Source of the DNA: Deinococcales bacterium
Lineage (GTDB): Bacteria > Deinococcota > Deinococci > Deinococcales > JAAFIG01
NCBI GenBank assembly: GCA_013298595.1
Contig: JAAFIG010000005.1
Span: 1-64,000, forward strand
Direction of reading: 5' to 3'
Length of the DNA stretch: 64,000 bases
Each line of letters opens with the position of its first letter. Positions within the stretch are counted from its first letter, which is position 1. Under the pieces are notes generated by a model. The model saw only the letters and a program-made list of their open reading frames with translations. It had not been told where the DNA came from and did not search any database. Made by a program: the position numbers and the translations under genes. This document shows positions 1 to 64,000 of the stretch, piece after piece.

Positions 1-11
1 GGGCGACGAAG

Positions 12-40
12 AATGTATCACCCATTTGATTAACTGTCAA
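12..40 (-). promoter_or_regulatory. Possible promoter firing out of the left edge
   Basis: On the minus strand TTGACA (35-40) and TACATT (12-17) are separated by 17 bases. Any transcript would leave the window at its left edge, so the target gene is not visible. The stretch 1-130 holds no other convincing gene. A minus-strand frame stays open here but has no start codon and follows a stop and a terminator. Confidence 0.4.
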
Positions 41-130
41 GCTGTAAGGTGGGGTCGGGTGGAATGCGTGAAATACAACTTGGTTACTAGGTTTAGAAAC
101 TATACTCGAGGAACGTGAACCTGAGTTCAA

Positions 131-161
131 AAGAAAACCCCACTTAAATTTAAGTGGGGTT
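131..161 (-). terminator. Rho-independent terminator after the first lipoprotein gene
   Basis: A perfect 26-base palindrome at 136-161 (arms AACCCCACTT and AAGTGGGGTT) is followed on the minus strand by TTTTCTT. It lies about 24 bases past the stop codon of the lipoprotein gene. Confidence 0.85.
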
Positions 162-184
162 ATTGGAAGCTCGAGAAGAAATTT

Positions 185-751
185 TTATTGGCAGTTATCC
201 CAAACGGGGATGGCTTCAACCAAAGCGTTACTCGAGGAACTATCGCCTCTGGCATCGGTGATTTTCAGACGTAAATCCAGGGCGCCAATTTTAATTGGTG
301 GGTTTGGTAATGGATTTGGACCAGGCACAGGATTGACAACCACAGCTTGAGGCATGATGCCTTGCAGTGTCATGTTCGGGTTTTGGTAAGGCACTGTTCG
401 GGTGGCAAATCCAAAAACCACTTTGATGCGTTGACCTGTGACAGTCACACCAGCTGATGGTGGATTAAGTTGAAACGTTGGGGAACGATAGGTATCTCGG
501 GCTGCGGTTCTTCCGAATAAATTGGCTTGGAATGATTCAAAATTACTGATATCACCTGAAAAACGGAATTCCAATGTCACTAAAGTATCGCCTTTGTTAT
601 CACAAATTGCGGGTACTTGAGAACCGCTTCTCGACTCGACATAGTTGGAAGTAAAAACAATGTCATCTGAGAAAACCGTTATTAACCCAGTCGAAACGCA
701 ACTCGAGAGTAAGGCAGCTAGAGCGGCACCAGCTATAAGTATCTTTTTCAC
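185..751 (-). CDS. Putative lipoprotein of unknown function
   Basis: Not recognised beyond the export signal. The N-terminus is a short basic stretch, a hydrophobic run and a lipobox ending LLSSC, so a lipid-anchored envelope protein of about 188 residues is expected. The mature part is rich in Val, Thr, Pro and Asn and looks beta-rich. I prefer the GTG at 751 to the ATG at 757. TAGACT at 758-763 touches that ATG, so a transcript could hardly include it, while the GTG lies six bases past the -10 box as in the other apparently leaderless genes here. A strong terminator follows. Confidence 0.7.
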   Translation of the reverse strand: MKKILIAGAALAALLSSCVSTGLITVFSDDIVFTSNYVESRSGSQVPAICDNKGDTLVTLEFRFSGDISNFESFQANLFGRTAARDTYRSPTFQLNPPSAGVTVTGQRIKVVFGFATRTVPYQNPNMTLQGIMPQAVVVNPVPGPNPLPNPPIKIGALDLRLKITDARGDSSSSNALVEAIPVWDNCQ

Positions 752-858
752 TCCCATAGTCTACTCGAGAAACACAAACTGGCATGAGATGAAACTTAAA
801 AGAGTCTTTACTTTGCCTTGAGGCGGGGTTTAACTTACCTAAGATTAAGGATTTTAAC

Positions 859-1155
859 TTACTCGAGATCAAGAATTTCAAAGGTTTCGTCTCGGACAGT
901 ATATTCGCCGTTTCCTGCCACAAAGCCCGAAACATTTTGCAGTAAAGTCTCGAGCCATTGGGCATCGTGGGAGATGCTGACCACACCAATCACTTCCCAA
1001 TCGTGGGTATCTAAGCCATCTAAACGGGCTACAGAAACAGGAAAACGGGCTTTTAAACGTTCGGTAACAGGGCGAATAAGTGCTCGTTTTTCTTTTAAGT
1101 TATGCACCCACGGCATCTCGAGGCGGGCAGTATAAACACCAATATAACCAAGCAT
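859..1155 (-). CDS. DUF503 (YlxP-like) protein
   Basis: A 98-residue protein with the DUF503 signature: an N-terminal strand, the motif HNLKEKRALIRPV, a short helix and a segment describing heterodimer-like strands. Members are small cytosolic ferredoxin-fold proteins of unclear role, in Bacillus encoded near rbfA and infB. Here it follows a small ferredoxin-fold gene, with the upstream stop and this start overlapping as TAATG, so the two are probably translationally coupled. Confidence 0.75.
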   Translation of the reverse strand: MLGYIGVYTARLEMPWVHNLKEKRALIRPVTERLKARFPVSVARLDGLDTHDWEVIGVVSISHDAQWLETLLQNVSGFVAGNGEYTVRDETFEILDLE

Positions 1156-1364
1156 TAGAGCATTCCAGCAAGGAATCCTTGGCTTCTCACTGCACGCAGT
1201 AAATCCATAACAGTGGCTTGGGTTGGGTCGAAGTTGACTTCTAATTGCCCAGGGTGAGGGTTGACAATATCGGCAACTCCTTTAATGGTTTTTAATGCGT
1301 TAATTACACGCTCAACTGCTTCTTGGGTGGCTAATCCCCGAACACCTAATAAAACACGAGTCAT
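1155..1364 (-). CDS. Small HMA-like (heavy-metal-associated fold) protein lacking CXXC
   Basis: A 69-residue protein with the betaalphabeta-betaalphabeta pattern of HMA metal-chaperone domains: [18 protein letters not shown], then a strand, [14 protein letters not shown], and a final helix. The metal-binding CXXC of copper chaperones is absent, since GVRGLAT occupies the loop. Copper binding by the usual ligands is therefore unlikely, and the protein may be a structural or regulatory relative. It is the first gene of a two-gene unit with the DUF503 gene, overlapping it by TAATG. Confidence 0.6.
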
Positions 1365-1411
1365 GGCTGCATTCTACACTGCTCGAGAAGCAACATTGTA
1401 GAATGGAAGCT

Positions 1412-1645
1412 ATGCACAAGACTGCTTTGGCTGTGAATATTGCTTTTTTGATTGAACGCTGCTCGAGATTTATTGTGCCTAAACCACCAAGTACGCCGCC
1501 TGCGCGTTTGCAGTTCTCGAATGCAACGGTTGGGTTGTCGTTGCAGGAAACTTTGTATGCGGCGCGGCAACCACCTGCTCGAGTGGTGATTCTGCGAGAA
1601 GATGAGTATTTTGTGGCAGTGAAAACTTTGCTTGAAGAAATCTAA
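1412..1645 (+). CDS. Small hypothetical protein, 77 aa
   Basis: Not recognised. The start at 1412 (MHKTALAVNIAF) is preferred to the ATG at 1403. TAGAAT at 1399-1404 lies seven bases before 1412 and would place the transcription start at or near that codon, whereas the ATG at 1403 overlaps the -10 itself. The protein has a hydrophobic N-terminal third, a Pro-rich middle and an acidic C-terminus. It is divergent from the HMA-like gene and just upstream of the M3 peptidase. Confidence 0.55.
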   Translation: MHKTALAVNIAFLIERCSRFIVPKPPSTPPARLQFSNATVGLSLQETLYAARQPPARVVILREDEYFVAVKTLLEEI

Positions 1646-1690
1646 CGCACAAACCAATTGTTGAAAGTTGACAGCCTTTACAATGAGGTT

Positions 1691-3355
1691 ATGAACCCAC
1701 ACGATTGGAATTCGCTTGAGCCTTTATATACAGCCCTTGAAACTGCTCCTTTAGATGCCACTAATGCTCGAGATTGGCTTGGGCGCTGGTCTGCTATAGA
1801 CGCTAATTTAGCCGAAGCGTACTCTCGAGCTTACCGTGCTCGTATGGAAGATACCACCAGCGAAATGGCTGAACAAACCTTTTTGCAACTGGTTGAGAAT
1901 GTCATTCCAAAAGCCAAAGTGGTACAAAATACACTCGAGAAACGCTTTGCAGCACTGCAAGGATTTGATCATCCTGAAACCAACGAATTTTTGAAGCGCA
2001 CTCGAGCCAGTTTAGCGATTTTTACTGAAGCCAATATTCCATTATCAACTGAAGAAAGTAAACTTGAAGTGGAGTATGACAAACTCATGGGTGGCATAAA
2101 TGTTGTGATTGGTGGCGAAGAATTAACGTTGTATGGTGCAATGGCAAAATTCCTCGAGCCTGACCGAACGTTACGCCAAACAGTCTATGAAGCATTGATT
2201 GCTCAGTGGCAAAAAATCCGACCAGAACTTGATGCTTTGTTTTTAGCAGCCCTGAAAATTCGGCGACAAAAAGCCAAAAATGCGGGTTATGCAAATTACC
2301 GCGAGTTCATCTGGCATGCCAAAGCACGATTTGATTACACCCCAGCCGATTGTCTCGAGTTTCATCAAAGTATTCTCGAGCATGTTGTGCCAATCGCCAG
2401 CCGTGCCTACGCGAAACGCCGTGAAATGATGGGTATAGACACGATTCGCCCATATGATACCAGTGTAAACCCAAGCGGACTCGAGCCACTCAGACCATTT
2501 ACCACGGTGGCTGAACTTGAAGAGCAAATTGAACAAGTTTTCTCGAGTTTAGATACAGACCTTGGTGCAATGTTTAACACCATGCGGCATGGCGAACTTG
2601 ACTTAGATAGTCGTAAAGGCAAAGGACCGGGTGGGTACTGCGATTTTTTTGAAGCCAGTGGTAAAGCCTATATTTTTATGAATGCTGTTGGTACGCATGA
2701 CGATTTGCAAACTATGCTGCATGAAGGGGGACATGCTTTCCATGCTTTAGAAAGTTACGCCAGCCAACCACTGATGTGGAATCACCACGGACCAATGGAA
2801 TTTTGCGAAGTTGCCAGCATGGGTATGGAAATGCTGGCAATGCCGTACTTAGAAAAAAGCAAAGGCGGTATGTACACCCCAGCCGAAGCCAAACGTGCTC
2901 GAGCCGATCATTTGTTTGAATCAGTGATTACGTTTTTGCCATACATGGCATGCGTGGATGCTTTTCAACACTGGTTGTACGTGGATGCACCCGAAGATGT
3001 CAGCATTGCCAGTATTCATGCAAAATGGGTTGAACTGTACTCGAGTTTTGTACCACACATTGACTTTACAGGTATTGAAGAACAAATGTTATTTCGTTGG
3101 CAACGCCAAAGTCATATTTATACTGCGCCTTTTTACTATATCGAATATGGTATTGCCCAACTTGGAGCGGTGCAAGTCTGGCGCAACGCCAAAAAAGACG
3201 AAAAACAAGCTGTGCAACAATACCGCCAAGCACTCAGACTTGGCGGAACTCGAGGTTTAAAGGAATTATTTGCGACTGCTGGTATTCAACTGGCTTTTGA
3301 CTCGAATCATGTGGCTGGTTTAATGCAGCTCATCGAACAAGAATTAGGGCTTTAA
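1691..3355 (+). CDS. pepF: Oligoendopeptidase F-like M3 metallopeptidase
   Basis: A 554-residue cytosolic zinc peptidase expected to degrade short peptides. The M3 zinc motif HEGGH is at about residues 344-348 in the context MLHEGGHAFHALE. Further family hallmarks are MEFCEVASMGMEML, which supplies the third zinc ligand Glu, and the C-terminal FYYIEYGIAQLGAVQVW. I choose ATG 1691: TACAAT at 1679-1684 lies six bases upstream, suggesting a leaderless transcript. The TTG at 1658 would precede this -10 box. Length is slightly below the usual 565-600. Confidence 0.9.
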   Translation: MNPHDWNSLEPLYTALETAPLDATNARDWLGRWSAIDANLAEAYSRAYRARMEDTTSEMAEQTFLQLVENVIPKAKVVQNTLEKRFAALQGFDHPETNEFLKRTRASLAIFTEANIPLSTEESKLEVEYDKLMGGINVVIGGEELTLYGAMAKFLEPDRTLRQTVYEALIAQWQKIRPELDALFLAALKIRRQKAKNAGYANYREFIWHAKARFDYTPADCLEFHQSILEHVVPIASRAYAKRREMMGIDTIRPYDTSVNPSGLEPLRPFTTVAELEEQIEQVFSSLDTDLGAMFNTMRHGELDLDSRKGKGPGGYCDFFEASGKAYIFMNAVGTHDDLQTMLHEGGHAFHALESYASQPLMWNHHGPMEFCEVASMGMEMLAMPYLEKSKGGMYTPAEAKRARADHLFESVITFLPYMACVDAFQHWLYVDAPEDVSIASIHAKWVELYSSFVPHIDFTGIEEQMLFRWQRQSHIYTAPFYYIEYGIAQLGAVQVWRNAKKDEKQAVQQYRQALRLGGTRGLKELFATAGIQLAFDSNHVAGLMQLIEQELGL

Positions 3356-3383
3356 GTATCTACCGCCTACATTTTGGATTTTT

Positions 3384-3485
3384 CAAAAAGCGGCAAATCT
3401 GTTCTTGTTCACAGATACGCTGTCCTTACTCCTGCTAGTCACGAAATGTTTTAGGCGTTTTTCCTAAAACATTTCGTGGAGGTAT
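3384..3485. repeat. Hairpin element A (related to the element at 39534)
   Basis: The M3 gene and ispH converge across 130 bases holding two stems: ATCTGT/ACAGAT (3397-3402, 3411-3416) and a perfect 16-bp stem (3440-3455, 3463-3478) with a 7-base loop. CAAAAAGCGGCAAA at 3384 and TTACTCCTGCTAGTC at 3426-3440 match element B (CAAAAAGCGGTCAAA, and CTACTCCTTTTAGTC with 12 of 15 identical) in the same order and similar spacing. The big stem itself differs. No clean T-run follows, so this is not a standard terminator. It contains no CTCGAG. Confidence 0.6.
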
Positions 3486-4484
3486 TTAACTTGCAAATGC
3501 AGGAACACGAACAGGTTTTCTAAATTCAATATCCTCAGGTTCGCCACCATCTTCTCGCACTACCAAATGAGGGTTACTCGAGCGAAAAAATTCTACAATA
3601 CTCATCACCAAATCATCTGGTGTACTGGCGGCGCTGGTAATACCAACAGTTTTGACACCATCCAGCCAATCAGGTTTGATATCCGTTACGCTGTCCACTC
3701 GGTATGCTTCTTTGGTTATTTCTTCGGCAAGTTCGACCAAACGCATGCCATTTGAAGAAGTTAAACTCGAGACAACCAAAAACATATCCACTTGTGGCGC
3801 AATCACTTTGACCGCTGCTTGACGATTTTTGGTGGCGTAACACAAGTCACTTCTCGAGGGGATGGTTAAATTGGGAAAGCGCCTTTTTAGAACATCCACA
3901 GTTTTATCGGTATCGTCTACGGATAATGTGGTTTGGGTTAAAACAATGCACTTATCAGGATTTGGTACTTGCACAGTGTGTGGGTCTTGTAATTTAACAT
4001 CTGCTTTACGATTACCTAAAACACTGACCAGAATAGTATTTTCGGGGGCTTCACCAAATGTACCAATCACTTCCTGATGTGAACTCGAGTCGCCAATCAG
4101 TAAAATGCTAAAACCCATGGCGGCATAGCGTTTTGCCTCGGAATGCACTTTTGTGACTAAGGGGCAGGTCGCGTCCAGAGTAGTTAAACCACGTTTATTG
4201 GCTTCTTGGCGTACCACAGGCGAAATACCATGAGCACTAAAAACCACAGTGTTGCCCTGACCACTCATCTGCTCGAGTTCAGCAAGATTCTCAACAAAGC
4301 GCACATTGTGTTGCTGCTCAAGGCGTTCGACAACTGTGTGATTATGAACTATAGCGTGATAAGCAACGATATTTCCTTCTTGACGAACTGCATTTTCAGC
4401 AGCCGCTTCCTCGAGTGCTTCAATCGCCATGACGACACCAGCACAGTATCCACGAGGACGAGCTAAAATGACGGTCTCTACCAT
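3486..4484 (-). CDS. ispH: 4-hydroxy-3-methylbut-2-enyl diphosphate reductase
   Basis: IspH (LytB) is the last enzyme of the MEP isoprenoid pathway, reducing HMBPP to IPP and DMAPP with a [4Fe-4S] cluster. The three cluster cysteines are visible: RGYCAGV (Cys14), DATCPLV and SDLCYAT. So are the HNHTVV and FSAHGIS substrate-pocket motifs and [11 protein letters not shown] near the C-terminus. At 332 residues the length is normal. TATGCT at 4491-4496 lies six bases before the ATG, suggesting leaderless expression. Confidence 0.95.
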
Positions 4485-4511
4485 GCGCCGAGCATAGCGC
4501 GATTCAAGAAG

Positions 4512-5384
4512 TCAACTGTCTCGAGGTGAAGGTCGGGCTAACCAACCACCTAAAAACAGCAACCCAGCCGCAAGCGCAAAACTCGAGCTAAGTTGCTCTT
4601 TGAGTAGCAATGCCCCAAGCAACGAACCCACAATGGGCTGGGCAAAAAATGCAATGCCAGATAAAACACTGCCTGCCCTCGAGACTCCGTATACCCAAAG
4701 TGCAAAAGCAACGGCTGTGGAAATAATACCCACGTAAAAAACACCAAGTAAAACCAGAGGTGTGATGGCTTGCCACTGAATTGGACTTGTCTCGAGTGGA
4801 ATCAGTGCTGTTGTGCCAAGGCAACCAATCAGACTTGCCCAAGCTGTGACTGCAAAAGCATCGAGTTTAGCAACAGTTTGCCCACCCACTACACCAAGGA
4901 CACCCCATGTGAAAGCAGCCAAGAGTAACCACAGTGCACCAGCCACGTTACCACCTTCATTAACGCCTGAGAGTAAATAGACTGCCAGCAAGCCAAATCC
5001 TAAACCCAGCCAAGCTCGGATAGGTACTTTCTCGAGACCAAAGGTTGCCGCAATTGCCACCGTAAAAAGTGGTGAAGCGGTGGTAATCAGACTACCTAGG
5101 GCTGCGCCTGCTAATTTTGTACCAATAAATTGAGCACAAATACTGACAACATAACCAACTACGCCCATAATGGCAACCTGCCCCCAAGCAGCTCGGGGGA
5201 TACGCCATTCACGACGCATCAAAGCGTACACTATAAAAATTGTTAATGCTGAAATCAGCATCCGTAATGCCACCAGAGGAATAGGTGGTATGACCTCAAG
5301 TACAACTCGAGAAATAACATACATCCCACCCCAAATAGCACTGGCTGCTAATGCTGCCAGAAAACCTTTTTGCACAGAACTCAT
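4512..5384 (-). CDS. EamA/DMT-superfamily membrane exporter
   Basis: About 290 residues with ten predicted hydrophobic helices in two homologous halves, each resembling an EamA domain (AIWGGMYVISRV...PPIPLVALR and AFTWGVLGVVGGQ). The family exports amino acids, nucleosides or other small metabolites, and the substrate cannot be read from sequence. TAAAGT immediately abuts the ATG, so a leaderless start at the GTG four codons in is possible. It diverges from a small gene at 5577. Confidence 0.8.
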   Translation of the reverse strand: MSSVQKGFLAALAASAIWGGMYVISRVVLEVIPPIPLVALRMLISALTIFIVYALMRREWRIPRAAWGQVAIMGVVGYVVSICAQFIGTKLAGAALGSLITTASPLFTVAIAATFGLEKVPIRAWLGLGFGLLAVYLLSGVNEGGNVAGALWLLLAAFTWGVLGVVGGQTVAKLDAFAVTAWASLIGCLGTTALIPLETSPIQWQAITPLVLLGVFYVGIISTAVAFALWVYGVSRAGSVLSGIAFFAQPIVGSLLGALLLKEQLSSSFALAAGLLFLGGWLARPSPRDS

Positions 5385-5457
5385 ACTTTACGCTAACACA
5401 CAAAAACAACAGCAATCCATCATCAGCAGAGTCAATAACAATTTTTAGATCAATTGT

Positions 5458-5487
5458 TTGACACACTTGGGCTTAGAAACCTATACT
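5458..5487 (+). promoter_or_regulatory. Sigma-70-like promoter
   Basis: TTGACA (5458-5463) and TATACT (5482-5487) with an 18-base spacer form one of the best promoters in the window. It drives the small gene at 5577 and gives a leader of roughly 83 bases. Confidence 0.75.
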
Positions 5488-5529
5488 ACAGTTATCGTGC
5501 AAACCATCGAGCAATTACCAACAACCAGT

Positions 5530-5547
5530 CGCCGCCACAAGGCGGCG
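5530..5547 (+). promoter_or_regulatory. Leader hairpin before the 5577 gene
   Basis: CGCCGCC-ACAA-GGCGGCG forms a 7-bp GC-only stem with a 4-base loop in the leader, ending about 14 bases before the AAGGAGG ribosome-binding site. There is no T-run, so it is more likely a stabiliser or a translation/pausing element than a terminator. Confidence 0.5.
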
Positions 5548-5576
5548 TTTGTGTCCCCAATCCAAGGAGGTCTGGC

Positions 5577-5942
5577 ATGACAGTGACGTACTCGAGTGAA
5601 GAAATTTTACGTGGCTTAAAGCATTATCGCCGTATCGCCAAGCAAGATTTGTTGCGAGCGCCAGAAACTCCGAATCCAGATGCGTTTACGCAACATGCCG
5701 AAAGTCGGCGCGAAATTTATGGCGCGTTAGCTGAACTCGCCGAAACAGGAGCCGCCGAAGATGTTGTTGTGAAAGCCCTCGAGCTATATAAAGCTTTACC
5801 TTTTGTCAGTGGTACTGCCGAAGATGCCTACTCGGATATCAAAGGCAAAGAAAATGCGCTCGAGAATTTCTTTTTGATGATTGGTTTAGATCCAAAAGTG
5901 CGCCGCGAAGCTCGGCGTGAACGTAAATCCTTGGAATCCTAG
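5577..5942 (+). CDS. Small hypothetical helical protein, 121 aa
   Basis: Not recognised. The start ATG at 5577 is fixed by a strong AAGGAGG seven bases upstream, and a longer frame beginning at 5454 would read through the promoter. The product looks all-helical and charged, ends in an Arg/Glu-rich tail (RREARRERKSLES) and has no signal peptide or membrane segment, so it is probably cytosolic. It has its own promoter, a structured leader and a strong terminator, which suggests a well-expressed single-gene unit. Confidence 0.75.
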   Translation: MTVTYSSEEILRGLKHYRRIAKQDLLRAPETPNPDAFTQHAESRREIYGALAELAETGAAEDVVVKALELYKALPFVSGTAEDAYSDIKGKENALENFFLMIGLDPKVRREARRERKSLES

Positions 5943-5968
5943 TAATACAACACCTAGCAATACAGTTC

Positions 5969-6006
5969 ACTCGAGAGACTTTTATAAAAAGCCTCTCGAG
6001 TTTTTG
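5969..6006 (+). terminator. Terminator with CTCGAG at the base of both arms
   Basis: CTCGAGAG-A-CTTTT pairs with AAAAG-C-CTCTCGAG (5970-6000) and is followed by TTTTTG. Two copies of the iterated palindrome make up the lower stem. Confidence 0.85.
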
Positions 6007-6058
6007 TCCACATGCAGTATGGACTTGTATTGAAATTTATAAAACCAGACAATACAGC

Positions 6059-7168
6059 GTGGAAACAAAACATGAAAAATTGGCGAATGTGCTGGTGGCG
6101 CATTCAACACAATTACAACCTGGCGAACGTGTGCTTATCGAAGCGTTTGATGTCCCTGAAAGCCTACTCGAGGTTTTAATAGATCGGGTTGTGGCAGCTG
6201 GTGCAATACCTTTTGTGGATACCAAGCATAATCGTGTGCTCCGAAAACTTTATATGAATGCCTCCGAGGAAATGATGCAACGTTGGGCAAGTTGGGAACT
6301 TGACCGCATGAAACAAATGGATGCTTACATTGGTATTCGAGGCAGTAACAATGCACTCGAGTTTTCGGATGTGCCATCAGATCGGATGAAACACTACCAA
6401 ATGCACATTTGGGGTAATGTGCACCGTCACCGAGTTGCCAAGACCAAATGGGTGGTCTTGCGTTACCCAAGTTCATCATTTGCCCAAAGCGCAGGCATGA
6501 GCAGCGCAGCTTTTGAAGAATTTTATTTCGATGTTTGCGGTTTAGATTATGCCAAAATGTACACTGCTCAATTACCATTGCAAAAACGCATGCTCGAGGC
6601 AGATAAAGTGCGTTTAACTGGTAAAGGCACAGACCTTGAATTTAGTATTAAAAATATTGGCGCTGTTATTTGTAGTGGCGAGAAAAACATTCCTGATGGA
6701 GAATTGTACTCTTGTCCTGTGCGTGACAGTGTTAATGGTGTGATTCATTTTAATACCCCAACGCTTTACCTTGGAACTCGCTTTGAAGATATACGACTCG
6801 AGTTTAAGAATGGCAAAGTTGTCAATGCCACAGCCAATAATACCCAAAAACTCAACGAGATTCTTGATACCGATGAAGGCGCACGGTTTATTGGTGAATT
6901 TGCTATTGGCTTTAATCCGTACATTACAAAGCCAATGCTCGATATTTTATTTGACGAAAAAATCGCAGGCAGTTTTCATTTTACGCCAGGACAAGCCTAC
7001 GAAGATGCTGACAATGGTAACCGCAGTGCTGTCCATTGGGATATGGTTTTTATTCAAACACCAGAGTACGGTGGTGGCGAAATATACTTTGATAACGAAT
7101 TGATTCGTAAGGACGGCATTTTTATTCCCACCGATTTACATGGGTTAAATCCTGAAAACTTAAAATAA
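6059..7168 (+). CDS. M29 family metallo-aminopeptidase
   Basis: A 369-residue aminopeptidase of the thermophilic-aminopeptidase (AmpS/AmpT, M29) family, a cytosolic dimeric enzyme with two metals that removes N-terminal residues. The metal-ligand region is recognisable: SGEKNIPDGELY, GEFAIGFNP, then HFTPGQAYED and NRSAVHWDMV near the C-terminus. The start is a GTG at 6059, with no clear Shine-Dalgarno. TACAGC directly precedes it, so exact initiation is uncertain, but no later ATG preserves the N-terminal domain. Confidence 0.85.
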   Translation: METKHEKLANVLVAHSTQLQPGERVLIEAFDVPESLLEVLIDRVVAAGAIPFVDTKHNRVLRKLYMNASEEMMQRWASWELDRMKQMDAYIGIRGSNNALEFSDVPSDRMKHYQMHIWGNVHRHRVAKTKWVVLRYPSSSFAQSAGMSSAAFEEFYFDVCGLDYAKMYTAQLPLQKRMLEADKVRLTGKGTDLEFSIKNIGAVICSGEKNIPDGELYSCPVRDSVNGVIHFNTPTLYLGTRFEDIRLEFKNGKVVNATANNTQKLNEILDTDEGARFIGEFAIGFNPYITKPMLDILFDEKIAGSFHFTPGQAYEDADNGNRSAVHWDMVFIQTPEYGGGEIYFDNELIRKDGIFIPTDLHGLNPENLK

Positions 7169-7218
7169 GTTAATTCATTCAAATCTAAATCAGATAAAAC
7201 CGATTAAGCTTTTCAAAT

Positions 7219-7629
7219 ATGAAAAAATTATTGCTGAGCTTAATCGGAGCTGTGCTGTGTTCGAGTTGTGTTGTCAGTACAACCGCCCCTGCGCCAAGAC
7301 CTATCGTGGTTGTGACACCAACCAATACCATTCCAATGTGGAACACGCAATTGGGTATCACTGCGTACCCGAATAGCCAATTACTCGAGATGGATTCGGA
7401 TAAAAATGGCTCAAGCAAAGTGGTATTCACCAGTTCGGCAAATTTAAGCACCATTTATGCACACATCCATAATCAATTGAACTATAAAGGTTGGCAACGT
7501 ACCGAATTAGATTACAAAGATAAAGCCACAAAACTCGAGGCAAAATACCGTTTGAGCAATCGTGAATTACGCATCAAACTCGATGCTGAAGGTAAAAGTA
7601 ACCGCTACAAACTCGAGCTAAAGTTCTAA
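7219..7629 (+). CDS. Putative lipoprotein, 136 aa
   Basis: Not recognised. MKKLLLSLIGAVLCSSC is a lipoprotein signal with lipobox LCSSC (a second Cys sits at residue 14). The mature part begins with a Pro/Thr/Val linker followed by an alternating alpha/beta segment of about 85 residues (AYPNSQLLEMDS, then a helix with IHNQLNYKGWQRTEL). TAAGCT at 7205-7210 lies eight bases before the ATG and there is no ribosome-binding site, consistent with leaderless expression. Confidence 0.65.
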   Translation: MKKLLLSLIGAVLCSSCVVSTTAPAPRPIVVVTPTNTIPMWNTQLGITAYPNSQLLEMDSDKNGSSKVVFTSSANLSTIYAHIHNQLNYKGWQRTELDYKDKATKLEAKYRLSNRELRIKLDAEGKSNRYKLELKF

Positions 7630-7674
7630 ACTACTTTAGCCGCTGGCTCGAGTATGATTTTTAGGAGGCTCGGT

Positions 7675-9276
7675 ATGAAAAAAATCACTGCGACTGTGTT
7701 GTTAAGCAGTGGGCTTTTATCAGTCTCGAGTGTTGCTTTACTGCAACAGCAATTAAAGCTAGTCACCACAACCTATATTGCTAGTGAAGAAAACTTCGCA
7801 AATCCAGAACGTGGTTTTATGCCGTCATTTGTGGTCGGCTGGAAACTTTCACAAACAGGTGAAGATTTAGCCACTTGGGATTTTTGTGGTTCAGGTAATA
7901 ACTTTACGGCATACAATGATGATCGCTTAAATGTGCCATTGCGACAAGAAGAAATGCAAGCCATGCGAAACAGTGGGCAATCCCTAGCTCGAGTAATTTA
8001 TCATTTATCTAAGTATCGTAATGCTGAACTGGACGCAGCAGCTTTGCAATTAATGCAACAAGATTTTGCGACAGCTCGAGCAGGTGGTATTAAATTATCA
8101 CCTGCTTTTACGTATAATTTTTCTAAAGGTGGACCAGATGCGCCGCTGACTCGAGTTTTGCAGCACATTCAAGCCATTAAACCAATTTTACAAAAAAACG
8201 CTGATGTTATTGCTCAAGTGCATCTTAGTTGGATTGGTTGTTGGGGTGAAATGCACACCTCGAGTAACAAACTCATAGATGATGGGCGTTTTAACGATAA
8301 AACCCGTCAAATTATGACTGCTATGCTTGATGCAGTGCCAGCCGAACGATTTATCATGGTACGTTATCCGTTTATTAAATTTGCTTTTCTGAGTCAGCAA
8401 CAAACCCAACCTATAGCCCCTGTCTCGAGTCAGGAAGCCTTTAATGCAAGCGCAAAATCGCGTTTAGGGCATCAGGAAGATTGTATTGATTGTGGTGAAT
8501 TTAACGGAGGCACATGGAGTATTGGTGGAACACCATCGCAACTGCGAAGTTATCTCGAGGCAGAAAGTCGGTTTGTGCCTCAATTTGCCGAATCGGACAC
8601 ATTGCTGGATGCCTATGCAGTGGCTACCGATGCTGATGGTGATGGATTTACTCGCCCCGAACACGATTCTTGTTTCCGAATGATTGGTACAAAAGCACAA
8701 CCAGGCTTGTTGGTACGTCAGCATTTTAGTGGCATAGATAGTGATAATCCGATTGGTTTAGAGCAAGCAAAAAATATTGGTATTGCCAGTAGTCAAGGTA
8801 TTCAGCGTTGGAAGCGAGATGGTTGTTATCTCGAGATTGCAAAACGCTTAGGTTACCGCTTAGTGTTACAACGCTCAATCATTCCAAGCATCGCTAGAAT
8901 CGGGCAGCAACTACCAATGAGCATAGACATTCGTAATGTTGGTTATGCCAGCCCATATAACCCAAGGGGACTCGAGTTGGTGTTGCGTGCAAAAACCAAT
9001 GGTCAGGTGACACGTCTGAGTTTTTTAAAAGCCAAAGATGCCAATCTCGACCCGCGTTTTTGGTTACCTGAACGTGGCGAAATATCACTTAAAGCCACAG
9101 TCGTTTTACCAAAAACCTTAGCAACTGGTATGTACGAAGTATTACTGAACTTACCCGATCCAAAACCAAGTCTCGAGTCCCGAGCTGAATACAGTATTCG
9201 CTTGGCAAATCAGAATATCTGGGAAGCCACAACAGGTTTTAATGCGTTAAAAACAACGCTCGAAATATTGCCTTAA
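7675..9276 (+). CDS. Secreted DUF4874/DUF4832 protein
   Basis: A 533-residue exported protein. The start at 7675 is set by AGGAGG ten bases upstream, and the signal peptide runs MKKITATVLLSSGLLSVSSVALL. NPERGFMPSF is the DUF4874 hallmark, followed by a TIM-barrel-like region (VHLSWIGCWGEMHTSSNKL) and a C-terminal beta domain typical of DUF4832. Members are presumed glycoside hydrolases but remain largely uncharacterised. An EF-hand-like loop, DADGDGFTRPEHD, sits near residue 320 and may bind calcium. Confidence 0.75.
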   Translation: MKKITATVLLSSGLLSVSSVALLQQQLKLVTTTYIASEENFANPERGFMPSFVVGWKLSQTGEDLATWDFCGSGNNFTAYNDDRLNVPLRQEEMQAMRNSGQSLARVIYHLSKYRNAELDAAALQLMQQDFATARAGGIKLSPAFTYNFSKGGPDAPLTRVLQHIQAIKPILQKNADVIAQVHLSWIGCWGEMHTSSNKLIDDGRFNDKTRQIMTAMLDAVPAERFIMVRYPFIKFAFLSQQQTQPIAPVSSQEAFNASAKSRLGHQEDCIDCGEFNGGTWSIGGTPSQLRSYLEAESRFVPQFAESDTLLDAYAVATDADGDGFTRPEHDSCFRMIGTKAQPGLLVRQHFSGIDSDNPIGLEQAKNIGIASSQGIQRWKRDGCYLEIAKRLGYRLVLQRSIIPSIARIGQQLPMSIDIRNVGYASPYNPRGLELVLRAKTNGQVTRLSFLKAKDANLDPRFWLPERGEISLKATVVLPKTLATGMYEVLLNLPDPKPSLESRAEYSIRLANQNIWEATTGFNALKTTLEILP

Positions 9277-9284
9277 AACAGCAA

Positions 9285-10961
9285 TCAGCCTTGCCTTTTT
9301 TGCTGGGCAAATTCGAGAAATGCTTCCTTGCTCCATGTATTAACGCAGCGATTTGTCGGTAAGCCACCTTTTTGTGCTGCATGGACTCCATATCGTAAAT
9401 CTGCAAAACCAGCGGTGCTATGAGCATCGGTGTTAATGGCAAATAAGTTATCTTTTGCCTCGAGCATAAAACGCCAATCAATATCCAAGCGATTTGGATT
9501 GGCATTGATTTCAATAATGGTTCCAGCCATTCGAGCTGCCTCGAGTACAGCTTGTACATCAAATTCATAAGGTGGTCTACGCAGCAGTAAACGCCCACTA
9601 GGATGCCCAAGGATTGTTGTGAAAGGGTTTTGTACAGCCTTGATTAGCCGCTGCGTCTGAGCTGCACTTGAGAGCGTAAATTGCGAATGAATACTGGCAA
9701 CGATAAAGTCAAAACCAGCCAGAATTTCATCTGGATAATCGAGGCTACCATCGGTCAGAATATCGGATTCAATTCCTTTAAGAATGGTAATTCCCTCGAG
9801 TTCAGCGTTCAAAGTATCTATTTCCTGCCATTGTTCACGTACTTTGGCAATGCTCAAACCATTGGCATAAAAAGCGCTTCTCGAGTGATCACAAATTCCA
9901 AAATACGTCATACCTAAAGCTTTAGCAGCCAGTGACATTTCCCGAATCGAATGCGATCCATCTGAGTAGGTGCTATGGCAGTGCAACATGCCTTGGATTT
10001 GCTCGAATTGCACCAAATCGGTTGGTATAGCCCGACCAAGATGTTCGGCTTCACGCCAAAAAGTGGGTACAAAAGGCATCTCGAGAGCAGCAAAAACAAC
10101 CTGCTCGGTAGGTGTTGCTATGACATCCGAACTTCGAGTCAAGTTTTCACTTGAGATAGTTAAGCCAAGTTCGGTTGCTTTTGCTAAGGCAGACTCGAGA
10201 AATGGTTTTGAACCCGTCATGATAAATCGAGCAGCACCAATAGACTCGGGTGTAGCACAACAAAGCTGCACATCAAAACCATCAAAATGAAAGGCTAATA
10301 AATGCGGATATTGGCTATCTGGTAAAGGTGAAAAAATCTGTAAACGCTCGAGGATCTTGGTTTTATCACCCAATGCAATCACATCTAAATCACCAATGGT
10401 TTCAAGATGCCGTGCTGTACTACCACCAGCCTCGAGTATTGCTATACCCTCGAGTAAGACAACTAATTTTTCCAAGGCAAACTCAGCTTCGGGTAATAAA
10501 CGCCGCTCAGAAGCTGTGGCTGTAAATTCAGCAGCTTCAAGAATCTTGGCTTGGGAACCAGCACCAAAACCTTTCAGTGGCGCTAATTTGTTCTCTCGAG
10601 CTGCCATTATCAGCGCGGGCAGTGAATCAATACCCGCATCCCAAAGCACCCGAATTTTCTTGGCACCAAGCCCACGCACCCGAAACAAACCGACCACACC
10701 ATTGGGCACAAGGGCTTTTAATTCCTCGAGTGGCACAAATTTACCAGTCGCATGAAATTCACTCAAGTTCGCTGCTAATTGTGTACCAATGCCTCGCACA
10801 CCAACAAATCCTTTAGCAACAAGTGCATCCCAATCACCAGCTAAATTATCCAAGGCACGTTCAGCAGTTTGATACGCTTTTGCACGAAATTCGTTCTCGC
10901 CAAGTAACTCGAGTAGACTGGCGGTAAAACCAAGGGCTTTGATGGCATCTTTTTTGGTCAT
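9285..10961 (-). CDS. polX: DNA polymerase X family protein with PHP domain
   Basis: A 558-residue PolX-type DNA repair polymerase with a C-terminal PHP phosphoesterase. The N-terminus has a helical lyase-like domain and helix-hairpin-helix motifs (KGFVGVRGIGTQLA, FRVRGLGAKKIRVL). The palm carries TIGDLDVIALG with catalytic Asp pair DLD. The PHP domain begins HCHSTYSDGSHS and has later metal-ligand motifs (GICDHS, ILGHPSGRLL, INTDAH). Family members fill gaps in base-excision repair, and the PHP part gives 3'-5' exonuclease or AP-endonuclease activity. The start at 10961 is preferred: TACACT (10968-10973) is six bases upstream, and a longer start would precede it. Confidence 0.92.
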   Translation of the reverse strand: MTKKDAIKALGFTASLLELLGENEFRAKAYQTAERALDNLAGDWDALVAKGFVGVRGIGTQLAANLSEFHATGKFVPLEELKALVPNGVVGLFRVRGLGAKKIRVLWDAGIDSLPALIMAARENKLAPLKGFGAGSQAKILEAAEFTATASERRLLPEAEFALEKLVVLLEGIAILEAGGSTARHLETIGDLDVIALGDKTKILERLQIFSPLPDSQYPHLLAFHFDGFDVQLCCATPESIGAARFIMTGSKPFLESALAKATELGLTISSENLTRSSDVIATPTEQVVFAALEMPFVPTFWREAEHLGRAIPTDLVQFEQIQGMLHCHSTYSDGSHSIREMSLAAKALGMTYFGICDHSRSAFYANGLSIAKVREQWQEIDTLNAELEGITILKGIESDILTDGSLDYPDEILAGFDFIVASIHSQFTLSSAAQTQRLIKAVQNPFTTILGHPSGRLLLRRPPYEFDVQAVLEAARMAGTIIEINANPNRLDIDWRFMLEAKDNLFAINTDAHSTAGFADLRYGVHAAQKGGLPTNRCVNTWSKEAFLEFAQQKRQG

Positions 10962-10990
10962 GATGACAGTGTAACTCGAGCCAGCCAAAT

Positions 10991-11017
10991 CAAAAACCCG
11001 CCCAGTGGTGGGCGGGT
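10991..11017 (-). terminator. Terminator after the first barrel gene
   Basis: ACCCGCCCA-GTGG-TGGGCGGGT (10996-11017) followed on the minus strand by TTTTTG ends the barrel gene at 11039. It sits just upstream of the polX start region, insulating polX from read-through. Confidence 0.85.
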
Positions 11018-11038
11018 AGAATTTCTCGAGTAGAAGAT

Positions 11039-11803
11039 TTAGCGATTGAATAAAAGTGCGAGTCTGACATAGAACGCAGTGTCATAACCACCAATTAAGC
11101 GAACAGCAAAACTATCACTGAGGTTATAACGTAAACCCGCATTGAGATCAAAACCACTAAAACCAGTCGTGTCTAAGATAATTGTTGAACCACCGAAAAC
11201 CACTAATTGATTATTAAATGCGTAATCAAGTTCAAAGTAATAACTAAACGCATCAAAACTAAAACCTGAGCTGCTAATCAAAGTGAAATCTGCTTCAAGC
11301 CCAAAAAAAGCAATCGCATTCTCGTTAATCACATAGGTTGCATCAATATAAAGACTCGAGCCAAGATTAAACCCAGGCACAACATCAGAGGTGAACTCGA
11401 GTTTTGCATCTAGGGATAAATCGTCACGGCTGACTAAATTGAGTGTTAACCATGTTGTCAGATTAACCCTACTGGTGTTATCTAAGCCTAAACTTGCTAA
11501 GGTGTAACGTGCTCTAAAGCCAAAACCCACTTTGTCACTAAAAGCAGTGGTCAGTGTTGCACCAAAACGAATTGCTCCAGAACCATCTAAAAAAGGTGCA
11601 AATTGGTTGGTATAACGAAACTCGAAACTGAGATTTGTGCTTCCTCCAAGTTTTAAACCATAACCAAGAGCTAATTTTGTACTAAATGCGCCAACGGGTG
11701 AGCTGATAAACTCGAGTTCACCGTTAAGTTGTGCAGCGGCAGGATTGGAAAAAGCCATGAATGCGGCTAGGACGGTGAGTGCTTTGACAAAAAATGTTTT
11801 CAT
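11039..11803 (-). CDS. Outer-membrane beta-barrel protein (paralogue 1)
   Basis: A 254-residue protein with a signal peptide ending SNPAAAQ, then alternating amphipathic strands rich in aromatic and small residues (LGYGLKLGGSTNLSFEFRYT). It ends RLALLFNR. This pattern fits a 12- to 14-strand outer-membrane barrel of unknown cargo. GGAGGT precedes the ATG by five bases. It is clearly paralogous to the gene at 12058: same signal-peptide tail (SNPAAAQL), same C-terminal LFNR, same promoter 12-mer. It supports a double-membraned cell. Contains three CTCGAG. Confidence 0.7.
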   Translation of the reverse strand: MKTFFVKALTVLAAFMAFSNPAAAQLNGELEFISSPVGAFSTKLALGYGLKLGGSTNLSFEFRYTNQFAPFLDGSGAIRFGATLTTAFSDKVGFGFRARYTLASLGLDNTSRVNLTTWLTLNLVSRDDLSLDAKLEFTSDVVPGFNLGSSLYIDATYVINENAIAFFGLEADFTLISSSGFSFDAFSYYFELDYAFNNQLVVFGGSTIILDTTGFSGFDLNAGLRYNLSDSFAVRLIGGYDTAFYVRLALLFNR

Positions 11804-11820
11804 AATGTACCTCCGTCCTC

Positions 11821-11832
11821 TATGTAAGCATA
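11821..11832 (-). promoter_or_regulatory. Shared promoter 12-mer upstream of barrel gene 1
   Basis: TATGTAAGCATA on the plus strand (TATGCTTACATA on the minus) occurs identically here and at 12821-12832, each 19-20 bases before the barrel start codon. TATGCT or TACATA may be the -10 box, with TTAATA 17 bases farther upstream of TATGCT. Co-regulation of the two paralogues is likely. The rest of 11833-11992 shows nothing else recognisable. Confidence 0.5.
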
Positions 11833-11992
11833 TTTACGCTGTGAAGCGTTATTAAAAAACGCATTTTTGAGAAACAGATAAATTTGCTTTCTTAGATTTT
11901 AGGTGGTAGGAACGCTTTTTTCTGGTTTTCTTGATAAATCATACCTAAGTCTAAATTCGTTTGAATCTTGCTATTCCAGACAACAAAGAACA

Positions 11993-12023
11993 GTGCTCGA
12001 GAATGGCTAAGATTCTCGAGCAC
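11993..12023 (-). terminator. Perfect hairpin built on two CTCGAG copies
   Basis: GTGCTCGAGAAT (11993-12004) and ATTCTCGAGCAC (12012-12023) form a perfect 12-bp stem with a 7-base loop, about 35 bases downstream of the second barrel gene. The minus-strand tract after it (TGTTCTTTGTT) is only a weak T-run, while the plus side reads AAATTTTT. Terminator function is probable but not certain. Confidence 0.6.
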
Positions 12024-12057
12024 AAATTTTTAAGTTTTAGCTAAGGTGCTTAAACTA

Positions 12058-12801
12058 TTAACGATTAAATAGACCAGAGAGCGTTAGTCGAAATGCACCA
12101 CTGTAACCAGCGGTCAATTTCAAAGCAAACGAATCGGTGATGTCATAATGAATTCCACCATAGATGTTGTAGCCAAAGTTTGACGTAATTAATCCATTAA
12201 AACCAGCAAAAAGCATGATGGTTTCGCTGAGTGTATAGTCGGCTCGGACATAAAAACCAACACCACTAAAAGCAAATGGAACAATGCTAAAGCCAGCCGA
12301 AATACCAAATGCAATGCCAAGATTATCTGCAGCAATGTAAAAACCATCAACAAACCCAACGAGTCCAAAGCCAAATCCAGTCAGAATTGAAATAGGTAAT
12401 TTACCCGTAACTGCAAGTGCTAATTGTTCAGTATTAATAACTAAGTAGGTAATATAAGGAGTTAATGACAACGAAACCGTATTTGCTACACCAAGACTGC
12501 TGATGGAAAATACAAGGTCTGCGCCAGCAGCTAAGTCGTTACTTAGTAGAAAATTGGCTGTACCAGTTAAAGCAAAACTACTACTGCCCACGGCTCCTAA
12601 CGGATTATTGACATAGGTTGCACCTACAGAAGCATTGCTTGTTGCTGATAACTGAAATCCGTACTCTAAAGCAATTTTGGCACTAAATGACGAGAAATTT
12701 GTGGCACTAAAGGAAACCTCGCCACTGAGTTGGGCTGCGGCTGGATTTGAAAAGGCTGCTATTGTCAGTAATGTGAACAATATTTTCCAGATTTTATTCA
12801 T
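12058..12801 (-). CDS. Outer-membrane beta-barrel protein (paralogue 2)
   Basis: A 247-residue paralogue of the barrel gene at 11039, with signal peptide MNKIWKILFTLLTIAAFSNPAAAQ, a strand-rich mature part and the ending SGLFNR. The start at 12801 follows ATGGAGGAAATATTT with a GGAGG site, and a longer frame from 12873 overlaps the promoter. Unlike its sister it contains no CTCGAG at all, which is odd for 744 bases in this window. Gene duplication followed by divergence, or import of this copy, could explain that. Confidence 0.7.
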   Translation of the reverse strand: MNKIWKILFTLLTIAAFSNPAAAQLSGEVSFSATNFSSFSAKIALEYGFQLSATSNASVGATYVNNPLGAVGSSSFALTGTANFLLSNDLAAGADLVFSISSLGVANTVSLSLTPYITYLVINTEQLALAVTGKLPISILTGFGFGLVGFVDGFYIAADNLGIAFGISAGFSIVPFAFSGVGFYVRADYTLSETIMLFAGFNGLITSNFGYNIYGGIHYDITDSFALKLTAGYSGAFRLTLSGLFNR

Positions 12802-12820
12802 AAATATTTCCTCCATAGGG

Positions 12821-12832
12821 TATGTAAGCATA
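12821..12832 (-). promoter_or_regulatory. Shared promoter 12-mer upstream of barrel gene 2
   Basis: This 12-mer is identical to that at 11821-11832 and lies 19 bases before the start codon at 12801. No convincing -35 box was found 17 bases upstream. Confidence 0.5.
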
Positions 12833-12895
12833 GTTTGAGGGTTTGGGGATAGTGCTCTGATAATAAAATCCATAATTTCGCTCGAGACAGGTCAA

Positions 12896-14620
12896 TTAAA
12901 CCTCGAGTAGAGAAAATTTTTCAACATCAAATAAGCCTTGGTCGGTTAATTTCAGACTTGGTATAACCGTTAATCCTAAAAATGCCAGCGTAATAATTGG
13001 GTGCGGCAAAGTACACCCCAGTTCAGTGGCGACCTGCTCGAGTTGCTTTTGGGCTGCAACCACTTCAGAAGCTTGTGCATCTGACATTAAACCAGCTACA
13101 GGTAACTCGAGTTTGGCTCTGATTTTGCCCGCTTGGGCAATCACAACACCGCCTTGCATGGTTTGTAATGTGCTTATGGCAAGTGCCATGTCCGAGTCTA
13201 CAACGCCAGCACAAATGATGTTGTGGGCATCATGGGCGATTGTTTGGGCAATTGCACCGCGTTGTAAACCGATACCTTGGGCATAGGCTATCCCTGTTCG
13301 CCCAGAACCACTATGACGTTCGACTACAGCTAATTTAACGATGTCTTGACTTGGGTCGGCAGCACCAATCTCGAGGCTAGGTAAGGCAGTGGTGCGAATT
13401 TGATTAGCATGAACACCAATGATGGGTTGTTTTTTAGCTAGTCGCTCGAGTTGCAAAGCATTCCATGTGCTGGGTAAATGTACGCTTTGCATGGCAGAAT
13501 TTGGGAAAGTAAATGCTTGACTTGGCTCGAGCAGTTTGCCGTTTTCTGCAATAATTTTGCCGTTTCGCATCACCCATTGGGCATTGGCTGCCTCGAGTGA
13601 ATCAAAAAGGACCACGTCTGCGATTTGTCCAGCGGCAATTGCGCCTCGGTGCGGGATGCGCCAGTACTCGGCAGGGGAGAGGGTCAGGAGTCGCACGGCT
13701 AAAGCGGGTGGGATGCCATATTGAATAGCTTGGCGTAATAAACGGTTGCAATGCCCATGCTCGAGTAATTCGTTGGCATCGGCATCATCGGTCACTAACA
13801 TGGCTCGCGTTGGTTTTAAACGGCTTATTAAGGGTGCAAGGGCTTCAAGATTACGGGCGGCGCTGCCATCACGAACCATTAACCAAGCGCCTGCCCGTAA
13901 ACGCTCAAAAGCTTCGGCTTCTGTGACTGCTTCGTGGTCAGATTCAAGTCCGGCTGCAATATAGGCTTGAAAATCTTTGCCATGTACGCCTGGTGCATGA
14001 CCATCACGGCGTTGGTTTGTGGTTACCTCGAGCATCTGCCAGACACTTGGCTCGAGGTTTAGTACACCTGGGTAATTCATCATTTCAGCAAGTCCTAGTG
14101 CACCTGGCAGGGTTAATGCCAGTTTGGCATCGGCTGGGCTGATACTGGCACCACTGGCTTCAAAGGCGCTGGCTGGTACACAAGATGGCACACTCGCCCA
14201 GACTGATAATGGTGTTTTACTGCCTGCCTCGAGCATGGCACGAATGCCTGCGATACCAATCACATTGCTGATTTCGTGGGGTTCGCAAACCACACCAACC
14301 GTACCTGTGGGTACGACCACTTCGGCAAAACGACGTGGTGTTAAAAACGAGCTTTCGATATGAATATGGGCATCGAGTAAACCGGGGGTTAAAAAACCAC
14401 CAGCTGCATCTATGGTCTTGAGCGCACTAACAGTTTGTCCAACACAAGCAATAAAGCCATCAGCAATGGCGACTGTGCCACGAAAAATCGTTAAGGTATG
14501 CACATCCACGATACGAGCATTGGTAATGCAAACATCGGCTGGCTCGAGTCCACGGGCAACGCGCACAAGGCGTTGGCGAGTGCTGCTGTTAGGGCTGATG
14601 TCAGATGCAAGGAATGCCAT
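12896..14620 (-). CDS. ade: Adenine deaminase (amidohydrolase family)
   Basis: A 574-residue metal-dependent amidohydrolase expected to convert adenine to hypoxanthine and ammonia in purine salvage. Motifs: GLLDAHIHIESS (metal-binding HXH and the typical ES), VCEPHEISNV, and in the C-terminal half HSGSGRTGIAYAQGIGLQRGAIA with AHDAHNIICAG. All are characteristic of Ade rather than dihydroorotase or allantoinase. I start at 14620. The 42 codons upstream lie antisense to the pcp gene and would cross the shared promoter. The predicted leader is only about five bases. Confidence 0.85.
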   Translation of the reverse strand: MAFLASDISPNSSTRQRLVRVARGLEPADVCITNARIVDVHTLTIFRGTVAIADGFIACVGQTVSALKTIDAAGGFLTPGLLDAHIHIESSFLTPRRFAEVVVPTGTVGVVCEPHEISNVIGIAGIRAMLEAGSKTPLSVWASVPSCVPASAFEASGASISPADAKLALTLPGALGLAEMMNYPGVLNLEPSVWQMLEVTTNQRRDGHAPGVHGKDFQAYIAAGLESDHEAVTEAEAFERLRAGAWLMVRDGSAARNLEALAPLISRLKPTRAMLVTDDADANELLEHGHCNRLLRQAIQYGIPPALAVRLLTLSPAEYWRIPHRGAIAAGQIADVVLFDSLEAANAQWVMRNGKIIAENGKLLEPSQAFTFPNSAMQSVHLPSTWNALQLERLAKKQPIIGVHANQIRTTALPSLEIGAADPSQDIVKLAVVERHSGSGRTGIAYAQGIGLQRGAIAQTIAHDAHNIICAGVVDSDMALAISTLQTMQGGVVIAQAGKIRAKLELPVAGLMSDAQASEVVAAQKQLEQVATELGCTLPHPIITLAFLGLTVIPSLKLTDQGLFDVEKFSLLEV

Positions 14621-14632
14621 GAATGTCAAGGT

Positions 14633-14640
14633 AGTATACT
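14633..14640. promoter_or_regulatory. Bidirectional -10 palindrome between ade and pcp
   Basis: AGTATACT reads TATACT on both strands. On plus it is eight bases before the pcp ATG (14649). On minus it is twelve bases before the ade ATG (14620). Only 28 bases separate the start codons, so transcription from one direction should exclude the other. Confidence 0.6.
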
Positions 14641-14648
14641 GTAGATTT

Positions 14649-15242
14649 ATGATTCTTCTGACAGGTTTTGAGGCATTTGGTGGCGATGCACACAACCCTA
14701 GCCAGCATATTGCTGAGTATTTTGCAGGGCAGATGCTCGGCAACACCCAAGTTATAAGTCGGATACTGCCTGTCAGTGGTGCTGATATTCAGGCTGCGCT
14801 TGAAAAAGCAGTTGAGGAAACTCAACCCCAAGCCATTGTGATGCTTGGTTTAGCTCGAGGTAAAACCAGAATTGCGTTAGAACAAGTAGCAGTGAATTGG
14901 CTCGAGTATCGTATTGCTGATAATACAGGTGTGCAAAAATCAGGGCAACGCATTATAGATGCAGCCAGTGATGCGTTATTCTCGAGTTTACCTATGGAAA
15001 ATCTGCAATTGGCGTTGCAAGGCGCTGGCATTCCTTTTGAAACTTCGATGAGTGCTGGTACATTCTTGTGTAATCAAGTGGCTTTTTTGGCTCGGGTTTT
15101 ATTCCCAGACATTCCAAGTGGTTTTGTGCACTTGCCAAGCGATGAACACCTTGTGCATAAAGGTGCGGAACCTTTTTTACCACTCGAGTATCAAATAGAA
15201 AGTGTGCGAGTCATTCTCGAGGCAGTAAGGTTGTCTTTATAA
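14649..15242 (+). CDS. pcp: Pyroglutamyl (pyrrolidone-carboxylate) peptidase
   Basis: A 197-residue cysteine peptidase (family C15) removing N-terminal pyroglutamate from peptides in the cytosol. The start is MILLTGFEAFGGDAHNPS, the family hallmark. The catalytic triad is recognisable as Glu in GKTRIALEQVAVN, Cys in MSAGTFLCNQV and His in GFVHLPSDEH. The start at 14649 is preferred to upstream codons that lie inside the opposing ade gene. The TATACT box is eight bases upstream. Confidence 0.85.
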   Translation: MILLTGFEAFGGDAHNPSQHIAEYFAGQMLGNTQVISRILPVSGADIQAALEKAVEETQPQAIVMLGLARGKTRIALEQVAVNWLEYRIADNTGVQKSGQRIIDAASDALFSSLPMENLQLALQGAGIPFETSMSAGTFLCNQVAFLARVLFPDIPSGFVHLPSDEHLVHKGAEPFLPLEYQIESVRVILEAVRLSL

Positions 15243-15322
15243 ATTGCCTATTTTTCTTTAACAAAACCTTAATTTCTCATCTGTAACGCGTTTCTCGTGC
15301 TAACCTATCTACGGAGACCCAC

Positions 15323-15370
15323 ATGGCAGCGAGTGTAGATTCCGCCGCTGCACCAGGGGAAAAACCATGA
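15323..15370 (+). CDS. Possible 15-residue leader peptide overlapping the next start
   Basis: ATG at 15323 has GGAG six bases upstream and encodes MAASVDSAAAPGEKP, with its TGA overlapping the next ATG as ATGA. Such overlap commonly couples translation. It could be a regulatory leader peptide or just a ribosome-loading device. The downstream gene also has its own GGGGA, so the short frame could be fortuitous. Confidence 0.35.
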   Translation: MAASVDSAAAPGEKP

Positions 15371-15957
15371 AATCACGTTTTTTACAACTTATTGCCATCA
15401 GTAGCTTTTTTATCAGTCTTGTTATGGCTGCCAATTTTGCAATCAGTGGCACAATTAAAACCAATACAACCATCGCAAATTTACGAGTTGGCATTTTTGC
15501 TGTAGATCGTAATGGCGCTGTTATCAAAGAATTGATTTCGGTGGCAGGTACCAGCAGTTTTAATCTTAATTTCCCAGATACCGCCCCGCCAGCCAGTAGT
15601 ATTCAAGCTGTTACCAGCGAAACCATCGATTTTCCTGGTTTACTGGGTAATGTCAAAGTGACAGGGCAAGCGCGAATGGCTCGAGCCATGCTTCATGGGT
15701 ACAGCGATGCAGATAAAAGTGGTTCTTATACATCAAGTGATCGTTTATTAGAAACCACTTTAACTCGAGGTCGTGGCAACATGATTTTGGTTTATGCAGA
15801 ATCGAAGTTTCGTGTCCAAGGTGATCGTGGTTTTGATGTTACCCTCGAAGCTGGTTGGAATTTAGTGGCAATTGAACTTGGTAAAGCAATTGAAGCCAAA
15901 CGAGTTGACCGTATGGATAATGTACAACTCGAGATTTTCGCAGCCCCTGGTTATTAA
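15367..15957 (+). CDS. Secreted protein with EF-hand-like loop (paralogue of 16039)
   Basis: Not recognised as a named family. Signal peptide MKSRFLQLIAISSFFISLVMAA, then a beta-rich mature domain of about 170 residues. DADKSGSYTSSD resembles a calcium-binding EF-hand or dockerin loop, and LEAGWNLVAIEL follows near the C-terminus. The next gene has the same order (DQNKNAKLDSGE, then LQAGWNILEGEF), so the two are tandem paralogues of one envelope family. GGGGA lies seven bases before the ATG, and a short upstream frame may couple translation. Confidence 0.6.
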   Translation: MKSRFLQLIAISSFFISLVMAANFAISGTIKTNTTIANLRVGIFAVDRNGAVIKELISVAGTSSFNLNFPDTAPPASSIQAVTSETIDFPGLLGNVKVTGQARMARAMLHGYSDADKSGSYTSSDRLLETTLTRGRGNMILVYAESKFRVQGDRGFDVTLEAGWNLVAIELGKAIEAKRVDRMDNVQLEIFAAPGY

Positions 15958-15969
15958 ACTTGTTTTCAA

Positions 15970-16003
15970 CAACCTGTCACACAATTGTGGCAGGTTGTCT
16001 TTT
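15970..16003 (+). terminator. Terminator between the tandem paralogues
   Basis: CAACCTGTCACA (15970-15981) pairs with TGTGGCAGGTTG (15986-15997), with one T-G wobble, followed by TCTTTTG. Confidence 0.8.
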
Positions 16004-16038
16004 GTATCTCATGAGAAACCTGCCAATAATACAAACCC

Positions 16039-16725
16039 ATGAAACAAACCTTACCAATTCTTCTAATCATTGCTGCCCTTGCAGCAGCTTTTTGGTTTAG
16101 CCGAGGCACACCTGCGACAAACTCGAGTACAGGCAATCCAGTGTTTACAGCTCGAGTATTAGAAGGGCAAGCCATACCACCAACAGCTTCGGAGAATTTG
16201 CGTGTGGCTGTGCTGTTGGCAGGCGTGAGTGTAGCAGATAGTGTCGTTGAAAATAAAACATATAAACTCGAGTTACCAAGTCAGATCAGTGTGCCACTGG
16301 ATAATCTCAAACAAGTGCAATTAATGCACGGTGATGCGCGTTTGCCTGATTCGGTACAAGGTCTCGAGGCAAAAATAGTGATGTACATGGATCAAAATAA
16401 AAATGCCAAACTTGATAGTGGTGAAATGCAGGTTGAAGGAACATTATTTACCCCTAAAAGTGAATTGGCATTACAAGCATTTTTTAAGTACAAAATTTTG
16501 TTATTAGGTACTCCCACTAAATTGATCGAAAATCAAGATAGTGCCACAGGAGCCAAAGAATTTTATCGGTATAACCTTGATTTACAAGCAGGTTGGAATA
16601 TTCTCGAAGGAGAATTTGCCAGTAATGGTTATGAAATTCGTTTAAAACAAGAAAACGCTTGGGACATTGTTTCGCCATTACCTGCTGGTGGTAAAGGTGA
16701 CCCTGCTGGTTTTACACCACAATAA
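16039..16725 (+). CDS. Membrane-anchored or exported protein with EF-hand-like loop
   Basis: A 228-residue paralogue of the preceding gene. A hydrophobic N-terminus (LPILLIIAALAAAFWFS) without an obvious cleavage site suggests a membrane anchor. The beta-rich domain contains YMDQNKNAKLDSGE (EF-hand-like) and LQAGWNILEGEF. The tail is Gly/Pro-rich (LPAGGKGDPAGFTPQ). It is separated from its paralogue by a terminator and from luxS by about 45 bases. Function unknown. The shared GWN motif and loop make an extracellular binding role plausible. Confidence 0.6.
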   Translation: MKQTLPILLIIAALAAAFWFSRGTPATNSSTGNPVFTARVLEGQAIPPTASENLRVAVLLAGVSVADSVVENKTYKLELPSQISVPLDNLKQVQLMHGDARLPDSVQGLEAKIVMYMDQNKNAKLDSGEMQVEGTLFTPKSELALQAFFKYKILLLGTPTKLIENQDSATGAKEFYRYNLDLQAGWNILEGEFASNGYEIRLKQENAWDIVSPLPAGGKGDPAGFTPQ

Positions 16726-16769
16726 TTAACTAAAATTAGTACAGCGTAATTAAGGTAGAGTAATGGCTT

Positions 16770-17249
16770 ATGGCAGAAGTTGAATCCTTTAATTTAGATC
16801 ACACCAAAGTTCGTGCGCCTTATGTGCGCCGCGCAGGTACGCATATCACGCCTAAAGGTGATGTGATTGCCAAATTCGATTTACGACTTGCACAACCCAA
16901 TCACGGCTCACTCGAGACAGGAGCAGTGCATACCTTAGAGCATTTATTAGCCAGTGGTTTACGCGATCACCTTGATGGTGTTATAGATTTGTCGCCAATG
17001 GGTTGCCGAACAGGTTTTTACTTAGTTCATGATGGCGAAATTGCCGAGAATATGATTCAAAAAGCGCTCGAGCAAACTTTAGCTAAGGTTCTTGAAACTA
17101 CCTATATTCCAGGTGTTTCGGCACTCGAGTGTGGCAATTATCAAGATCATGATCTCGAGCAAGCTAAACACTGGGCTAAAACAGCCTTGGAGGCTGGTTT
17201 TATTGTCCAAGAAACAGTACAAATTCCAGTGGGTAGCTCGAGTCAGTAA
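16770..17249 (+). CDS. luxS: S-ribosylhomocysteine lyase
   Basis: LuxS cleaves S-ribosylhomocysteine to homocysteine and DPD, the precursor of autoinducer-2, recycling the SAM by-product. At 159 residues it has all hallmarks: metal ligands His54 and His58 in HTLEHLLASGLRDH with Cys121 in LECGNYQDHDL, Glu57, and catalytic Cys79 in SPMGCRTGFYL. TAGAGT lies eight bases before the ATG. The next gene, mtnN, supplies its substrate, so the pair encodes the complete SAH detoxification route. Confidence 0.95.
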   Translation: MAEVESFNLDHTKVRAPYVRRAGTHITPKGDVIAKFDLRLAQPNHGSLETGAVHTLEHLLASGLRDHLDGVIDLSPMGCRTGFYLVHDGEIAENMIQKALEQTLAKVLETTYIPGVSALECGNYQDHDLEQAKHWAKTALEAGFIVQETVQIPVGSSSQ

Positions 17250-17358
17250 ATTAAATGCTTCCATTGCTCTAAAAGTCTCTGCACTTCTCAACAATACACT
17301 TACTCATATAATTCGCCAAAAACTGTAGGTCTTTGTTTACAGTGAAATAAAGGAACGC

Positions 17359-18003
17359 ATGTCAAAAATTATTATTCTAGCCGCGATGGGTTCAGAAACA
17401 GAACCACTGACTCGAGTTTTACCGGATATTCCAATCATTGCTACAGGTGTTGGTAAAGTTGCAGCTGCCAGTGCAACCACCAAAGCCATTGTGGAGCATA
17501 AACCAGATGGCATTATTTTTGTGGGTGTGGCAGGTGGGCTTGCTCCAGATTTAGCGCAGTTATCCGTGATTATTGCCCAAGATGCAATGCAGTGGGATGT
17601 GGATTTAACACCTATTAATGGCGGCGAACTTGGTGTACTTAACGATGGACGAGGCGCAATTGCCCTCGACCCAAGAGGTTCGGCATTGGCACTCGAAGCG
17701 GCTCGAGGTTTGGGGTACCACTCGAGACTTGGTCGGATTGTCACAGGGGATATGTTTTTAGCAAGTGCTGATAAAAGTGCTTGGTTACAACAAACTTTTG
17801 CTGCTGATGCTGTCGAAATGGAAGGTGCGGCAGCATTACAGGTGGCTGCCGATTTTCAGGTACCAATGGTTTTGCTACGGGTTATCTCGGATGGAGCAGG
17901 TGATGAAGCCAGCCTAACCTACATGGATTTCTTACCTCGAGCCGCTGAACGAGCTGCTTTGGTCACAGAACATTTTTTACCGCGTTGGCTCGAGATACTC
18001 TAA
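17359..18003 (+). CDS. mtnN: 5'-methylthioadenosine/S-adenosylhomocysteine nucleosidase
   Basis: A 214-residue nucleosidase releasing adenine from MTA and SAH. Visible motifs are GSETEP (catalytic Glu13), ATGVGKVAAA, VGVAGGL, VEMEGAA (ribose-binding Met-Glu) and the purine-pocket ISDGAGDEA. AAAGGA precedes the ATG by six bases. It lies about 110 bases downstream of luxS in the same orientation. Adenine formed here is a substrate for the adenine deaminase encoded at 12896. Confidence 0.92.
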   Translation: MSKIIILAAMGSETEPLTRVLPDIPIIATGVGKVAAASATTKAIVEHKPDGIIFVGVAGGLAPDLAQLSVIIAQDAMQWDVDLTPINGGELGVLNDGRGAIALDPRGSALALEAARGLGYHSRLGRIVTGDMFLASADKSAWLQQTFAADAVEMEGAAALQVAADFQVPMVLLRVISDGAGDEASLTYMDFLPRAAERAALVTEHFLPRWLEIL

Positions 18004-18080
18004 AAATAAGATAAAAGGTCAAAGGTAAAAGAGTAAAGTGGGTTGTTGAAATTTGCTTTTGTGGTTTTTTCCTTTCTCTC

Positions 18081-18593
18081 ATGACAGAATCTTTTGAATC
18101 CATATTAAACAGCCCTGACTCGCGCACTGTGGCGCGACTCGAGTCTGCTTTAACGCAGTTATCCGAAGTGTTTGAAGAGGTTTTTGAACGCCGTTTACTC
18201 GAGCAAATTTTGGGAGATGCCGACGAAGTATCAACGGCACAACTTCGCACGTTACGTTTCCTTTCGAGCTTACCATTGTCTGAAACAGGCTTTTTGGTTG
18301 GTAGTATCGCAGAAGGGTTACGCATATCCTACCCAGCAGCCAGCAAAGCCGTAGACAGATTAACCGAGCGTTTATTAGCAGAACGTCACCGTGATGCAGG
18401 TGATGCCCGTAGTATTCGAGTGCGCTTAACCACTCGAGGCTACGAACTTGTTGCACGCCTCAGCCTTGAACGCCGCGCTGCATTAGCTCGAGTACTCAGT
18501 CAATTGGGTGGCGAAAAACCTGCTCAGGCATTGCTTTTATTGCTCGAGGCTTTTATCATCGAAAGCCAACAAGAAGCAGTCGTTGGGTCATGA
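18081..18593 (+). CDS. MarR-family transcriptional regulator
   Basis: A 170-residue winged-helix regulator. The helical N-terminus forms the dimer arm. The recognition region GSIAEGLRISYPAASKAVDRLTER is followed by the wing LLAERHRDAGDARSIRVRLTTRGYEL, with the DxR pattern of MarR wings. A C-terminal helix closes the dimer. The ligand is unknown. It lies just upstream of the APC transporter in the same direction and might regulate it, but no operator was identified. No ribosome-binding site is seen before the ATG. Confidence 0.8.
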   Translation: MTESFESILNSPDSRTVARLESALTQLSEVFEEVFERRLLEQILGDADEVSTAQLRTLRFLSSLPLSETGFLVGSIAEGLRISYPAASKAVDRLTERLLAERHRDAGDARSIRVRLTTRGYELVARLSLERRAALARVLSQLGGEKPAQALLLLLEAFIIESQQEAVVGS

Positions 18594-18700
18594 AAACGCA
18601 TAACTGCATTAGGGACAATACATCGTGCGCTCAATTGCCTACTTGAATTGATTTTTTGGAGTAGAATGCGGGACGTTGTCTTTGCGGCAACGGGAGTAAA

Positions 18701-20680
18701 ATGAGCGAACTCAAAAATGATTCTACGGCAGCAGCACACGAACAACCACACACCTTAAAGGACTGGTTACTCGAGGGCGCAAAAGAACCCGAAGGGGCAT
18801 TTGAATCCGAATCCGAAGTTGCAGCCCAGCATCATACGCAACCTTGGTGGAAGGTCATGTGTTTAACAGGTGTGGATTACTTTTCCTCACTGGGCTATCA
18901 ACCTGCTTTGGCTGCACTGGCAGCTGGGGCATTATCACCATTTGCCACACTGATTCTGGTGTTGGTAACGCTTTTTGGAGCCTTGCCAATGTACCGCCGA
19001 GTGGCAGCCGAAAGCCCGCACGGACAAGGTAGTTTATCCATGCTTGAGTCTTTACTGACATGGTGGGCAGGTAAATTAACTGTACTTGTGTTGCTTGGGT
19101 TTGCTATGACAGGTTTTATTATTACCATTACATTGTCAGCTTCGGACGCAGCAGCTCACATTATCGAAAACCCGTTGGTGCATCAATTTGTTGAAGGTAA
19201 AGCCGTACTGATTACATTAGTACTGATTTTGTTGCTGGGTGCTGTATTCTTAAAAGGTTTCTCGGAAGCTATTGGTATTGCTGTGGTTTTAGTTATTGCT
19301 TTCCTTGGCTTAAATGCTGTGGTTTTAGCCCGTTCTTTTTACGAGATTTTTACCCATCCAAATTATCTTCCAGATTGGCAGAGTTTAGTGAGTTTACGTG
19401 TCGATAATCCAGTGGGATTATTTGTTGCCTCATTTTTATTATTTCCACAACTGGCACTTGGCTTATCAGGTTTTGAAACAGGCGTTGCTGTTATTCCATT
19501 GGTGCGTGGTAATGCCAACGATAACCCTAAAAAACCATTAGGGCGTATTCGCAATGCCAAACGCCTTTTAACGGTAGCAGCTATTATTATGAGTGTCTAC
19601 TTACTGACTTCAAGCTTTGTGACCACATTGGTCATTCCAGCCGAGGAATTCCAAAAAGGTGGAGAAGCCAACGGGCGTGCCCTTGCTTACCTAGCCCATA
19701 AATTCTTAGGAGACGGTTTCGGTACGCTTTATGATGTCAGTACCATCCTGATTCTTTGGTTTGCAGGCGCAAGTGCTGTTGCTGCGCTGTTAAATTTAGT
19801 ACCACGCTACTTACCACGTTACGGTATGGCACCTGATTGGGCACGAGCCAACCGTCCATTAGTCATTTTGTTTACAGCCATTAGTGTAGCTGTTACAGTT
19901 GCATTTAACGCCGATGTCGAAGCCCAAGCGGGTGCATATGCAACAGGTGTACTGGCATTGTTCTCGAGTGCTGCTATTGCTGTAACACTTTCGGCTCGTA
20001 AAAAAGGACAAATTGGTTCAACGATTATGTTTGGTATCATCACTGCCATTATGTTGTTTGCCACAATTCACAACATTCTTGATCGTCCCGATGGTTTACG
20101 AATCGCAGGTGTGTTCATTGCAGGTATTGTTACTGTCAGTTTACTCTCCAGAACGTTTCGTAGTTTGGAACTTCGGGCGACAAAAATCGAATTGGATACC
20201 ACTGCCCAAAAATTCATTGATGACTTAGCTCATGGTGAGTTACGCATCATTGCCAATCGTCAGCAACGTGGTGATGAAGCCGAATACTACGATAAAGAAT
20301 TGCGTCAACGCGAAGATCATCATATCGAAGAACGCGAACCAGTGGTCTTTCTCGAGATTGAAATTTCTGATGCTTCCGATTTTGAGGATGTACTGCGAAT
20401 TCGTGGTGTTGAATTGACTGGTGAATGTGGCAAGTACCGAATTATGCGGGTTAAAGCACCTGCTGTACCAAATGCCATCGCTGCTTTCTTGTTGTACATC
20501 CGAGATGAAACGCATTTACAACCACATTGTTATTTCACATGGTCAGACGGTAATCCAATCCGTCATTTAATGAGGTATGTGCTGTTTGGCGAAGGTGATA
20601 CAGCCCCAATTACTCGAGAAATTTTGCGTCGTAACGAACCAAACCCTAAGCTTCGCCCAATGATTCACGTTGGTGGGTAA
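18701..20680 (+). CDS. APC-family transporter with C-terminal cytosolic domain
   Basis: A 659-residue integral membrane protein. The first 60 residues are hydrophilic and acidic, then about twelve hydrophobic helices begin with [20 protein letters not shown], an APC-superfamily start also seen in KUP-like permeases. A soluble region of about 170 residues follows, with an acidic/His-rich linker ([11 protein letters not shown]). The substrate may be an amino acid or K+ and cannot be decided here. GGGAG lies five bases before the ATG and TAGAAT about 36 bases upstream. It has only about four CTCGAG in 2 kb, a notable shortfall. Confidence 0.75.
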
Positions 20681-20701
20681 TACCCATTCTCTAATGCTAT
20701 G

Positions 20702-20735
20702 AGTCAAAGGTCAAAACTGACCTTTGACTTTTTGC
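20702..20735 (+). terminator. Terminator after the APC transporter
   Basis: AGTCAAAGGTCA (20702-20713) and TGACCTTTGACT (20718-20729) form a perfect 12-bp stem followed by TTTTGC. The convergent csaB gene ends six bases later. Confidence 0.85.
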
Positions 20736-20740
20736 TTGTT

Positions 20741-21727
20741 TTAGGCTTTTTGCTCGAGCGCCCAAGCAAAACTGGCTCGAGCACGATCTTTCATGGCTTG
20801 GACAGCTTGCCAATTGGGTTGGTGTTGCTCAAGGATAGCGGTTTCTAAAATATTGATATCAAATGTGGTTGGTAACTCGAGAGCGTTAGCATCGCGGCAG
20901 AAGCCTTGAACTTTTGGGTCGTAAGATATGCCATAAAACGGCACTCGAGCCGCTGCTGCTAGAATCACGGCGTGCAGTCGAACACCAATAACAGCCCCAC
21001 TTTGGGCGATTAACTCAAGTGCTCGAGCTGGGTTGGCAGTGCTTTCGATGCGGGTATTAGCAATACCATCAAAGGCTTTTAATTCGTCATCATCCCAACC
21101 TGGTTGAAAACCAAGCACAACCACATGTTTGCCTTTTTGTACAAGCCGTTTGGTTAATTCAACTAAACAATCGGTGGCAGCAGCCTGACCTTCTCGAGGT
21201 GCAATCAGCACTTGGTTTGGATCTTGGATAATGTTTGTTGGTGCTTCAAGTAACAAGGCAGGATCGCCACCAAGTTGGACTTTGACCCCTAAACGCTCAA
21301 GTAAACCTTGGCTACCAGTATCTCGGACAATGTTAATCACATTACCTAAAGCTTTGGCAACCCGAGTGCAACCAGTATCGGAGAGAGGACCAATACTTTG
21401 GTTAAAAACAGCTACGCGTTTACCAAGGAATTTGGCAAGCCCAATAATACCAAGGTAATACGTTAAGGTGCGACTCGAGGTTTTATCTTGTAGTAATCCA
21501 CCACCACCAGAAAGCACCACGTCTGTGCCAAGAATAGCCAACGGAGTCTCGAGTGGACTCATACGTTTGACAGCTTTGACACCATATAAATTGGCTGTTT
21601 GGGTTGGGTTTGCACTGAGCACCGAAACCGAATGCCCTAACCGAGTTAATTCTCGAGTGATTGCCAGACAAATGGCTTCATCGCCTGTGTTTTCAAAACC
21701 ATAATAACCGCAGAGAAGTATTTTCAT
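20741..21727 (-). CDS. csaB: Polysaccharide pyruvyl transferase (CsaB-like)
   Basis: A 328-residue enzyme expected to add a ketal pyruvate to a cell-wall polysaccharide, which in Bacillus and Thermus-type envelopes anchors SLH-domain S-layer proteins. Motifs: CGYYGFENTGDEAICLA at the start, LSGGGGLLQDKTSS, FNQSIGPLSD, and IGVRLHAVILAAAARVPFYGISYDPKV near the C-terminus. It starts 49 bases downstream of the PLP-like/HRDC gene on the same strand without a clear promoter, so the two are probably co-transcribed. Confidence 0.85.
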   Translation of the reverse strand: MKILLCGYYGFENTGDEAICLAITRELTRLGHSVSVLSANPTQTANLYGVKAVKRMSPLETPLAILGTDVVLSGGGGLLQDKTSSRTLTYYLGIIGLAKFLGKRVAVFNQSIGPLSDTGCTRVAKALGNVINIVRDTGSQGLLERLGVKVQLGGDPALLLEAPTNIIQDPNQVLIAPREGQAAATDCLVELTKRLVQKGKHVVVLGFQPGWDDDELKAFDGIANTRIESTANPARALELIAQSGAVIGVRLHAVILAAAARVPFYGISYDPKVQGFCRDANALELPTTFDINILETAILEQHQPNWQAVQAMKDRARASFAWALEQKA

Positions 21728-21776
21728 GACACGCCTTTGGTTGATTCAGCAAAGCATGGTTTGCTTTGCCAAAGCA

Positions 21777-23261
21777 CTATTTTACATTTGGTTTTTTCTT
21801 ACGGCGACGCTTGCGTTTTGGATCAAAATTCGGATTCACCGGAATTGCATTGGGTTTTTCCTTAGGCATACTGACTTCCAAAGCAGGCAATTGTTCGAGC
21901 CAATTAATTTCAGGTTTTTTCAGTAATTCGAGAATGGCATGACCATAGCGCTCGAGTTTCTTTTGCCCAATACCTTTGATGGTGGCAAGGGTTTCAACAT
22001 TGTTAGGTTGCTGTTTAGCAATTTCTGCCAAGATAGCGTTTGAAGCAATTAAAAAACGACTTGTATTTTGTTCTATAGCCTGTTGGTCACGCCAAATTCG
22101 TAAAGTCACAAAGCGTTTCAAGGCAGCATTATCCAACGCTCGAGTTGGATCTTCAAGTGCTGCCAGTGGTGCATTCGGTTCGCCATCCGGTTCGTCAGGC
22201 TCGAGTGGCTCTGGTTCTGGAGTGACTTCCAGCGCAGCTTCTAAAGCATTCTCGAGCGACCGCCACAAATCTTGAGGGTCTTCTAAACCAATTGAAATGC
22301 GAACAACGGTTTCGGGAATACCCAAATTCAGATTCTCGAGTGCCCGATGACTGGTGCGTCCAACTTGGCAAGCGGCACTATCGGTGCTGCCATACCAATC
22401 TGAGGTTTCAAAATAGCGTAATTTATCAATAAACGTTTTTGCGGCTTCAGGCACAGCAAATTCTAAGGCAATACAAGCCCCATTAAACTCTCTGCCATCA
22501 CGGGTTTGATGGGCTTCGCTACTCGGGTAAGCAATACCAGTCAAAGCAGCATGTCCCTCGAGTTTTGTTAAGAGCAGTTGTGTGGTGTTGCTCTGTTTTT
22601 CTTGGCGCACCGATAAGGTTTTTAAACCACGCAAAGCACTACCACAAACTTGCGCATTGGGGCGTGAACCCACAGTATCGCGGTGACCACGAATACGCTC
22701 AAGTAATTCTTCCGAGCGACCTAGCACTGCGCCAAATGCCAAGGTATAATCACCAGTTAAAGCTGCTGCACTCGAGTAAATCACAGCATCAGCAGCAAAC
22801 TCGAGCGGACGACAAGCAAAAGCAGTTAATAAACTATTTTCGACTAGCAAAATAGCTCCAGCCTGATGCGCTTTAGAAGCTAAATTCGAGAGTTGCAAAC
22901 TGGTTAAAGTTGCCAAACTCGGATTTTCCACATAGACCGCACTGACCCCATCAAAACTGACTTCAGGATCGGTTAAGTCATTGAACTCAATTTCGATATC
23001 CCATTCAGCAAGTGCCGAAAAAGCCCGTACAGCTAAACTCGAGCTTTCAAAATGCAACACCAATTTATCTTGCGGACGCAACAACCGAGCCACAGCATCC
23101 AAAGCTGCTCGACCAGAACCAAACGCCACACCCCACGCGCCACGACCCGCTAAACCACTCGCCTCGAGTGCCCCCAGACGAGCTTCAAGCTGCGCCAAAG
23201 GATTCGGGATTTGTTGTTCAGCGCGGACAGCGAGACTATCAAAACGAAAACCATCATCCAT
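21777..23261 (-). CDS. Degenerate Cys/Met-metabolism PLP-enzyme fold fused to an HRDC domain
   Basis: 494 residues. Residues 1-340 follow the cystathionine gamma-synthase/lyase fold (AFGSGRAALDAVARLL; RPLEFAADAV; VRISIGLEDPQDLWRSLENAL). The PLP lysine is missing: the family's S-A-T-K is SSAA at 163-166, with Ala166 at the Lys position. The cofactor Asp (VDNT) is Glu141 (VENS). An acidic linker (346-372) leads to a full HRDC domain (380-449, GIGQKKLERYG), the DNA-binding module of RecQ helicases, and a basic tail (KRKRRRKKK). From memory a similar fusion, DR2444, is known in Deinococcus radiodurans. A catalytically dead scaffold acting on DNA is my inference. Confidence 0.85.
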   Translation of the reverse strand: MDDGFRFDSLAVRAEQQIPNPLAQLEARLGALEASGLAGRGAWGVAFGSGRAALDAVARLLRPQDKLVLHFESSSLAVRAFSALAEWDIEIEFNDLTDPEVSFDGVSAVYVENPSLATLTSLQLSNLASKAHQAGAILLVENSLLTAFACRPLEFAADAVIYSSAAALTGDYTLAFGAVLGRSEELLERIRGHRDTVGSRPNAQVCGSALRGLKTLSVRQEKQSNTTQLLLTKLEGHAALTGIAYPSSEAHQTRDGREFNGACIALEFAVPEAAKTFIDKLRYFETSDWYGSTDSAACQVGRTSHRALENLNLGIPETVVRISIGLEDPQDLWRSLENALEAALEVTPEPEPLEPDEPDGEPNAPLAALEDPTRALDNAALKRFVTLRIWRDQQAIEQNTSRFLIASNAILAEIAKQQPNNVETLATIKGIGQKKLERYGHAILELLKKPEINWLEQLPALEVSMPKEKPNAIPVNPNFDPKRKRRRKKKPNVK

Positions 23262-23330
23262 GCGGCAGACATCATAACAAGGAAATGGGGGGAAATGGCA
23301 AAACAGAAAGTAGTGTCTTGCCCATATTGC

Positions 23331-25178
23331 TTAATTTGAAGAACGATTAGTAGATATCAAAGGTTGATCCGAGGTTTCGGCGGCAAGAATTGATTTGTTG
23401 CGACCTTGGTGTTTAGCACTGTAAAGAGCTTTGTCAGTCAATCGAACCCATTGATGGGCAGAGGTTGTGACAATTGGTACAATACTATTTACACCAATGC
23501 TGACCGAAACAAGACCCAAATCTGATTTTGCATGTGGCAAAGCAGTCAACTCGAGGTTAGTTCGGATTTTTTCGGCAATTTGGATAGCTATAACGGCAGT
23601 ACAATTCGCAAGTAAAACAACAAACTCTTCCCCACCGTATCGTGCTACCGTACTTTCTTCTCGAGGTGTGTTTTTGAGTAGTATTTGAGCAACTGTTTTT
23701 AAGCACTCATCGCCTTGTTGATGACCGTAATGATCGTTGTAGGCTTTGAAATGGTCAATGTCGAGAATCAGTAAAGCCAAAGGTTGTTGTTTTGCCAAGG
23801 CTTGTGCCCATTGCTGCTCGAGCATCTGATCAAAATGACGGCGGTTAGCAATGCCTGTGAGTCCATCTGTGATGTTTAACAAAGCCAGTTTTTGGTTTGA
23901 TGCTTCTAAAGCCTGAGTGCGTTCGGTGACTAAAGCCTCGAGATTAACAGTTAATTGTTCAGAAATAGCAAGTGCTTGATTAAAACGAATTGATAAAACA
24001 TAAGCTTGAGAGAAAATAAAGCCAACAAAACCAATTTGACTGATGTAAATGCTGCGGATAATGTTGCTGTAAGACAGCATGTCCCAAACAACAGTGAACA
24101 AAAATAGTAAAAATCCTGCTAAGAAAACACTTGCCCCTGAGCGCTTTTTCTTCACACTGACAACCAACACTGAAGCTAAGTAAAGACAAACCAGTAATGT
24201 AAAAATAAGGTAAAAAGTCACCAAGGGTAACTCAGGTGCAATCAGATAAAGTAAACAAAAAACACAGAAGATTGTGGTCACAGGGCGTAATACCCAGGGG
24301 CGAAATTCGTTTTCAAAGAAGTAGCGAAAAAGCCAAGTAAAGGTTGGCACAAGAACGAAGAAAGAAAAAACATCAAGGATATGCTCGAGTTTTCCAGAGA
24401 ATGCAGGAAAAAATTTATGTAAGTAATGTTCTTCGGTGACAGCAATCCGAAAAACCATAACAATACAAAGAATGCCAAATAATAAGCTACTCATTTCATG
24501 GCGGCGTTGTACGTATAAACCCAAGTGGTAGGCTGCCATAATCAGTAGTACACCAGCAACTAACATATCGGTTATTAATTGATTTTCTTGAATTCGTTGC
24601 ACATCTTGATGAAAACCAAGAAGAATTGAACGCCGAGGACCTGGGTCGGATTCGTCTAAGTTACTCACTTCGATGCGGAGATCAATGGTATTGCCATCGT
24701 GTGCAAAAACAGCCACTGGGCGTACCAAAGAACGTTGATTGTTTTCAGGATTGTCTGCATACTTCCCGTTCTCGAGAATTTGTTTGTTATTGACATAGAC
24801 CCTGTAACTTTGAGGTAATTCATATAATTTCATACCATAAACGGTTTGTTCGAGTTTGGTGCGTATCTGTAAACGGTAAACAGCTTTCCCTCGAGCTGCA
24901 TATTTGCTTGCCCAACTGCCTGGTACAGGCATAAATGCTTGTGGTTTTGGTTGTATAGGCAGTGAGCTAAACGATTGATCCCAGTAAAATTCCCAAGTGC
25001 CATCAAGCTGAATTGGACCAGTTTGCTGTAAATCCCAATTGCGTAAATCTAGAATGCCTTGAACGGCTTTTGGCGCTGTTGGGCTTGGTGCGATGGTACA
25101 AGCAGAAAATACCAATACCATCATCACCCAAAGGACTTGGTATGAAAATTGTAGATTATGAAAAAAGTTTTTTAACAT
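23331..25178 (-). CDS. 7TMR-DISM diguanylate cyclase
   Basis: A 615-residue receptor. The N-terminal signal or anchor ends FSACT and might be a lipobox. Next comes an extracytoplasmic DISM-type beta domain (GTWEFYWDQ, VPGSWAS, YRVYVNN), then seven hydrophobic helices, a short coiled coil (EALVTERTQALEASNQKLALLN) and a GGDEF domain with NITDGLTGIANRRHFD and active-site GGEEF. It should make c-di-GMP in response to an external ligand, possibly a carbohydrate. No RxxD inhibitory site is evident five residues before GGEEF. Confidence 0.88.
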   Translation of the reverse strand: MLKNFFHNLQFSYQVLWVMMVLVFSACTIAPSPTAPKAVQGILDLRNWDLQQTGPIQLDGTWEFYWDQSFSSLPIQPKPQAFMPVPGSWASKYAARGKAVYRLQIRTKLEQTVYGMKLYELPQSYRVYVNNKQILENGKYADNPENNQRSLVRPVAVFAHDGNTIDLRIEVSNLDESDPGPRRSILLGFHQDVQRIQENQLITDMLVAGVLLIMAAYHLGLYVQRRHEMSSLLFGILCIVMVFRIAVTEEHYLHKFFPAFSGKLEHILDVFSFFVLVPTFTWLFRYFFENEFRPWVLRPVTTIFCVFCLLYLIAPELPLVTFYLIFTLLVCLYLASVLVVSVKKKRSGASVFLAGFLLFLFTVVWDMLSYSNIIRSIYISQIGFVGFIFSQAYVLSIRFNQALAISEQLTVNLEALVTERTQALEASNQKLALLNITDGLTGIANRRHFDQMLEQQWAQALAKQQPLALLILDIDHFKAYNDHYGHQQGDECLKTVAQILLKNTPREESTVARYGGEEFVVLLANCTAVIAIQIAEKIRTNLELTALPHAKSDLGLVSVSIGVNSIVPIVTTSAHQWVRLTDKALYSAKHQGRNKSILAAETSDQPLISTNRSSN

Positions 25179-25276
25179 AGGTTCATTTCAATATTGTGAT
25201 TTGATTGACTTCATAAAGAAGTCTGCGTTACATACTAGTGTAGGGGAAGTGAAAACGTTGGTTAGTTCCAGCATTT

Positions 25277-26797
25277 TTATGATTTTTTGCGCCAATTGAT
25301 GACAGCGTAACCGCTCATGGTAAAAAGTAATAACAGCACAGCTAAGGCGCTGGCTTCACCAATTCGATTAGGACGGGCTAAATGCTGATAAATCAGTGTG
25401 GAAAGTGTTGCCCATTCTGGTCTCGAGAGGGTTAAAGTAGCAGCGAATTCACCAACAATAACGGCGAAAGCCAATCCAATGCCATTGCGAAGTTGTGGCT
25501 CGAGTAAGGGCAACACCATGTAATAACTTTGTTGAGGAAAATTTGCGCCATCAAGTGCAGCGGCTTCAAGAATACTCGGTTCGATTTGGCGTAAACCAAT
25601 CAGGGTGGCTCGAGTAATAAATGGATAGGCTGTCAGAGTGTACATGGCAATTAGTAAGGGCAAACTGGCGGTTAAAGTTGGGTAGGTGATAATCAGGGCA
25701 ACACCTAACAGCACAGCAGAAATCATCATGGGTAATAAAGAAATGGCATCAAGAAAAGCGCTGCGTTGTTGCCAAATAGCAATGGCAAAACTGATGCCAA
25801 GCGGTATGGCAATCAGTAGTGCCAAACCAGCAAAACGCAAATTATTCCACACTGCCATGCTTAGATTGCTCGAGAAAATACTGTTTGAGGCTGTGAATAA
25901 GGCAGCATAGTGCTCGAGGGTAAAACCTAAACCATTGATAAAACTTTTGAATGCTACTGCCAACAATGGCATTGTTGTGAGGGCTAAAACTATCAGGACT
26001 GCCAGTCCAAGTAAACCTCGAGTCCAACCAGTCGCTCGAGGGCGTGATGGGTTGTTCTCTTGGGCTGTGCTGAGTTGGCGTTCAAGGCTGGTAACAAACC
26101 AAGCTGCGCTGCTTGTCACCAAGAGTTGCATAATGCCAAGGGCAGCGGCTGTCTCGAGTTCAAGACGTTCAACACTGCGATACATCTCGACTTCTAAGGT
26201 AGCAAAGGCACTACCACCAAGTAAAAGTGGCACACCAAAACTTGCAAAAGTATACAAGAACGTGAAACCTGCGCCACTCAGTGCAGATGGTAAAGCCGCT
26301 GGTACTGTCACAAAACGCCACACCTGCCATGAATTGGCTCCCTCGAGTTTTGCCACTGCTTCTAAATCAAGGCTTTGCACTGCAAGGCTGGTCATGACCA
26401 AACGAGTTGCCATGCCAAGGTTGTAAAAAAGATTTGCCAGTATCACCAACCACAGTGTTCCTTCGAGATGACCAATCCAACCCCTCGAGCCAAATAAAGC
26501 CAAAAACCCCAGCCCAGCCACAATGATAGGCACAACAAAAGGCACACCAAGCCAAGCCTCAAGCCAGTGTTTACCCCAAAAATCGTAACGAGCAAACAAA
26601 CTGCCAAAAACCAATGCGAGTAGCAAGACCAAACCACCAGAAAGCAAAGCTTGCCCAAACGTGACCATTAAACGCTCAAGAATAAATGAATTGGCAATAA
26701 CTGAAAATTGTACGCCTCGAGTTAGTAACACAATAATTGGATAGACCAGTACCAGCACCAAAAAAATGAGTGTTGGAACAGCCCAAAACTTTTTCAT
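25277..26797 (-). CDS. Two-domain ABC transporter permease (ThiP/FbpB type)
   Basis: A 506-residue membrane protein with two fused MetI-like permease domains, each bearing an EAA loop (EAVAKLEGANSWQVWRFVTVP and EAAALDGANFPQQSYYMVLP). This architecture is typical of thiamine, iron or small-solute importers. Its ATG shares one base with the stop of the uricase gene (TGATG), so translation is coupled. No ATPase or binding-protein gene is adjacent. Coupling to uricase makes a purine-related substrate conceivable, but sequence similarity alone would suggest thiamine or iron. Confidence 0.85.
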   Translation of the reverse strand: MKKFWAVPTLIFLVLVLVYPIIVLLTRGVQFSVIANSFILERLMVTFGQALLSGGLVLLLALVFGSLFARYDFWGKHWLEAWLGVPFVVPIIVAGLGFLALFGSRGWIGHLEGTLWLVILANLFYNLGMATRLVMTSLAVQSLDLEAVAKLEGANSWQVWRFVTVPAALPSALSGAGFTFLYTFASFGVPLLLGGSAFATLEVEMYRSVERLELETAAALGIMQLLVTSSAAWFVTSLERQLSTAQENNPSRPRATGWTRGLLGLAVLIVLALTTMPLLAVAFKSFINGLGFTLEHYAALFTASNSIFSSNLSMAVWNNLRFAGLALLIAIPLGISFAIAIWQQRSAFLDAISLLPMMISAVLLGVALIITYPTLTASLPLLIAMYTLTAYPFITRATLIGLRQIEPSILEAAALDGANFPQQSYYMVLPLLEPQLRNGIGLAFAVIVGEFAATLTLSRPEWATLSTLIYQHLARPNRIGEASALAVLLLLFTMSGYAVINWRKKS

Positions 26798-27711
26798 CAG
26801 CGCGATAATGTCAATGTGATATTTCCATAGGGTGCTCGAGGTTCCCAGAAGACTTTATGCGCCGCATTATCTGGATTGATAGCAGCCACATCCCAAGTCC
26901 GATTCTGTGCCGTAAAACTGACTTCGGCAAGACTTGGGAAGCGCTCGAGAATTCGTTGCCCCATTTTGTAGACCAATTCTTGAATGCTTTTAGAATTAAA
27001 TTCATGGAAAACCACTTTGCAAATATCAGCAACTTGTTCGGAAGGCACAAAGGTTTTACCGAGTTGTACACTTTCTAAGGAATTGGTGTAGCGCCAAAAC
27101 ACATCCATATAAATAAATAATGGTCTGTCCTTAATTTCGGGCAAAGTTGTGTATCCATCACGCACGAAAGTGGTAAAACTCGAGCCAGTGGTTTTTAAGA
27201 GTTCAAAACCAATTCGTCCACACTGATGATCGGAAATTTGTATCCCACCATTTGCATCACGCTCGAGATGCAGCATTGCCAGCGCCGCATCGGAATGCGA
27301 AGCAGCAAAAACTAGATCGCTATTGGTAAAACCATTGGCATCAGGAACTCGAGTTGCGCGGAAAGGCAATTCACGTCCACTCATACGAAGCGATTCCATT
27401 TGCGGGTATAACTCGAGGAAACGCTGACCAATAAAAAACAGCAATTGTGGCAATGTACTACCCGAAAAATTGGCAGCTTCGGTGAGTACAAAATTCTTCA
27501 TACTATCAGTGGCAACGACCATGCTGTTATCGCCTTCGGTATAGGCTGGTAAAAAATTATCACCAAAGACTTCAACATCGACATCCACAGCGAATAAAGT
27601 ATTGCTACGCCCAGTAAATTCGGATTCAGCAATTCCAGTCACCTCAAGCGGCGTAGCAGCATGACGGTGCAAGGAAATATTGAATTTACCGTAACTAATC
27701 TCAGTTCGCAT
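26797..27711 (-). CDS. pucL: Urate oxidase (uricase)
   Basis: A 304-residue cofactor-free oxidase turning urate into 5-hydroxyisourate. Motifs: SYGKFNISLHRH near the start; VDVDVEVFGDNFLPAYTEGDNSMVVATDS, containing the catalytic Thr; LLKTTGSSFTTFVRDGYTTLPE with the Phe and Arg-region binding residues; and a C-terminal half repeating the T-fold. TACGCT lies ten bases before the ATG. The other ureide genes (hiuH, uraD) are not in the window. It is the first gene of a pair with the ABC permease. Confidence 0.9.
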   Translation of the reverse strand: MRTEISYGKFNISLHRHAATPLEVTGIAESEFTGRSNTLFAVDVDVEVFGDNFLPAYTEGDNSMVVATDSMKNFVLTEAANFSGSTLPQLLFFIGQRFLELYPQMESLRMSGRELPFRATRVPDANGFTNSDLVFAASHSDAALAMLHLERDANGGIQISDHQCGRIGFELLKTTGSSFTTFVRDGYTTLPEIKDRPLFIYMDVFWRYTNSLESVQLGKTFVPSEQVADICKVVFHEFNSKSIQELVYKMGQRILERFPSLAEVSFTAQNRTWDVAAINPDNAAHKVFWEPRAPYGNITLTLSR

Positions 27712-27752
27712 GGCGCATTTTAGCGTAGTTATGTTATTTCTGGCTATGGATA

Positions 27753-27779
27753 GAAAAACCTCGCTCGAGCAAGCGGGGT
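27753..27779 (-). terminator. Terminator with CTCGAG in the loop
   Basis: ACCTCGC and GCGGGGT (27758-27779, one T-G wobble) enclose CTCGAGCAA-like sequence and are followed on the minus strand by TTTTTC. It ends the small lipoprotein gene at 27800. Confidence 0.75.
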
Positions 27780-27799
27780 GAATAAAAGATCAGAGCATT

Positions 27800-28291
27800 T
27801 TAGAGTGGTGTGACAGATTCGCCACTGATTGTACCATTGACGGTAATAGTACCTGCGGAAGGTGAGGTATCAGCGCTTCGTTTGCTTAGAACCACATCAA
27901 TCAATTCAAAAGTGAGGGTTCTACCGCTTTTCACAGCCACGCGAATACTTCCACCACTAGCAGACCAAGCCTTACCTGTGCTTGGATCGCCTTCATTGTA
28001 GGTTACGCCAGCCCCTGTTGTTGTCGTGATCGGGTAGGTTGTACCAGCAACTCGAGAATTTAGGGGTAGAAATGTGACTAAGTTTCGTTTATTGGCACCA
28101 CTGCCTTGATCCGAGATCATTAAAATGCCAACCAGTGTTGTATTACCTGTCAAAGTGGTTGTGCTGCCATTGTAGCTACCAGTGGGGTTCGAGAAAACAA
28201 GATTGGTGCTCCCGCTTCCGCTTGGGTTACCCGAGCCATTACAAGCTGCTAACACCAATGTCAGAACCAAACCAATTAACAATTTTTCCAT
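27800..28291 (-). CDS. Small Ser/Thr/Gly-rich lipoprotein
   Basis: A 163-residue lipoprotein with MEKLLIGLVLTLVLAAC as its signal and lipobox (LAAC). The mature part starts with a Gly/Ser linker and continues as a beta-rich domain of about 120 residues (TFLPLNSRVAGTTYPITT; SGGSIRVAVKSGRTLTFEL; TITVNGTISGE). No family recognised. CGGAGGCACA gives a strong ribosome-binding site, and a full promoter and terminator frame it as a single-gene unit. Confidence 0.75.
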   Translation of the reverse strand: MEKLLIGLVLTLVLAACNGSGNPSGSGSTNLVFSNPTGSYNGSTTTLTGNTTLVGILMISDQGSGANKRNLVTFLPLNSRVAGTTYPITTTTGAGVTYNEGDPSTGKAWSASGGSIRVAVKSGRTLTFELIDVVLSKRSADTSPSAGTITVNGTISGESVTPL

Positions 28292-28332
28292 TGTGCCTCC
28301 GTTGAATAAAAGCTCATCTGTTGCTTGAGATT

Positions 28333-28361
28333 AGTATAGTACAGCAAACAAAAACCTACAA
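28333..28361 (-). promoter_or_regulatory. Promoter of the small lipoprotein gene
   Basis: On the minus strand TTGTAG (28356-28361) and TATACT (28333-28338) are 17 bases apart. The leader is about 35 bases and carries GGAGG. Confidence 0.65.
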
Positions 28362-28367
28362 AAAGTG

Positions 28368-29714
28368 CTACATTTTACTGACCCGCGCAAAAAACTCGAG
28401 GGCAAATGCCAAACCTTTTTCAAAATGCGCTTTGACAATGTTTTCGTTTGGTGCATGAACAAAGGATTTATGGTTGCTGATACCAGCACAAACCACGGGT
28501 AAACCAATAAAATCCACAAATGGTTGCATCGGACCACTGCCACCCGCGCTTGGTTCAACCACAGGTTCAATCCCAAACACATCTCGAGCTGTGGCAATAG
28601 CAGTTTGCATAAATGGATGAGTTAAATCGCTACGCGCTGCTAAACCACTGCTCTCGAGTTCAATCACTTCGATATCTGGCAAACCAATTTTGATCAAGTG
28701 GTTTTTTAGTAATTCAAGGATTTTGTTTGGGTGTTGCCCAGGAACAAGGCGAAAATCGAGTTTAACAAAACCTTCTTTTGGCAGCACAGTTTTGCTGCCA
28801 GCATCGCCATAACCACCATGAAAACCATTGACATTGATCACTGGCTCGAGACACAAACGCTCGAAAAACCGTGCACCACTAGCATTCTCGAGAAAACCTT
28901 TAATACCGTAAGCTTTAGCCAGTGCATCAGATTCGTCTGGCACATTGGCAACTGCCTCTAAATCGGCTTTAGAGGGCGCAATCACATCATCGTAAAAACC
29001 ATCAATTAAAATATGCCCAGTGTCATCTCGTAAACTCGAGACAGCTTTGGCTAAACGCCACAAAGGATTATCCACTACAGCGCCATAACTCGAGTGCAAA
29101 TCAGATTCAGCTACTTTGGCACGCAGTTCTAAACAAATGATGCCTTTTAAGCCACCAATCAAAATTGGTCTGCCACTTGGGTCTATGGCACCAAATTCCC
29201 ACCAGCAGCCATCAGCTTTTAATGCTATTGCATGGGTTTTGACAAAATTTTCAATACTTGGGCTACCAATTTCTTCTTCACCCTCGAGTAACCACTTGAT
29301 TTTCAAGGGCAAAACCCCACCATTTTGCGCTTTTAAGGCACGCAAAGCAGCTAAGCGCACAATAAACTCGCCTTTGTCATCCGAAACACCCCGAGCATGA
29401 AGCCGCACCACACCAGCTGCATCGGTACGTTCGGTCACTATAAACGGATCGGATTCCCATAACTCGAGTGGCGATTCTGGTTGCACATCGTAATGGTTAT
29501 AAATCAGCATGGTTCGAGCACCAGCTCCAGCCTCGGCAAGTAAAATTGGCGCAACTTTACCCGCAAAACGTTGCACCACAAAGCCTTCAGCTTCGAGTAA
29601 AGCCTGCACAAAATCTGCGCCACGCTCAAGATTTCGCCCTTGGGCACTGACCGTATCAATCGCAACAAGGTCAGACAGGTCTTTGTAAGCTTGTTCAATA
29701 AAAGAATTGTTCAT
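28368..29714 (-). CDS. M20-family dipeptidase/metallopeptidase
   Basis: A 448-residue cytosolic zinc peptidase of the M20 (carnosinase/DUG1-like) group. Metal-ligand motifs: NHYDVQP, GVSDDKGE (bridging Asp), WLLEGEEEIGSPS (catalytic base and ligand Glu) and SNHKSFVHAPNE (C-terminal His). The dimerisation lid lies between. TAGACT (29722-29727), which overlaps a CTCGAG, is seven bases before the ATG, suggesting leaderless expression. With the M3, M29 and C15 enzymes it adds to an unusually rich peptide-salvage set. Confidence 0.88.
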   Translation of the reverse strand: MNNSFIEQAYKDLSDLVAIDTVSAQGRNLERGADFVQALLEAEGFVVQRFAGKVAPILLAEAGAGARTMLIYNHYDVQPESPLELWESDPFIVTERTDAAGVVRLHARGVSDDKGEFIVRLAALRALKAQNGGVLPLKIKWLLEGEEEIGSPSIENFVKTHAIALKADGCWWEFGAIDPSGRPILIGGLKGIICLELRAKVAESDLHSSYGAVVDNPLWRLAKAVSSLRDDTGHILIDGFYDDVIAPSKADLEAVANVPDESDALAKAYGIKGFLENASGARFFERLCLEPVINVNGFHGGYGDAGSKTVLPKEGFVKLDFRLVPGQHPNKILELLKNHLIKIGLPDIEVIELESSGLAARSDLTHPFMQTAIATARDVFGIEPVVEPSAGGSGPMQPFVDFIGLPVVCAGISNHKSFVHAPNENIVKAHFEKGLAFALEFFARVSKM

Positions 29715-29747
29715 TGGCTCGAGTCTACCGCACTTTGCGATTTGGCA

Positions 29748-29778
29748 AGAAAAAACCGCCTCGAGATTTGAGGCGGTT
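29748..29778 (-). terminator. Terminator of the Ig-like lipoprotein gene
   Basis: AACCGCCTC and GAGGCGGTT (29754-29762, 29770-29778) with a 7-base loop, followed on minus by TTTTTTC. CTCGAG spans the stem/loop junction. Confidence 0.88.
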
Positions 29779-29794
29779 GCATCTTTGGCTGCGG

Positions 29795-30754
29795 TTAAAA
29801 CCCATCAAACGAGGCTGAAAAAGAATTCACGTCGACTCCCGTTTGGTATTGATTTCCTGCCAAGTCAGTGACTTTGGTTGCAGCAGCAACATTATTGACA
29901 ACGACAGCATACGGTTGATTTTTGACCTGTACCGCCGTAGTTAAAATCACAGTTTTATTATCTGTCGAGGACAAAACGGCGTTAGTCACTGCCAAATCCG
30001 AAGGCAAACCAATTTTAAATTGCTCGGTCACAATCGAAGCTGGCGCGAGTGGTTCATCAAAGGTCACATGAACTGTTGTGCTACTAATCGCGGTGGTGAC
30101 ACTGATTTTTGGTGGGGTCGTATCACCAGATGCTTGTGCGTTTGTATTCAATGTGATTTCGTTAAATTTACTCGAGTCTTGCACACTGGTGGCTCGAATA
30201 ACCGTGCTACTGCTGGTGGCTTGTGACACGGCTGTAAATGTTGCACCAGTGTTGGTTGGATTACTGAGTGTTCCAGTCCCACTGACTTTACTCCAAGTAA
30301 CAGCATTATTAAATGAACCTGAGCCAGTCACAGTCACAGCAAGGTTCAGGGTTGCCCCGGCATTTAGGGTTGTATTGGCTGGTGGTGTGATTGTCACTGC
30401 CGTGATACTCGAGCCAGCAGCAGTAGTGGTAATAGTAATGCTGGCAGATTTCGTGGTGTCTTGAACACTGGTGGCACGAACAACCGTACTATCAGCCGTG
30501 GCGGGTGCTGTAAAGGTTGTACTTGAGCCAGTAGTTGGTGATATTGAACCACCACCACTGATTTTGCTCCAAGTGACAGCATTATTAAACGAACCTGTGC
30601 CAGTGACCAACGCACTGACGTTTAGTGTTGCACTGGTATTGACGCTGGCGCTACCTGAGGGTGTGAGTGAAATGGCAGTCGAGCTAGGTACTGGGGCTGG
30701 GCAAGCAATCAGAGTTGAAACCAAGAGCAGGGCTGCAATTGATCGTTTATACAT
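29795..30754 (-). CDS. Lipoprotein with two near-identical Ig-like repeats
   Basis: 319 residues starting MYKRSIAALLLVSTLIAC with lipobox. GGAGG lies six bases upstream, so the start at 30754 is used. Two repeats of about 95 residues follow, each with GSGSFNNAVTWSKVSG and TVVRATSVQD-type segments that match almost base for base (about 30280-30345 against 30560-30620). A third domain, DTTPPKISVTTAISSTTVHV, resembles the Ig-like SwmB/Big_5 type. A surface adhesion or spacer role is likely. The DNA repeats could recombine and change repeat number. Confidence 0.78.
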   Translation of the reverse strand: MYKRSIAALLLVSTLIACPAPVPSSTAISLTPSGSASVNTSATLNVSALVTGTGSFNNAVTWSKISGGGSISPTTGSSTTFTAPATADSTVVRATSVQDTTKSASITITTTAAGSSITAVTITPPANTTLNAGATLNLAVTVTGSGSFNNAVTWSKVSGTGTLSNPTNTGATFTAVSQATSSSTVIRATSVQDSSKFNEITLNTNAQASGDTTPPKISVTTAISSTTVHVTFDEPLAPASIVTEQFKIGLPSDLAVTNAVLSSTDNKTVILTTAVQVKNQPYAVVVNNVAAATKVTDLAGNQYQTGVDVNSFSASFDGF

Positions 30755-30775
30755 ACGTCCTCCGTTTTTCTCGAG

Positions 30776-30813
30776 CTTGAGTGTACTCAAGGAGCGTCAC
30801 ACGAGCGTCACAC
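30776..30813. promoter_or_regulatory. Palindrome plus tandem 11-bp repeat between divergent genes
   Basis: CTTGAGTGTACTCAAG (30776-30791) is a perfect 16-base palindrome directly followed by GAGCGTCACAC twice (30792-30802, 30803-30813). On the minus strand TACACT lies within the palindrome, 25 bases before the lipoprotein start, and the repeats occupy its -35 region. This looks like a regulated promoter with repressor and activator sites. Its half-sites CTTGAG/CTCAAG resemble HspR operator half-sites, but with the wrong spacing. Confidence 0.55.
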
Positions 30814-30882
30814 AGAAAAAATAAGTGCAAAATGGGCGTTATCCTGCAAATGACTGACGAAGAACTTGGTATCTTTTTGGGT

Positions 30883-31356
30883 ATGAGTATCACCGTTGGG
30901 CAACCTGCCCCAGATTTTAATGGCACGGACGACACTGGCAAACCTATTTCCTTAGCAGCGTTGCGAGGAAAATGGGTGGTGCTTTATTTTTATCCTAAGG
31001 ACAACACACCTGGTTGTAGTATCGAAGCAGCCCGATTTGAACAAATGCTGCCTGAATTACATACACTTGGCGCAGAAGTGATCGGGGTTTCAACCGACTC
31101 GAGTGCTTCACACGCTAAATTCCGTGAGAAATGCGAGCTTAGTTTTTCATTGCTGGCGGATACGGATAAAAGTATTGGTAAAACCTATGGCGTTTTGGGT
31201 GGTTTGATGGGTATGCTTGGTATTGCTGCGCGACAAAGTTTTTTGATTAACCCAGATGGTATTCTTGTGCAGCACTGGAAAATGGTTAATCCAATGACCC
31301 ATGCTTTAGAGGTTAAACAGGACCTCGAGCGGCGCTTACAAGTAGGTGTGTCTTAA
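30883..31356 (+). CDS. bcp: Peroxiredoxin of the BCP/PrxQ group
   Basis: A 157-residue thiol peroxidase. The peroxidatic Cys is in FYPKDNTPGCSIEAARF. The resolving Cys usually found five residues later is Ala here. Another Cys in FREKCELSFSLLAD might substitute, otherwise it is a 1-Cys enzyme. The start at 30883 (MSITVGQPAPDF) is chosen by family alignment and by TATCTT seven bases upstream. The longer frame adds 34 residues not seen in the family. Confidence 0.85.
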   Translation: MSITVGQPAPDFNGTDDTGKPISLAALRGKWVVLYFYPKDNTPGCSIEAARFEQMLPELHTLGAEVIGVSTDSSASHAKFREKCELSFSLLADTDKSIGKTYGVLGGLMGMLGIAARQSFLINPDGILVQHWKMVNPMTHALEVKQDLERRLQVGVS

Positions 31357-31411
31357 ATGTGATGTTTTGTAACACTGCTCATCAATAATTTGTTAGATTA
31401 AGGATTAGCTT

Positions 31412-32383
31412 ATGCAAACCGATGTTACCGACGAAATTAGCCTCAGGGATGTTTACCTGATTCTTAAAAAATATTCACGATTTATTCTGGGTTGTACCAT
31501 TGGTGCAGCAGGTATTGCTTTAATTGCCTCTTTTGTCTTACCAAAATCTTTCTCGAGTCAAGCAACGCTTAATATTGCCATCGGTGCAGACCGAGCTGAG
31601 TTTAAAGGTGCGCCAAGTGCTGTTGGATTAGCCCAAGGTTTTATTCAACAAGTCGAAAAAGAATCTTTAACCAACGAATTAAAAGAAGAACGGCTCGAGA
31701 ATATTTTCAAAGCCAAATACGATGATAAAAAAGCTTTACTAAATTTAACAGCAGTTGGTGAAAGCCCAGAACAAGCCTTAACTCGAGCTGGGCGTATCGA
31801 AACAAGTTTTCGTGATTATGCCGAAAAACAAGTCAGTGGGGCAGTCCGAACGAATCTTGAAGGTAGTTTGGCGCAATCAAAAATTGATTTAGCCAGCAGC
31901 TCAGAAAATCTTAAACGTCTCGAGCCGCTTTTAAAAACCACTCCGCGTAGTCAAATCGATGGTGTGAGTGCCGCTGCGCTCGAATCAAATGGTGTGGATC
32001 CACAACTTGCCAGAACCAGTAATGCCGCTTTTGTTAATTTAGCACTGCAAGTCACACAATTAAAAGCGGGTGTTGTTGCTATTCAATCTAGGATTATTTC
32101 ACTCGAGGGTATTCTTAAAAATGCCACTGCTTTCAAAGGTTTACTTGGACAAGGTTTCCAAATCCAAACGTTAGCTGTGCCTAGCCTTCCACTGACGCAT
32201 GATTCACCGCGAGCTGGCATTATTACAGCACTAGCAGCAGTTGCAGGGTTGTTGCTTGGCTTGGTTGGCGCTTTTATACTCGAGGCATTACGACCAGAAA
32301 CAGCACAAAATAAAATTAACCCATCGCGTAACGAACTAACTCGAGGGAATACAGAATCACCTCGAGTCAACCCAGGCGATTAA
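31412..32383 (+). CDS. Wzz/chain-length-determinant-like membrane protein
   Basis: 323 residues. EISLRDVYLILKKYSRFILG opens a Wzz-type N-terminal transmembrane segment (GAAGIALIASFVLP), followed by a long periplasmic helical region and a second transmembrane helix (AAVAGLLLGLVGAFILEALRP). It ends in a short cytosolic tail with no kinase domain. Such proteins regulate polysaccharide chain length. Together with csaB it indicates surface polysaccharide synthesis. Its stop overlaps that of convergent argF within TTAA. AAGGA lies ten bases before the ATG. Confidence 0.75.
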   Translation: MQTDVTDEISLRDVYLILKKYSRFILGCTIGAAGIALIASFVLPKSFSSQATLNIAIGADRAEFKGAPSAVGLAQGFIQQVEKESLTNELKEERLENIFKAKYDDKKALLNLTAVGESPEQALTRAGRIETSFRDYAEKQVSGAVRTNLEGSLAQSKIDLASSSENLKRLEPLLKTTPRSQIDGVSAAALESNGVDPQLARTSNAAFVNLALQVTQLKAGVVAIQSRIISLEGILKNATAFKGLLGQGFQIQTLAVPSLPLTHDSPRAGIITALAAVAGLLLGLVGAFILEALRPETAQNKINPSRNELTRGNTESPRVNPGD

Positions 32384-33303
32384 TCGCGTAACACATGGTA
32401 AAGTAAGGCTTTTTGGGCATGAAGCCGATTCTCGGCTTGGTCAAAAACCTTGGATTTTGGGTGCAGTGTTGCAGCTTCGACAACTTCTTCACCATAATGG
32501 GCGGGTAAGCAGTGCAGAAAAATTCCATCAGAGTCTATTAACTCGAGCATTTCAGGGTTGACTTGAAAACCTGCAAAATCCCGAATTTTGCGCCGTTCTG
32601 AGGCTTCTTGCTCTTGACCCATACTGACCCATACATCGGTGTAAAGCACCTTTGCACCTCGAGCCGCTGCAATTGGATCATTGGTAATTTTAATGGTTGC
32701 TCCCTGATGCAAAGCCTCGAGCAGCACAGCTGCATTGGGTTCATAACCACGAGGAGTGGCAATGGTGAAATTGATGCCTGTTAGCAGTGCCATTTCGATA
32801 AAACTATTTGCCATGTTATTGCCATCACCAATGTATGTAACAGGTAACCCTTTCATACTCGAGAAATGCTCCTCGATGGTCTGAAAATCTGCGAGTAACT
32901 GTACAGGGTGTAAGTAATCTGATAAACCATTAATCACGGGTTTAGAGCTGTGCTTCGCTAATTCCTCAAGGGTACTATGCAAAAAAACCCGTGCCATAAT
33001 GCCATCCACCCAGCGCTCGAGGTTGAGTGCCACATCTCGAATAGGTTCTCGAGTACCTAGCCCAATTTCGGCATTGGTTAAATTGACACTGTGTCCACCG
33101 AGTTGAAACATGGCAACATCAAAGGTTGTGCGGGTTCGTAAACTGGGTTTTTCAAAAATCATGGCGAGGGTTTTACCCTCGAGTGGTTTTTGTCCTTTGA
33201 ACTCACCGCGTTTTAAGGCATGAGCGGTGTCCATTATGCCTCGGTACTCGAGTGGGCTGAGGTCTGCATTACGAAGGAAATCGCGTCCACGCAAATCTGT
33301 CAT
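32380..33303 (-). CDS. argF: Ornithine carbamoyltransferase
   Basis: A 307-residue enzyme forming citrulline from ornithine and carbamoyl phosphate in arginine biosynthesis. Motifs: EKPSLRTRTTF (the STRTR-type carbamoyl phosphate site), HPVQLLADF, and the ornithine-side FLHCLPAHYGEEV. The start MTDLRGRDFL at 33303 is seven bases past TACACT (33311-33316). The longer frames start upstream of that box. No other arg gene is in the window. Confidence 0.93.
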   Translation of the reverse strand: MTDLRGRDFLRNADLSPLEYRGIMDTAHALKRGEFKGQKPLEGKTLAMIFEKPSLRTRTTFDVAMFQLGGHSVNLTNAEIGLGTREPIRDVALNLERWVDGIMARVFLHSTLEELAKHSSKPVINGLSDYLHPVQLLADFQTIEEHFSSMKGLPVTYIGDGNNMANSFIEMALLTGINFTIATPRGYEPNAAVLLEALHQGATIKITNDPIAAARGAKVLYTDVWVSMGQEQEASERRKIRDFAGFQVNPEMLELIDSDGIFLHCLPAHYGEEVVEAATLHPKSKVFDQAENRLHAQKALLYHVLRD

Positions 33304-33310
33304 GAGCATC

Positions 33311-33335
33311 AGTGTACCGTGCCAAGCCGTACAAT
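33311..33335. promoter_or_regulatory. Back-to-back -10 boxes for argF and the NUDIX gene
   Basis: TACACT on minus (33311-33316) is seven bases before the argF ATG. TACAAT on plus (33330-33335) is eight bases before the NUDIX ATG. The 40-base gap leaves no room for separate -35 boxes, so each would overlap the other's -10. Confidence 0.55.
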
Positions 33336-33343
33336 GCACAGCA

Positions 33344-33781
33344 ATGAACATCACCCGAGATTTTACAGTGGCAGTGTTTGTGGCTTGGCAAAAGCGAGTA
33401 TTGCTGCATCAGCATGCAAAACTCGGTTTGTTCTTACCACCTGGCGGGCATATCGAACCAAACGAATTGCCCGATAACGCTGCAACTCGAGAAACTCTTG
33501 AAGAAACAGGTATTTCAGTACAATTGATTGGCGAACTTGCACCAAAAAGCACACAACCTAATGCACCAAAACCGCTTATTCGACCCAGAGGTGTGCAACT
33601 CGAGCAGATTAGTGTTGGACATGAACACATAGACCTTGTGTATTTTGCTAAGCCACTCGAGCCATTTGATGGCAGGGCACTCGAGCCATTTTTCTGGGCA
33701 ACAATGGCTGATCTCGAGACATTGCCTGCATCGGAGGAAATCAAGTTGTGGTGCCAATTGATATTCATGGAATTAGCTTGA
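33344..33781 (+). CDS. NUDIX hydrolase
   Basis: A 145-residue hydrolase with a complete NUDIX box, GGHIEPNELPDNAATRETLEETGI (catalytic RE..EE). The substrate class, a nucleoside diphosphate linked to X, cannot be specified. The start at 33344 follows TACAAT by eight bases. Longer frames run antisense through argF. It is divergent from argF. Confidence 0.85.
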   Translation: MNITRDFTVAVFVAWQKRVLLHQHAKLGLFLPPGGHIEPNELPDNAATRETLEETGISVQLIGELAPKSTQPNAPKPLIRPRGVQLEQISVGHEHIDLVYFAKPLEPFDGRALEPFFWATMADLETLPASEEIKLWCQLIFMELA

Positions 33782-33806
33782 ATACTCGCAAACGATGTAT
33801 GTCATG

Positions 33807-34119
33807 CTAGTTCGGTACGTAATCTTTGTAAAGGCGCAAAAATTTAAACATCTTTGGGTACTCTTCCCGAGGTTTGAAAGCAATGACCACTTCCTGATTA
33901 TCGAGTGCTGACTCGGTAAGTACCACGCGATCTGCAACTTGTTTGGCTTGTTCAAATTCTTTGTTGTTGGCTTTGCAGATGACTAAAGCGTCCCATAAGC
34001 CATTCTTGTACTTCTGGTGTGTCTTTGAACTCGAGATATGCTGCTAAGGATGCGTGCGCTACAGCGGTCATGGCAATTCCAAGTGGAATGTCTTCGTGGA
34101 CAAGAATGTACATTTTCAT
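33807..34119 (-). pseudogene. Frameshifted Pth2-like (peptidyl-tRNA hydrolase II family) gene
   Basis: The first 41 codons (34119-33997) encode MKMYILVHEDIPLGIAMT and onward to TPEVQEWL. The next frame, from 33995 to the stop at 33807, encodes WDALVICKANNKEFEQAK and onward to FLRLYKDYVPN. The joined 103 residues look like one Pth2-like domain (HEDIPLGIAMTAVAHASLAAY; VVLTESALDNQEV; IAFKPREEYPK). One extra base near 33996 (CTT-A-TGG) breaks it, and the original frame stops 15 codons later. Possible causes are a recent mutation, a sequence error or +1 programmed frameshifting on CTT. Confidence 0.75.
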
Positions 34120-34216
34120 TGGTGATTCCGATGTGTATTTTGGTGTATTTGATCTTGAGTGAACATGTTGTAATTGTAGCAGAAATTATTTTTTGCCTGA
34201 ATTGTATCTCAATAAA

Positions 34217-34246
34217 CTTGACAAGACCACACTCAAGTTTTATTGT
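34217..34246 (+). promoter_or_regulatory. clpB promoter overlapped by a HAIR-like HspR operator
   Basis: TTGACA (34218-34223), a 17-base spacer and TATTGT (34241-34246) form the promoter. Over it lies CTTGACA-N7-ACTCAAG (34217-34237), five of seven bases in the left arm and all of the right arm matching the HspR operator CTTGAGT-N7-ACTCAAG. HspR repression of clpB and dnaK is known in actinobacteria and Deinococcus. Confidence 0.75.
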
Positions 34247-34297
34247 GTATGTACTTCAAGCCGATACATTCTTGTCGGCACTCGAGGAGACGCAGCA

Positions 34298-36856
34298 ATG
34301 AACCCAGAACGGTATACAGAACTTGCCTTACAGACACTGCAAAATGCCCAGAGTAAAGCGGCGGCTATTGGTAATTCGCACTTAATGCCAGCGCATGTGT
34401 TGCTGGTCAGTCTTGAATCAGATAATCCGAGTGCGCGAATGCTCGAGGTGGCTGGTGGGAATGTTAAAAATGTACGGGTGTTTCTCGAGCGGCATTTGCA
34501 ATCGCAACCAAAAACCTCGAGTAACCCTGGCGCTTTTGCTGGTCAGGAATTTGCTCGTGGTTTAGAACGTGCCGAAAGTATTGCTAAGGAACTTGGCGAC
34601 GCTTTTATTGGCGCTGATGCTTTATTTTTTGCCATGCGTGAACAATTTGCCAGTAATGAACTACCAGATACTCGAGCTTTGCGAACAGCGCTCGAGTCTA
34701 TGCGAGGAGGTCGTAAAGTGGATTCTAAAACAGCTGAAACAACGTTTGAGGCGCTTGAAAAATATGGTGTGGATTTAACTGCCAATGCGCGTGAGGGTAA
34801 GTTAGACCCTGTGATTGGACGCGATGAAGAAATTCGTCGGGTGATGCAGATTTTGTTGCGTCGGACTAAGAATAATCCTGTGGTGATTGGCGAACCTGGT
34901 GTGGGTAAAACTGCAATCGCCGAGGGCTTAGCTCAACGTATTGTTAAAGGCGATGTGCCAGAAGGCTTAAAGCATAAACGCATTGTTAGTTTAGCGATTG
35001 GTAATTTGTTAGCGGGTGCAAAATTCCGTGGTGAATTCGAGGAACGCTTAAAAGCTGTGATGCAAGAAGTTGCTGATGCGGCTGGCGAGATTATCCTATT
35101 TATAGACGAGTTACACACCATTGTTGGCGCAGGTAAAACCGAAGGTAGCCCCGATGCTGGCAATATGCTCAAACCCGCTTTGGCTCGAGGTGAACTGCAT
35201 TTAATTGGTGCAACCACCCTCAAGGAATACCGTGAAATCGAAAAAGATGCTGCCCTCGAGCGACGTTTTCAACCTGTTTATGTGAACGAACCCAGTGTTG
35301 AAGATACGATCAGTATTCTGCGTGGTATCAAGGAACGTTACCAAGTGCATCATAATGTCGAAATTACCGACCCTGCTGTGGTGGCAGCCGCTACACTTTC
35401 GCATCGGTATATTGCAGATCGGCAATTGCCAGACAAAGCCATTGATTTAATAGATGAAGCGGCTGCGCGTTTGCGGATGCAACTCGAGTCTAGCCCAGAA
35501 GAAATTGATACGCTTGAGCGGCGCAAATTGCAACTCGAGATTGAGCAACAAGCCCTCTCTAAGGAAAAGGACGAGGATTCAGCGCGGCGACTCGAGGATA
35601 TCAGCCGAGAACTCCAAGATGTGACAGCCAAAACCAAGGGTTTGCGTTCCGAATGGGAAGTTGAACGGGCTGAGTTAATGAAACTCAAAGAAGCTCGAGA
35701 AAACCTTGATTCGGTTCGTGTGCAAATTGAACGAGCTGAACGCGATTACGATTTATCAAAAGCGGCTGAGTTAAAATATGGGTCTTTGCCAGCCCTCGAA
35801 GCTGAAGTACGGGCTTTGGAACAAAAACTTAAAGGGGCAAAATTTGCTTCTAGCCAAGTTACCGAGAACGATATTGCCGAAATTGTTGGACGTTGGACAG
35901 GCATTCCAGTGACGCGTTTACTTGAAGGTGAGCGCGAAAAATTATTGCGTTTAGAAACCGAATTACACTTGCGCGTGATTGGTCAACAAGATGCGGTTCG
36001 TGCAGTTGCAGATGCCATTCGCCGCTCGAGAGCTGGTTTATCCGACCCGCGCCGTCCAATTGGTAGTTTTATGTTCCTAGGTCCAACAGGTGTCGGTAAA
36101 ACTGAACTTGCCAAGGCATTAGCAGGGTTTTTATTTGATACCGAAGATGCAATGGTGCGTTTAGATATGTCTGAGTACATGGAAAAACACAGTGTCAGCC
36201 GTTTGATTGGCGCACCTCCTGGCTATGTTGGTTACGAAGAAGGCGGACAACTCACCGAGGCAATTCGTCGTCGTCCGTATGCAGTTATTTTGCTTGATGA
36301 AATCGAAAAAGCCCACCCAGATGTCTTTAATACCCTTTTACAAGTGCTTGATGATGGTCGTTTAACCGATGGTCAAGGGCGTACTGTAGATTTCCGCAAT
36401 GCTGTAATTATCATGACCAGCAATATTGGTAGCCCAATCATTCTCGAGGCAGCTCGCAATGGTGGTGTGACTCGAGGTACCAAAGAAGAAGTGCAGCATT
36501 TATTAGCCCAGCATTTCCGTCCTGAATTCCTCAATCGCGTGGATGAAATTGTGATTTTTGATGCTTTAACCGTGCATCAAATGCGGGAAATCGTGGATAT
36601 TCAACTTTCGGGTTTGCGAAACAGATTACTTGAACGCGGTGTGCGCCTCGAGTTATCTGATCTTGCCAAAGATCACCTCGCAGGGATGGGTTACGACCCA
36701 GCTTACGGTGCTCGACCACTAAAACGAGCCATTGGACGCGAACTCGAGACCCCAATTGCTAAACGTATTCTGGGTGGAGAAGTACCTGATAACTCGAGTT
36801 TAGTCGTGGATTATGCCAATAACGGGTTTACCTTTGGCTCAAGATTAGCGAATTAA
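34298..36856 (+). CDS. clpB: ClpB-type AAA+ disaggregase
   Basis: An 852-residue chaperone that with DnaK resolubilises aggregates. Clp-N repeat domain (1-140), first AAA+ with GEPGVGKT at about 198 and ELHTIVGAG, a long coiled-coil middle domain (about 400-520, [21 protein letters not shown]), and second AAA+ with GPTGVGKT at about 595, [14 protein letters not shown] and NRVDEIVIF. The middle domain marks it as ClpB rather than ClpA or ClpC, though the order of features is shared. The start at 34298 follows GAGGAG by nine bases. The longer frame enters the promoter. Likely heat-shock regulated. Confidence 0.93.
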
Positions 36857-36860
36857 GTAT

Positions 36861-36913
36861 GAAAAAAGACAAAGGTGCAAGTGCAATGCTGCAAAGTTTA
36901 CCTTTGTCTTTTT
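36861..36913. terminator. Bidirectional terminator between clpB and the Uma2 gene
   Basis: AAAAAGACAAAGGT and ACCTTTGTCTTTTT flank a 25-base loop, with T-runs on both strands, serving both convergent genes. Confidence 0.8.
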
Positions 36914-37469
36914 ATGTTGCAAAAATTTTATGTAATGCAATCGAAAAACCCGGTACAACATCCGTAAACTCGAGAGTGTCGTTAGCTTCAAGCACACTGA
37001 TATCTTTTTTAGAACGATACACTGTAATGTTGGCTTTACGCGGATCCAGTAACAACACTACTCTCGAGCCAAACGCTAACCACATCAAGGCTTTTTCATG
37101 GCTTTCTGTGTATGAGTCATTGGGCGAAATGGTTTCAACCGCAATATCAGGTGCTATTGGCATATATCCTTTGAGGGTAATACCTAATACTTCTCGTTGT
37201 GCTTTAGAAACGAAAGCAATGTCTGGAGCGCGTACTGTATCGGGGTTGCGATCAATAATAAAACCTGTTTCGGCAGCGCAAACTTCGCCAAGATCATTGT
37301 CTTCCACAAAAACACCAAGTCGTGAACTCAAACGATGCGTGCAAACCCCGTGTTCATACCCAGTAAGCATAAGTTCTTGCAATTCTCCCTTCACCAACTC
37401 GAGCCGATTGCCAGTGGGCATTACCTCGAGCATTTCCGCTGTGATTACATTTGTGGCAGCGAGTGTCAT
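36912..37469 (-). CDS. Uma2 family (DUF820) putative endonuclease
   Basis: 185 residues with the PD-(D/E)XK-like Uma2 fold: RLELVKGELQEL, then APDIAFVSK, PDIAVETISPND (catalytic D...E region) and a closing strand ITVYR. Uma2 genes are abundant in cyanobacteria, Chloroflexi and Deinococcota and are often mobile or multicopy. Their biological role is unclear. The start at 37469 is preferred: CACAAT is six bases upstream. Confidence 0.8.
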   Translation of the reverse strand: MTLAATNVITAEMLEVMPTGNRLELVKGELQELMLTGYEHGVCTHRLSSRLGVFVEDNDLGEVCAAETGFIIDRNPDTVRAPDIAFVSKAQREVLGITLKGYMPIAPDIAVETISPNDSYTESHEKALMWLAFGSRVVLLLDPRKANITVYRSKKDISVLEANDTLEFTDVVPGFSIALHKIFAT

Positions 37470-37597
37470 GAAAAAATTGTGGCACTGGTGGCATAGGGTA
37501 GCTATCTTAGGCTTGAGTACATTGTTCCTCACTAATTGTTTGTATATTAATAATGTAGATTTTCGTTTTTCACTTTTTCCCGTAGGAGGGACCCGCG

Positions 37598-39463
37598 TTG
37601 AGAATTAATCCTTTTGTTATTTTTGTTGTTATTATCGCAGTTTTTTTTGCTTTCCAAGCAATGAACCCAACTGGTTCTAGCGGGCGGCAAATTGGCTACA
37701 GCGATTTTCTTGCTTTGGTTGAAACAGGCAAAGTCAAAGAAGTTGCTATCACCGAGAATTATCTCGAGATCACCTTGAAGCAAGTAGAACGTATCGAGTT
37801 AGCTAAGGGGCGGAGTGTTGAATCAAGCACATTTAATACATTGTTGCCATCGGTGGAAGCTCGAGACCCCGATTTAATTCCGACCTTAAAAAAGAATGGT
37901 GTGGCAATTCAAGCCCAAAATCCTTCACCTTGGTTTAGCATTATCACTGCCTTTTTACCTGTGCTTTTAATGTTAGGTATTTTCTGGTTTATTTTTATGC
38001 GTGGACAAGGTGCTCAAGGGCAAGTCATGCAATTCGGGCAATCTCGAGCTAAGCAATATGGCAAAGAGAAAAAAGTCAGCACTGCTTTTGCCGATGTCGC
38101 TGGTCACGAAGAAGTCAAGCGTGAATTAATCGAAGTTGTGGATTTTCTTAAAAGCCCAGGCAAATACCATGCTGTGGGAGCAGAAATCCCTAAAGGTGTG
38201 TTGCTGGTTGGACCTCCTGGTACGGGTAAAACTTTGTTAGCCAGAGCAGTGGCTGGTGAAGCGGGTGTGCCATTTTTCACTGTGTCTGCTTCTGAATTTA
38301 TGGAGATGTTTGTTGGTGTTGGTGCTTCTCGAGTGCGAAGTTTATTTGATGATGCTCGTAAAGCTGCCCCTGCGATTATTTTTATTGATGAGTTGGATAG
38401 CATTGGTCGTAAGCGTGGAGCTGGTATTGGTGGTGGGCACGATGAGCGTGAACAAACACTGAATCAAATCCTGACCGAAATGGATGGTTTTGATAAGCAA
38501 ACCTCAGTGATTGTTATGGCAGCCACCAACCGCCCAGATGTGCTTGATAGTGCTTTGTTGCGTCCAGGTCGGTTTGATCGCCAAGTAACAGTGGATTTAC
38601 CAACTATGAAAGAACGCGAACAAATCATTCAAGTGCACATGCGAAATAAGCCCATTGATGCTGATGTCAACGTTGAAATTCTTTCAAAAATGACTCCTGG
38701 TATGAGTGGTGCAGATCTGAAAAACCTTGCTAACGAAGCAGCCCTTGAGGCAGCTCGTCGGGGCAAAACCAGTTTGGCTATGCAGGATTTCTCGAGAGCA
38801 TTTGATAAAATTACTCTTGGACTCGAGCATGGCAGTATGATGATCTCGAATGAAATGAAACGTTCAACTGCTTATCACGAAGCTGGTCATGCTGTGATTG
38901 CCCAAGTGCTACCGTATGCCATGAAACCAGTGAAGGTCAGTATTGTGCCTCGTGGTCGTACACTCGGTGTTGCGATGTATGCACCAGAGAACGAATCTGA
39001 GATGCTCGAGATGACTCAGCAACGCGCCGAAGCAACACTGGCAGCAACCTTAGCAGGACGGGCTGCCGAAGAAGAATTTATTGGGTATGTTGGTGCAGGT
39101 GCTTCCAACGATTTCCAACGCACCATTCAGTTAGCACGTCGTATGGTGCTCGAGTGGGGTATGGGTGATCGTTTACGTAATATTGCTTGGGGTGGAGCAA
39201 GCAGTGGTCCTGTGTTCCTTGGTGAGCAAATTGTCAATCGTTCAGAGGTTTCTGATGAAACGGCTCGGATGATTGATGCTGATATTAAAGATATTTTAGA
39301 CCGAGCCTATGCCAATACCAAAGTAGTGATGAAACAATACGCTCAAGCAATGCACGATGTTGCTAACGCTTTGCTCGAGAATGAAATCATCACGGGTGAA
39401 ACTGTGCGTGATGCGGTTGATCGGGTGCGTCGTACCATAGATGTGCCACCATTGAACGCGTAA
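37598..39463 (+). CDS. ftsH: ATP-dependent membrane zinc metalloprotease FtsH
   Basis: 621 residues. TTG start with GGAGGG eight bases upstream. N-terminal transmembrane helix ([14 protein letters not shown]), periplasmic domain, second helix ([16 protein letters not shown]), AAA module with GPPGTGKT (about 205) and the SRH region ([20 protein letters not shown]), and an M41 peptidase with HEAGH at about 427. It degrades membrane and regulatory proteins in a hexamer. The upstream DNA is AT-rich with CTTGAGT at about 37512, only half of an HspR-type site. Confidence 0.95.
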
Positions 39464-39477
39464 AAACAAAAAATAGT

Positions 39478-39514
39478 AAAGAGGAAAGCCATGGTTTGCT
39501 TTCCTCTTTTTATT
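39478..39514 (+). terminator. ftsH terminator
   Basis: AAAGAGGAAAGC (39478-39489) and GCTTTCCTCTTT (39498-39509) form a 12-bp stem followed by TTATT. Confidence 0.88.
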
Positions 39515-39533
39515 ATTCAATTGTTACGTACTG

Positions 39534-39670
39534 ATACCAAATTAACTTAATCACTCTCGTTTGACCAAAAAGCGGTCAAACTGTCGTTCAAGCGTTAATT
39601 TGGTTTTGTTGCTACTCCTTTTAGTCGGTTAATCAGTCAAAATACGTGACTGATTAACACAATTTGGTAT
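39534..39670. repeat. Hairpin element B with terminal inverted repeats
   Basis: The 137 bases are bounded by ATACCAAATT (39534-39543) and AATTTGGTAT (39661-39670). Inside are ACCAAATTAAC/GTTAATTTGGT (39536, 39594), a nested GTTTGACC/GGTCAAAC stem (39559, 39574) and GTTAATCAGTC/GACTGATTAAC (39628, 39648). The first arm can pair with either of two partners. It shares CAAAAAGCGG(T)CAAA and the CTACTCCT..TAGTC motif with element A at 3384. No CTCGAG and no coding. It resembles a MITE or structured RNA family. Confidence 0.65.
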
Positions 39671-39707
39671 GAACCAATGCCCGACAAGATTTGTACTAGA
39701 ATAATAT

Positions 39708-40313
39708 ATGTTCTCTAAATTATTTCAGAAACCATTACCAAATTCAGAACTGGCAAAACGCGTTCCCCCTGGACAAAGTCTAACAGAGCGTTTTCCTGTT
39801 TTAACATACGGTCCTGTGCCGAAAATAGAAGCCAGTAGCGTGTCCATTCGTATTTTTGGTGAGGTTCAAACGGAACTCGAGATTCCGTGGGCAGAACTGA
39901 TGCAAATGCCAATGTCCACCCAAACTTACGATATTCATTGTGTGACCCATTGGACAAAACTCGATATGCGATGGACAGGTATTCCTGTGCCTGAAATCAT
40001 GAAACGAGTGCAACTGAAATCCGAGGCAACCCATGTGATGATGCACTGCTATGGCGGTTACACCACAAATTTGTCACTCGAGGATTTTATTCGACCAGAA
40101 AATCTGTTCTCACATATTTATGATGGTCAACCACTTGAGACCGAACATGGTGGACCAATGCGGATTGTTGTGCCTCATTTGTTTTTTTGGAAAAGTCCAA
40201 AATGGATTTCTGGTTTGGAATTTATGAATGGTGATAGATTAGGTTTCTGGGAAAAGAATGGTTACCATAAGCGTGGCGACCCATGGCGTGAAGAACGTTA
40301 TAGCGACGATTGA
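39708..40313 (+). CDS. Molybdopterin-dependent sulfite-oxidase-family oxidoreductase
   Basis: 201 residues of the YedY/sulfite oxidase Moco domain. The Moco-ligating Cys is in YDIHCVTHWTKLDMRWTG, with GGYTTNLSLEDF and HGGPMRIVVPHLFFWKSPKWI. No signal peptide or heme domain is present, so it is a short cytosolic version (IMG-type single-domain) whose electron partner is unknown. TAGAAT (39697-39702) ends five bases before the ATG, suggesting leaderless expression. It stands downstream of hairpin element B. Confidence 0.85.
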   Translation: MFSKLFQKPLPNSELAKRVPPGQSLTERFPVLTYGPVPKIEASSVSIRIFGEVQTELEIPWAELMQMPMSTQTYDIHCVTHWTKLDMRWTGIPVPEIMKRVQLKSEATHVMMHCYGGYTTNLSLEDFIRPENLFSHIYDGQPLETEHGGPMRIVVPHLFFWKSPKWISGLEFMNGDRLGFWEKNGYHKRGDPWREERYSDD

Positions 40314-40364
40314 AGTGTGATTTTTGCACGCTCTGACAAGAAAATTTTCAGTAGAATATAGAGT

Positions 40365-41297
40365 ATGAACTTTGTCGGTACATCCTCGAGCGCTATTTGG
40401 CGACAACGGGTGTATGGTGGGTTAGGTTCGTTCTTTTTTTATTTATTATTGCATTTCACGGGTTTATTACCGCTTCATGGTTTAGCTTTAACTTTCCAAA
40501 TTGGTTCATTTATACTCTATTTCCTTGCAGTGTTCTCGAGTAGTCCATCTTGGGTGCGTTGGACTTTGGCATTTAGCGACATGGTCACCCTGACATTTTT
40601 ACTGCAAATCACAGGTGGTTCGTCTAGTCCTTTTATGATGATGATTCCAGTTTGGTTCTTTGGTGTGGCATTAGCCAATTTAGTGGACGGACAGACCAAA
40701 CCCATTCCGTGGATGTTACTGATGGGAGCTATGGCAGCCATTGGTGGTTCGTGGAACAATTTTAGTATCCTAACTGCCGCTATTGTTTTTACTGCCTTAG
40801 CCGCACTGGGGGCAGGAGCAGCAACCCTTTCACTCGAGCGACGAGCAGCACGCCGAGACCCTTTTTTGACAATACTATACAACCGAGCGGCTGGTCTGGA
40901 ACGACTCGAGGAGATTATTAAAACAGGCGAAGCGGTATCGGTGGCGTATATTGATTTAACCGATTTTAAAAAATACAACGATCAATTTGGACATAAAATT
41001 GGTGACGAAATTCTGCTTGAAGTGGCTAAGCGCTTAATTGGTGCTGTGCGAAGTTCGGATTTGGTGGTACGAATGGGTGGAGATGAATTCTTAGTTGCTT
41101 CTGTTCAACCCAATGTACAACAACGGCTTGAACAGATTTTTAGCACACCAATCCATACAACTCGAGGCGAATTTGCAGTCAAGGGCGATGTTGGTAGTAT
41201 TGCCATTACCCGCAATGACGAAGTGGACGCAATTCTCGAACGTGCCGATAGCCAAATGTATCAGCGTAAACGATTGGCTAAAGCGGCATTGGCTTAA
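40365..41297 (+). CDS. Membrane diguanylate cyclase (GGDEF)
   Basis: 310 residues. Five or six hydrophobic helices (about 1-160) precede a GGDEF domain with the intact active-site motif GGDEF in VVRMGGDEFLVASV and YIDLTDFKKYNDQFGHKIGDE. The usual DxLTGLxNR motif is degenerate (DPFLTILYNRAAG). Expected to make c-di-GMP at the membrane. TAGAAT (40352-40357) is seven bases before the ATG, a leaderless arrangement. Second c-di-GMP synthase in the window. Confidence 0.85.
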   Translation: MNFVGTSSSAIWRQRVYGGLGSFFFYLLLHFTGLLPLHGLALTFQIGSFILYFLAVFSSSPSWVRWTLAFSDMVTLTFLLQITGGSSSPFMMMIPVWFFGVALANLVDGQTKPIPWMLLMGAMAAIGGSWNNFSILTAAIVFTALAALGAGAATLSLERRAARRDPFLTILYNRAAGLERLEEIIKTGEAVSVAYIDLTDFKKYNDQFGHKIGDEILLEVAKRLIGAVRSSDLVVRMGGDEFLVASVQPNVQQRLEQIFSTPIHTTRGEFAVKGDVGSIAITRNDEVDAILERADSQMYQRKRLAKAALA

Positions 41298-41299
41298 CG

Positions 41300-42223
41300 T
41301 TATTTTTTCAGTAATTTAGGCAACTCAGTTTCTAAACTACGATTCTCGAGTTTAAAAACTGAGTTAAATTTACTTGGGTCGGCAGTGTTACCTGCTTTTA
41401 ACATCGCGTATTGATGCGTGGTGATTGGTGCTAATGAACCAAGAATTTGCATCATTGGGACAGCCATATCCATCAGAAAAATCGGTACTGGAACCAATGG
41501 TTTTTTCATACCCAAGGCATTCAACTCGAGTTGTAATAATTCTTTAAAACTAAATTCTTTACTGCCAACCAGATCGTATATTTGCCCAATGGTATTTGGA
41601 ATATCAAGGCTTTGTGCAAAACATTTGGCAACATCACCTGCCCAAATTGGACGAAAAGGGAAACTGCCATCCCCGATTTGTGGCACAATTGGACCTGTAG
41701 AAACCAAATTCTTCAAAATTTTACCGAAGAAATCATCGCCCTGACCAAAAATCAGGCTCGGGCGAAAAATCGTGTACTCCAAACCACTGGCTCGCACCAA
41801 TTCCTCAGCCGCAAATTTGCTACTCGAGTAACCGCTCACAGCATTGGCGGATGCACCCAAAGCACTCATGTGTAAATAGCGTTTAACACCTGCTTTTTTA
41901 GCTGCCTCGAGCACATTTTTGGTACCAGTGATATGAACATTGCTAAAGGTTTGTTGTCCACGTTCAGCAACAATACCCACCAAATGAATGACCACATCTG
42001 CACCTGTAAAAGCCATCTCGAGATTACGACCTGTGGCAACATCGCCACCGATGTAATTGACATCTTCAAAAATAGGGAGTGCTACACCACTGGCAGTACT
42101 GGCTTTATTCCCACTTCTCGAGAGGGCAGTGACACGATGCCCACGCTCGAGGAGTTCTTTGACAACATGATGTCCGACGTAGCCTGTTGCACCTGTGACT
42201 GTAATTTTTAAACCCTGACTCAT
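41300..42223 (-). CDS. NAD(P)-binding epimerase-like protein (NDUFA9-like atypical SDR)
   Basis: A 307-residue Rossmann-fold protein with the nucleotide motif TGATGYVGHHV, the atypical-SDR YSSSKFAAEELV in place of YxxxK-type active site, and FRPSLIFGQGDDF. This combination is that of the complex-I-associated NDUFA9-like group found widely in bacteria, whose function is unsettled. A quinone- or lipid-related reductase role is possible. CAGACT is seven bases before the ATG. It ends three bases before the convergent GGDEF gene. Confidence 0.78.
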   Translation of the reverse strand: MSQGLKITVTGATGYVGHHVVKELLERGHRVTALSRSGNKASTASGVALPIFEDVNYIGGDVATGRNLEMAFTGADVVIHLVGIVAERGQQTFSNVHITGTKNVLEAAKKAGVKRYLHMSALGASANAVSGYSSSKFAAEELVRASGLEYTIFRPSLIFGQGDDFFGKILKNLVSTGPIVPQIGDGSFPFRPIWAGDVAKCFAQSLDIPNTIGQIYDLVGSKEFSFKELLQLELNALGMKKPLVPVPIFLMDMAVPMMQILGSLAPITTHQYAMLKAGNTADPSKFNSVFKLENRSLETELPKLLKK

Positions 42224-42279
42224 AAAGCGCAGTCTGACGTGTTAGGTGAAAAATAAAAACACGATTGCTTACAAAGTGG

Positions 42280-43179
42280 TTATACACTTTTGTGTCTGCG
42301 TCCAACGATGCGTTGTAAAAATCGTCTATGCCACGGTGGGCGGTGATGTTGTACAAAACTTTCAGTTGCCACTTTAGAACCAACATCCTGCCCATAATGC
42401 TGACTTAAATTAAAGCGATGATCCATGGTAAATAAATATAAATCAGCTTCGGTACGGGTTGGAAAATTCTCGAGCGCACGAACTTCACGCATTTCGTCCA
42501 CCATGCGTTTATACAAGCGCTGATACCAACTTTCAACGGCTTCGGCATACGAAATATCGCGTTGCAAATTTAAACCCAGAAAGTATTTTCTTTTTTCGAT
42601 ATGGTCAAGCAAGATATCGTAACGCCCAGGCGTGGTAAAGCGAATTTCATAATGATCTGGCACAATATCAGCCAGTTTTGTTTGCTCGAGAAACTGCCCA
42701 TACTCGCCTTTGATAATAAAATCTTTGATTGCATCGCCTTTTTCTGGTGCAATTGGCACATCAAGTTCAATCACTTCGGCATCAATAAATTTCTGCCCTT
42801 CCATATGCCCCACCGAGACACGATGATTGCCATCTTTAACAAAGTAGGTTTCACCAACTTTGTAGACTTGAATCGCAGGCAGTTCTTTGCCCTCGAGTTT
42901 TAAGCGACGAATATTGGTCCAACGTTCCTTTAAGTGATCTGAGCGCGGAAAAAAAGCTTCATCGAAATCGCGGTATCGATCTACACTACCAATAATCTGA
43001 TCCACAGCAATGGTACGAATACCGCGATAATGTTCGCCTTTTGGATGTAAATGCTTAACTGCTTCAAATGAAAGTAAATCGTTATCTTCGCCGCGTAACC
43101 AAGCAACAAGGTCTGATAACCAAGATTTACGCATCGCGGATTTTAAGTCGTGTTCTGCTTGTTGTTCAAACCATCCCAT
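42280..43179 (-). CDS. ParB/Srx-fold protein with long C-terminal extension
   Basis: 299 residues. Residues about 45-135 resemble a ParB N-terminal/sulfiredoxin-like domain with the box VKDGNHRVSVGHMEG. The following 150 residues are helical and charged with aromatic clusters (YDILLDHIEKRKYFLGLNL; WYQRLYKRMVDEM) and are not recognised. No helix-turn-helix typical of chromosomal ParB is visible, so partitioning is unlikely. A nucleotide-hydrolysing or regulatory role is possible. The start at 43179 is six bases past TAGGTG. It diverges from no gene and follows the phosphoesterase. Confidence 0.65.
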   Translation of the reverse strand: MGWFEQQAEHDLKSAMRKSWLSDLVAWLRGEDNDLLSFEAVKHLHPKGEHYRGIRTIAVDQIIGSVDRYRDFDEAFFPRSDHLKERWTNIRRLKLEGKELPAIQVYKVGETYFVKDGNHRVSVGHMEGQKFIDAEVIELDVPIAPEKGDAIKDFIIKGEYGQFLEQTKLADIVPDHYEIRFTTPGRYDILLDHIEKRKYFLGLNLQRDISYAEAVESWYQRLYKRMVDEMREVRALENFPTRTEADLYLFTMDHRFNLSQHYGQDVGSKVATESFVQHHRPPWHRRFLQRIVGRRHKSV

Positions 43180-43308
43180 CAAATACACCTACTCTGGTTG
43201 ATTCTCTCAGATGGCAGTGCTTTTTACACCCACCAAAAGTCGAGATAGTGTACAAAACCCAAATGAAAGCCATATCAGCTAGGGTTGTGAACCAACTTCA
43301 CAAAAGGT

Positions 43309-44034
43309 TCAATCTGTTGAAGCATTTGTCTTAGACGCAAAAATACCAGATGAAATTGGCTCAGATAAACTCGAGTTTATCTGATTTACTGCACTTGGTA
43401 CTTCAATTTCAAGCACTGTATACCCATACGCATTGACCACTCTTACACCAGAATCGGTGTGATATTCGAGTTTACGCCCCTCGTAAGCATGAACATGACC
43501 ATGCACCATCAATGCAGGTGTGTGTCGCTCGAGAAATAAACCGATTTCTTTGCAACCACGGTGGGCATAATCGGTGCCAGCATGCGGACCTGGTGGCGGT
43601 GCGTGGGTTAAAAAAATATCAAAAGCATTGGTTTTACGGCGTTTTTCGAGCCACAAACCCCACTCGAGTTTACCTAAACCCCATTTGACTTGATTACCTG
43701 TGTATTGCCCACCGTCGTCGCGTTCATTGTACTTAGGGGCACCACCCCAACCAACTATACGAAAATCTCCAGCCCGAATAAAACGACCATGGGCATTGAT
43801 TGCTCCGCCGGGGTCTACCATTTGTCCAAGGTAATCTTTGACTTTTTCTTCGCCATGATTGCCATGCACATACACCACAGGGCAAGTACAACGCGTAGCA
43901 ATAAATTCGATGTAATATCCGGGTAAATCTCCTGCGATCAACACCAAATCAAGTGGCTCGAGACCACTAGGAAAAGTATCGCGGTAAATGAACGGATGCA
44001 CAGTATCCGCTACCGCTAAAATGCGTTTGAGCAT
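43309..44034 (-). CDS. Calcineurin-like metallophosphoesterase
   Basis: 241 residues with the metallophosphoesterase order: VADTVHP (weaker version of DxH), IAGDLPG, HGNHGEE, LTHAPPPG and HGHVHAYEG. A soluble phosphoesterase of unknown substrate. The start at 44034 (MLKRILAV) is used. TACAAT lies about 13 bases upstream, giving a leader of only a few bases, and a longer frame to 44121 adds residues without family resemblance. The C-terminal tail contains a 24-base DNA palindrome. Confidence 0.82.
   Translation of the reverse strand: MLKRILAVADTVHPFIYRDTFPSGLEPLDLVLIAGDLPGYYIEFIATRCTCPVVYVHGNHGEEKVKDYLGQMVDPGGAINAHGRFIRAGDFRIVGWGGAPKYNERDDGGQYTGNQVKWGLGKLEWGLWLEKRRKTNAFDIFLTHAPPPGPHAGTDYAHRGCKEIGLFLERHTPALMVHGHVHAYEGRKLEYHTDSGVRVVNAYGYTVLEIEVPSAVNQINSSLSEPISSGIFASKTNASTD
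43361..43384. repeat. Perfect 24-base palindrome centred on CTCGAG
   Basis: TCAGATAAACTCGAGTTTATCTGA lies within the last 25 codons of the phosphoesterase gene. A stem with no loop would be a cruciform-type element, or a protein-binding site. It is followed on minus by AATTTCATC, so it is a poor terminator. Confidence 0.7.
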
Positions 44035-44153
44035 AAAATTGATTGGTATTGTAACCCACATTGGTATCTTTTCCAAGGGCATCGGTCTAATCAACAGCAG
44101 CATCGAACCCTCAAATCGCATTAAAAATAGAATTCCGTACTACACTTGAAGCT

Positions 44154-45458
44154 ATGAAATCAAGTTTATTAGCAACTTTTACGGTGCTTTTGATCTCGAG
44201 TTTTGTATTAGCGCAAAGCATCACTGGGCAATGGACATACACCAACCTACAAAATGGCAGTGTTTTGACACTGATTCTGCAAGATAACGTAGGACAACTC
44301 ATCGGTACATTAGAAGGCAATGGGCAACGTTTTAGCCTCAGTGGACGAGTCAGTGGTTTACAGGCTCAAGGAACCCTGACAGATAATGCAGGGAACCAAG
44401 GTTTTTTTGCCCTAACTGTCCAAAATAACCAAATGCAGTTCACTTTTGGCGATTATGACAGCGCTGGACAACCCGATTACAACACCGCCTTACAAGCAAC
44501 GTTCACTCGAGCCAGTTCCACAATCCAAACAGGCAATTCTAGTACCAATAAACCTATTTATACACAAGTAACTCGGGTGCGACCCAATCCACAATTACCT
44601 GCGGGTACAACCGCTACTGCTAACCTGCAATACAAAGCAGGTGCTCGAGTCAATATTGCAAATCATAATGTTTCATTTGTTGTGCCAAATAATTTTCAAG
44701 GGCAAACACTTGCTACTCCTGCTGGTAATTTCACTTTTTTTAGCCAAGGACAAATTGCCAATGTTTTTATTTGGGCATTCACAGGTTTAGAACCACGCGA
44801 TGCCACAGCTTGGCTCGAGTACCCTATCGAACTTGATGCCAACCTCAAACTTGAACCGATTGGTGGCATTAAAATTCAGCAAGGTGCATTAGTTGCACGT
44901 CATACCCATGCCCAACTCGAGTCTTTGACCAGTATTATTTTTAGTAAAAACAACGCCATTGGTTTTACTGTCATGACCACCAAAGCTGCTCAAAATCAAC
45001 TCGAGAGTATCAGCAAAAACCTAGTACAAAGCAGTAAATTTGCCCCAAGCCCACTCGAGAATACCGTTACCAAGTTACGTCAAGGTTTAAGTGGTCGTTA
45101 CTTGCTTAAATACTCATTTAGTGGTGCAAGTAGTGGTACTGGTGGCACCGAAAACCAACGCCGTTGGGATTTATGTAGCAACGGACAATACGCTTATTTT
45201 GGACGAACCGAAACCAGTTATAGCAGTAATAATTACTGGGCAGGAACAAATACCAGTTTTTTTAGTACCAATGGGGCAAATGAAATTGGGGCGTGGCGGG
45301 TTTTTGCCATCAATGATTTTTACAACCTGATGACCATATCCAACAAAGGCGAATTGAGTATGCACACACTCAGTAACATCCAAGCAGCAGGTGGAAAATT
45401 ACCGTTTATGGACGGCAAAGAACTTGGTGCCTTTGGAGTCAGCAATAAATGTCAATAA
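44154..45458 (+). CDS. Secreted protein with N-terminal GTW-type beta domain
   Basis: 434 residues. Signal peptide MKSSLLATFTVLLISSFVLAQ. The first domain (about 22-115) begins ITGQWTYTNLQNGS and includes GTLEGNGQRFSLSGRVSGLQAQGT. It matches, segment by segment, the start of the next gene (VVGTWVAKAVNRT; GNLEGMGEPFTLTGKVNGVKAEGT). The C-terminal 300 residues (IANHNVSFVVPNNFQG, FIWAFTGLEPRD, RRWDLCSNGQYAYFGRTE) are a separate unrecognised domain with two Cys that may form a disulfide. TACACT is seven bases before the ATG. Confidence 0.7.
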   Translation: MKSSLLATFTVLLISSFVLAQSITGQWTYTNLQNGSVLTLILQDNVGQLIGTLEGNGQRFSLSGRVSGLQAQGTLTDNAGNQGFFALTVQNNQMQFTFGDYDSAGQPDYNTALQATFTRASSTIQTGNSSTNKPIYTQVTRVRPNPQLPAGTTATANLQYKAGARVNIANHNVSFVVPNNFQGQTLATPAGNFTFFSQGQIANVFIWAFTGLEPRDATAWLEYPIELDANLKLEPIGGIKIQQGALVARHTHAQLESLTSIIFSKNNAIGFTVMTTKAAQNQLESISKNLVQSSKFAPSPLENTVTKLRQGLSGRYLLKYSFSGASSGTGGTENQRRWDLCSNGQYAYFGRTETSYSSNNYWAGTNTSFFSTNGANEIGAWRVFAINDFYNLMTISNKGELSMHTLSNIQAAGGKLPFMDGKELGAFGVSNKCQ

Positions 45459-45507
45459 AAATAAAGCATCATTGATTGTTCAATGATTGACGCACTAGAA
45501 TAAAACA

Positions 45508-46173
45508 ATGAAAAAATTCTGGCTGTTTGCACTGCTATTTGCAACACTCTCGAGTTTAACGATTGCCCAGAATAACCCAGTGGTTGGCACTTGGGTTGCT
45601 AAAGCGGTTAACCGCACCATCACACTGAAAATAACCGAAGAAAACAACACTATTGCTGGCAATCTCGAGGGCATGGGTGAACCATTCACTTTAACAGGCA
45701 AAGTAAATGGCGTAAAAGCCGAAGGTACAGCCAGCAGCGCCAGTGGAGATGCTTTTTTTTCGTTCATTGTAACAGGAGATAACCTCAATTTAACCCTCAT
45801 GAACTTTGATACAAACGGTAAACCAGACAACCAAACAGCTGTCACCGTTAGCCTCGAGCGAGACTTTGGACCAAAAGTCCAAGCAGGATTTAGCGTCCCA
45901 GGTTTTGCGCCACCACCCGAAGACCCATTAATTGCGAGTTGGCAAAACTCGAGCATTTTAATCAGTATTAAAGCTAACGGAACCAACAAATACGTTGGTA
46001 ATATTACCATCAACAAAGTCAAAACCACTTTTGCAGCCACAGGTAAAGCCTCGAGCCTCAAAGGAAGCTTCAAGTTGAGTGGCAAAAATAAAACTTTTAC
46101 TGCTAAACTCGAGAATGACCGATTAAAATTTGTTTTAGACGGAAAAACGTATATGTTAGGGCGGGTGCGTTGA
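45508..46173 (+). CDS. Secreted protein with two GTW-type beta domains
   Basis: 221 residues. Signal peptide MKKFWLFALLFATLSSLTIAQ, then a lipocalin-like or small beta-barrel domain (22-115) paralogous to that of the preceding gene, a Pro-rich linker (VPGFAPPPEDP) and a shorter second copy (IASWQNSSILISIKANGTNKYVGNI). TAGAAT (45496-45501) is six bases before the ATG, with TTGATT 18 bases farther up. Function unknown. The adjacent position and shared domain imply local duplication and perhaps joint function at the cell surface. Confidence 0.7.
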   Translation: MKKFWLFALLFATLSSLTIAQNNPVVGTWVAKAVNRTITLKITEENNTIAGNLEGMGEPFTLTGKVNGVKAEGTASSASGDAFFSFIVTGDNLNLTLMNFDTNGKPDNQTAVTVSLERDFGPKVQAGFSVPGFAPPPEDPLIASWQNSSILISIKANGTNKYVGNITINKVKTTFAATGKASSLKGSFKLSGKNKTFTAKLENDRLKFVLDGKTYMLGRVR

Positions 46174-46190
46174 GCCATTAGCTCGAGTGG

Positions 46191-46220
46191 TTGGCATTGC
46201 CGCTCTGGGTGCGTTAAACT
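46191..46220 (+). promoter_or_regulatory. Promoter of the orphan sugar-binding protein
   Basis: TTGGCA (46191-46196), an 18-base spacer and TAAACT (46215-46220). The leader is about 30 bases and carries a good AAGAGGAGAG ribosome-binding site. Confidence 0.6.
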
Positions 46221-46256
46221 GCACCTGCCATCAGGCACAATTAAAGAGGAGAGAGT

Positions 46257-47519
46257 ATGAACATCAAAAAGGCGTTCGGTATTTCATTGGCACTTGCGGC
46301 AGGAGTCGCGGGTTTGAGTTTTTCACAAGTTGGCGCGCAAGAAAAACTGCAACTCGAGTTTGTCACTACTAGCCTGCAACCATTTGCAGATTTCTTTAAC
46401 CCACTGGTTACAAAGTACAATGCTGCTAATCTGAACCAAAACTTAAAATGGACAGATTTGCCACAAGCTGCCATTCAACAAAAAGTTTTATCAGGCGTAG
46501 CAGCAGGTAGCCCACCAGATGCAGTACAAATGAACAGCACACAAATTCTCGAGTTAGCCCAACAAGGTGCTTTGCAACCACTGAATAATTTGTTGGATGC
46601 TAAAACCTTAGCTGTTTACCAAAAACAAGCGCTGTCGGCTTTTACTTTTGAAGGTAAAGTTTATGGTGTGCCAGATTATGCCAGCCCACGGATTATTTTG
46701 TTCAACAAAGATATTCTTAAAAAAGCTGGTTTAGATGGACAAGACCTGCCACGAACCCAAGGTGGCATTATCGCTTGGGCAAAAATTATTGCTGAAAAGG
46801 CAGGTGTCTTTGGTTTCTCACCACTGATTGCCAATGCTGATTTGTTAAAAGTTTTCCAAGAAGAAGGCTTACCAATTTTCAGTAGCGACCGCAAAAAAGC
46901 CGTTTTCAACAGCCCTGCCCATGTTGCGTTACTACAAAAATACATGGACTTACGGAAAGCCAATGTGTTTAGTGAAGAAAGCATGAAAGGTATTGGTGCA
47001 AGCTATAACCTTTACACCGCAGGTAAACTTGGCATGTGCATCGTTGGAATTACTTTCATTCCACGGTTAGCAAACGATGCTGCAGCGATTTTTAAAGTTA
47101 CAGCGGTTGCCCCAAACCCAATTGCTGCTGGGCAAATCACTCAAGCCAGCACCTTTGCTTATGCAGTACCAACAGGTACAAAAAATCCAAAAGCCAGCGC
47201 TGCACTAGCTGCATGGTTAACCAACGACGAAAATCAATTGGCATTTGCAAAACGCGCAGGAACAGTTTTCCCAACTACTGTTAGAGCCGCTCGAGACCCA
47301 TACTTTACCAGTGGTAAAAACAGTGAAAACCTTGTAGACCTCGGACGTTTCGCAGGTTCACAAACCATGAAGAGCGCCAAAGAACTCACCCCAGTTGTAC
47401 CAAATGCCAGCACCCTCAACAAAGCTATCAAAGATAATGTTGAAGCTGCTATTTTTGGACAAAAAACGGCTAGAGCAGCCCTTGATGCTGCTGTAGCAAT
47501 TTGGAATGCAAATCTGTAA
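46257..47519 (+). CDS. ABC transporter extracellular (sugar-type) solute-binding protein
   Basis: A 420-residue family-1 binding protein: signal peptide ending SQVGAQ, then KLQLEFVTTSLQPFADFFNPLVTKYNAAN, the hinge-region GVPDYASPRIILFNKDILKKAGL and the C-terminal ASAALAAWLTNDENQLAFAKR. It would capture an oligosaccharide or similar solute for import. No permease or ATPase gene flanks it, so it is an orphan. The two-domain permease at 25277 is of a different class. No CTCGAG occurs between about 46552 and 47287. Confidence 0.85.
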   Translation: MNIKKAFGISLALAAGVAGLSFSQVGAQEKLQLEFVTTSLQPFADFFNPLVTKYNAANLNQNLKWTDLPQAAIQQKVLSGVAAGSPPDAVQMNSTQILELAQQGALQPLNNLLDAKTLAVYQKQALSAFTFEGKVYGVPDYASPRIILFNKDILKKAGLDGQDLPRTQGGIIAWAKIIAEKAGVFGFSPLIANADLLKVFQEEGLPIFSSDRKKAVFNSPAHVALLQKYMDLRKANVFSEESMKGIGASYNLYTAGKLGMCIVGITFIPRLANDAAAIFKVTAVAPNPIAAGQITQASTFAYAVPTGTKNPKASAALAAWLTNDENQLAFAKRAGTVFPTTVRAARDPYFTSGKNSENLVDLGRFAGSQTMKSAKELTPVVPNASTLNKAIKDNVEAAIFGQKTARAALDAAVAIWNANL

Positions 47520-47537
47520 AACTATGACTTTAAAGCT

Positions 47538-47562
47538 AAAACCCCGTACAAACGGGGTTTTA
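47538..47562 (+). terminator. Terminator of the solute-binding protein gene
   Basis: AAAACCCCGT-ACAA-ACGGGGTTTT (47538-47561), a 10-bp stem with a U-run. Confidence 0.88.
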
Positions 47563-47737
47563 TACCAATGCGGTTTTAATGTGAGGCGTAAGCCTCACAT
47601 TAAAACCGCACTTCGCTCCTGTGTACTACCAGTCCAGCCATGGGCGCGACAAGCGCGTGAGAACCCCCGTTTTGGACGGAGTACGTGTAATTTTCGCTGT
47701 TTTTTGCGAAATGGAGCGTACATAGTCCAAAACGGTA
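47562..47737. repeat. Hairpin element C, two large stems
   Basis: The 175 bases between convergent genes contain a perfect 18-bp stem (47570-47587 with 47592-47609, loop GTAA) and a 69-base nested hairpin: CCGTTTTGGAC/GTCCAAAACGG (47667-47677, 47725-47735) enclosing GTACG/CGTAC and TTTCGC/GCGAAA. The flanks TACCAAT and ATTAGTA are imperfect inverted repeats. No coding and no CTCGAG. Candidates are a MITE, a non-coding RNA or, for the inner stem, a terminator. Confidence 0.65.
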
Positions 47738-48763
47738 TTAGTATTTTAAAATTTGTCCTTCAGCAGCTCGGAAAAGTCGGTCATTAAGTGCCCTACCTAA
47801 GCCGCTCGAGGTAAATTGATGTGCCAAAATATGGGTGCAACCAGCTTTGTCTAAACTTCGCATACCTGCAAATAAACGAGTTGCGATACTAGGGAAATCC
47901 GAGCCAAGATCAAAACGCTCAACTTTCATATCTGGTACTAACTCGAGACTCGAGTTAGGCAGTAACAATCCGAGTTTTTCGTGCTGATAGATTTTAGCAA
48001 CTTCGAGTAAATGCTCTGAATTCTCGAGTAAAAGTAACTTTGCTTTGGGACTATAATGCTTGAGTAACATTCCAGGGGAAGGTTGTGCTGTATTTGCCTC
48101 AAGAATGGCTTCGTGAGGTAATAACACCTCGCCAATCAGTGCTTCGATATCCTCAAGTGCCACACCACCAGGTCGCAACAACGTTGGTGCACCAAGTAAA
48201 CTCAGCACCGTACTTTCCACACCAATATGGGCAGACCCACCATCGAGTACCAGATCAATCCGACCAGTTAAATCTTCGAGCACCATATCGGCAGTGGTTG
48301 GTGAAGGACGCGAAAACAAATTGGCGCTTGGCGCAGCAATTGGCACACCAGAAGCTTTAATCAGTGCTGCTGCCACAGGATGAGCTGGCACTCGAGCGGC
48401 TACCGAACTTCCACCAGCTGTCACCTCGAGCGGTACAATTTTTTGTTTTGGCAAAACCAGTGTTAAAGCTCCAGGCATAAAGGCTTTTGCTAAACGTTCA
48501 ATCAAATGTTCAACACCGGCTAGCGCCGCCACACTCGAGAATTGAGTAACATCCTCAAGATGCAAAATGAGAGGATCGGAACTTGGGCGTTTTTTAGCAA
48601 TAAAAATTTTTTGCACAGCAACAGCATCTAAACCATTGGCACCCAAACCATACACTGTTTCTGTAGGGAACGCCACCAAACCACCAGCACTAATCACTCG
48701 AGCTGCTTCGAGAATTAATGCTGGTTCAGGTTGGAATGCAGAAATAACAAGATGTTGTGTCAT
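47738..48763 (-). CDS. tsaC: Threonylcarbamoyl-AMP synthase (Sua5/TsaC)
   Basis: 341 residues: a YrdC domain (VAFPTETVYGLGANG; KKRPSSDPLILHL; PIAAPSANLFSRPSPTTADMV) plus the C-terminal Sua5 domain with its linker (PSPGMLLKHYSPKAKLLLL). It makes threonylcarbamoyl-AMP from Thr, bicarbonate and ATP for the t6A37 modification of ANN-decoding tRNAs. Its ATG overlaps the TGA of the long GH13 gene (ATGA), so it is translationally coupled to it. Confidence 0.93.
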   Translation of the reverse strand: MTQHLVISAFQPEPALILEAARVISAGGLVAFPTETVYGLGANGLDAVAVQKIFIAKKRPSSDPLILHLEDVTQFSSVAALAGVEHLIERLAKAFMPGALTLVLPKQKIVPLEVTAGGSSVAARVPAHPVAAALIKASGVPIAAPSANLFSRPSPTTADMVLEDLTGRIDLVLDGGSAHIGVESTVLSLLGAPTLLRPGGVALEDIEALIGEVLLPHEAILEANTAQPSPGMLLKHYSPKAKLLLLENSEHLLEVAKIYQHEKLGLLLPNSSLELVPDMKVERFDLGSDFPSIATRLFAGMRSLDKAGCTHILAHQFTSSGLGRALNDRLFRAAEGQILKY

Positions 48764-51700
48764 TTTTTGGATTTAGGTTTTGCAGTAACAGCTTTTTTTG
48801 CCACCACTTTTTGAGCAGGTTTTTTCCCAGCCACTAAAGTATTGGTCAATGCCTTAAAACCAACCTCATCACCCTGAGCCAATAAACTCGCCTGTGTAGC
48901 CCAAGACTCGAGACTTGGTGCAAGACGAATACTCGCCGCTTCAATAGCCGATTTTAAGGTTTCAGGTGTACTCGAGGCGAGACTGGCAAAAGTTGTTATC
49001 CCAGCAGCATTTAAAGCTGTTGCTATTTTAGGACCAATTCCTTCAACTCGAGTTAAATCATCGGGAAGACTCGAGGTTTTTTCTGGTTTTGCAGCAATCT
49101 TTTTTGGCTTTATGACTGCTGGTTTTGCAACGGCTTTTGTGGTTGTGGCTTTTGCGGGGGCTTTTGTGGTTTTAGCTGTGGCAGGTGAGGTATGCCTCGC
49201 CGCGACGGTTTTGGGTTTGGATTCTGTCGGCTCGAGTGTGACAGCAGATTTTTTGGTTTTGGATGTCGTTATGGGTTTGGTCACAGTTTTTGGTTTTGCT
49301 GCGATTGGTTTCACGGCTTTTTCTGGTTTTGCAGGAGCTTTGGTCGTGGTAGCTGGTTTTGCTCCTTCGGATTTAAAAGCCTTGGCTGTCTTTGTTTCAA
49401 CAGGCTTAGTCGCTTTTTTTGGTTTTACGGTTGTGGATTTAGCAGTTTTGGCACTCGAGGTTTTTGGCTCGGCTTTGGCAACTTTGGGTTCCGATGCACT
49501 GATTTTCTTGGCTTTAGGTGTAGGTACTTTTGCTTTGCTGGCAGTTTTAGATTTTTTTGCTTCAAAATCTAAGCTGTAACCATTGTCTTGTACAACTTTC
49601 TCGGTATCGGTAAAAACTTTTGTTTTGCTCGAGATGGTTTTTGCAGTGCTGATAAAAGTTGTGAAGGCTTCAGCATGAACATAGCGCTTACCTTGATAGG
49701 TATTCAAACCAATTGCGGCTTGGGCATGAGTTGCCAAACCCATCAGTTCAATCAGTGCATTGACTGAAGCAGATTTCTTAAATTCAGAGCGGTGACATGC
49801 CAACATTAAAACTCGAGCAGCGTCGCGGTGCGCGTGATGACTGCCATTATCACGGAAAGCTCGTTCGAGTTGACGCGACAACAACCATTCACTGCTGATA
49901 GAAGTTGCTGTGGCATTTGTTAGTATTTCAAGATGTTTAATGGCGCTTAAAGCCAACTGCTCGAGAGCAGATTCTGTGGTTTTAACTTTGATATTCTGTA
50001 ATTCTGCACGAACATTTTTGGCAAATTCAACACTTTCAAGATTGCGTTTGGTGTGAGTTTCAACACCATCGGCAAGGGCTTTGGCTCGAGCTTCAAGTTC
50101 ACCCAAAAACTTTGGGGTTGGTTCGAGTAATGCTCGAGCATGACTGGCATTGACTAAATCGTTCCAAGGAGTCAGGATTTTCTCGAGGTATAATTCTTGT
50201 ACTGTGGTTTCGACATGTTCGACACCACGTCCACCAAGCATTTGCTCGAGACGAGCATAACGACCATCTGTATCAATAACCTCGTGCCAATCGAGTAGCA
50301 CTGCCCGACCATAGGCTCCCAATTCGATTTGGAAGCTACTATTAACCACTTTGGCACTGTTGCGAATATACTCGAGTCCGCTGACATTATCGCGGTAAAT
50401 CAGATAATGCTGCTGGTTACTCGAGAGTTGTAATGCCTCGCCGATACCTGAGCGTCGTTCGGCATATAAGCAACCATTGATGCTGACATTGGCATGATGC
50501 ACAGAGTTGTTATAGAAAATTAAAGCGCGTTCTGAACCTGCCCGATTTGAAAAAGCAAAAACATGTTCGTGATTGACATCGTAAAGCGCGAATTGCTGGA
50601 CTTCGGCAAACAAGTACCGCTTTTTGAGCAGCGGGAAAATCTGGGTTTCATGGTGTGCCATAAAACCCCCATCAGGAATTTCGTCGTAATAGGCTCGTTG
50701 GTATTCCATGCCATATTTCTCGGTAAACCCTTCAACTTGTCCGTGTCCTAGCATTGGTAAACCAGGCAAAGTAGCACAAAGTGTCATGATGCCAAAGTAC
50801 TTATCGGTTTTACCAAACTGTTCAACAGCTGTTTTTTCATCAGGGTTACTTAAAAAATTGACATAACGCTTTAAAATTTCAGGTTCAAACTCGAGCGTGT
50901 TTTTAATCACATCTTTGTACTCGGCGTTGCGTTCATCGCGTAACATGACCATAAAAGCGCTGTTGTAAACGCGGTGCATTCCCAAAGTACGCACAAAGTA
51001 CCCTTCCATCATCCAGAATGCCTCGGCAAGCAGTAATGTATCTGGTACTTCAAAAGCGGCTCTGTCCACCACTTCACGCCAGAATTCATTGGGCATGATC
51101 CGATCAAATTCTTCTCGAGTCATGCCGTACTCGTTGCGTGAGGCAATCCCTTCACCACTGCCAGGCTCTGGAAACCAAAGGCGTTTAATGTGGCGTTTGG
51201 CTAGGGTCATGGCAGCATCAAAACGAATGATCGGAAATTGTCTTGCGACTCGGAAAATTGTTTGAATGACTGCTTCTCGAGCTGCTGGGTTCATATAATC
51301 AAGTTGGGCAGTGTCGTTCCACGGCAGGCTTGTCCCATCGTTGCCATGATAAATAATCCGAGTTTGCCCAGTGCGGTTATCGATGTGCTTAAACGTCACA
51401 GCCGCATCAGATTTATCGTAGTAGTGATCCTCGAGAAAGACCTGCATTCGGTTATCAGTGCTGAGATTCTGCGAATGATACGTGTAGCTTGGGTACGGCG
51501 ATTCACCGCGTTGCAAGAACCAATCTGGGTGTTCTGCCATCCAACGGCTATCAATACCTGTGTGATTTGGCACCATATCTGATGCCATACGAATACCAAA
51601 ACGCCAAGCTCGGGTTTTTAAGTTTTCCAGTGCTGCATCACCACCAAGGGCATGAGCAATACTGTAATCCCAAAGGCTGTACGCACTGGCAACAGCATCG

Positions 51701-52791
51701 GGGTTACCCATACGATGCTTAATTTCTTTGGAAGCACTCGAGCGTTCCCATAAACCAATCAGCCATAAACCAGTAATACCCCAACGTGCCAGTGTCTCGA
51801 GTTCGTTATCTGGGATTTGATCTAGTGTGCGAATTTGTTGCCCATAACGCTTAGAAAGTTGATCTAACCAAACAAACGCATTTTTTGCCATCAGCACAAC
51901 GCGAGGCATCCAATTTTGATCTAAGGTAAAGGCTTCGGGTTCTTCTTCGAGCATTTGCCGTGAAACCTGACGAATTTGTGCTTCGGCTTCAAAACCGCCA
52001 GCACCACCAAAAACTCGAGCATTCTGCGCCACAAAAAACCGTGCTTCTTCAGCAAATAAATCCAGACCACCACGCAGTTTTAATTCGAGGGTAGCAAAAC
52101 GCCCAGCCATACCACGGCGTTGAAAAACCCCACCAAAACGCGCCATTAATGCCCGAAGTTGCGCCTCAAGCGAATCTGGATGCAGCAATGCAGGTGTTCG
52201 TAAGGCTTTCCATAAACTCATGCCACCAGCCGCTGCAAAACCAGGTTGTGTCTCGAGCCAAGATTCCAAACTGGAAATCACACTGCGATACGCACTACCC
52301 GTTGCTACAACTTCATCCTCAAATAAATCTTTGTACGGATTAAACGCAGGATTGTTATTCTCCAGCCACAGCAACAACATTTCCTCGATTAAAACCTCTT
52401 TATTGGCAGGAACAGCCAAGTAATCCTTGAGCTTAATTTTATTTTGATACACCGCTGTTGGTGGGAACTCCCGAGCAAAGCGCTCGAGTGTGCTATCTAA
52501 ACGCTCACCATATTGCGTGCGCAAAGCCATCAGCGCATCCTGCCATAGTTTTGGCGCATGGTTTTCACGGTACTCGAGCAACAAGGCATGTAGCACCTCA
52601 TCAATCAAACCCATCGCATTAACATCGCCTGCCCTTGCATTACGCCCAGGCGAGACAGCATTGAGTGCCGCAGCAAAACGCCTAGCCGCAGCGAAATCAG
52701 CAAAAATCACTCGACCAGACGTGGTAAACAAAGCCCCATCGAATTGGTGGCGGTCACGAGCGGAACGTAAAATATGAAACTCGAGCATCAT
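48760..52791 (-). CDS. GH13 alpha-amylase-family protein with histone-H1-like tail and HhH module
   Basis: About 1343 residues (numbering below counts from the upstream codon at 52806). An N-terminal helical region of some 330 residues precedes the GH13 barrel. Catalytic regions: DMVPNH (410-415), IIRFDAAM (Asp530), LLAEAFW (Glu595) and FLSNPDE (654-657, Pro where most enzymes have His). A beta domain (about 690-830) and helical region follow. Residues 1082-1244 are a Lys/Ala/Thr/Pro repeat like histone H1 or AlgP, then a helix-hairpin-helix (TRVEGIGPKIATALNAAGI) and a basic end. TATCGT lies five bases before ATG 52791. The glycoside substrate is unknown. Confidence 0.85.
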   Translation of the reverse strand: MMLEFHILRSARDRHQFDGALFTTSGRVIFADFAAARRFAAALNAVSPGRNARAGDVNAMGLIDEVLHALLLEYRENHAPKLWQDALMALRTQYGERLDSTLERFAREFPPTAVYQNKIKLKDYLAVPANKEVLIEEMLLLWLENNNPAFNPYKDLFEDEVVATGSAYRSVISSLESWLETQPGFAAAGGMSLWKALRTPALLHPDSLEAQLRALMARFGGVFQRRGMAGRFATLELKLRGGLDLFAEEARFFVAQNARVFGGAGGFEAEAQIRQVSRQMLEEEPEAFTLDQNWMPRVVLMAKNAFVWLDQLSKRYGQQIRTLDQIPDNELETLARWGITGLWLIGLWERSSASKEIKHRMGNPDAVASAYSLWDYSIAHALGGDAALENLKTRAWRFGIRMASDMVPNHTGIDSRWMAEHPDWFLQRGESPYPSYTYHSQNLSTDNRMQVFLEDHYYDKSDAAVTFKHIDNRTGQTRIIYHGNDGTSLPWNDTAQLDYMNPAAREAVIQTIFRVARQFPIIRFDAAMTLAKRHIKRLWFPEPGSGEGIASRNEYGMTREEFDRIMPNEFWREVVDRAAFEVPDTLLLAEAFWMMEGYFVRTLGMHRVYNSAFMVMLRDERNAEYKDVIKNTLEFEPEILKRYVNFLSNPDEKTAVEQFGKTDKYFGIMTLCATLPGLPMLGHGQVEGFTEKYGMEYQRAYYDEIPDGGFMAHHETQIFPLLKKRYLFAEVQQFALYDVNHEHVFAFSNRAGSERALIFYNNSVHHANVSINGCLYAERRSGIGEALQLSSNQQHYLIYRDNVSGLEYIRNSAKVVNSSFQIELGAYGRAVLLDWHEVIDTDGRYARLEQMLGGRGVEHVETTVQELYLEKILTPWNDLVNASHARALLEPTPKFLGELEARAKALADGVETHTKRNLESVEFAKNVRAELQNIKVKTTESALEQLALSAIKHLEILTNATATSISSEWLLSRQLERAFRDNGSHHAHRDAARVLMLACHRSEFKKSASVNALIELMGLATHAQAAIGLNTYQGKRYVHAEAFTTFISTAKTISSKTKVFTDTEKVVQDNGYSLDFEAKKSKTASKAKVPTPKAKKISASEPKVAKAEPKTSSAKTAKSTTVKPKKATKPVETKTAKAFKSEGAKPATTTKAPAKPEKAVKPIAAKPKTVTKPITTSKTKKSAVTLEPTESKPKTVAARHTSPATAKTTKAPAKATTTKAVAKPAVIKPKKIAAKPEKTSSLPDDLTRVEGIGPKIATALNAAGITTFASLASSTPETLKSAIEAASIRLAPSLESWATQASLLAQGDEVGFKALTNTLVAGKKPAQKVVAKKAVTAKPKSKK

Positions 52792-52827
52792 GCGAAACGA
52801 TACCAAATTGTCACAAAAAATGCGCGG

Positions 52828-53172
52828 TTACGAATTTTCTGGTTTCTCGGCAACCTGTTTAGCCCCAGCTTGAATCAGTACAGCAATCGCCACCAAGTTC
52901 AAACCAGCCAAAGCCAAAGCAGGAAAAGCACTGCCCTGTACCACTCGAGTCATAAAGAACAAACCAGAGAATGCACAAACGATAAACCCCAACAAACGTG
53001 CCGAAGAAGTATTTCGGCGTAAGCCAAAAGCTGTCAAAGTTGCCACAACAGTAATTAGCAAACCAATAGCCAGCAATAAAAAGTCCTTATGAATGACTAA
53101 ACCATACAAACCAGCAATCAAATTCAGCAGACCGTAAGTAGACATAAATTGTGGCGGAGAAAGTTTCTGCAT
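52828..53172 (-). CDS. Small four-helix membrane protein
   Basis: 114 residues with four hydrophobic helices (LLNLIAGLYGLVI; LLLAIGLLITVVATLTAFGL; LLGFIVCAFSGLFFMT; ALALAGLNLVAIAVLI) and a short charged C-terminus. No family recognised. The start at 53172 (MQKLSPPQF) is preferred because TATACT (53180-53185) lies seven bases upstream. Confidence 0.7.
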   Translation of the reverse strand: MQKLSPPQFMSTYGLLNLIAGLYGLVIHKDFLLLAIGLLITVVATLTAFGLRRNTSSARLLGFIVCAFSGLFFMTRVVQGSAFPALALAGLNLVAIAVLIQAGAKQVAEKPENS

Positions 53173-53206
53173 ATTGTATAGTATAAGCAATCTTCAGCTA
53201 GACCTC

Positions 53207-53584
53207 TTATGATTTCAATTCTAGGGTATTCAAATCAATAACTGCTTTTGTAGAACGCAAAAAATTAAGTCCTAAAATTCCGTGCAATTCAAAACCATAA
53301 TCCATAAACCCTACTTCAACATCAAAGTTTTGAATAATAAGATTTCCAACGTCAACTTGACCAAGCTGTTTAGCAAAAACAAACTCTGTGCCACCAACGC
53401 CTCTGATGCGGTGCATTTCGTCCTCGAGTTCATAAACAATGCCAATTTTATGCAATTGCTCAGTTTGGAAGATAGTTCCAGCCGAACCAGTGTCCACAAG
53501 CACTCGTTCGAGTAATAAAGTTTGGTTTTTATGAACAATAGTGACTGATGTGAACAACAAACCACGTTCCAGGCTTAATTTCAC
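53207..53584 (-). CDS. Retropepsin-like aspartic protease
   Basis: A 125-residue single-domain retroviral-type protease fold with catalytic VLVDTGSAGT and second hallmark GILGLNFL. As in other members it should act as a homodimer with one Asp per subunit. The start is GTG 53584, overlapping the previous stop as GTGA, with CGGAG seven bases upstream. A longer start would overlap that gene by 28 bases. Substrate unknown, and the partner gene may encode a cofactor or target. Confidence 0.8.
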   Translation of the reverse strand: MKLSLERGLLFTSVTIVHKNQTLLLERVLVDTGSAGTIFQTEQLHKIGIVYELEDEMHRIRGVGGTEFVFAKQLGQVDVGNLIIQNFDVEVGFMDYGFELHGILGLNFLRSTKAVIDLNTLELKS

Positions 53585-53841
53585 GCTGCGCTCCGAATAC
53601 CATGCCAAATTCGTTCTTTGATTATCAATTCGGTTTTGCTACTATGCACCACATACAATTCTCGAGTTGGTGCACTTAAATGTAAAGCACGGTATGCCTC
53701 AAGAGCCTCTGTTGAAGTTTGATAAGCATTTAACACAGCAATATCCTCGAGAATGCGGTACTCATTATCGCTATACGCTTTGATTGCCTCAAGTAACAAC
53801 CATGTTTCTGGGTGGGTTTGACGGATTTCGGAGTAGGTCAT
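53581..53841 (-). CDS. Small protein paired with the retropepsin gene
   Basis: 86 residues, not recognised by name. Helical N-terminal half ([24 protein letters not shown]) and a C-terminal strand-rich end ([19 protein letters not shown]). It overlaps the retropepsin start by four bases (GTGA), so the two are translationally coupled and probably work together. TACAAT (53848-53853) lies six bases before the ATG. A regulatory or toxin-antitoxin-like relationship is possible but unsupported. Confidence 0.7.
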
Positions 53842-53865
53842 GGCGGCATTGTAGAACTTTTACAT

Positions 53866-53894
53866 TTGCTGATTGCAAGTTGTCACAGTAAACT
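53866..53894 (+). promoter_or_regulatory. asnS promoter, leaderless type
   Basis: TTGCTG (53866-53871), a 17-base spacer and TAAACT (53889-53894) end seven bases before the asnS ATG. Confidence 0.65.
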
Positions 53895-53901
53895 AGGCTT
53901 C

Positions 53902-55239
53902 ATGCGTGTTTTCATAAATGATATTGGGCGTTTTGCCGATCAAGAAGTGACGATTAAAGGTTGGCTTGGCGACAAAAGCGGCAAAGGCAAATTGCAATTC
54001 CTGAAACTTCGGGATGGCACAGGTTTTATTCAAGGTACCGTGTTTATTGGTGATGTTTCTGAAGAAACCTTTGAACTAGCAAAACGTATCCCACAAGAAT
54101 GCAGTCTCGAGGTGACAGGCATTGTTCGTGCCGATGCTCGAGCACCAAGTGGGTTTGAATTGTCTGTTCGTGAGATTAAAGTTGTGGCATTGCCCACCGA
54201 GGAATACCCGATCACCCCAAAGGAACACGGCACAGAATTTTTACTCGATAACCGACATTTGCATTTGCGGCACCGTAAACCTTGGGCGGCGCTGCGCGTG
54301 CGAGACACGATTAAAGCTGCCATCAACGATTTTTTTCACTCGAGAGGCTTTATCCAATTCGATAGTCCGTTCTTTATGCCAACGGCTGTCGAAGGCACAA
54401 CTAACCTTTTTGAAATCAGTTTATTTGACGAAGAAAAAGCTTATTTAAGCCAATCAGGGCAGTTATATGCCGAAGCTGGCGCAATGGCACACGGCAAGGT
54501 TTACACTTTTGGACCAACTTTCCGTGCTGAAAAAAGCAAAACCAGAAGGCACTTACTCGAGTTTTGGATGATCGAACCCGAAGTTGCCTATAACGACTGG
54601 GAGGATAACATGCGCCTCCAAGAAGATTTTGTCTCTTACTTGGTGGGTCGGGCACTCGAGGATCGCAAAACCGAATTGGAAATGCTTGAGCGTGATACCT
54701 CAAAGCTCGAGCCGAGTGCGGCTGGGAACTTCCCTCGAGTGAGTTATACAGAAGCCATTGACATGATTGCCAAAGCTATTGCATCTGGCAACCTGCCAGA
54801 AAATGTGGCAGCCGACACGCAACCCGTGGTTTGGGGCGACGATTTTGGAGCGCCACACGAAACCATTGTTGGTAGCCACTTTGACCGACCTGTGATGATT
54901 CACAGCTACCCAGCTAACATCAAAGCCTTTTACATGCAACCACAAGCTCATGACCCGCGTTTAGCAGCTTGCAACGACATGATTGCTCCAGAAGGGTACG
55001 GCGAAATTATCGGCGGTTCAGAGCGTATTCACGATTACGACTTACTTAAAGCCCGAATTCTCGAGCATGAACTGCCCCTCGAGCCATTTGATTGGTACTT
55101 AGACCTTCGCAAGTACGGTTCTGTGCCACACAGTGGTTTCGGGCTTGGACTCGAGCGTACTGTGGCATGGATTTGTGGTGTGCCACATTTACGCGAAGTG
55201 ATTCCATTCCCGCGAATGCTGACGCGAATGAAACCATAA
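53902..55239 (+). CDS. asnS: Asparaginyl-tRNA synthetase
   Basis: A 445-residue class IIb synthetase charging tRNA-Asn. OB-fold anticodon domain ([24 protein letters not shown]), then class II motif 1 ([14 protein letters not shown]), motif 2 ([25 protein letters not shown]) and motif 3 ([15 protein letters not shown]). ATG 53902 ([11 protein letters not shown]) is chosen by the promoter and by homology, while the longer frame begins in the divergent gene. Insertions near 290-330 ([22 protein letters not shown]) resemble those of Deinococcus/Thermus-type enzymes, from memory. Confidence 0.93.
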
Positions 55240-55250
55240 ATTTGGTAAAA

Positions 55251-55967
55251 ATGACGGAACTCGAACTCGAGACGTATTTGTTGCAAGTCACTGACCTTTT
55301 GAAGCCGTTAGGTTCACCAAAGCGTAGTCAGGCTGCAAAGGATGACAAGAATTCAAATCTTGAGTTTCTGGCTATTCGAGTTCCGATTCTTAAACAAGTG
55401 GCAACAAAAGATTTTTCATTGGCGCATTTGAATGAAACTCAGAGGCTCGAGGTGTGGGATTTTATTTGGCGCACATCTCCTTATTACGAGGTGATGGCTG
55501 TGGCGCTTTTTCATTATCGTTGCCAAGGCTTAAAGGTTACTCCAACAATATTTGCTGGGATTAAAAATTGGATTGCTCGAGTTGAAAATTGGGGTCATTG
55601 TGATGAATTCTCGTATATTTTGTCGTGTCTGACAGAATTAGAGCCAAAGAAAGTACTGCCTTACTTACAAGAATTAAACAACAGCGACAACATATGGCGA
55701 ATTCGGACTTCGATTGTCTCTACGGTGCATTATGCGGGTAAGAACTTGGTATATTTACCACCAGATGTGGTTTTTCCGCTCTTGGAAAATCATATTTCGC
55801 ATTGGGATAAATATGTTTCTAAAGCGGTTGGTTGGGTGTTGCGGGAAATGCGTCGAAAATACCCTGCTCAGGTTGAAGAATTTGTGATGGCAAATCATGA
55901 TGATTTAAGCGCAATGGCTTTGAAAATTTCAGGGGTTCAAATTGCTCGAGTAAAGGCACAATCATGA
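55251..55967 (+). CDS. DNA alkylation repair (AlkD-like HEAT) protein
   Basis: 238 residues of consecutive helical HEAT-like repeats. FLAIRVPILKQVAT, WRTSPYYEVMAVALFHYRC, WIARVENWGHCDEFSYILS and AVGWVLREMRRKYP match the DNA alkylation repair family, in which AlkD excises positively charged lesions. The usual catalytic WxxxD appears as NWGHCDEF. The start at 55251 lies 12 bases after asnS. No ribosome-binding site is visible. Its end overlaps the kinase gene by ATGA. Confidence 0.75.
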   Translation: MTELELETYLLQVTDLLKPLGSPKRSQAAKDDKNSNLEFLAIRVPILKQVATKDFSLAHLNETQRLEVWDFIWRTSPYYEVMAVALFHYRCQGLKVTPTIFAGIKNWIARVENWGHCDEFSYILSCLTELEPKKVLPYLQELNNSDNIWRIRTSIVSTVHYAGKNLVYLPPDVVFPLLENHISHWDKYVSKAVGWVLREMRRKYPAQVEEFVMANHDDLSAMALKISGVQIARVKAQS

Positions 55968-56491
55968 AGCTTATTTTCTTGTATGGCGCTCCAGGCACAG
56001 GCAAACTAACCGTGGCTCGAGAACTCGCAGTCTTAACGGGTTTTCGGTTGTTCCATAATCATTTGACTGTGGATTTAGCCAAAACGCTGTTTGATTTTGG
56101 CACACCAGAATACCTCGAGTACGTGCGCTCGTTGCGTGCCGAGGCATTGGCTCGAGCCGCTAAAAGCAATATCAATCTGATTTTTACGTTCTGGTACTCT
56201 AAGGAATCTGAAGTGTCAGTGACACGTTACCAGCGCATCATCGAAGAAAATGGGGGAGAGGTGGTGTTTATAAAACTCTTTTGCCTACCAGAAATTCTCG
56301 AGCAACGTGTCTTAAATCCTGAACGAAAAAACTGGAAAATCTCGAGTCTGAGCGGTTTGAAAGCTGCTCTCGAGGACACGGATTTAAGTGCGGTTATTGC
56401 AGGTACAAAACTGGTTTTGGATACTTCAGTTCTCGAGCCAAGTTTGGCTGCGGCTGAAATCGCTGCACTGATAGGAATTGGAACGAAATAA
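55964..56491 (+). CDS. P-loop kinase-like protein (AAA_33/shikimate-kinase-like)
   Basis: 175 residues with Walker A GAPGTGKLTVARELA near the N-terminus, then HNHLTVDLAKTLFDFG, a lid-like RVLNPERKNWK and a Walker B-like strand NLIFTFWY. The pattern fits small-molecule or nucleic-acid kinases of the P-loop superfamily, and the substrate is not determinable. Start ATG overlaps the stop of the AlkD-like gene (ATGA), so the two are co-translated, possibly for a DNA-repair-linked step. Confidence 0.7.
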   Translation: MKLIFLYGAPGTGKLTVARELAVLTGFRLFHNHLTVDLAKTLFDFGTPEYLEYVRSLRAEALARAAKSNINLIFTFWYSKESEVSVTRYQRIIEENGGEVVFIKLFCLPEILEQRVLNPERKNWKISSLSGLKAALEDTDLSAVIAGTKLVLDTSVLEPSLAAAEIAALIGIGTK

Positions 56492-56529
56492 ATTCTTGGA
56501 TAGGAAATGAATTGGCGTTGACTGTTATC

Positions 56530-56549
56530 GGGTTAGGCACGCCTAACCC
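56530..56549. repeat. Hairpin element D
   Basis: GGGTTAGG-CACG-CCTAACCC (perfect 8-bp stem) continues into CCTACGGTATGTAACCCCG. The flanking CGTAGGGG-type sequence resembles hairpin repeats often seen dispersed in bacterial genomes. No T-run follows, so it is not an obvious terminator. The remainder of 56492-56640 has only the -10 box TATATT at 56627. Confidence 0.55.
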
Positions 56550-56640
56550 CTACGGTATGTAACCCCGCCCAACCTCCAGTAATCTGTTACATGTTAGGTT
56601 TCTCGCGTCTGTACAAGGTTATTTTGTATATTCTTGTTTT

Positions 56641-59607
56641 ATGACTCGAGTTTTGGCGGTTGTGCTGGTTTTGTTACTGGCTGGGTGTGGTGATAAACCT
56701 GTTGCTGTGAATCCCGCACCTGTGAATCCTGTTGTGCCTGCGCCTGCTGTTGGTGTTTCCGACGAACCTGGTCCAAATTTCTCGGCTGTTCTGCCTGCAC
56801 CGTCTAGCCCTGTTGCTGATGGTCTTTGGTCGAATCCTGCCACTTGGGGTGGGATTGTTCCCAAGGATGGTGCGTATGTGCTGATTCCTGAGGGTCGGGT
56901 GGTGCGCTTAAACACGGATACCGCTTTTCTGGCAGGTCTGCGGATTCAGGGAACACTGGTTTTTGATGATTCACAAAACCTTAAACTCGCCTCGAGATTC
57001 GTGCTGGTAGACAATGGTTTGTTGCAAATTGGTACGGAGGAGATTCCGTTTTCCCATAAAGCCATTATTACTTTAACGGGTACGGATGAAACCATCAATG
57101 TGATCGGCGAAGCCCCAATGAAAATGGGGACGAAATTTATTGGTACGAACATGGGTTCGGGTCGGCTCGAGATTCATGGTGCGCGGCGTGCAGCGCTGAG
57201 TTGGTCGCAACTCGAGGTCAGTGCGGCGGTTGGTGCGACGAGTATGACCTTAAAGGATGATGCCAGTTCTTGGCGTGTTGGTGATGAAATTGTGCTGGCT
57301 TCCTCGAGTTTTGATCCGACTGAAGCCGAACGACTAACCATTACGGCGGTTGCGGGTAAAACCGTTTCTTTTGCGCCTGCCTTGAAATTTGCCCATTGGG
57401 GGACATTACAAACTTTTGAAGGTAAAACCGTAGATCAACGTGCCGAAGTTGGGTTATTAACCCGAGATATTGTGATTCAAGGCGCGAGTGATTCTGCTGC
57501 CTCGAGTTTTGGTGGTCACGCAATGATGATGGGCGCGGTGGCTCGAGTCGAAGGCGTGGAGTTTAGGAATATGGGTCAGGCTGGAATTGCTGGGCGGTAC
57601 TCGTTTCATTGGCATTTTGCGGGTAATAAACCCAATGATTACTTTAAGAATAATAGTGTCCACAATTCGTTTCAACGGGCTGTGGTGGTGCATCGCACCA
57701 ATCAGGTGCTGGTTGAAAATAACGTGGCGTACAATGTTTTTAATCATATGTACGTACCTTCCGAGGATGGTAATGAAGAAGGTAGCCGCTTTATTCGGAA
57801 TCTGGGCGTGCTGAGTAAATCGCCACTCGAGAAAGATTTTGCTTTTCGGGTGGATAACACATTGTTTGGTAATTCAACCCAAGGAGAATTTCGCTCGAGT
57901 GTCTTCTGGGGGCGGAATTTTGGTGGGACATTCATTGGTAATCATGCGGCTGGAGCGCAAAATGGCAATGGTTTTTTCTTTGATTCGTTTAATAGCATTA
58001 CCGAACCAGCCGATAACGGCGCGTTGCGTTTCGAGGACAATGTAGCCCATTCGATTTACCGTGGTGAAACGGGTGGAGTCAATGCCGAAACATATCCCGA
58101 AGCCACCCTTGGGCATGGCATCATGTTCGGTGGTGAAAACATGGGCGATACGCTGCGCAGTGTGGTGCGAAGTACCGTCTATAAGAGCTTTGGTGGTTTT
58201 TGGGCAGAAGACCGTTCGTTTACAGTCAAGGATTCTATCGCAGCCGATAATGGTGCAGGTGTTTTTATTTTACGCAGTGTCCTAGATGATGTTTTAATTG
58301 TCTCTCAGACTGCCAATACCGCAGGGAATCGTCCTCGAGCTGGAGATGCTTTTGTCCGAGGCGCGATAGTCGCCCCACCATCGCATGGAATGTCTCGAGC
58401 GCCAGTTGTTAAGGATGTTACTGTGGTCAACGAAGCCGATACGGCAATTCATTACAATCGTCATGAAGCCAATCAAGGCGCAATCATCGAGCGATTAAAA
58501 CTGGTCAATACCAATCGTGCCATGAAACTGTATACCGCACCGATTTTTGAGTATTACTTTGATGAAACCATGTTGCCTGACCCAAATGGAACGGTCTTAA
58601 ACAATGGGCAAGCGGTGTATTGGGTGCATCAAAGGGCATTGCTTTTCGATGATGCTTGCACTTGGCATTCGGCTTTGAATGCGGGCAGTTGCCCATTGCA
58701 AAATGGTTTACAAGTGACCGTCCCAAATGTTGGGCGTTCCGACCCTCGACCAATTGCCTTTGCCACCGAGAACGGACGAGCCAATGCCCTTAGCGACCCA
58801 TTTGCAGGAGAATTATCTCGAGCCGTGCTGGGCAATAACAATCGGTATTTGGTCAACTGGAACGAAAATAATCCAGGCTCGAGTCTCGAGTTACTTTTTG
58901 AAAGCACTGCCAGTAAAAACGTGCAATTGGTCTTGGCTGCCAGTGGCGCACCAACACAAATCAGTCTAAATAATCTGGTCTTGCCATCAGTCTCGAGCGT
59001 GGTGCAATTAAACTCGAGCAGTGGGTATTTTTTCGATGCGAGTCGTCAGCGTTTGTATGTGGGAATTATTGGCGATGCAACTGCTCAACGATTAAAGATT
59101 ATAGCACCATTCACCAGCACGTTCTTGGGGCGTTCAGCCAACTCGAGCAGCACAGTTCAGGGCTTAAATTATCAGTATTTTGAAGGCAATTTTGCTGCGC
59201 CGCGAATCCAACTCAGCGGCACTCCAATCAAATCTGGCACGGTTACTGACCTCGAGCTCAATATGCGAAACCGCGACACCAACCTTGGGGTTGTTTTTAA
59301 TGGCTTTTTGAACATTCCAACCACAGGGTTTTATCAACTTGCCTCGAGCGCCGATGGAAGCGCCGATATCCGCATTGGCGGCGAACGCATAGTCTCGGAG
59401 GTTGAAGGTGTGAATTACGTTGGGGTTGGCGCTCATGAAGTTGCACTGGTAGCATTACAACAAGGACTACATCCGATTCAAATTGTGTACAGCTTTAGAA
59501 CACAAGGCAGTGTCACTCCCGACATGAATATGCTCTGGAAAAAAGTCATCACACCTGCCCCAGAATTGGATTACGAACTGATTCCCGCTTCGGCATTTCG
59601 TCGGTAA
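56641..59607 (+). CDS. Lipoprotein with G8 domain, parallel beta-helix and PA14-like C-terminus
   Basis: 988 residues. Lipobox LLAGC (Cys16), Pro/Val linker, then a G8 domain (about 60-190: GLWSNPATWGGIVPKDG...VRLNTDTAFLAGLRIQGTLVFDD). A right-handed parallel beta-helix follows (FHWHFAGNKPNDYFKNNSVHNSFQRAVVVHRTNQ...), and a C-terminal PA14-like domain (YFEGNFAAPRIQLSG, FNGFLNIPTTGFYQLASSADGSADIRIGGERI). This order recalls animal CEMIP/TMEM2 hyaluronan-processing proteins and bacterial G8 proteins, so a surface polysaccharide-binding or depolymerising role is likely but unproven. TATATT is eight bases before the ATG. Confidence 0.82.
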   Translation: MTRVLAVVLVLLLAGCGDKPVAVNPAPVNPVVPAPAVGVSDEPGPNFSAVLPAPSSPVADGLWSNPATWGGIVPKDGAYVLIPEGRVVRLNTDTAFLAGLRIQGTLVFDDSQNLKLASRFVLVDNGLLQIGTEEIPFSHKAIITLTGTDETINVIGEAPMKMGTKFIGTNMGSGRLEIHGARRAALSWSQLEVSAAVGATSMTLKDDASSWRVGDEIVLASSSFDPTEAERLTITAVAGKTVSFAPALKFAHWGTLQTFEGKTVDQRAEVGLLTRDIVIQGASDSAASSFGGHAMMMGAVARVEGVEFRNMGQAGIAGRYSFHWHFAGNKPNDYFKNNSVHNSFQRAVVVHRTNQVLVENNVAYNVFNHMYVPSEDGNEEGSRFIRNLGVLSKSPLEKDFAFRVDNTLFGNSTQGEFRSSVFWGRNFGGTFIGNHAAGAQNGNGFFFDSFNSITEPADNGALRFEDNVAHSIYRGETGGVNAETYPEATLGHGIMFGGENMGDTLRSVVRSTVYKSFGGFWAEDRSFTVKDSIAADNGAGVFILRSVLDDVLIVSQTANTAGNRPRAGDAFVRGAIVAPPSHGMSRAPVVKDVTVVNEADTAIHYNRHEANQGAIIERLKLVNTNRAMKLYTAPIFEYYFDETMLPDPNGTVLNNGQAVYWVHQRALLFDDACTWHSALNAGSCPLQNGLQVTVPNVGRSDPRPIAFATENGRANALSDPFAGELSRAVLGNNNRYLVNWNENNPGSSLELLFESTASKNVQLVLAASGAPTQISLNNLVLPSVSSVVQLNSSSGYFFDASRQRLYVGIIGDATAQRLKIIAPFTSTFLGRSANSSSTVQGLNYQYFEGNFAAPRIQLSGTPIKSGTVTDLELNMRNRDTNLGVVFNGFLNIPTTGFYQLASSADGSADIRIGGERIVSEVEGVNYVGVGAHEVALVALQQGLHPIQIVYSFRTQGSVTPDMNMLWKKVITPAPELDYELIPASAFRR

Positions 59608-59668
59608 AACAAGGCTCGAGTTCAAATTAACTGATATTCAAGTTGCAGACTTAATGTAATGTGGCGGC

Positions 59669-59697
59669 TTGCTGAATCGTGTATTTCAGAAGATACT
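59669..59697 (+). promoter_or_regulatory. Promoter of the alpha/beta hydrolase gene, leaderless type
   Basis: TTGCTG (59669-59674), 17 bases and GATACT (59692-59697), seven bases before the ATG at 59705. The -35 hexamer is identical to that of asnS. Confidence 0.6.
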
Positions 59698-59704
59698 AGA
59701 AGTT

Positions 59705-60670
59705 ATGAAATGGTTACTATTTGTTTTGGCACTCTCGAGTGTGGTTGTCGCAGCCAGAGATTTTCCTGATCCCAGCACCAGCCCAAACAGTATTGTTGCA
59801 CTGCAAGCACGGGCTTACGTTGGCAGTGCCATCACCCTCGAGCGCCGCTTAAAAGATGGGATCAATTACCGTCAATGGGTGGCTTCGTACCAATCCGATG
59901 GTCTTAAAATACTGGCTTTGCTGACCATTCCCAAAGCCAAAATGCCAAAAAAAGGTTTTCCTGTGATTGTTTTTAACCACGGATACATCCCACCTGAGCA
60001 GTACCGCACCACCGAAAAATACGTGGCGTACCAAGCAGGTTTTGCCAAGAATGGGTACATTGTTTTTAAGCCCGATTACCGAGGTCATGGCTTCTCGCAA
60101 GGCAAACCCTCGAGTGCGTATTCTGCGCCTGATTACACCATAGATGTGATGAATGCCGTCTCGAGTATTAAAAAATTACCACAAGCCAATGCGGCTCGAG
60201 TTGGACTTTGGGGTCATTCAATGGGCGGGTATTTGAGTTTACGAGCCTTGGTGCTTGGCTCAGGGGCAAAAGCCGCTGTGATTTGGGGTGGCGTGGTTGC
60301 TTCGCATTTGGACATTATTAAATTCTGGAACTCGAGAAGTACAGCCGAAAACTCGAGATTCAGACGGTACGCTAAGGAACGCGAAGTGATTTACAAGAAA
60401 TTTGGGAGTCCCACAGAGAATCCTGCGTTTTGGAATGCTCTAAGTGCCAATACCTTTATTACTGCGCCAATTGCACCAATTCAGTTGCATCATGGAATTT
60501 CGGACACGGTTGTACCCGTGGCTTTCTCGAGAACGCTCTCGAGTCAACTTAGAAGCGTTGGCAGTCCCGTCGAAATGTATGCGTATCCGCGCACAGACCA
60601 TAACCTTTCGCAGAGTTTTAATACTGCCATGCGGCGCAGTGTGGTTTTCTTTGACCGTTACTTAAAATAA
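59705..60670 (+). CDS. Exported alpha/beta hydrolase (S9/dienelactone-hydrolase-like)
   Basis: 321 residues with signal peptide MKWLLFVLALSSVVVAARD. The alpha/beta hydrolase core shows FNHGYIPPEQY (oxyanion loop), DYRGHGFSQGKP, GLWGHSMGGYLSLRA (nucleophile Ser), HHGISDTVVPVAFS (Asp) and RTDHNLS (His). Secreted esterase or peptidase. A longer frame from 59669 starts before the promoter's -10, so 59705 is preferred. Location after the G8 lipoprotein suggests extracellular polymer degradation. Confidence 0.82.
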   Translation: MKWLLFVLALSSVVVAARDFPDPSTSPNSIVALQARAYVGSAITLERRLKDGINYRQWVASYQSDGLKILALLTIPKAKMPKKGFPVIVFNHGYIPPEQYRTTEKYVAYQAGFAKNGYIVFKPDYRGHGFSQGKPSSAYSAPDYTIDVMNAVSSIKKLPQANAARVGLWGHSMGGYLSLRALVLGSGAKAAVIWGGVVASHLDIIKFWNSRSTAENSRFRRYAKEREVIYKKFGSPTENPAFWNALSANTFITAPIAPIQLHHGISDTVVPVAFSRTLSSQLRSVGSPVEMYAYPRTDHNLSQSFNTAMRRSVVFFDRYLK

Positions 60671-60961
60671 TTTATTCACTCGAGCAGTTGAGAAACTAGA
60701 GTGTTTTAGCTCGAGCAAATAGATGGGTTCAGATTTTCTAGTGCACTTTTGGATGTGCTGACAAGGGTGTACAGCATGACTAGCTCGAGCCATTTGCAGC
60801 AAAATGCTTGCGAAGATAAAGTTATGCGGAAAAGTTTTTGTTAAGCCCTGAGTTAGCAAAAACCGCATTGTGTTTTGCTTTTACCCGCTAAATCACCGCA
60901 CATTCGAGGGGGTTCGCTTCTAGACTGTGAATGTGTTTGCTTGAGAATTGGGATTTAGCAT
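60671..60961. other. Intergenic region with one bulged hairpin
   Basis: 290 bases without a convincing gene. CTCGAG occurs three times. GCGG-(AAAAG)-TTTTTG pairs with CAAAAACCGC (60826-60866), followed by ATTGTGTTTTGCTTTT, a possible terminator for the upstream hydrolase although 155 bases away. Short open frames here lack start signals and family resemblance. Confidence 0.4.
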
Positions 60962-61687
60962 TTAACCGTCGAGCGATGTATGTAAATACCAGTAGCCCTG
61001 TAAAGGCAAAAATTTATAGGTGGGATTATAAAAAAGATGTTTCGCTTTTGAGAAATCATATTCGGTGTAGACAAAAACTTTCCAGTAATGATTGCCAAAA
61101 CTTCCGGCTCGAAAACGCCAAAACCAGTATTCAAATCTGTCTCCAAATTTCTTTCGTTCAATTTGACGCTCACCAAACTGCTTTGGTAGAAGACTCACTA
61201 GCATATTCCACTCAGACAACTGCTCCTTTGTAAAGCCTCGGGTGATTTCTTGCTCACTTTGGGAGTAATTAGAGTAGTTTTTACTGATAGACTCTGTGAG
61301 CTTGCCTAGGGCAACTAATCGTTGAAAATTCTTTTGGTGAGTCGAAAATTCTGCTAATAGTCTACTATGTCTTGGAACAAAGCAACCGCACTCTATTCGA
61401 CCTTGCTGATATGCAAACAAAAAAGCGGGAATCGAAACTAAAAAAATTGCAATATAAGCAAAGCTGAAAGGTTTAGTGTAAAAACCAGCAGTAAAAAAAT
61501 CGGGAATAAGGCTTCTCGAGACAATCCAAAGAGGAATAATCAATGCTGTTCCAAGAGAAAACAAAATCACTACAAATTCAAACCTTTGCATAACAGCACA
61601 AAGAAAAAAGTATGTCAGTACATTAACCCCAAACCAAACAGCCAATCTTCTGGGTACAGAAACATTTGAACGGAAACTTTTTAACAT
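60962..61687 (-). CDS. Hypothetical membrane protein, 241 aa
   Basis: Not recognised. Three hydrophobic helices (about 14-100: WFGVNVLTYFFLCAVM, FVVILFSLGTALIIPLWIV, FSFAYIAIFLVSIPAFLFAY), a short CGCF-containing loop, and a 140-residue hydrophilic C-terminal part with many aromatics (FEYWFWRFRAGSFGNHYWKVF). AT-rich with only one CTCGAG in 726 bases and a codon choice that looks less regular than its neighbours, so it may be recently acquired. Reading frame and coding look are reasonable but not proven. Confidence 0.6.
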   Translation of the reverse strand: MLKSFRSNVSVPRRLAVWFGVNVLTYFFLCAVMQRFEFVVILFSLGTALIIPLWIVSRSLIPDFFTAGFYTKPFSFAYIAIFLVSIPAFLFAYQQGRIECGCFVPRHSRLLAEFSTHQKNFQRLVALGKLTESISKNYSNYSQSEQEITRGFTKEQLSEWNMLVSLLPKQFGERQIERKKFGDRFEYWFWRFRAGSFGNHYWKVFVYTEYDFSKAKHLFYNPTYKFLPLQGYWYLHTSLDG

Positions 61688-61893
61688 AAAAACACTTACG
61701 ACTTAACAAGCAATTTAGTTTCATACAATCTTGGCGGCTGACCCAAGCCCACGCACTCGAGAAATCAAGAACCGCCTCGGCTCGAGTACACTTCAGTGCT
61801 GTTTTTGCTTACCTCGAGACCAGATTTACCAGTTGGGTGTAACGTAAATCAAAGCTCGAGGGGCTTTTGTGCTCCTCGAGCTGACTTGATCGT
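61688..61893 (-). terminator. Terminator with CTCGAG stem (61853-61882) in a CTCGAG-rich gap
   Basis: AGCTCGAGG (61853-61861) and CCTCGAGCT (61874-61882) form a 9-bp stem, extended by GC/GC, just downstream of the subtilase stop. A weak T-run (TTTGATTT) follows on minus. The rest of the gap has three more CTCGAG and no gene. Confidence 0.65.
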
Positions 61894-64000
61894 TTAGTAC
61901 CTAAATGTGCCCAGATTAATCGGAATTGCACCAATGGTGATTTCTCGAGTGATAGCTGTTGTGGTGACTGGGAAAGTATACAAAGTTGTGTTGGTTTGGC
62001 AACTGTAACCAATTGGCACAGGATGACAAACATAGTACTCGCCTGTTCCGTTTTGGTCTGCATCAATGACGGTTTCAATGGCGTAATTGCCAGTGGGTAC
62101 TGTGCTGTTAAACCTGAACTTGTAGCCTTGTTCAGGAACCCATTTCATGACTTGTCGTCCAGCAGTTGTATATGCTGTGGCAGCATTGTTGAGTTGAAGT
62201 AATGCAATATAGGCTCGTCCTGCGTCTACAGTACCAGCACCTTGTCGGTAATATACAGGAGCAAAGGTATTTTGCGTGCCTGTACTGGCTTGGATACTCC
62301 CAATGTAAGAACCATCAGCTAATCCTGTGCGATTGAGATTGACGTTAATGGTCACACTGCTATTGCCTGCGATGTTGCCTGTGGCACTACCCGAAACATC
62401 ACCACTAATAAAGGCATTTGAACCACTGAGTGTGTATGTTCCAGCGGTACTCGAGAGGTTGCGTAAAGTCATTGTACCTGTGGTGGTGCTTGCTCCAAAA
62501 TCTAATCCAGGGTTGGTGGTTGTTCCCGAAGCATTGTACTCGAGTTGTAAGAACGCACCAATTGGGTTGTTGCTTATAGCTGCTGCTATGGCAGCAACGG
62601 CGTTGACTGCACCTGCTCCGCAACCACTATCGCAACCAGAACCAGCGGGAATGGGTGTCGCGGTGCTTTGTAAGTAAAAAGTGGCTTGTTGCAAATTGAG
62701 TTTAGGTAAACTGTTGGCTACTCGAGCAGCGTTCATTAAGCCAATAATGCCAACAATGTGTGGTGTTGCCATGCTTGTTCCTTGGTATTCGGTGTAGCCC
62801 CACGGGGCAGCTCCGCAACCTGTAGTTGGGTCAGGTGGTGTTTGTCCATTGGCATTGCAACCAAGGGTAGAAAGAACGCCATTAGGTGTTGTGGCACTGT
62901 TAAAATCGCCACCAGGAGCAGCAATTTCTACAGCAGAACCATAATTGGAATAATAAGCGCGTTTTACGCCAGGTCCTAGAGCCGCCACAGTTAAAACATT
63001 GCGTTGACCCGCTGGAGCGTAACCATAAGCATTGTCGTTGTCGTTACCAGCTGCGACCACAAGGACTTTACCAGCGGTGTTGACATCATCGGCTGCGTCT
63101 TGGTATGCCTGATCTACTCCAGCTCCACCTAGGCTCATGTTGAGAATATCCGCAGGATTTGGATTGGTGATGCTTGTATTGCCTGAACCTGTATTAACAG
63201 TAACTGGTAAACCAGCTGCCCAACGCATGGCTCGAGTAATGTCGGAGGTGGAACCACCACTAGGTCCTAATACTCGGACTGCCATCATGCGGCTGCTCCA
63301 GTTAATGCCTGCAATACCAAGATTGTTGTTGCTACAAGCCCCGATTGTGCCTGCAACGTGGGTTCCATGCAAGCTGGTATCAGCGTATGGTCCAAGGTCG
63401 TAAGGGTCGTCATCATCGAAGGTGTTGGCTTCGACACTGCTGGCATAGGAAACAAAATCAAAGCCGGGTAACCATCTGTTGGTTGCACCAGAACCACAGT
63501 ATAAATCTTCGTGGGTGCTGGCTTCTTTGGTGTTATTCACGTCTAAACCAATGTAATCGGCTTTGTTATACAAAATGCCTGTGTCTAAAATAGCAACGAC
63601 TACACTCGAGTCGCCTGTGGTTATATCCCAAGCCGTTGGAATGTTTGCCATTGAGTAATGCCAAAAGTTATTGGGGGTATTAGCAGGAGATTGCACAGGG
63701 TACTTTGGGTCGTTAGGGGTTAGGGTGTGTTTGTATAAATAATTGGGTTGGGCGTATTCAACATCGGCTCGAGTTCGTAATTGTGCAATAAAATCAAGGG
63801 TTGATTGAGCATCTGGGGTTGAAGCCTGAATTGAAGCGATGCCAGCTCGGGGGGGTATACTCGAGCTAGTCACCAAACTGGTGTTCTCAAATAAAGGTTG
63901 TTGATTCAGCACCGATAATGGACGTAACACACCATCGAATGGCAAGGGTTTAAATTTCACAATGGCTTGTCCGATGACAAAACGGGCTTCTGTGGCAATG
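61894..64000 (-). CDS. Subtilisin-like (S8) serine protease, 5' end beyond the window
   Basis: At least 701 residues are visible. The frame stays open to the right edge: before the in-frame GTG at 63960 it encodes TEARFVIGQAIVKFKP, a typical propeptide strand, so the true start is outside. Propeptide (FIAQLRTRADVEYAQPNYLY), catalytic Asp in AILDTGI, His in LHGTHVAGT, Asn-containing VVAAGNDND and Ser in QGTSMATPHIVG. A disulfide-rich segment (GSGCDSGCGAG) and a C-terminal beta domain follow. Secreted protease. Terminator downstream. Confidence 0.93.
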   Translation of the reverse strand, partial: IATEARFVIGQAIVKFKPLPFDGVLRPLSVLNQQPLFENTSLVTSSSIPPRAGIASIQASTPDAQSTLDFIAQLRTRADVEYAQPNYLYKHTLTPNDPKYPVQSPANTPNNFWHYSMANIPTAWDITTGDSSVVVAILDTGILYNKADYIGLDVNNTKEASTHEDLYCGSGATNRWLPGFDFVSYASSVEANTFDDDDPYDLGPYADTSLHGTHVAGTIGACSNNNLGIAGINWSSRMMAVRVLGPSGGSTSDITRAMRWAAGLPVTVNTGSGNTSITNPNPADILNMSLGGAGVDQAYQDAADDVNTAGKVLVVAAGNDNDNAYGYAPAGQRNVLTVAALGPGVKRAYYSNYGSAVEIAAPGGDFNSATTPNGVLSTLGCNANGQTPPDPTTGCGAAPWGYTEYQGTSMATPHIVGIIGLMNAARVANSLPKLNLQQATFYLQSTATPIPAGSGCDSGCGAGAVNAVAAIAAAISNNPIGAFLQLEYNASGTTTNPGLDFGASTTTGTMTLRNLSSTAGTYTLSGSNAFISGDVSGSATGNIAGNSSVTINVNLNRTGLADGSYIGSIQASTGTQNTFAPVYYRQGAGTVDAGRAYIALLQLNNAATAYTTAGRQVMKWVPEQGYKFRFNSTVPTGNYAIETVIDADQNGTGEYYVCHPVPIGYSCQTNTTLYTFPVTTTAITREITIGAIPINLGTFRY

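Follow-up and report, generated by a model that had tools for sequence, protein, structure and literature searches.

The highly iterated palindrome HIP1 (GCGATCGC) was reportedly described in cyanobacteria by Robinson in 1995. It has been unexplained since then, treated as a cyanobacterial feature and tied to CGATCG methylation. The GmeC model of HIP1 requires a GC dinucleotide in the motif and saturates near 1 copy per 1,000 bases (PMC4390886). The same study (Elhai 2015) gives other, alternate HIPs and never mentions CTCGAG. The uptake sequences of Neisseriaceae and Pasteurellaceae can also build up in genomes, via molecular drive (PMC1939737, PMC2397512).

We analysed a window of 64,000 nucleotides, the whole stretch of DNA under study (G000:C45:1-64000), from a Deinococcales draft genome of 4,582,226 bases in 68 contigs. 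We also surveyed 111 Deinococcota genomes, most of them sampled in part (12-438 kb); the drafts are 91-96% complete. In this phylum, the hexamer CTCGAG very probably belongs to the HIP class of highly iterated palindromes: its excess is gross and genome-wide, it is indifferent to reading frame and to coding status, and HIP1 counts are low. It is not HIP1 proper, which has its own sequence and belongs to cyanobacteria. The parallel with HIP1 drawn in the original prediction is well supported, as CTCGAG is ubiquitous, phase-independent and conserved between species in a 4.58 Mb genome from which HIP1 is virtually absent (4 copies). The prediction also held that there was no known equivalent with this sequence, and we found none reporting CTCGAG among open-licence PMC papers.

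Abundance and coding context of CTCGAG

The window contains 31 times more CTCGAG than the 12.2 copies expected from base composition (Table 1), with 54-64 copies per 10 kb across the first 60 kb. Genome-wide there are 27,159 copies, about 1 per 170 bases. We computed Markov expectations with CTCGAG masked out of the background, because most genomic CTCGA and TCGAG words belong to the motif and an unmasked background hides it. On this basis, 438 kb of the source genome contain 2515 copies against 28 expected under a first-order model (90x) and 39 under a second-order model (65x). The reversed word GAGCTC was rejected as a neutral control because it too is under avoidance, with 15 copies in the whole genome, and masked Markov models were used instead.

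The opening 10 kb contain exactly 62 copies, in agreement with the approximately 62 originally noted there. The accompanying estimate of an approximately 35-fold excess is fair relative to base composition but understates the excess over masked Markov models. The whole-genome count is likewise far from expectation, and one-mismatch neighbours are nowhere near as abundant as CTCGAG. Single-base variants had been called scarce, which holds beside CTCGAG itself (the 18 neighbours have 0-29 copies each in the window) but not against a proper background, where transitions are at about twice expectation and most inner transversions at 0.4-0.9x.

CTCGAG is the site of XhoI cloning linkers, and an excess of it could in principle be produced by linkers, assembly or contamination. 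This is refuted by the occurrence of the motif within conserved genes, in MAGs that come from different projects and in the finished genomes of cultivated species, and the probability of such an artefact is negligible.

Taking long ORFs as genes, the density of CTCGAG in the window is 5.91 per kb in both coding and non-coding DNA. Sites fall in codon phase 0 (177), phase 1 (81) and phase 2 (90). Relative to a codon-position-specific Markov model the enrichment is 75x, 39x and 108x in phases 0, 1 and 2, and 51x in non-coding DNA. The claim that copies occur in all phases and in non-coding DNA was therefore borne out; their occurrence on both strands is automatic for any palindrome. That about half of the sites lie in phase 0 would fit a simple preference for the codons CTC and GAG, or for the dipeptide they encode. 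However, 200 rounds of synonymous-codon shuffling, the test originally proposed, gave a mean of 26.5 and a maximum of 41 CTCGAG, against 341 observed, an excess beyond codon choice. The enrichment in phases 1 and 2 and in non-coding DNA also contradicts codon bias, as does the fact that half of the CTC and GAG codons are found only within the motif and that Leu-Glu itself is in excess (see below). A third of the CGA and TCG codons lie inside CTCGAG as well. Codon bias is already refuted for the strong carriers, and we give it almost no weight as a general account of the motif. Codon use explains much of the CTCGAG count in GC-rich Thermus.

Distribution, persistence and effect on proteins

The four genomes of the source family have 26,619-28,178 copies each, though their sampled GC content spans 0.44-0.59. 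By dipeptidase matches, the relatives are Deinococcales MAGs, followed by Calidithermus and Thermus; a single-protein scan with PolX for relatives gave no result. Two genomes of the next family (G004 and G006) have a strong phase-corrected excess, whereas a third member (G007) has none (0.3-1.4x). The phase-corrected excess is 4-44x in M. ruber (G030), Calidithermus chliarophilus (G024), G022, which we take to be A. silvanus, and G008, presumably Marinithermus. It is weak in Thermus (2-10x, resting on few sites). Five Deinococcus plasmids together contain 22 copies against 34 expected, which is no excess, and two plasmids have no copies at all. Viral contigs with three close CTCGAG were nearly all GC-rich and hence uninformative. 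Taken together, two families of uncultured Deinococcales have a strong CTCGAG excess, Meiothermus, Calidithermus and Marinithermus a moderate one, and Thermus a weak one. Outside Deinococcus, the trait probably goes far back in the phylum, and it was probably lost at least once.

We assessed site persistence by comparing five genes of the window (Table 1) with their orthologues in five related genomes. Within the genus, 68% of CTCGAG sites are kept at the homologous position, compared with 21.5% of other hexamers. The corresponding values are 55% versus 10% and 32% versus 9% for other genera of the same family, and 32-36% versus 8-9% for the next family. Overall, CTCGAG is 3-5 times as likely as other hexamers to persist.

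Table 1. Features of the 64,000-nucleotide window used in the analyses
Feature	Position	Strand	Details
CTCGAG sites	1..64000		378 copies, evenly spread; first starts 105, 170 and 231; last start 63860
APC-type permease gene	18701..20680	+	Orthologue comparison; also probe for Deinococcus plasmids
M20-type dipeptidase gene	28368..29714	-	Orthologue comparison; query for relatives
Ornithine carbamoyltransferase (OTC) gene	32380..33354	-	Orthologue comparison
clpB	34193..36856	+	NCBIfam TIGR03346; orthologue comparison for site persistence across five related genomes
ftsH	37598..39463	+	Orthologue comparison

At Leu-Glu pairs conserved between two species, CTCGAG is used in both in 60 cases, in one only in 19 and 42, and in neither in 15. 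Both species thus write conserved Leu-Glu as CTCGAG at a similarly high rate, with no further memory of individual sites. Because this use is high and uncorrelated, occupancy looks like an equilibrium rather than a set of separately required sites.

The motif is also visible in protein composition. The 121,595 residues analysed contain 1817 Leu-Glu pairs, 2.40 times expectation, whereas the reverse pair Glu-Leu is at 0.96. CTCGAG encodes 65% of the Leu-Glu pairs, and the remaining pairs amount to 0.85 of the total expectation. Five strong carriers have an observed/expected (O/E) Leu-Glu ratio of 2.1-2.5. The ratio is 1.4-1.8 for Meiothermus, Calidithermus and Marinithermus, 1.07-1.21 for Thermus and for G007, which is not a carrier, and 0.80-0.97 for four groups from other phyla. 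As the excess tracks motif strength, the force goes beyond choosing synonyms. CTCGAG has altered the proteins of its carriers, overriding weak protein constraint.

In coding and non-coding DNA alike, all three transition neighbours of CTCGAG are raised 1.4-2.5x and the majority of inner transversion neighbours fall to 0.4-0.9x expectation. The transition excess shows decay products, and near matches get converted. Within Leu-Glu, comparison of CTCGAG with CTTGAG, CTCGAA and CTTGAA gives scaled strengths of 2.95, 3.68 and 4.33 once codon use away from the motif is corrected for, assuming detailed balance. A selection-like force with a scaled strength of about 3-4 maintains the intact hexamer.

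In four genomes, pairs of CTCGAG less than about 20 bp apart are depleted two- to tenfold, and there is no longer-range order or regular long-range spacing. Avoidance of 6-bp hairpins could explain the short-range depletion. The exclusion is also compatible with a protein footprint, and together with the even, dense distribution and the stability of the motif across families it would fit direct selection, each site being a useful binding site for a chromosome-organising or repair protein. Yet density is equal in all contexts, no zone of concentration was found within the 438 kb sampled, and the close relative G007 lives without the excess. The cost in protein sequence further makes usefulness of each site hard to believe, and we regard this reading as improbable.

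Methyltransferases, other palindromes and candidate mechanisms

A force that acts evenly across the genome keeps and restores intact CTCGAG, whatever the codon phase and outside coding DNA as well. In methylation-linked drive (Elhai 2015), a solitary methyltransferase (MTase) marks the site and methyl-directed mismatch repair preserves site-creating mutations. Cyanobacterial alternate HIPs are accompanied by a cognate MTase (PMC4390886), and an orphan MTase of Nocardia recognises CTCGAG, with sites clustering near dnaA (PMC4752239). We searched for MTases using PF00145 (in the source genome) or a C5 protein, PF01555, PF02086, PF07669 and PF02384. The source genome encodes one C5 enzyme, two PF01555 enzymes (one adjoining a NotI-family nuclease), a large PglX/BREX-like protein, a TaqI-fold enzyme accompanied by a partner ORF and a weak D12 match; the PF02384 search of this genome added nothing to these. 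When 126 MTase-like frames were clustered at ≥38% identity, no group was present in all four genomes of the source family. Nor did any group in the families searched span all CTCGAG carriers, in drafts that are 91-96% complete and with most specificities unreadable from sequence. The solitary CTCGAG methyltransferase that the original prediction had suggested was thus sought, and none common to the carriers was found.

The C5 enzyme is a long-standing resident of the source genome, and its gene contains 6 CTCGAG sites. Its plasmid relatives (58%) adjoin HpaII and MspI nucleases, both specific for CCGG, and CCGG is depleted (0.13, 0.25 and 0.05) in the three sampled Deinococcales genomes with this C5 enzyme. 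Homology and site avoidance point to CCGG as its target, and it was rejected as the CTCGAG enzyme. A second candidate, an MTase beside an XisH gene (G000:C66), was rejected because it lies in a recently imported islet (GC 0.32) with zero CTCGAG. The core TCGA was rejected as the true target, as TCGA outside CTCGAG is not enriched. C>T changes at the CpG of CTCGAG do not exceed those at the outer C, and there is therefore no 5mC mutation signature. CTCGAG is not avoided as a restriction site; a restriction-modification (R-M) pair is located at G000:C11 in the source genome.

Some observations favour methylation. Meiothermus and Calidithermus, as sampled, both conserve two solitary MTase groups, one of the beta class and one of the D12 class (65-83% identical). 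Neither group turned up in the single Thermus genome that was searched. The complete genome G008, presumably Marinithermus, encodes an M.TaqI-like enzyme; TCGA, the M.TaqI target, is the core of CTCGAG. Plasmid homologues of the solitary Meiothermus MTases had no named nuclease neighbour among the matches listed. Against the GmeC model, however, CTCGAG has no GC dinucleotide, and its density is about six times the predicted saturation. The MTase results remove the simplest methylation hypothesis; the methylation idea is so far unsupported, and methylation-linked drive appears rather unlikely.

In carriers belonging to the source family, the O/E ratio is 0.26-0.47 for the 63 hexamer palindromes other than CTCGAG and 0.15-0.25 for the GC-rich ones, compared with 0.94 for the 63 in the non-carrier G007. 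A Nostoc plasmid with HIP1 shows a like depletion (O/E of 0.25 for GC-rich palindromes). Across 16 related, non-independent samples, palindrome O/E correlates with CTCGAG (Spearman -0.71). General palindrome avoidance was rejected as the cause of CTCGAG, since the two are separable though correlated: avoidance of palindromes (0.26-0.28) occurs without any CTCGAG on plasmids of Deinococcus psychrotolerans and Deinococcus sp. QL22, and G008 shows the reverse, a 6x excess of CTCGAG without avoidance (0.90). We read the depletion as pressure from many restriction systems, with CTCGAG alone escaping.

Our best explanation as a whole is a HIP-class element kept by drive from a core reader, to which we assign a probability of roughly 0.45. 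A vertically inherited, chromosome-encoded protein would recognise intact CTCGAG and bias the choice of surviving allele during the repair or recombination of homologous DNA, including, we suggest, DNA acquired by transformation; equally weak, uniform selection could be an alternative form of the force. A core reader is favoured over an R-M enzyme because the motif is constant across four or five families, among whose carriers no shared MTase was found. Drive by such a reader is favoured because the motif outlasted MTase turnover, acts with even strength across contexts and overrides amino acids. Molecular drive by a core, vertically inherited reader, taken by itself, is the likeliest mechanism but is proposed somewhat more tentatively. 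A bolder version is doubtful: from the common ancestor of several families onwards, a core, vertically inherited Deinococcota reading system independent of any MTase would have fixed CTCGAG wherever tolerated and so reshaped the proteome, with HIP1 being convergent.

The carrier-free relative G007 shows that such a system would be dispensable, a point against a core reader. Uniform weak selection on 27,000 sites predicts the same pattern as drive, and the reader is a putative protein.

As a special case of drive, a receptor or uptake route might prefer CTCGAG, which would then accumulate by uptake bias as a self-recognition signal in transformation, as in Neisseria and Haemophilus. The phylum includes transformable genera, and the phase-blind, genome-wide build-up and the absence of the motif from the recent import fit this idea. 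To our knowledge, no uptake bias is known for Deinococcota. The motif is short and several times denser than known uptake sequences, and coding DNA is no poorer in it than non-coding DNA. The published drive model yields graded near-match enrichment, whereas here only decay-type transitions are raised. Thermus is highly transformable and takes up DNA without sequence preference, yet has only a weak excess; as Deinococcus plasmids have none, transformation, if involved, is not sufficient. We consider uptake bias improbable.

Comparison with known systems

Like HIP1 and the alternate HIPs (PMC4390886), CTCGAG is a single short palindrome, vastly over-represented genome-wide, in each phase as well as in non-coding DNA, and its carriers deplete other GC-rich palindromes, as does the Nostoc plasmid. 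It differs in occurring in another phylum, at 67% GC, and in having no GC dinucleotide. Its density is about 5.9 per kb, compared with about 1 per kb for HIP1. CTCGAG has been retained across several families, whereas cyanobacterial HIPs were replaced sporadically. No shared MTase was found for it in the families searched, and it leaves a dipeptide excess visible in proteins.

With the uptake sequences of Neisseriaceae and Pasteurellaceae (PMC1939737, PMC2397512), CTCGAG shares a genome-wide accumulation explicable by molecular drive. Those sequences are longer, are not palindromic and are in excess in non-coding DNA; their near matches are over-represented in a graded way, which is not the case for CTCGAG. 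The Nocardia system (Blow 2016, PMC4752239) involves the same hexamer and a solitary enzyme, of which we identified no homologue here; in the part of that report available to us, the sites cluster near dnaA and no genome-wide iteration is described. Chi sites are also short over-represented words, read by a core recombination enzyme, but are oriented, not palindromic and far less dense.

CTCGAG is an independent, denser, non-cyanobacterial HIP-like case with a new sequence, and the leading published HIP mechanism does not predict its iteration. It sets apart the general traits of HIPs (a palindrome, phase-blind and conserved, with other GC-rich palindromes avoided) from those that are not general (a GC dinucleotide, one copy per kb and a lineage-specific MTase). 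Carriers and non-carriers in one phylum, reaching cultivable thermophiles (Meiothermus), allow comparison. A DNA motif able to skew amino acid pairs proteome-wide is relevant for analyses of codon usage and dipeptides.

C5 methyltransferase and avoided tetranucleotides

CCGG falls to 0.13 in the source genome (G000), which encodes a solitary C5 methyltransferase related to CCGG enzymes (table). In a strong CTCGAG carrier of the next family, G006, the orthologue of this gene adjoins an HNH nuclease gene free of CTCGAG, a recent import. GGCC is nearly missing from the window and from G000 generally (12 observed vs 1,286 expected in 438 kb), and likewise from G001 and G002 (observed/expected 0.01-0.02).

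Regions and replicons poor in CTCGAG

Two CTCGAG-poor islets on contig C1 of G000 reflect either recent exchange or a composition poor in Leu-Glu. Hexamer palindromes are very strongly avoided (0.26-0.28) on plasmids of Deinococcus psychrotolerans and Deinococcus sp. QL22 (L451 and L455), CTCGAG among them (0 copies).

Other methyltransferase loci

No obvious nuclease neighbours the M.TaqI homologue at locus L078 of the complete genome G008, which we take to be Marinithermus hydrothermalis. The two adjoining genes on contig C11 of G000 apparently form an R-M pair, and linked homologues of both occur on Klebsiella plasmids.

Coordinates of the methyltransferase loci and CTCGAG-poor islets
Feature	Position	Locus	Remarks
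Solitary C5 methyltransferase	G000:C15:67907-69034	L009:1444-2574; L220	Kin of HpaII/MspI enzymes (CCGG)
Beta-class DNA methyltransferase, then NotI-family nuclease (PF12183)	G000:C34:88649-90495	L010:1399-3245	
Putative R-M pair	G000:C11	L058:402-2826	307-aa ORF, family unassigned; adjoining 499-aa TaqI-fold methyltransferase
Close M.TaqI homologue	G008:C1	L078:13943-15286	E 1e-126
CTCGAG-poor islet	G000:C1:37000-42000		Coincides with type IV prepilin/minor pilin-like genes
CTCGAG-poor islet	G000:C1:224000-227000		Coincides with type IV prepilin/minor pilin-like genes

Follow-up and report, generated by a model that had tools for sequence, protein, structure and literature searches.

A predicted PLP-fold pseudoenzyme fused to an HRDC domain is maintained under purifying selection in Deinococcales

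The 64,000-nt stretch of DNA analysed here (the window) encodes, on its reverse strand, a 494-aa protein with an ATG start (21777..23261) in which a pyridoxal phosphate (PLP) fold of the Cys/Met-metabolism type is joined to an HRDC domain. Judged by its residues, this protein is a pseudoenzyme without catalytic capacity, and its dead fold is under purifying selection, with a dN/dS of about 0.13. We propose, at about even probability, that it is an oligomeric pseudoenzyme scaffold which exposes HRDC domains for binding to nucleic acid and assists repair or RNA metabolism.

The preliminary description of this DNA had the coordinates, strand and length of the gene right. Residues 1-345 (22227..23261, reverse strand, as are all parts of the gene) form the PLP-enzyme fold, which is acidic (net charge about -15, pI 4.9), dead by its residues and devoid of the N-terminal Tyr/Arg arm. 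They are followed by an acidic and proline-rich linker (residues 346-378, 22128..22226), an HRDC domain (residues 379-449, 21915..22127, net charge +5.9, pI 10.2) and a C-terminal tail that contains a run of Lys/Arg (residues 450-494, 21780..21914, net charge +7.0, pI 10.4). Pfam matched Cys_Met_Meta_PP (PF01053) to residues 25-341 (6.8e-41; 140.5 bits against a curated cut-off of 27) and HRDC (PF00570) to residues 381-447 (6e-20; 71.4 bits against a cut-off of 23.8), the latter spanning positions 2-68 of the 68-position profile. These values bear out the earlier assignment of the HRDC domain as canonical, and the tail is basic as described; it is kept in the window's family, f1, and is missing in the sister family f2. 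Across the 494 aa, Pfam found no helicase or exonuclease domain and no GntR-type winged helix at the N-terminus, where residues 1-345 are the PLP fold. The protein reached no NCBIfam equivalog, the best being a cystathionine gamma-lyase model, for which it scored 153 bits where 440 are required.

The window protein, its L038 sister and nine enzymes from viral contigs were modelled with AlphaFold2. The PLP domain was mostly well predicted, the linker and tail had low confidence, and the HRDC domain was of moderate confidence (blocks about 45-65). The modelled PLP domain is predicted to have fold type I architecture and superposed on cystathionine gamma-lyases and methionine gamma-lyases with Z 39 at 2.1-2.2 A over 333-334 residues, among them 4q31 (Z 39.4, rmsd 2.2, 333 residues) and 5tsu (Z 39.3, 2.1, 334 residues); Foldseek concurred. 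The fold shared with these PF01053 enzymes, cystathionine gamma-synthase included, comes with only 22-30% identity to the solved members, and the fusion differs from them in having an HRDC domain and in lacking the Schiff-base lysine, the N-terminal Tyr/Arg arm and the stacking tyrosine. The fold had been described as complete, but it is not quite so: it lacks about 33-37 residues close to the N-terminus, namely the arm whose Tyr/Arg reaches the PLP phosphate of the partner subunit. The solved HRDC domains closest to that of the fusion all come from RecQ (2ma1, 1wud, 2rhf). It shares the canonical sequence of RecQ HRDC domains but has no helicase or nuclease joined to it.

We aligned the fusion and its four homologues with 31 intact relatives, using the residue numbers of methionine gamma-lyase (Tyr59, Arg61, Tyr114 and so on) and the established roles of these residues. 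The Schiff-base position is A, S, A, A and A in the five fusions and Lys in 31/31 intact relatives, so that the suspected loss of the lysine at Ala166 (codon GCA, 22764..22766) is borne out and extends to both Deinococcales families. The suspected exchange of the Asp in contact with the pyridine nitrogen (Asp186 equivalent) for Glu141 (codon GAA, 22839..22841) is likewise real, this Asp being present in all 31 intact relatives, but it is private to the window gene, since the four sister fusions have Asp. The equivalents of Met90, Tyr114 and Thr210 are gone from all five fusions, which thus have neither the stacking Tyr nor the Thr next to the lysine. The f1 proteins lack the Tyr59/Arg61 arm through a deletion and the f2 proteins lack its motif, although G001 has an Arg in the aligned column. 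The Asn161 equivalent is lost in f1 and falls in an alignment gap in f2. The f1 proteins retain the equivalents of Gly89, Asn187, Ser208 and Arg375. Among 90 columns that are at least 90% conserved in the intact enzymes, 40 are unaltered in f1 and 18 in all five fusions.

The protein might still be a PLP or PMP enzyme with another residue in the lysine's stead, as the Asp141 equivalent is retained in four of the five fusions. The PLP domain has seven lysines that were considered as replacements, K66, K130, K214, K222, K233, K275 and K280, and none is conserved in all five. Only K214 and K222 are invariant within f1. K214 matches a methionine gamma-lyase lysine which presumably lies near the neighbouring subunit's active site. 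However, it accompanies the catalytic lysine in 28/31 intact enzymes and is therefore likely to have another role, and it is replaced by Pro or Ser in f2. No alternative lysine thus appears to be a convincing substitute, and, with the phosphate and ring contacts gone as well, retained catalysis is extremely unlikely.

The preliminary description had advised surveying the lineage for the fusion, and a survey of 111 genomes of the phylum, seemingly without Deinococcaceae, revealed five fusions across two Deinococcales families. Close full-length homologues were found in the f1 genomes G005 (66%) and G007 (50%), the latter with a weak HRDC match (6e-11), and an HRDC-domain search with reading of the open reading frames added G001 and G002 of f2, whose PLP domains are further decayed (Pfam 1.1e-15 and 6.2e-11, respectively). 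Five is a small number and some of the genomes are fragmentary, G002 having a completeness of 58%, but the fusion is not an assembly accident, because four homologues in other genomes share the architecture. In the PLP-domain tree the five fusions formed one group (96/91), to be read with caution given the long f2 branches, and the nearest intact enzyme was L011 from a third family, with 39% identity and a complete HSATK motif. In a separately built HRDC tree, the five fusion HRDC domains also formed one group (94/92). The agreement of the two trees points to a single fusion event before f1 and f2 split, followed by vertical descent. The same genome keeps intact Cys/Met-metabolism paralogues with the lysine, one of them at 34% identity, and the fusion HRDC matches the HRDC domain of the genome's own RecQ with 48% identity over 58 residues.

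Selection on the dead domain was estimated between the window and G005. Residues 1-215 gave a dN/dS of 0.13 (75% identity), residues 216-345 gave 0.16 (58%) and the HRDC domain 0.16 (58%), values that are rough because dS is near saturation. The pattern is reversed in f2, where G001 and G002 are 42% identical in the PLP domain and 64% in the HRDC domain. Therefore, f1 retains the dead fold most and f2 the HRDC domain most.

In f1 no part is more conserved than the dead large domain, which would also suit a ligand-gated nucleic-acid binder whose old active site would take up an anion, for example an amino acid or a phosphate ester, leave it unreacted, and in response switch the HRDC domain and tail on or off, much as a MocR/GabR protein without PLP might. 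The three f1 proteins agree in Arg321 (the substrate-carboxylate Arg), Gly50, Glu112, Asn142 and Ser163, and a new invariant Arg51 replaces the Met beside the phosphate site; Arg321, Ser163 and Asn142 of the old pocket, needless for a mere scaffold, argue against a plain scaffold. In contrast, f2 has Leu for Arg321, Gly for Ser163 and Ser for Asn142, and as 150/345 positions are invariant in f1, a few kept pocket residues are unremarkable. We consider gating by a ligand rather unlikely.

The fusion gene lies 49 bp upstream of csaB, a polysaccharide pyruvyl transferase gene on the same strand (20741..21727) whose product scores 272.6 bits with TIGR03609, the cut-off being 213.1. Where csaB and a permease gene converge, a pattern match revealed a terminator-like 13-bp stem (20701..20730) between them which is possibly the end of a fusion-csaB transcript. 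That permease gene (18701-20680) encodes a 659-aa permease-like membrane protein without a Pfam match at 0.01, and an 83% identical copy also adjoins csaB in G005. The fusion is directly upstream of csaB in all three f1 genomes that carry it, with a 4-bp stop/start overlap in G005 and G007 where the window has the 49-bp spacing. The unexpected partnership with a cell-wall gene pointed out earlier is thus adjacent and conserved in three f1 members, but in f2 trmH takes its place: in both f2 genomes, of two genera, the fusion precedes a SpoU/TrmH-type RNA methyltransferase gene. The cell-wall link is a property of one family, because f2 has trmH there, and the adjacency of the fusion and csaB may reflect shared transcription only. 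An ancient csaB link was ruled out, as f2 csaB (G001) follows a DUF5693 gene, as it does in Thermaceae-like genomes, and the f2 fusion precedes trmH. The csaB gene itself is present in 106/111 genomes; the f1 genome G006 (92% complete) has neither csaB nor the fusion, by joint loss or a shared assembly gap. On the other flank, G005 has genes for an NgoBV-type restriction endonuclease and for an m5C DNA methyltransferase immediately before the fusion (L089:1940-4001), a place taken by a GGDEF gene in the window. A search for an upstream radiation/desiccation response motif gave matches at chance level only, none of them close to the fusion gene.

In two genera the fusion has a trmH/SpoU neighbour, which overlaps it by 4 bp in G001, and this would fit an RNA-side accessory which would present tRNA or rRNA to a partner, with the HRDC domain acting as in RNase D. 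Nevertheless, the neighbour in the window's family is csaB and not an RNA gene, and the solved HRDC matches are all from RecQ, making an RNA-side role distinctly unlikely. A wider reading, possible but on the improbable side, is that the emptied PLP fold is an oligomeric, perhaps ligand-gated HRDC platform with one origin in Deinococcota, which was later coupled to different operons, those of cell-wall pyruvylation and of tRNA/rRNA methylation; metabolic pseudoenzymes of this class would then help to maintain the genome or RNA.

For the scaffold that we favour, the course of events would be as follows. A cystathionine gamma-synthase/lyase-type gene was probably fused once to an HRDC domain in the ancestor of the two Deinococcales families, and, as the sequences show, all descendants seen have lost the stacking tyrosine and the PLP-phosphate arm along with the catalytic lysine. 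The fold, retained under selection, would form the dimer or tetramer typical of its family and thereby bear two or four HRDC domains and basic tails on flexible acidic linkers. Jointly, these HRDC-tail arms may have high avidity for DNA that is branched or single-stranded, or for structured RNA, in a putative accessory role in repair or RNA metabolism. The preliminary description had seen the fold itself as turned into a DNA- or RNA-binding scaffold; a dead fold fused to an HRDC domain fits this, but a binding surface on the fold itself is less likely because of its charge (pI 4.9). The basic HRDC domain (pI 10.2) is consistent with nucleic-acid binding.

The dead members known from PLP-enzyme folds mostly act upon an active partner. 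By analogy with antizyme inhibitor and SPTLC1, which regulate their partners in other PLP families, the fusion protein could be a pseudo-subunit that forms a hetero-oligomer with the intact cystathionine gamma-synthase/lyase paralogue of the same genome (34% identity) and regulates it. However, f1 has a deletion of the arm (Tyr59*/Arg61*) with which a partner's active site would be completed, f2 does not have the motif of this arm, the HRDC domain and basic tail would be left unexplained, and the fusion gene has no linkage to sulfur-metabolism genes; this makes a pseudo-subunit very unlikely. In contrast to those dead relatives, the fusion lacks the arm that would complete a partner and bears a repair-type domain instead. 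In MocR/GabR regulators a winged helix at the N-terminus is followed by a fold-type-I domain that is PLP-competent. They and the fusion both join a fold-type-I PLP domain to a nucleic-acid-binding module, but in the fusion this module is a C-terminal HRDC domain and the PLP domain is dead.

The architecture itself has been known since 2007, when DR2444 of Deinococcus radiodurans was tabulated as a 'PLP-binding enzyme fused to HRD domain' (PMC1978522), a parallel which had been drawn in the preliminary description and proved real. The DR2444 mutant was reported as radiation resistant (PMC1978522), so the repair role may be minor. DR2444 and UWX64634 of D. rubellus are HRDC proteins without helicase or nuclease (PMC10614293), and DR_2444 showed a negative expression change in a strain lacking N4-cytosine methylation (PMC6712171). 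DR2444 thus shares with the fusion the phylum, the two-domain architecture and the absence of a helicase or nuclease, a likeness drawn from the published description; a plasmid collection yielded no Deinococcus orthologue covering 80% of the query, and a scan of a contig collection returned the sister genome's contig only. If DR2444 is orthologous, a protein labelled as a PLP-binding enzyme has relatives without the usual means of holding PLP; this would bear on an unexplained protein of a radiation-resistant bacterium. In the full-text literature searched, which leaves out most subscription papers, we found no mention of a loss of catalysis in PLP-HRDC fusions, though other papers may have described it; HRDC appeared together with cystathionine in no paper, and together with pyridoxal phosphate only in one on E. 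coli RNA-binding proteins.

Two further kinds of HRDC protein were observed. In families f1, f3 and f5, a second helicase-free type combines a hydrophobic segment of several membrane-like spans, which in one member bears a weak similarity to LiaF-TM, with a C-terminal HRDC domain (L083 of G000, with its HRDC domain at 4467-4652, and L072, L073, L075-L082 and L085-L087); a membrane-anchored HRDC domain looks odd. Proteins of 140-160 aa with a short, Pfam-unmatched N-terminal segment and an HRDC domain (L098 and L099, from G024 and G034) occur in most genomes of genus g12 and also in g11.

The window also contains 378 sites of the palindrome CTCGAG in positions 1-64000, roughly 30 times the expectation from base composition. 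No description of this iteration was found in the literature searched. In the 4.58 Mb of G000 there are 27,159 copies, about one per 169 bp, against 15 occurrences of the reversed control word GAGCTC. One-mismatch words are rare, and the density is equal in coding (5.9 per kb) and non-coding (6.0 per kb) DNA. The iteration occurs in 4/4 f1 genomes and 3/4 f2 genomes, G004 being the one without it, and resembles the cyanobacterial HIP1 repeat.
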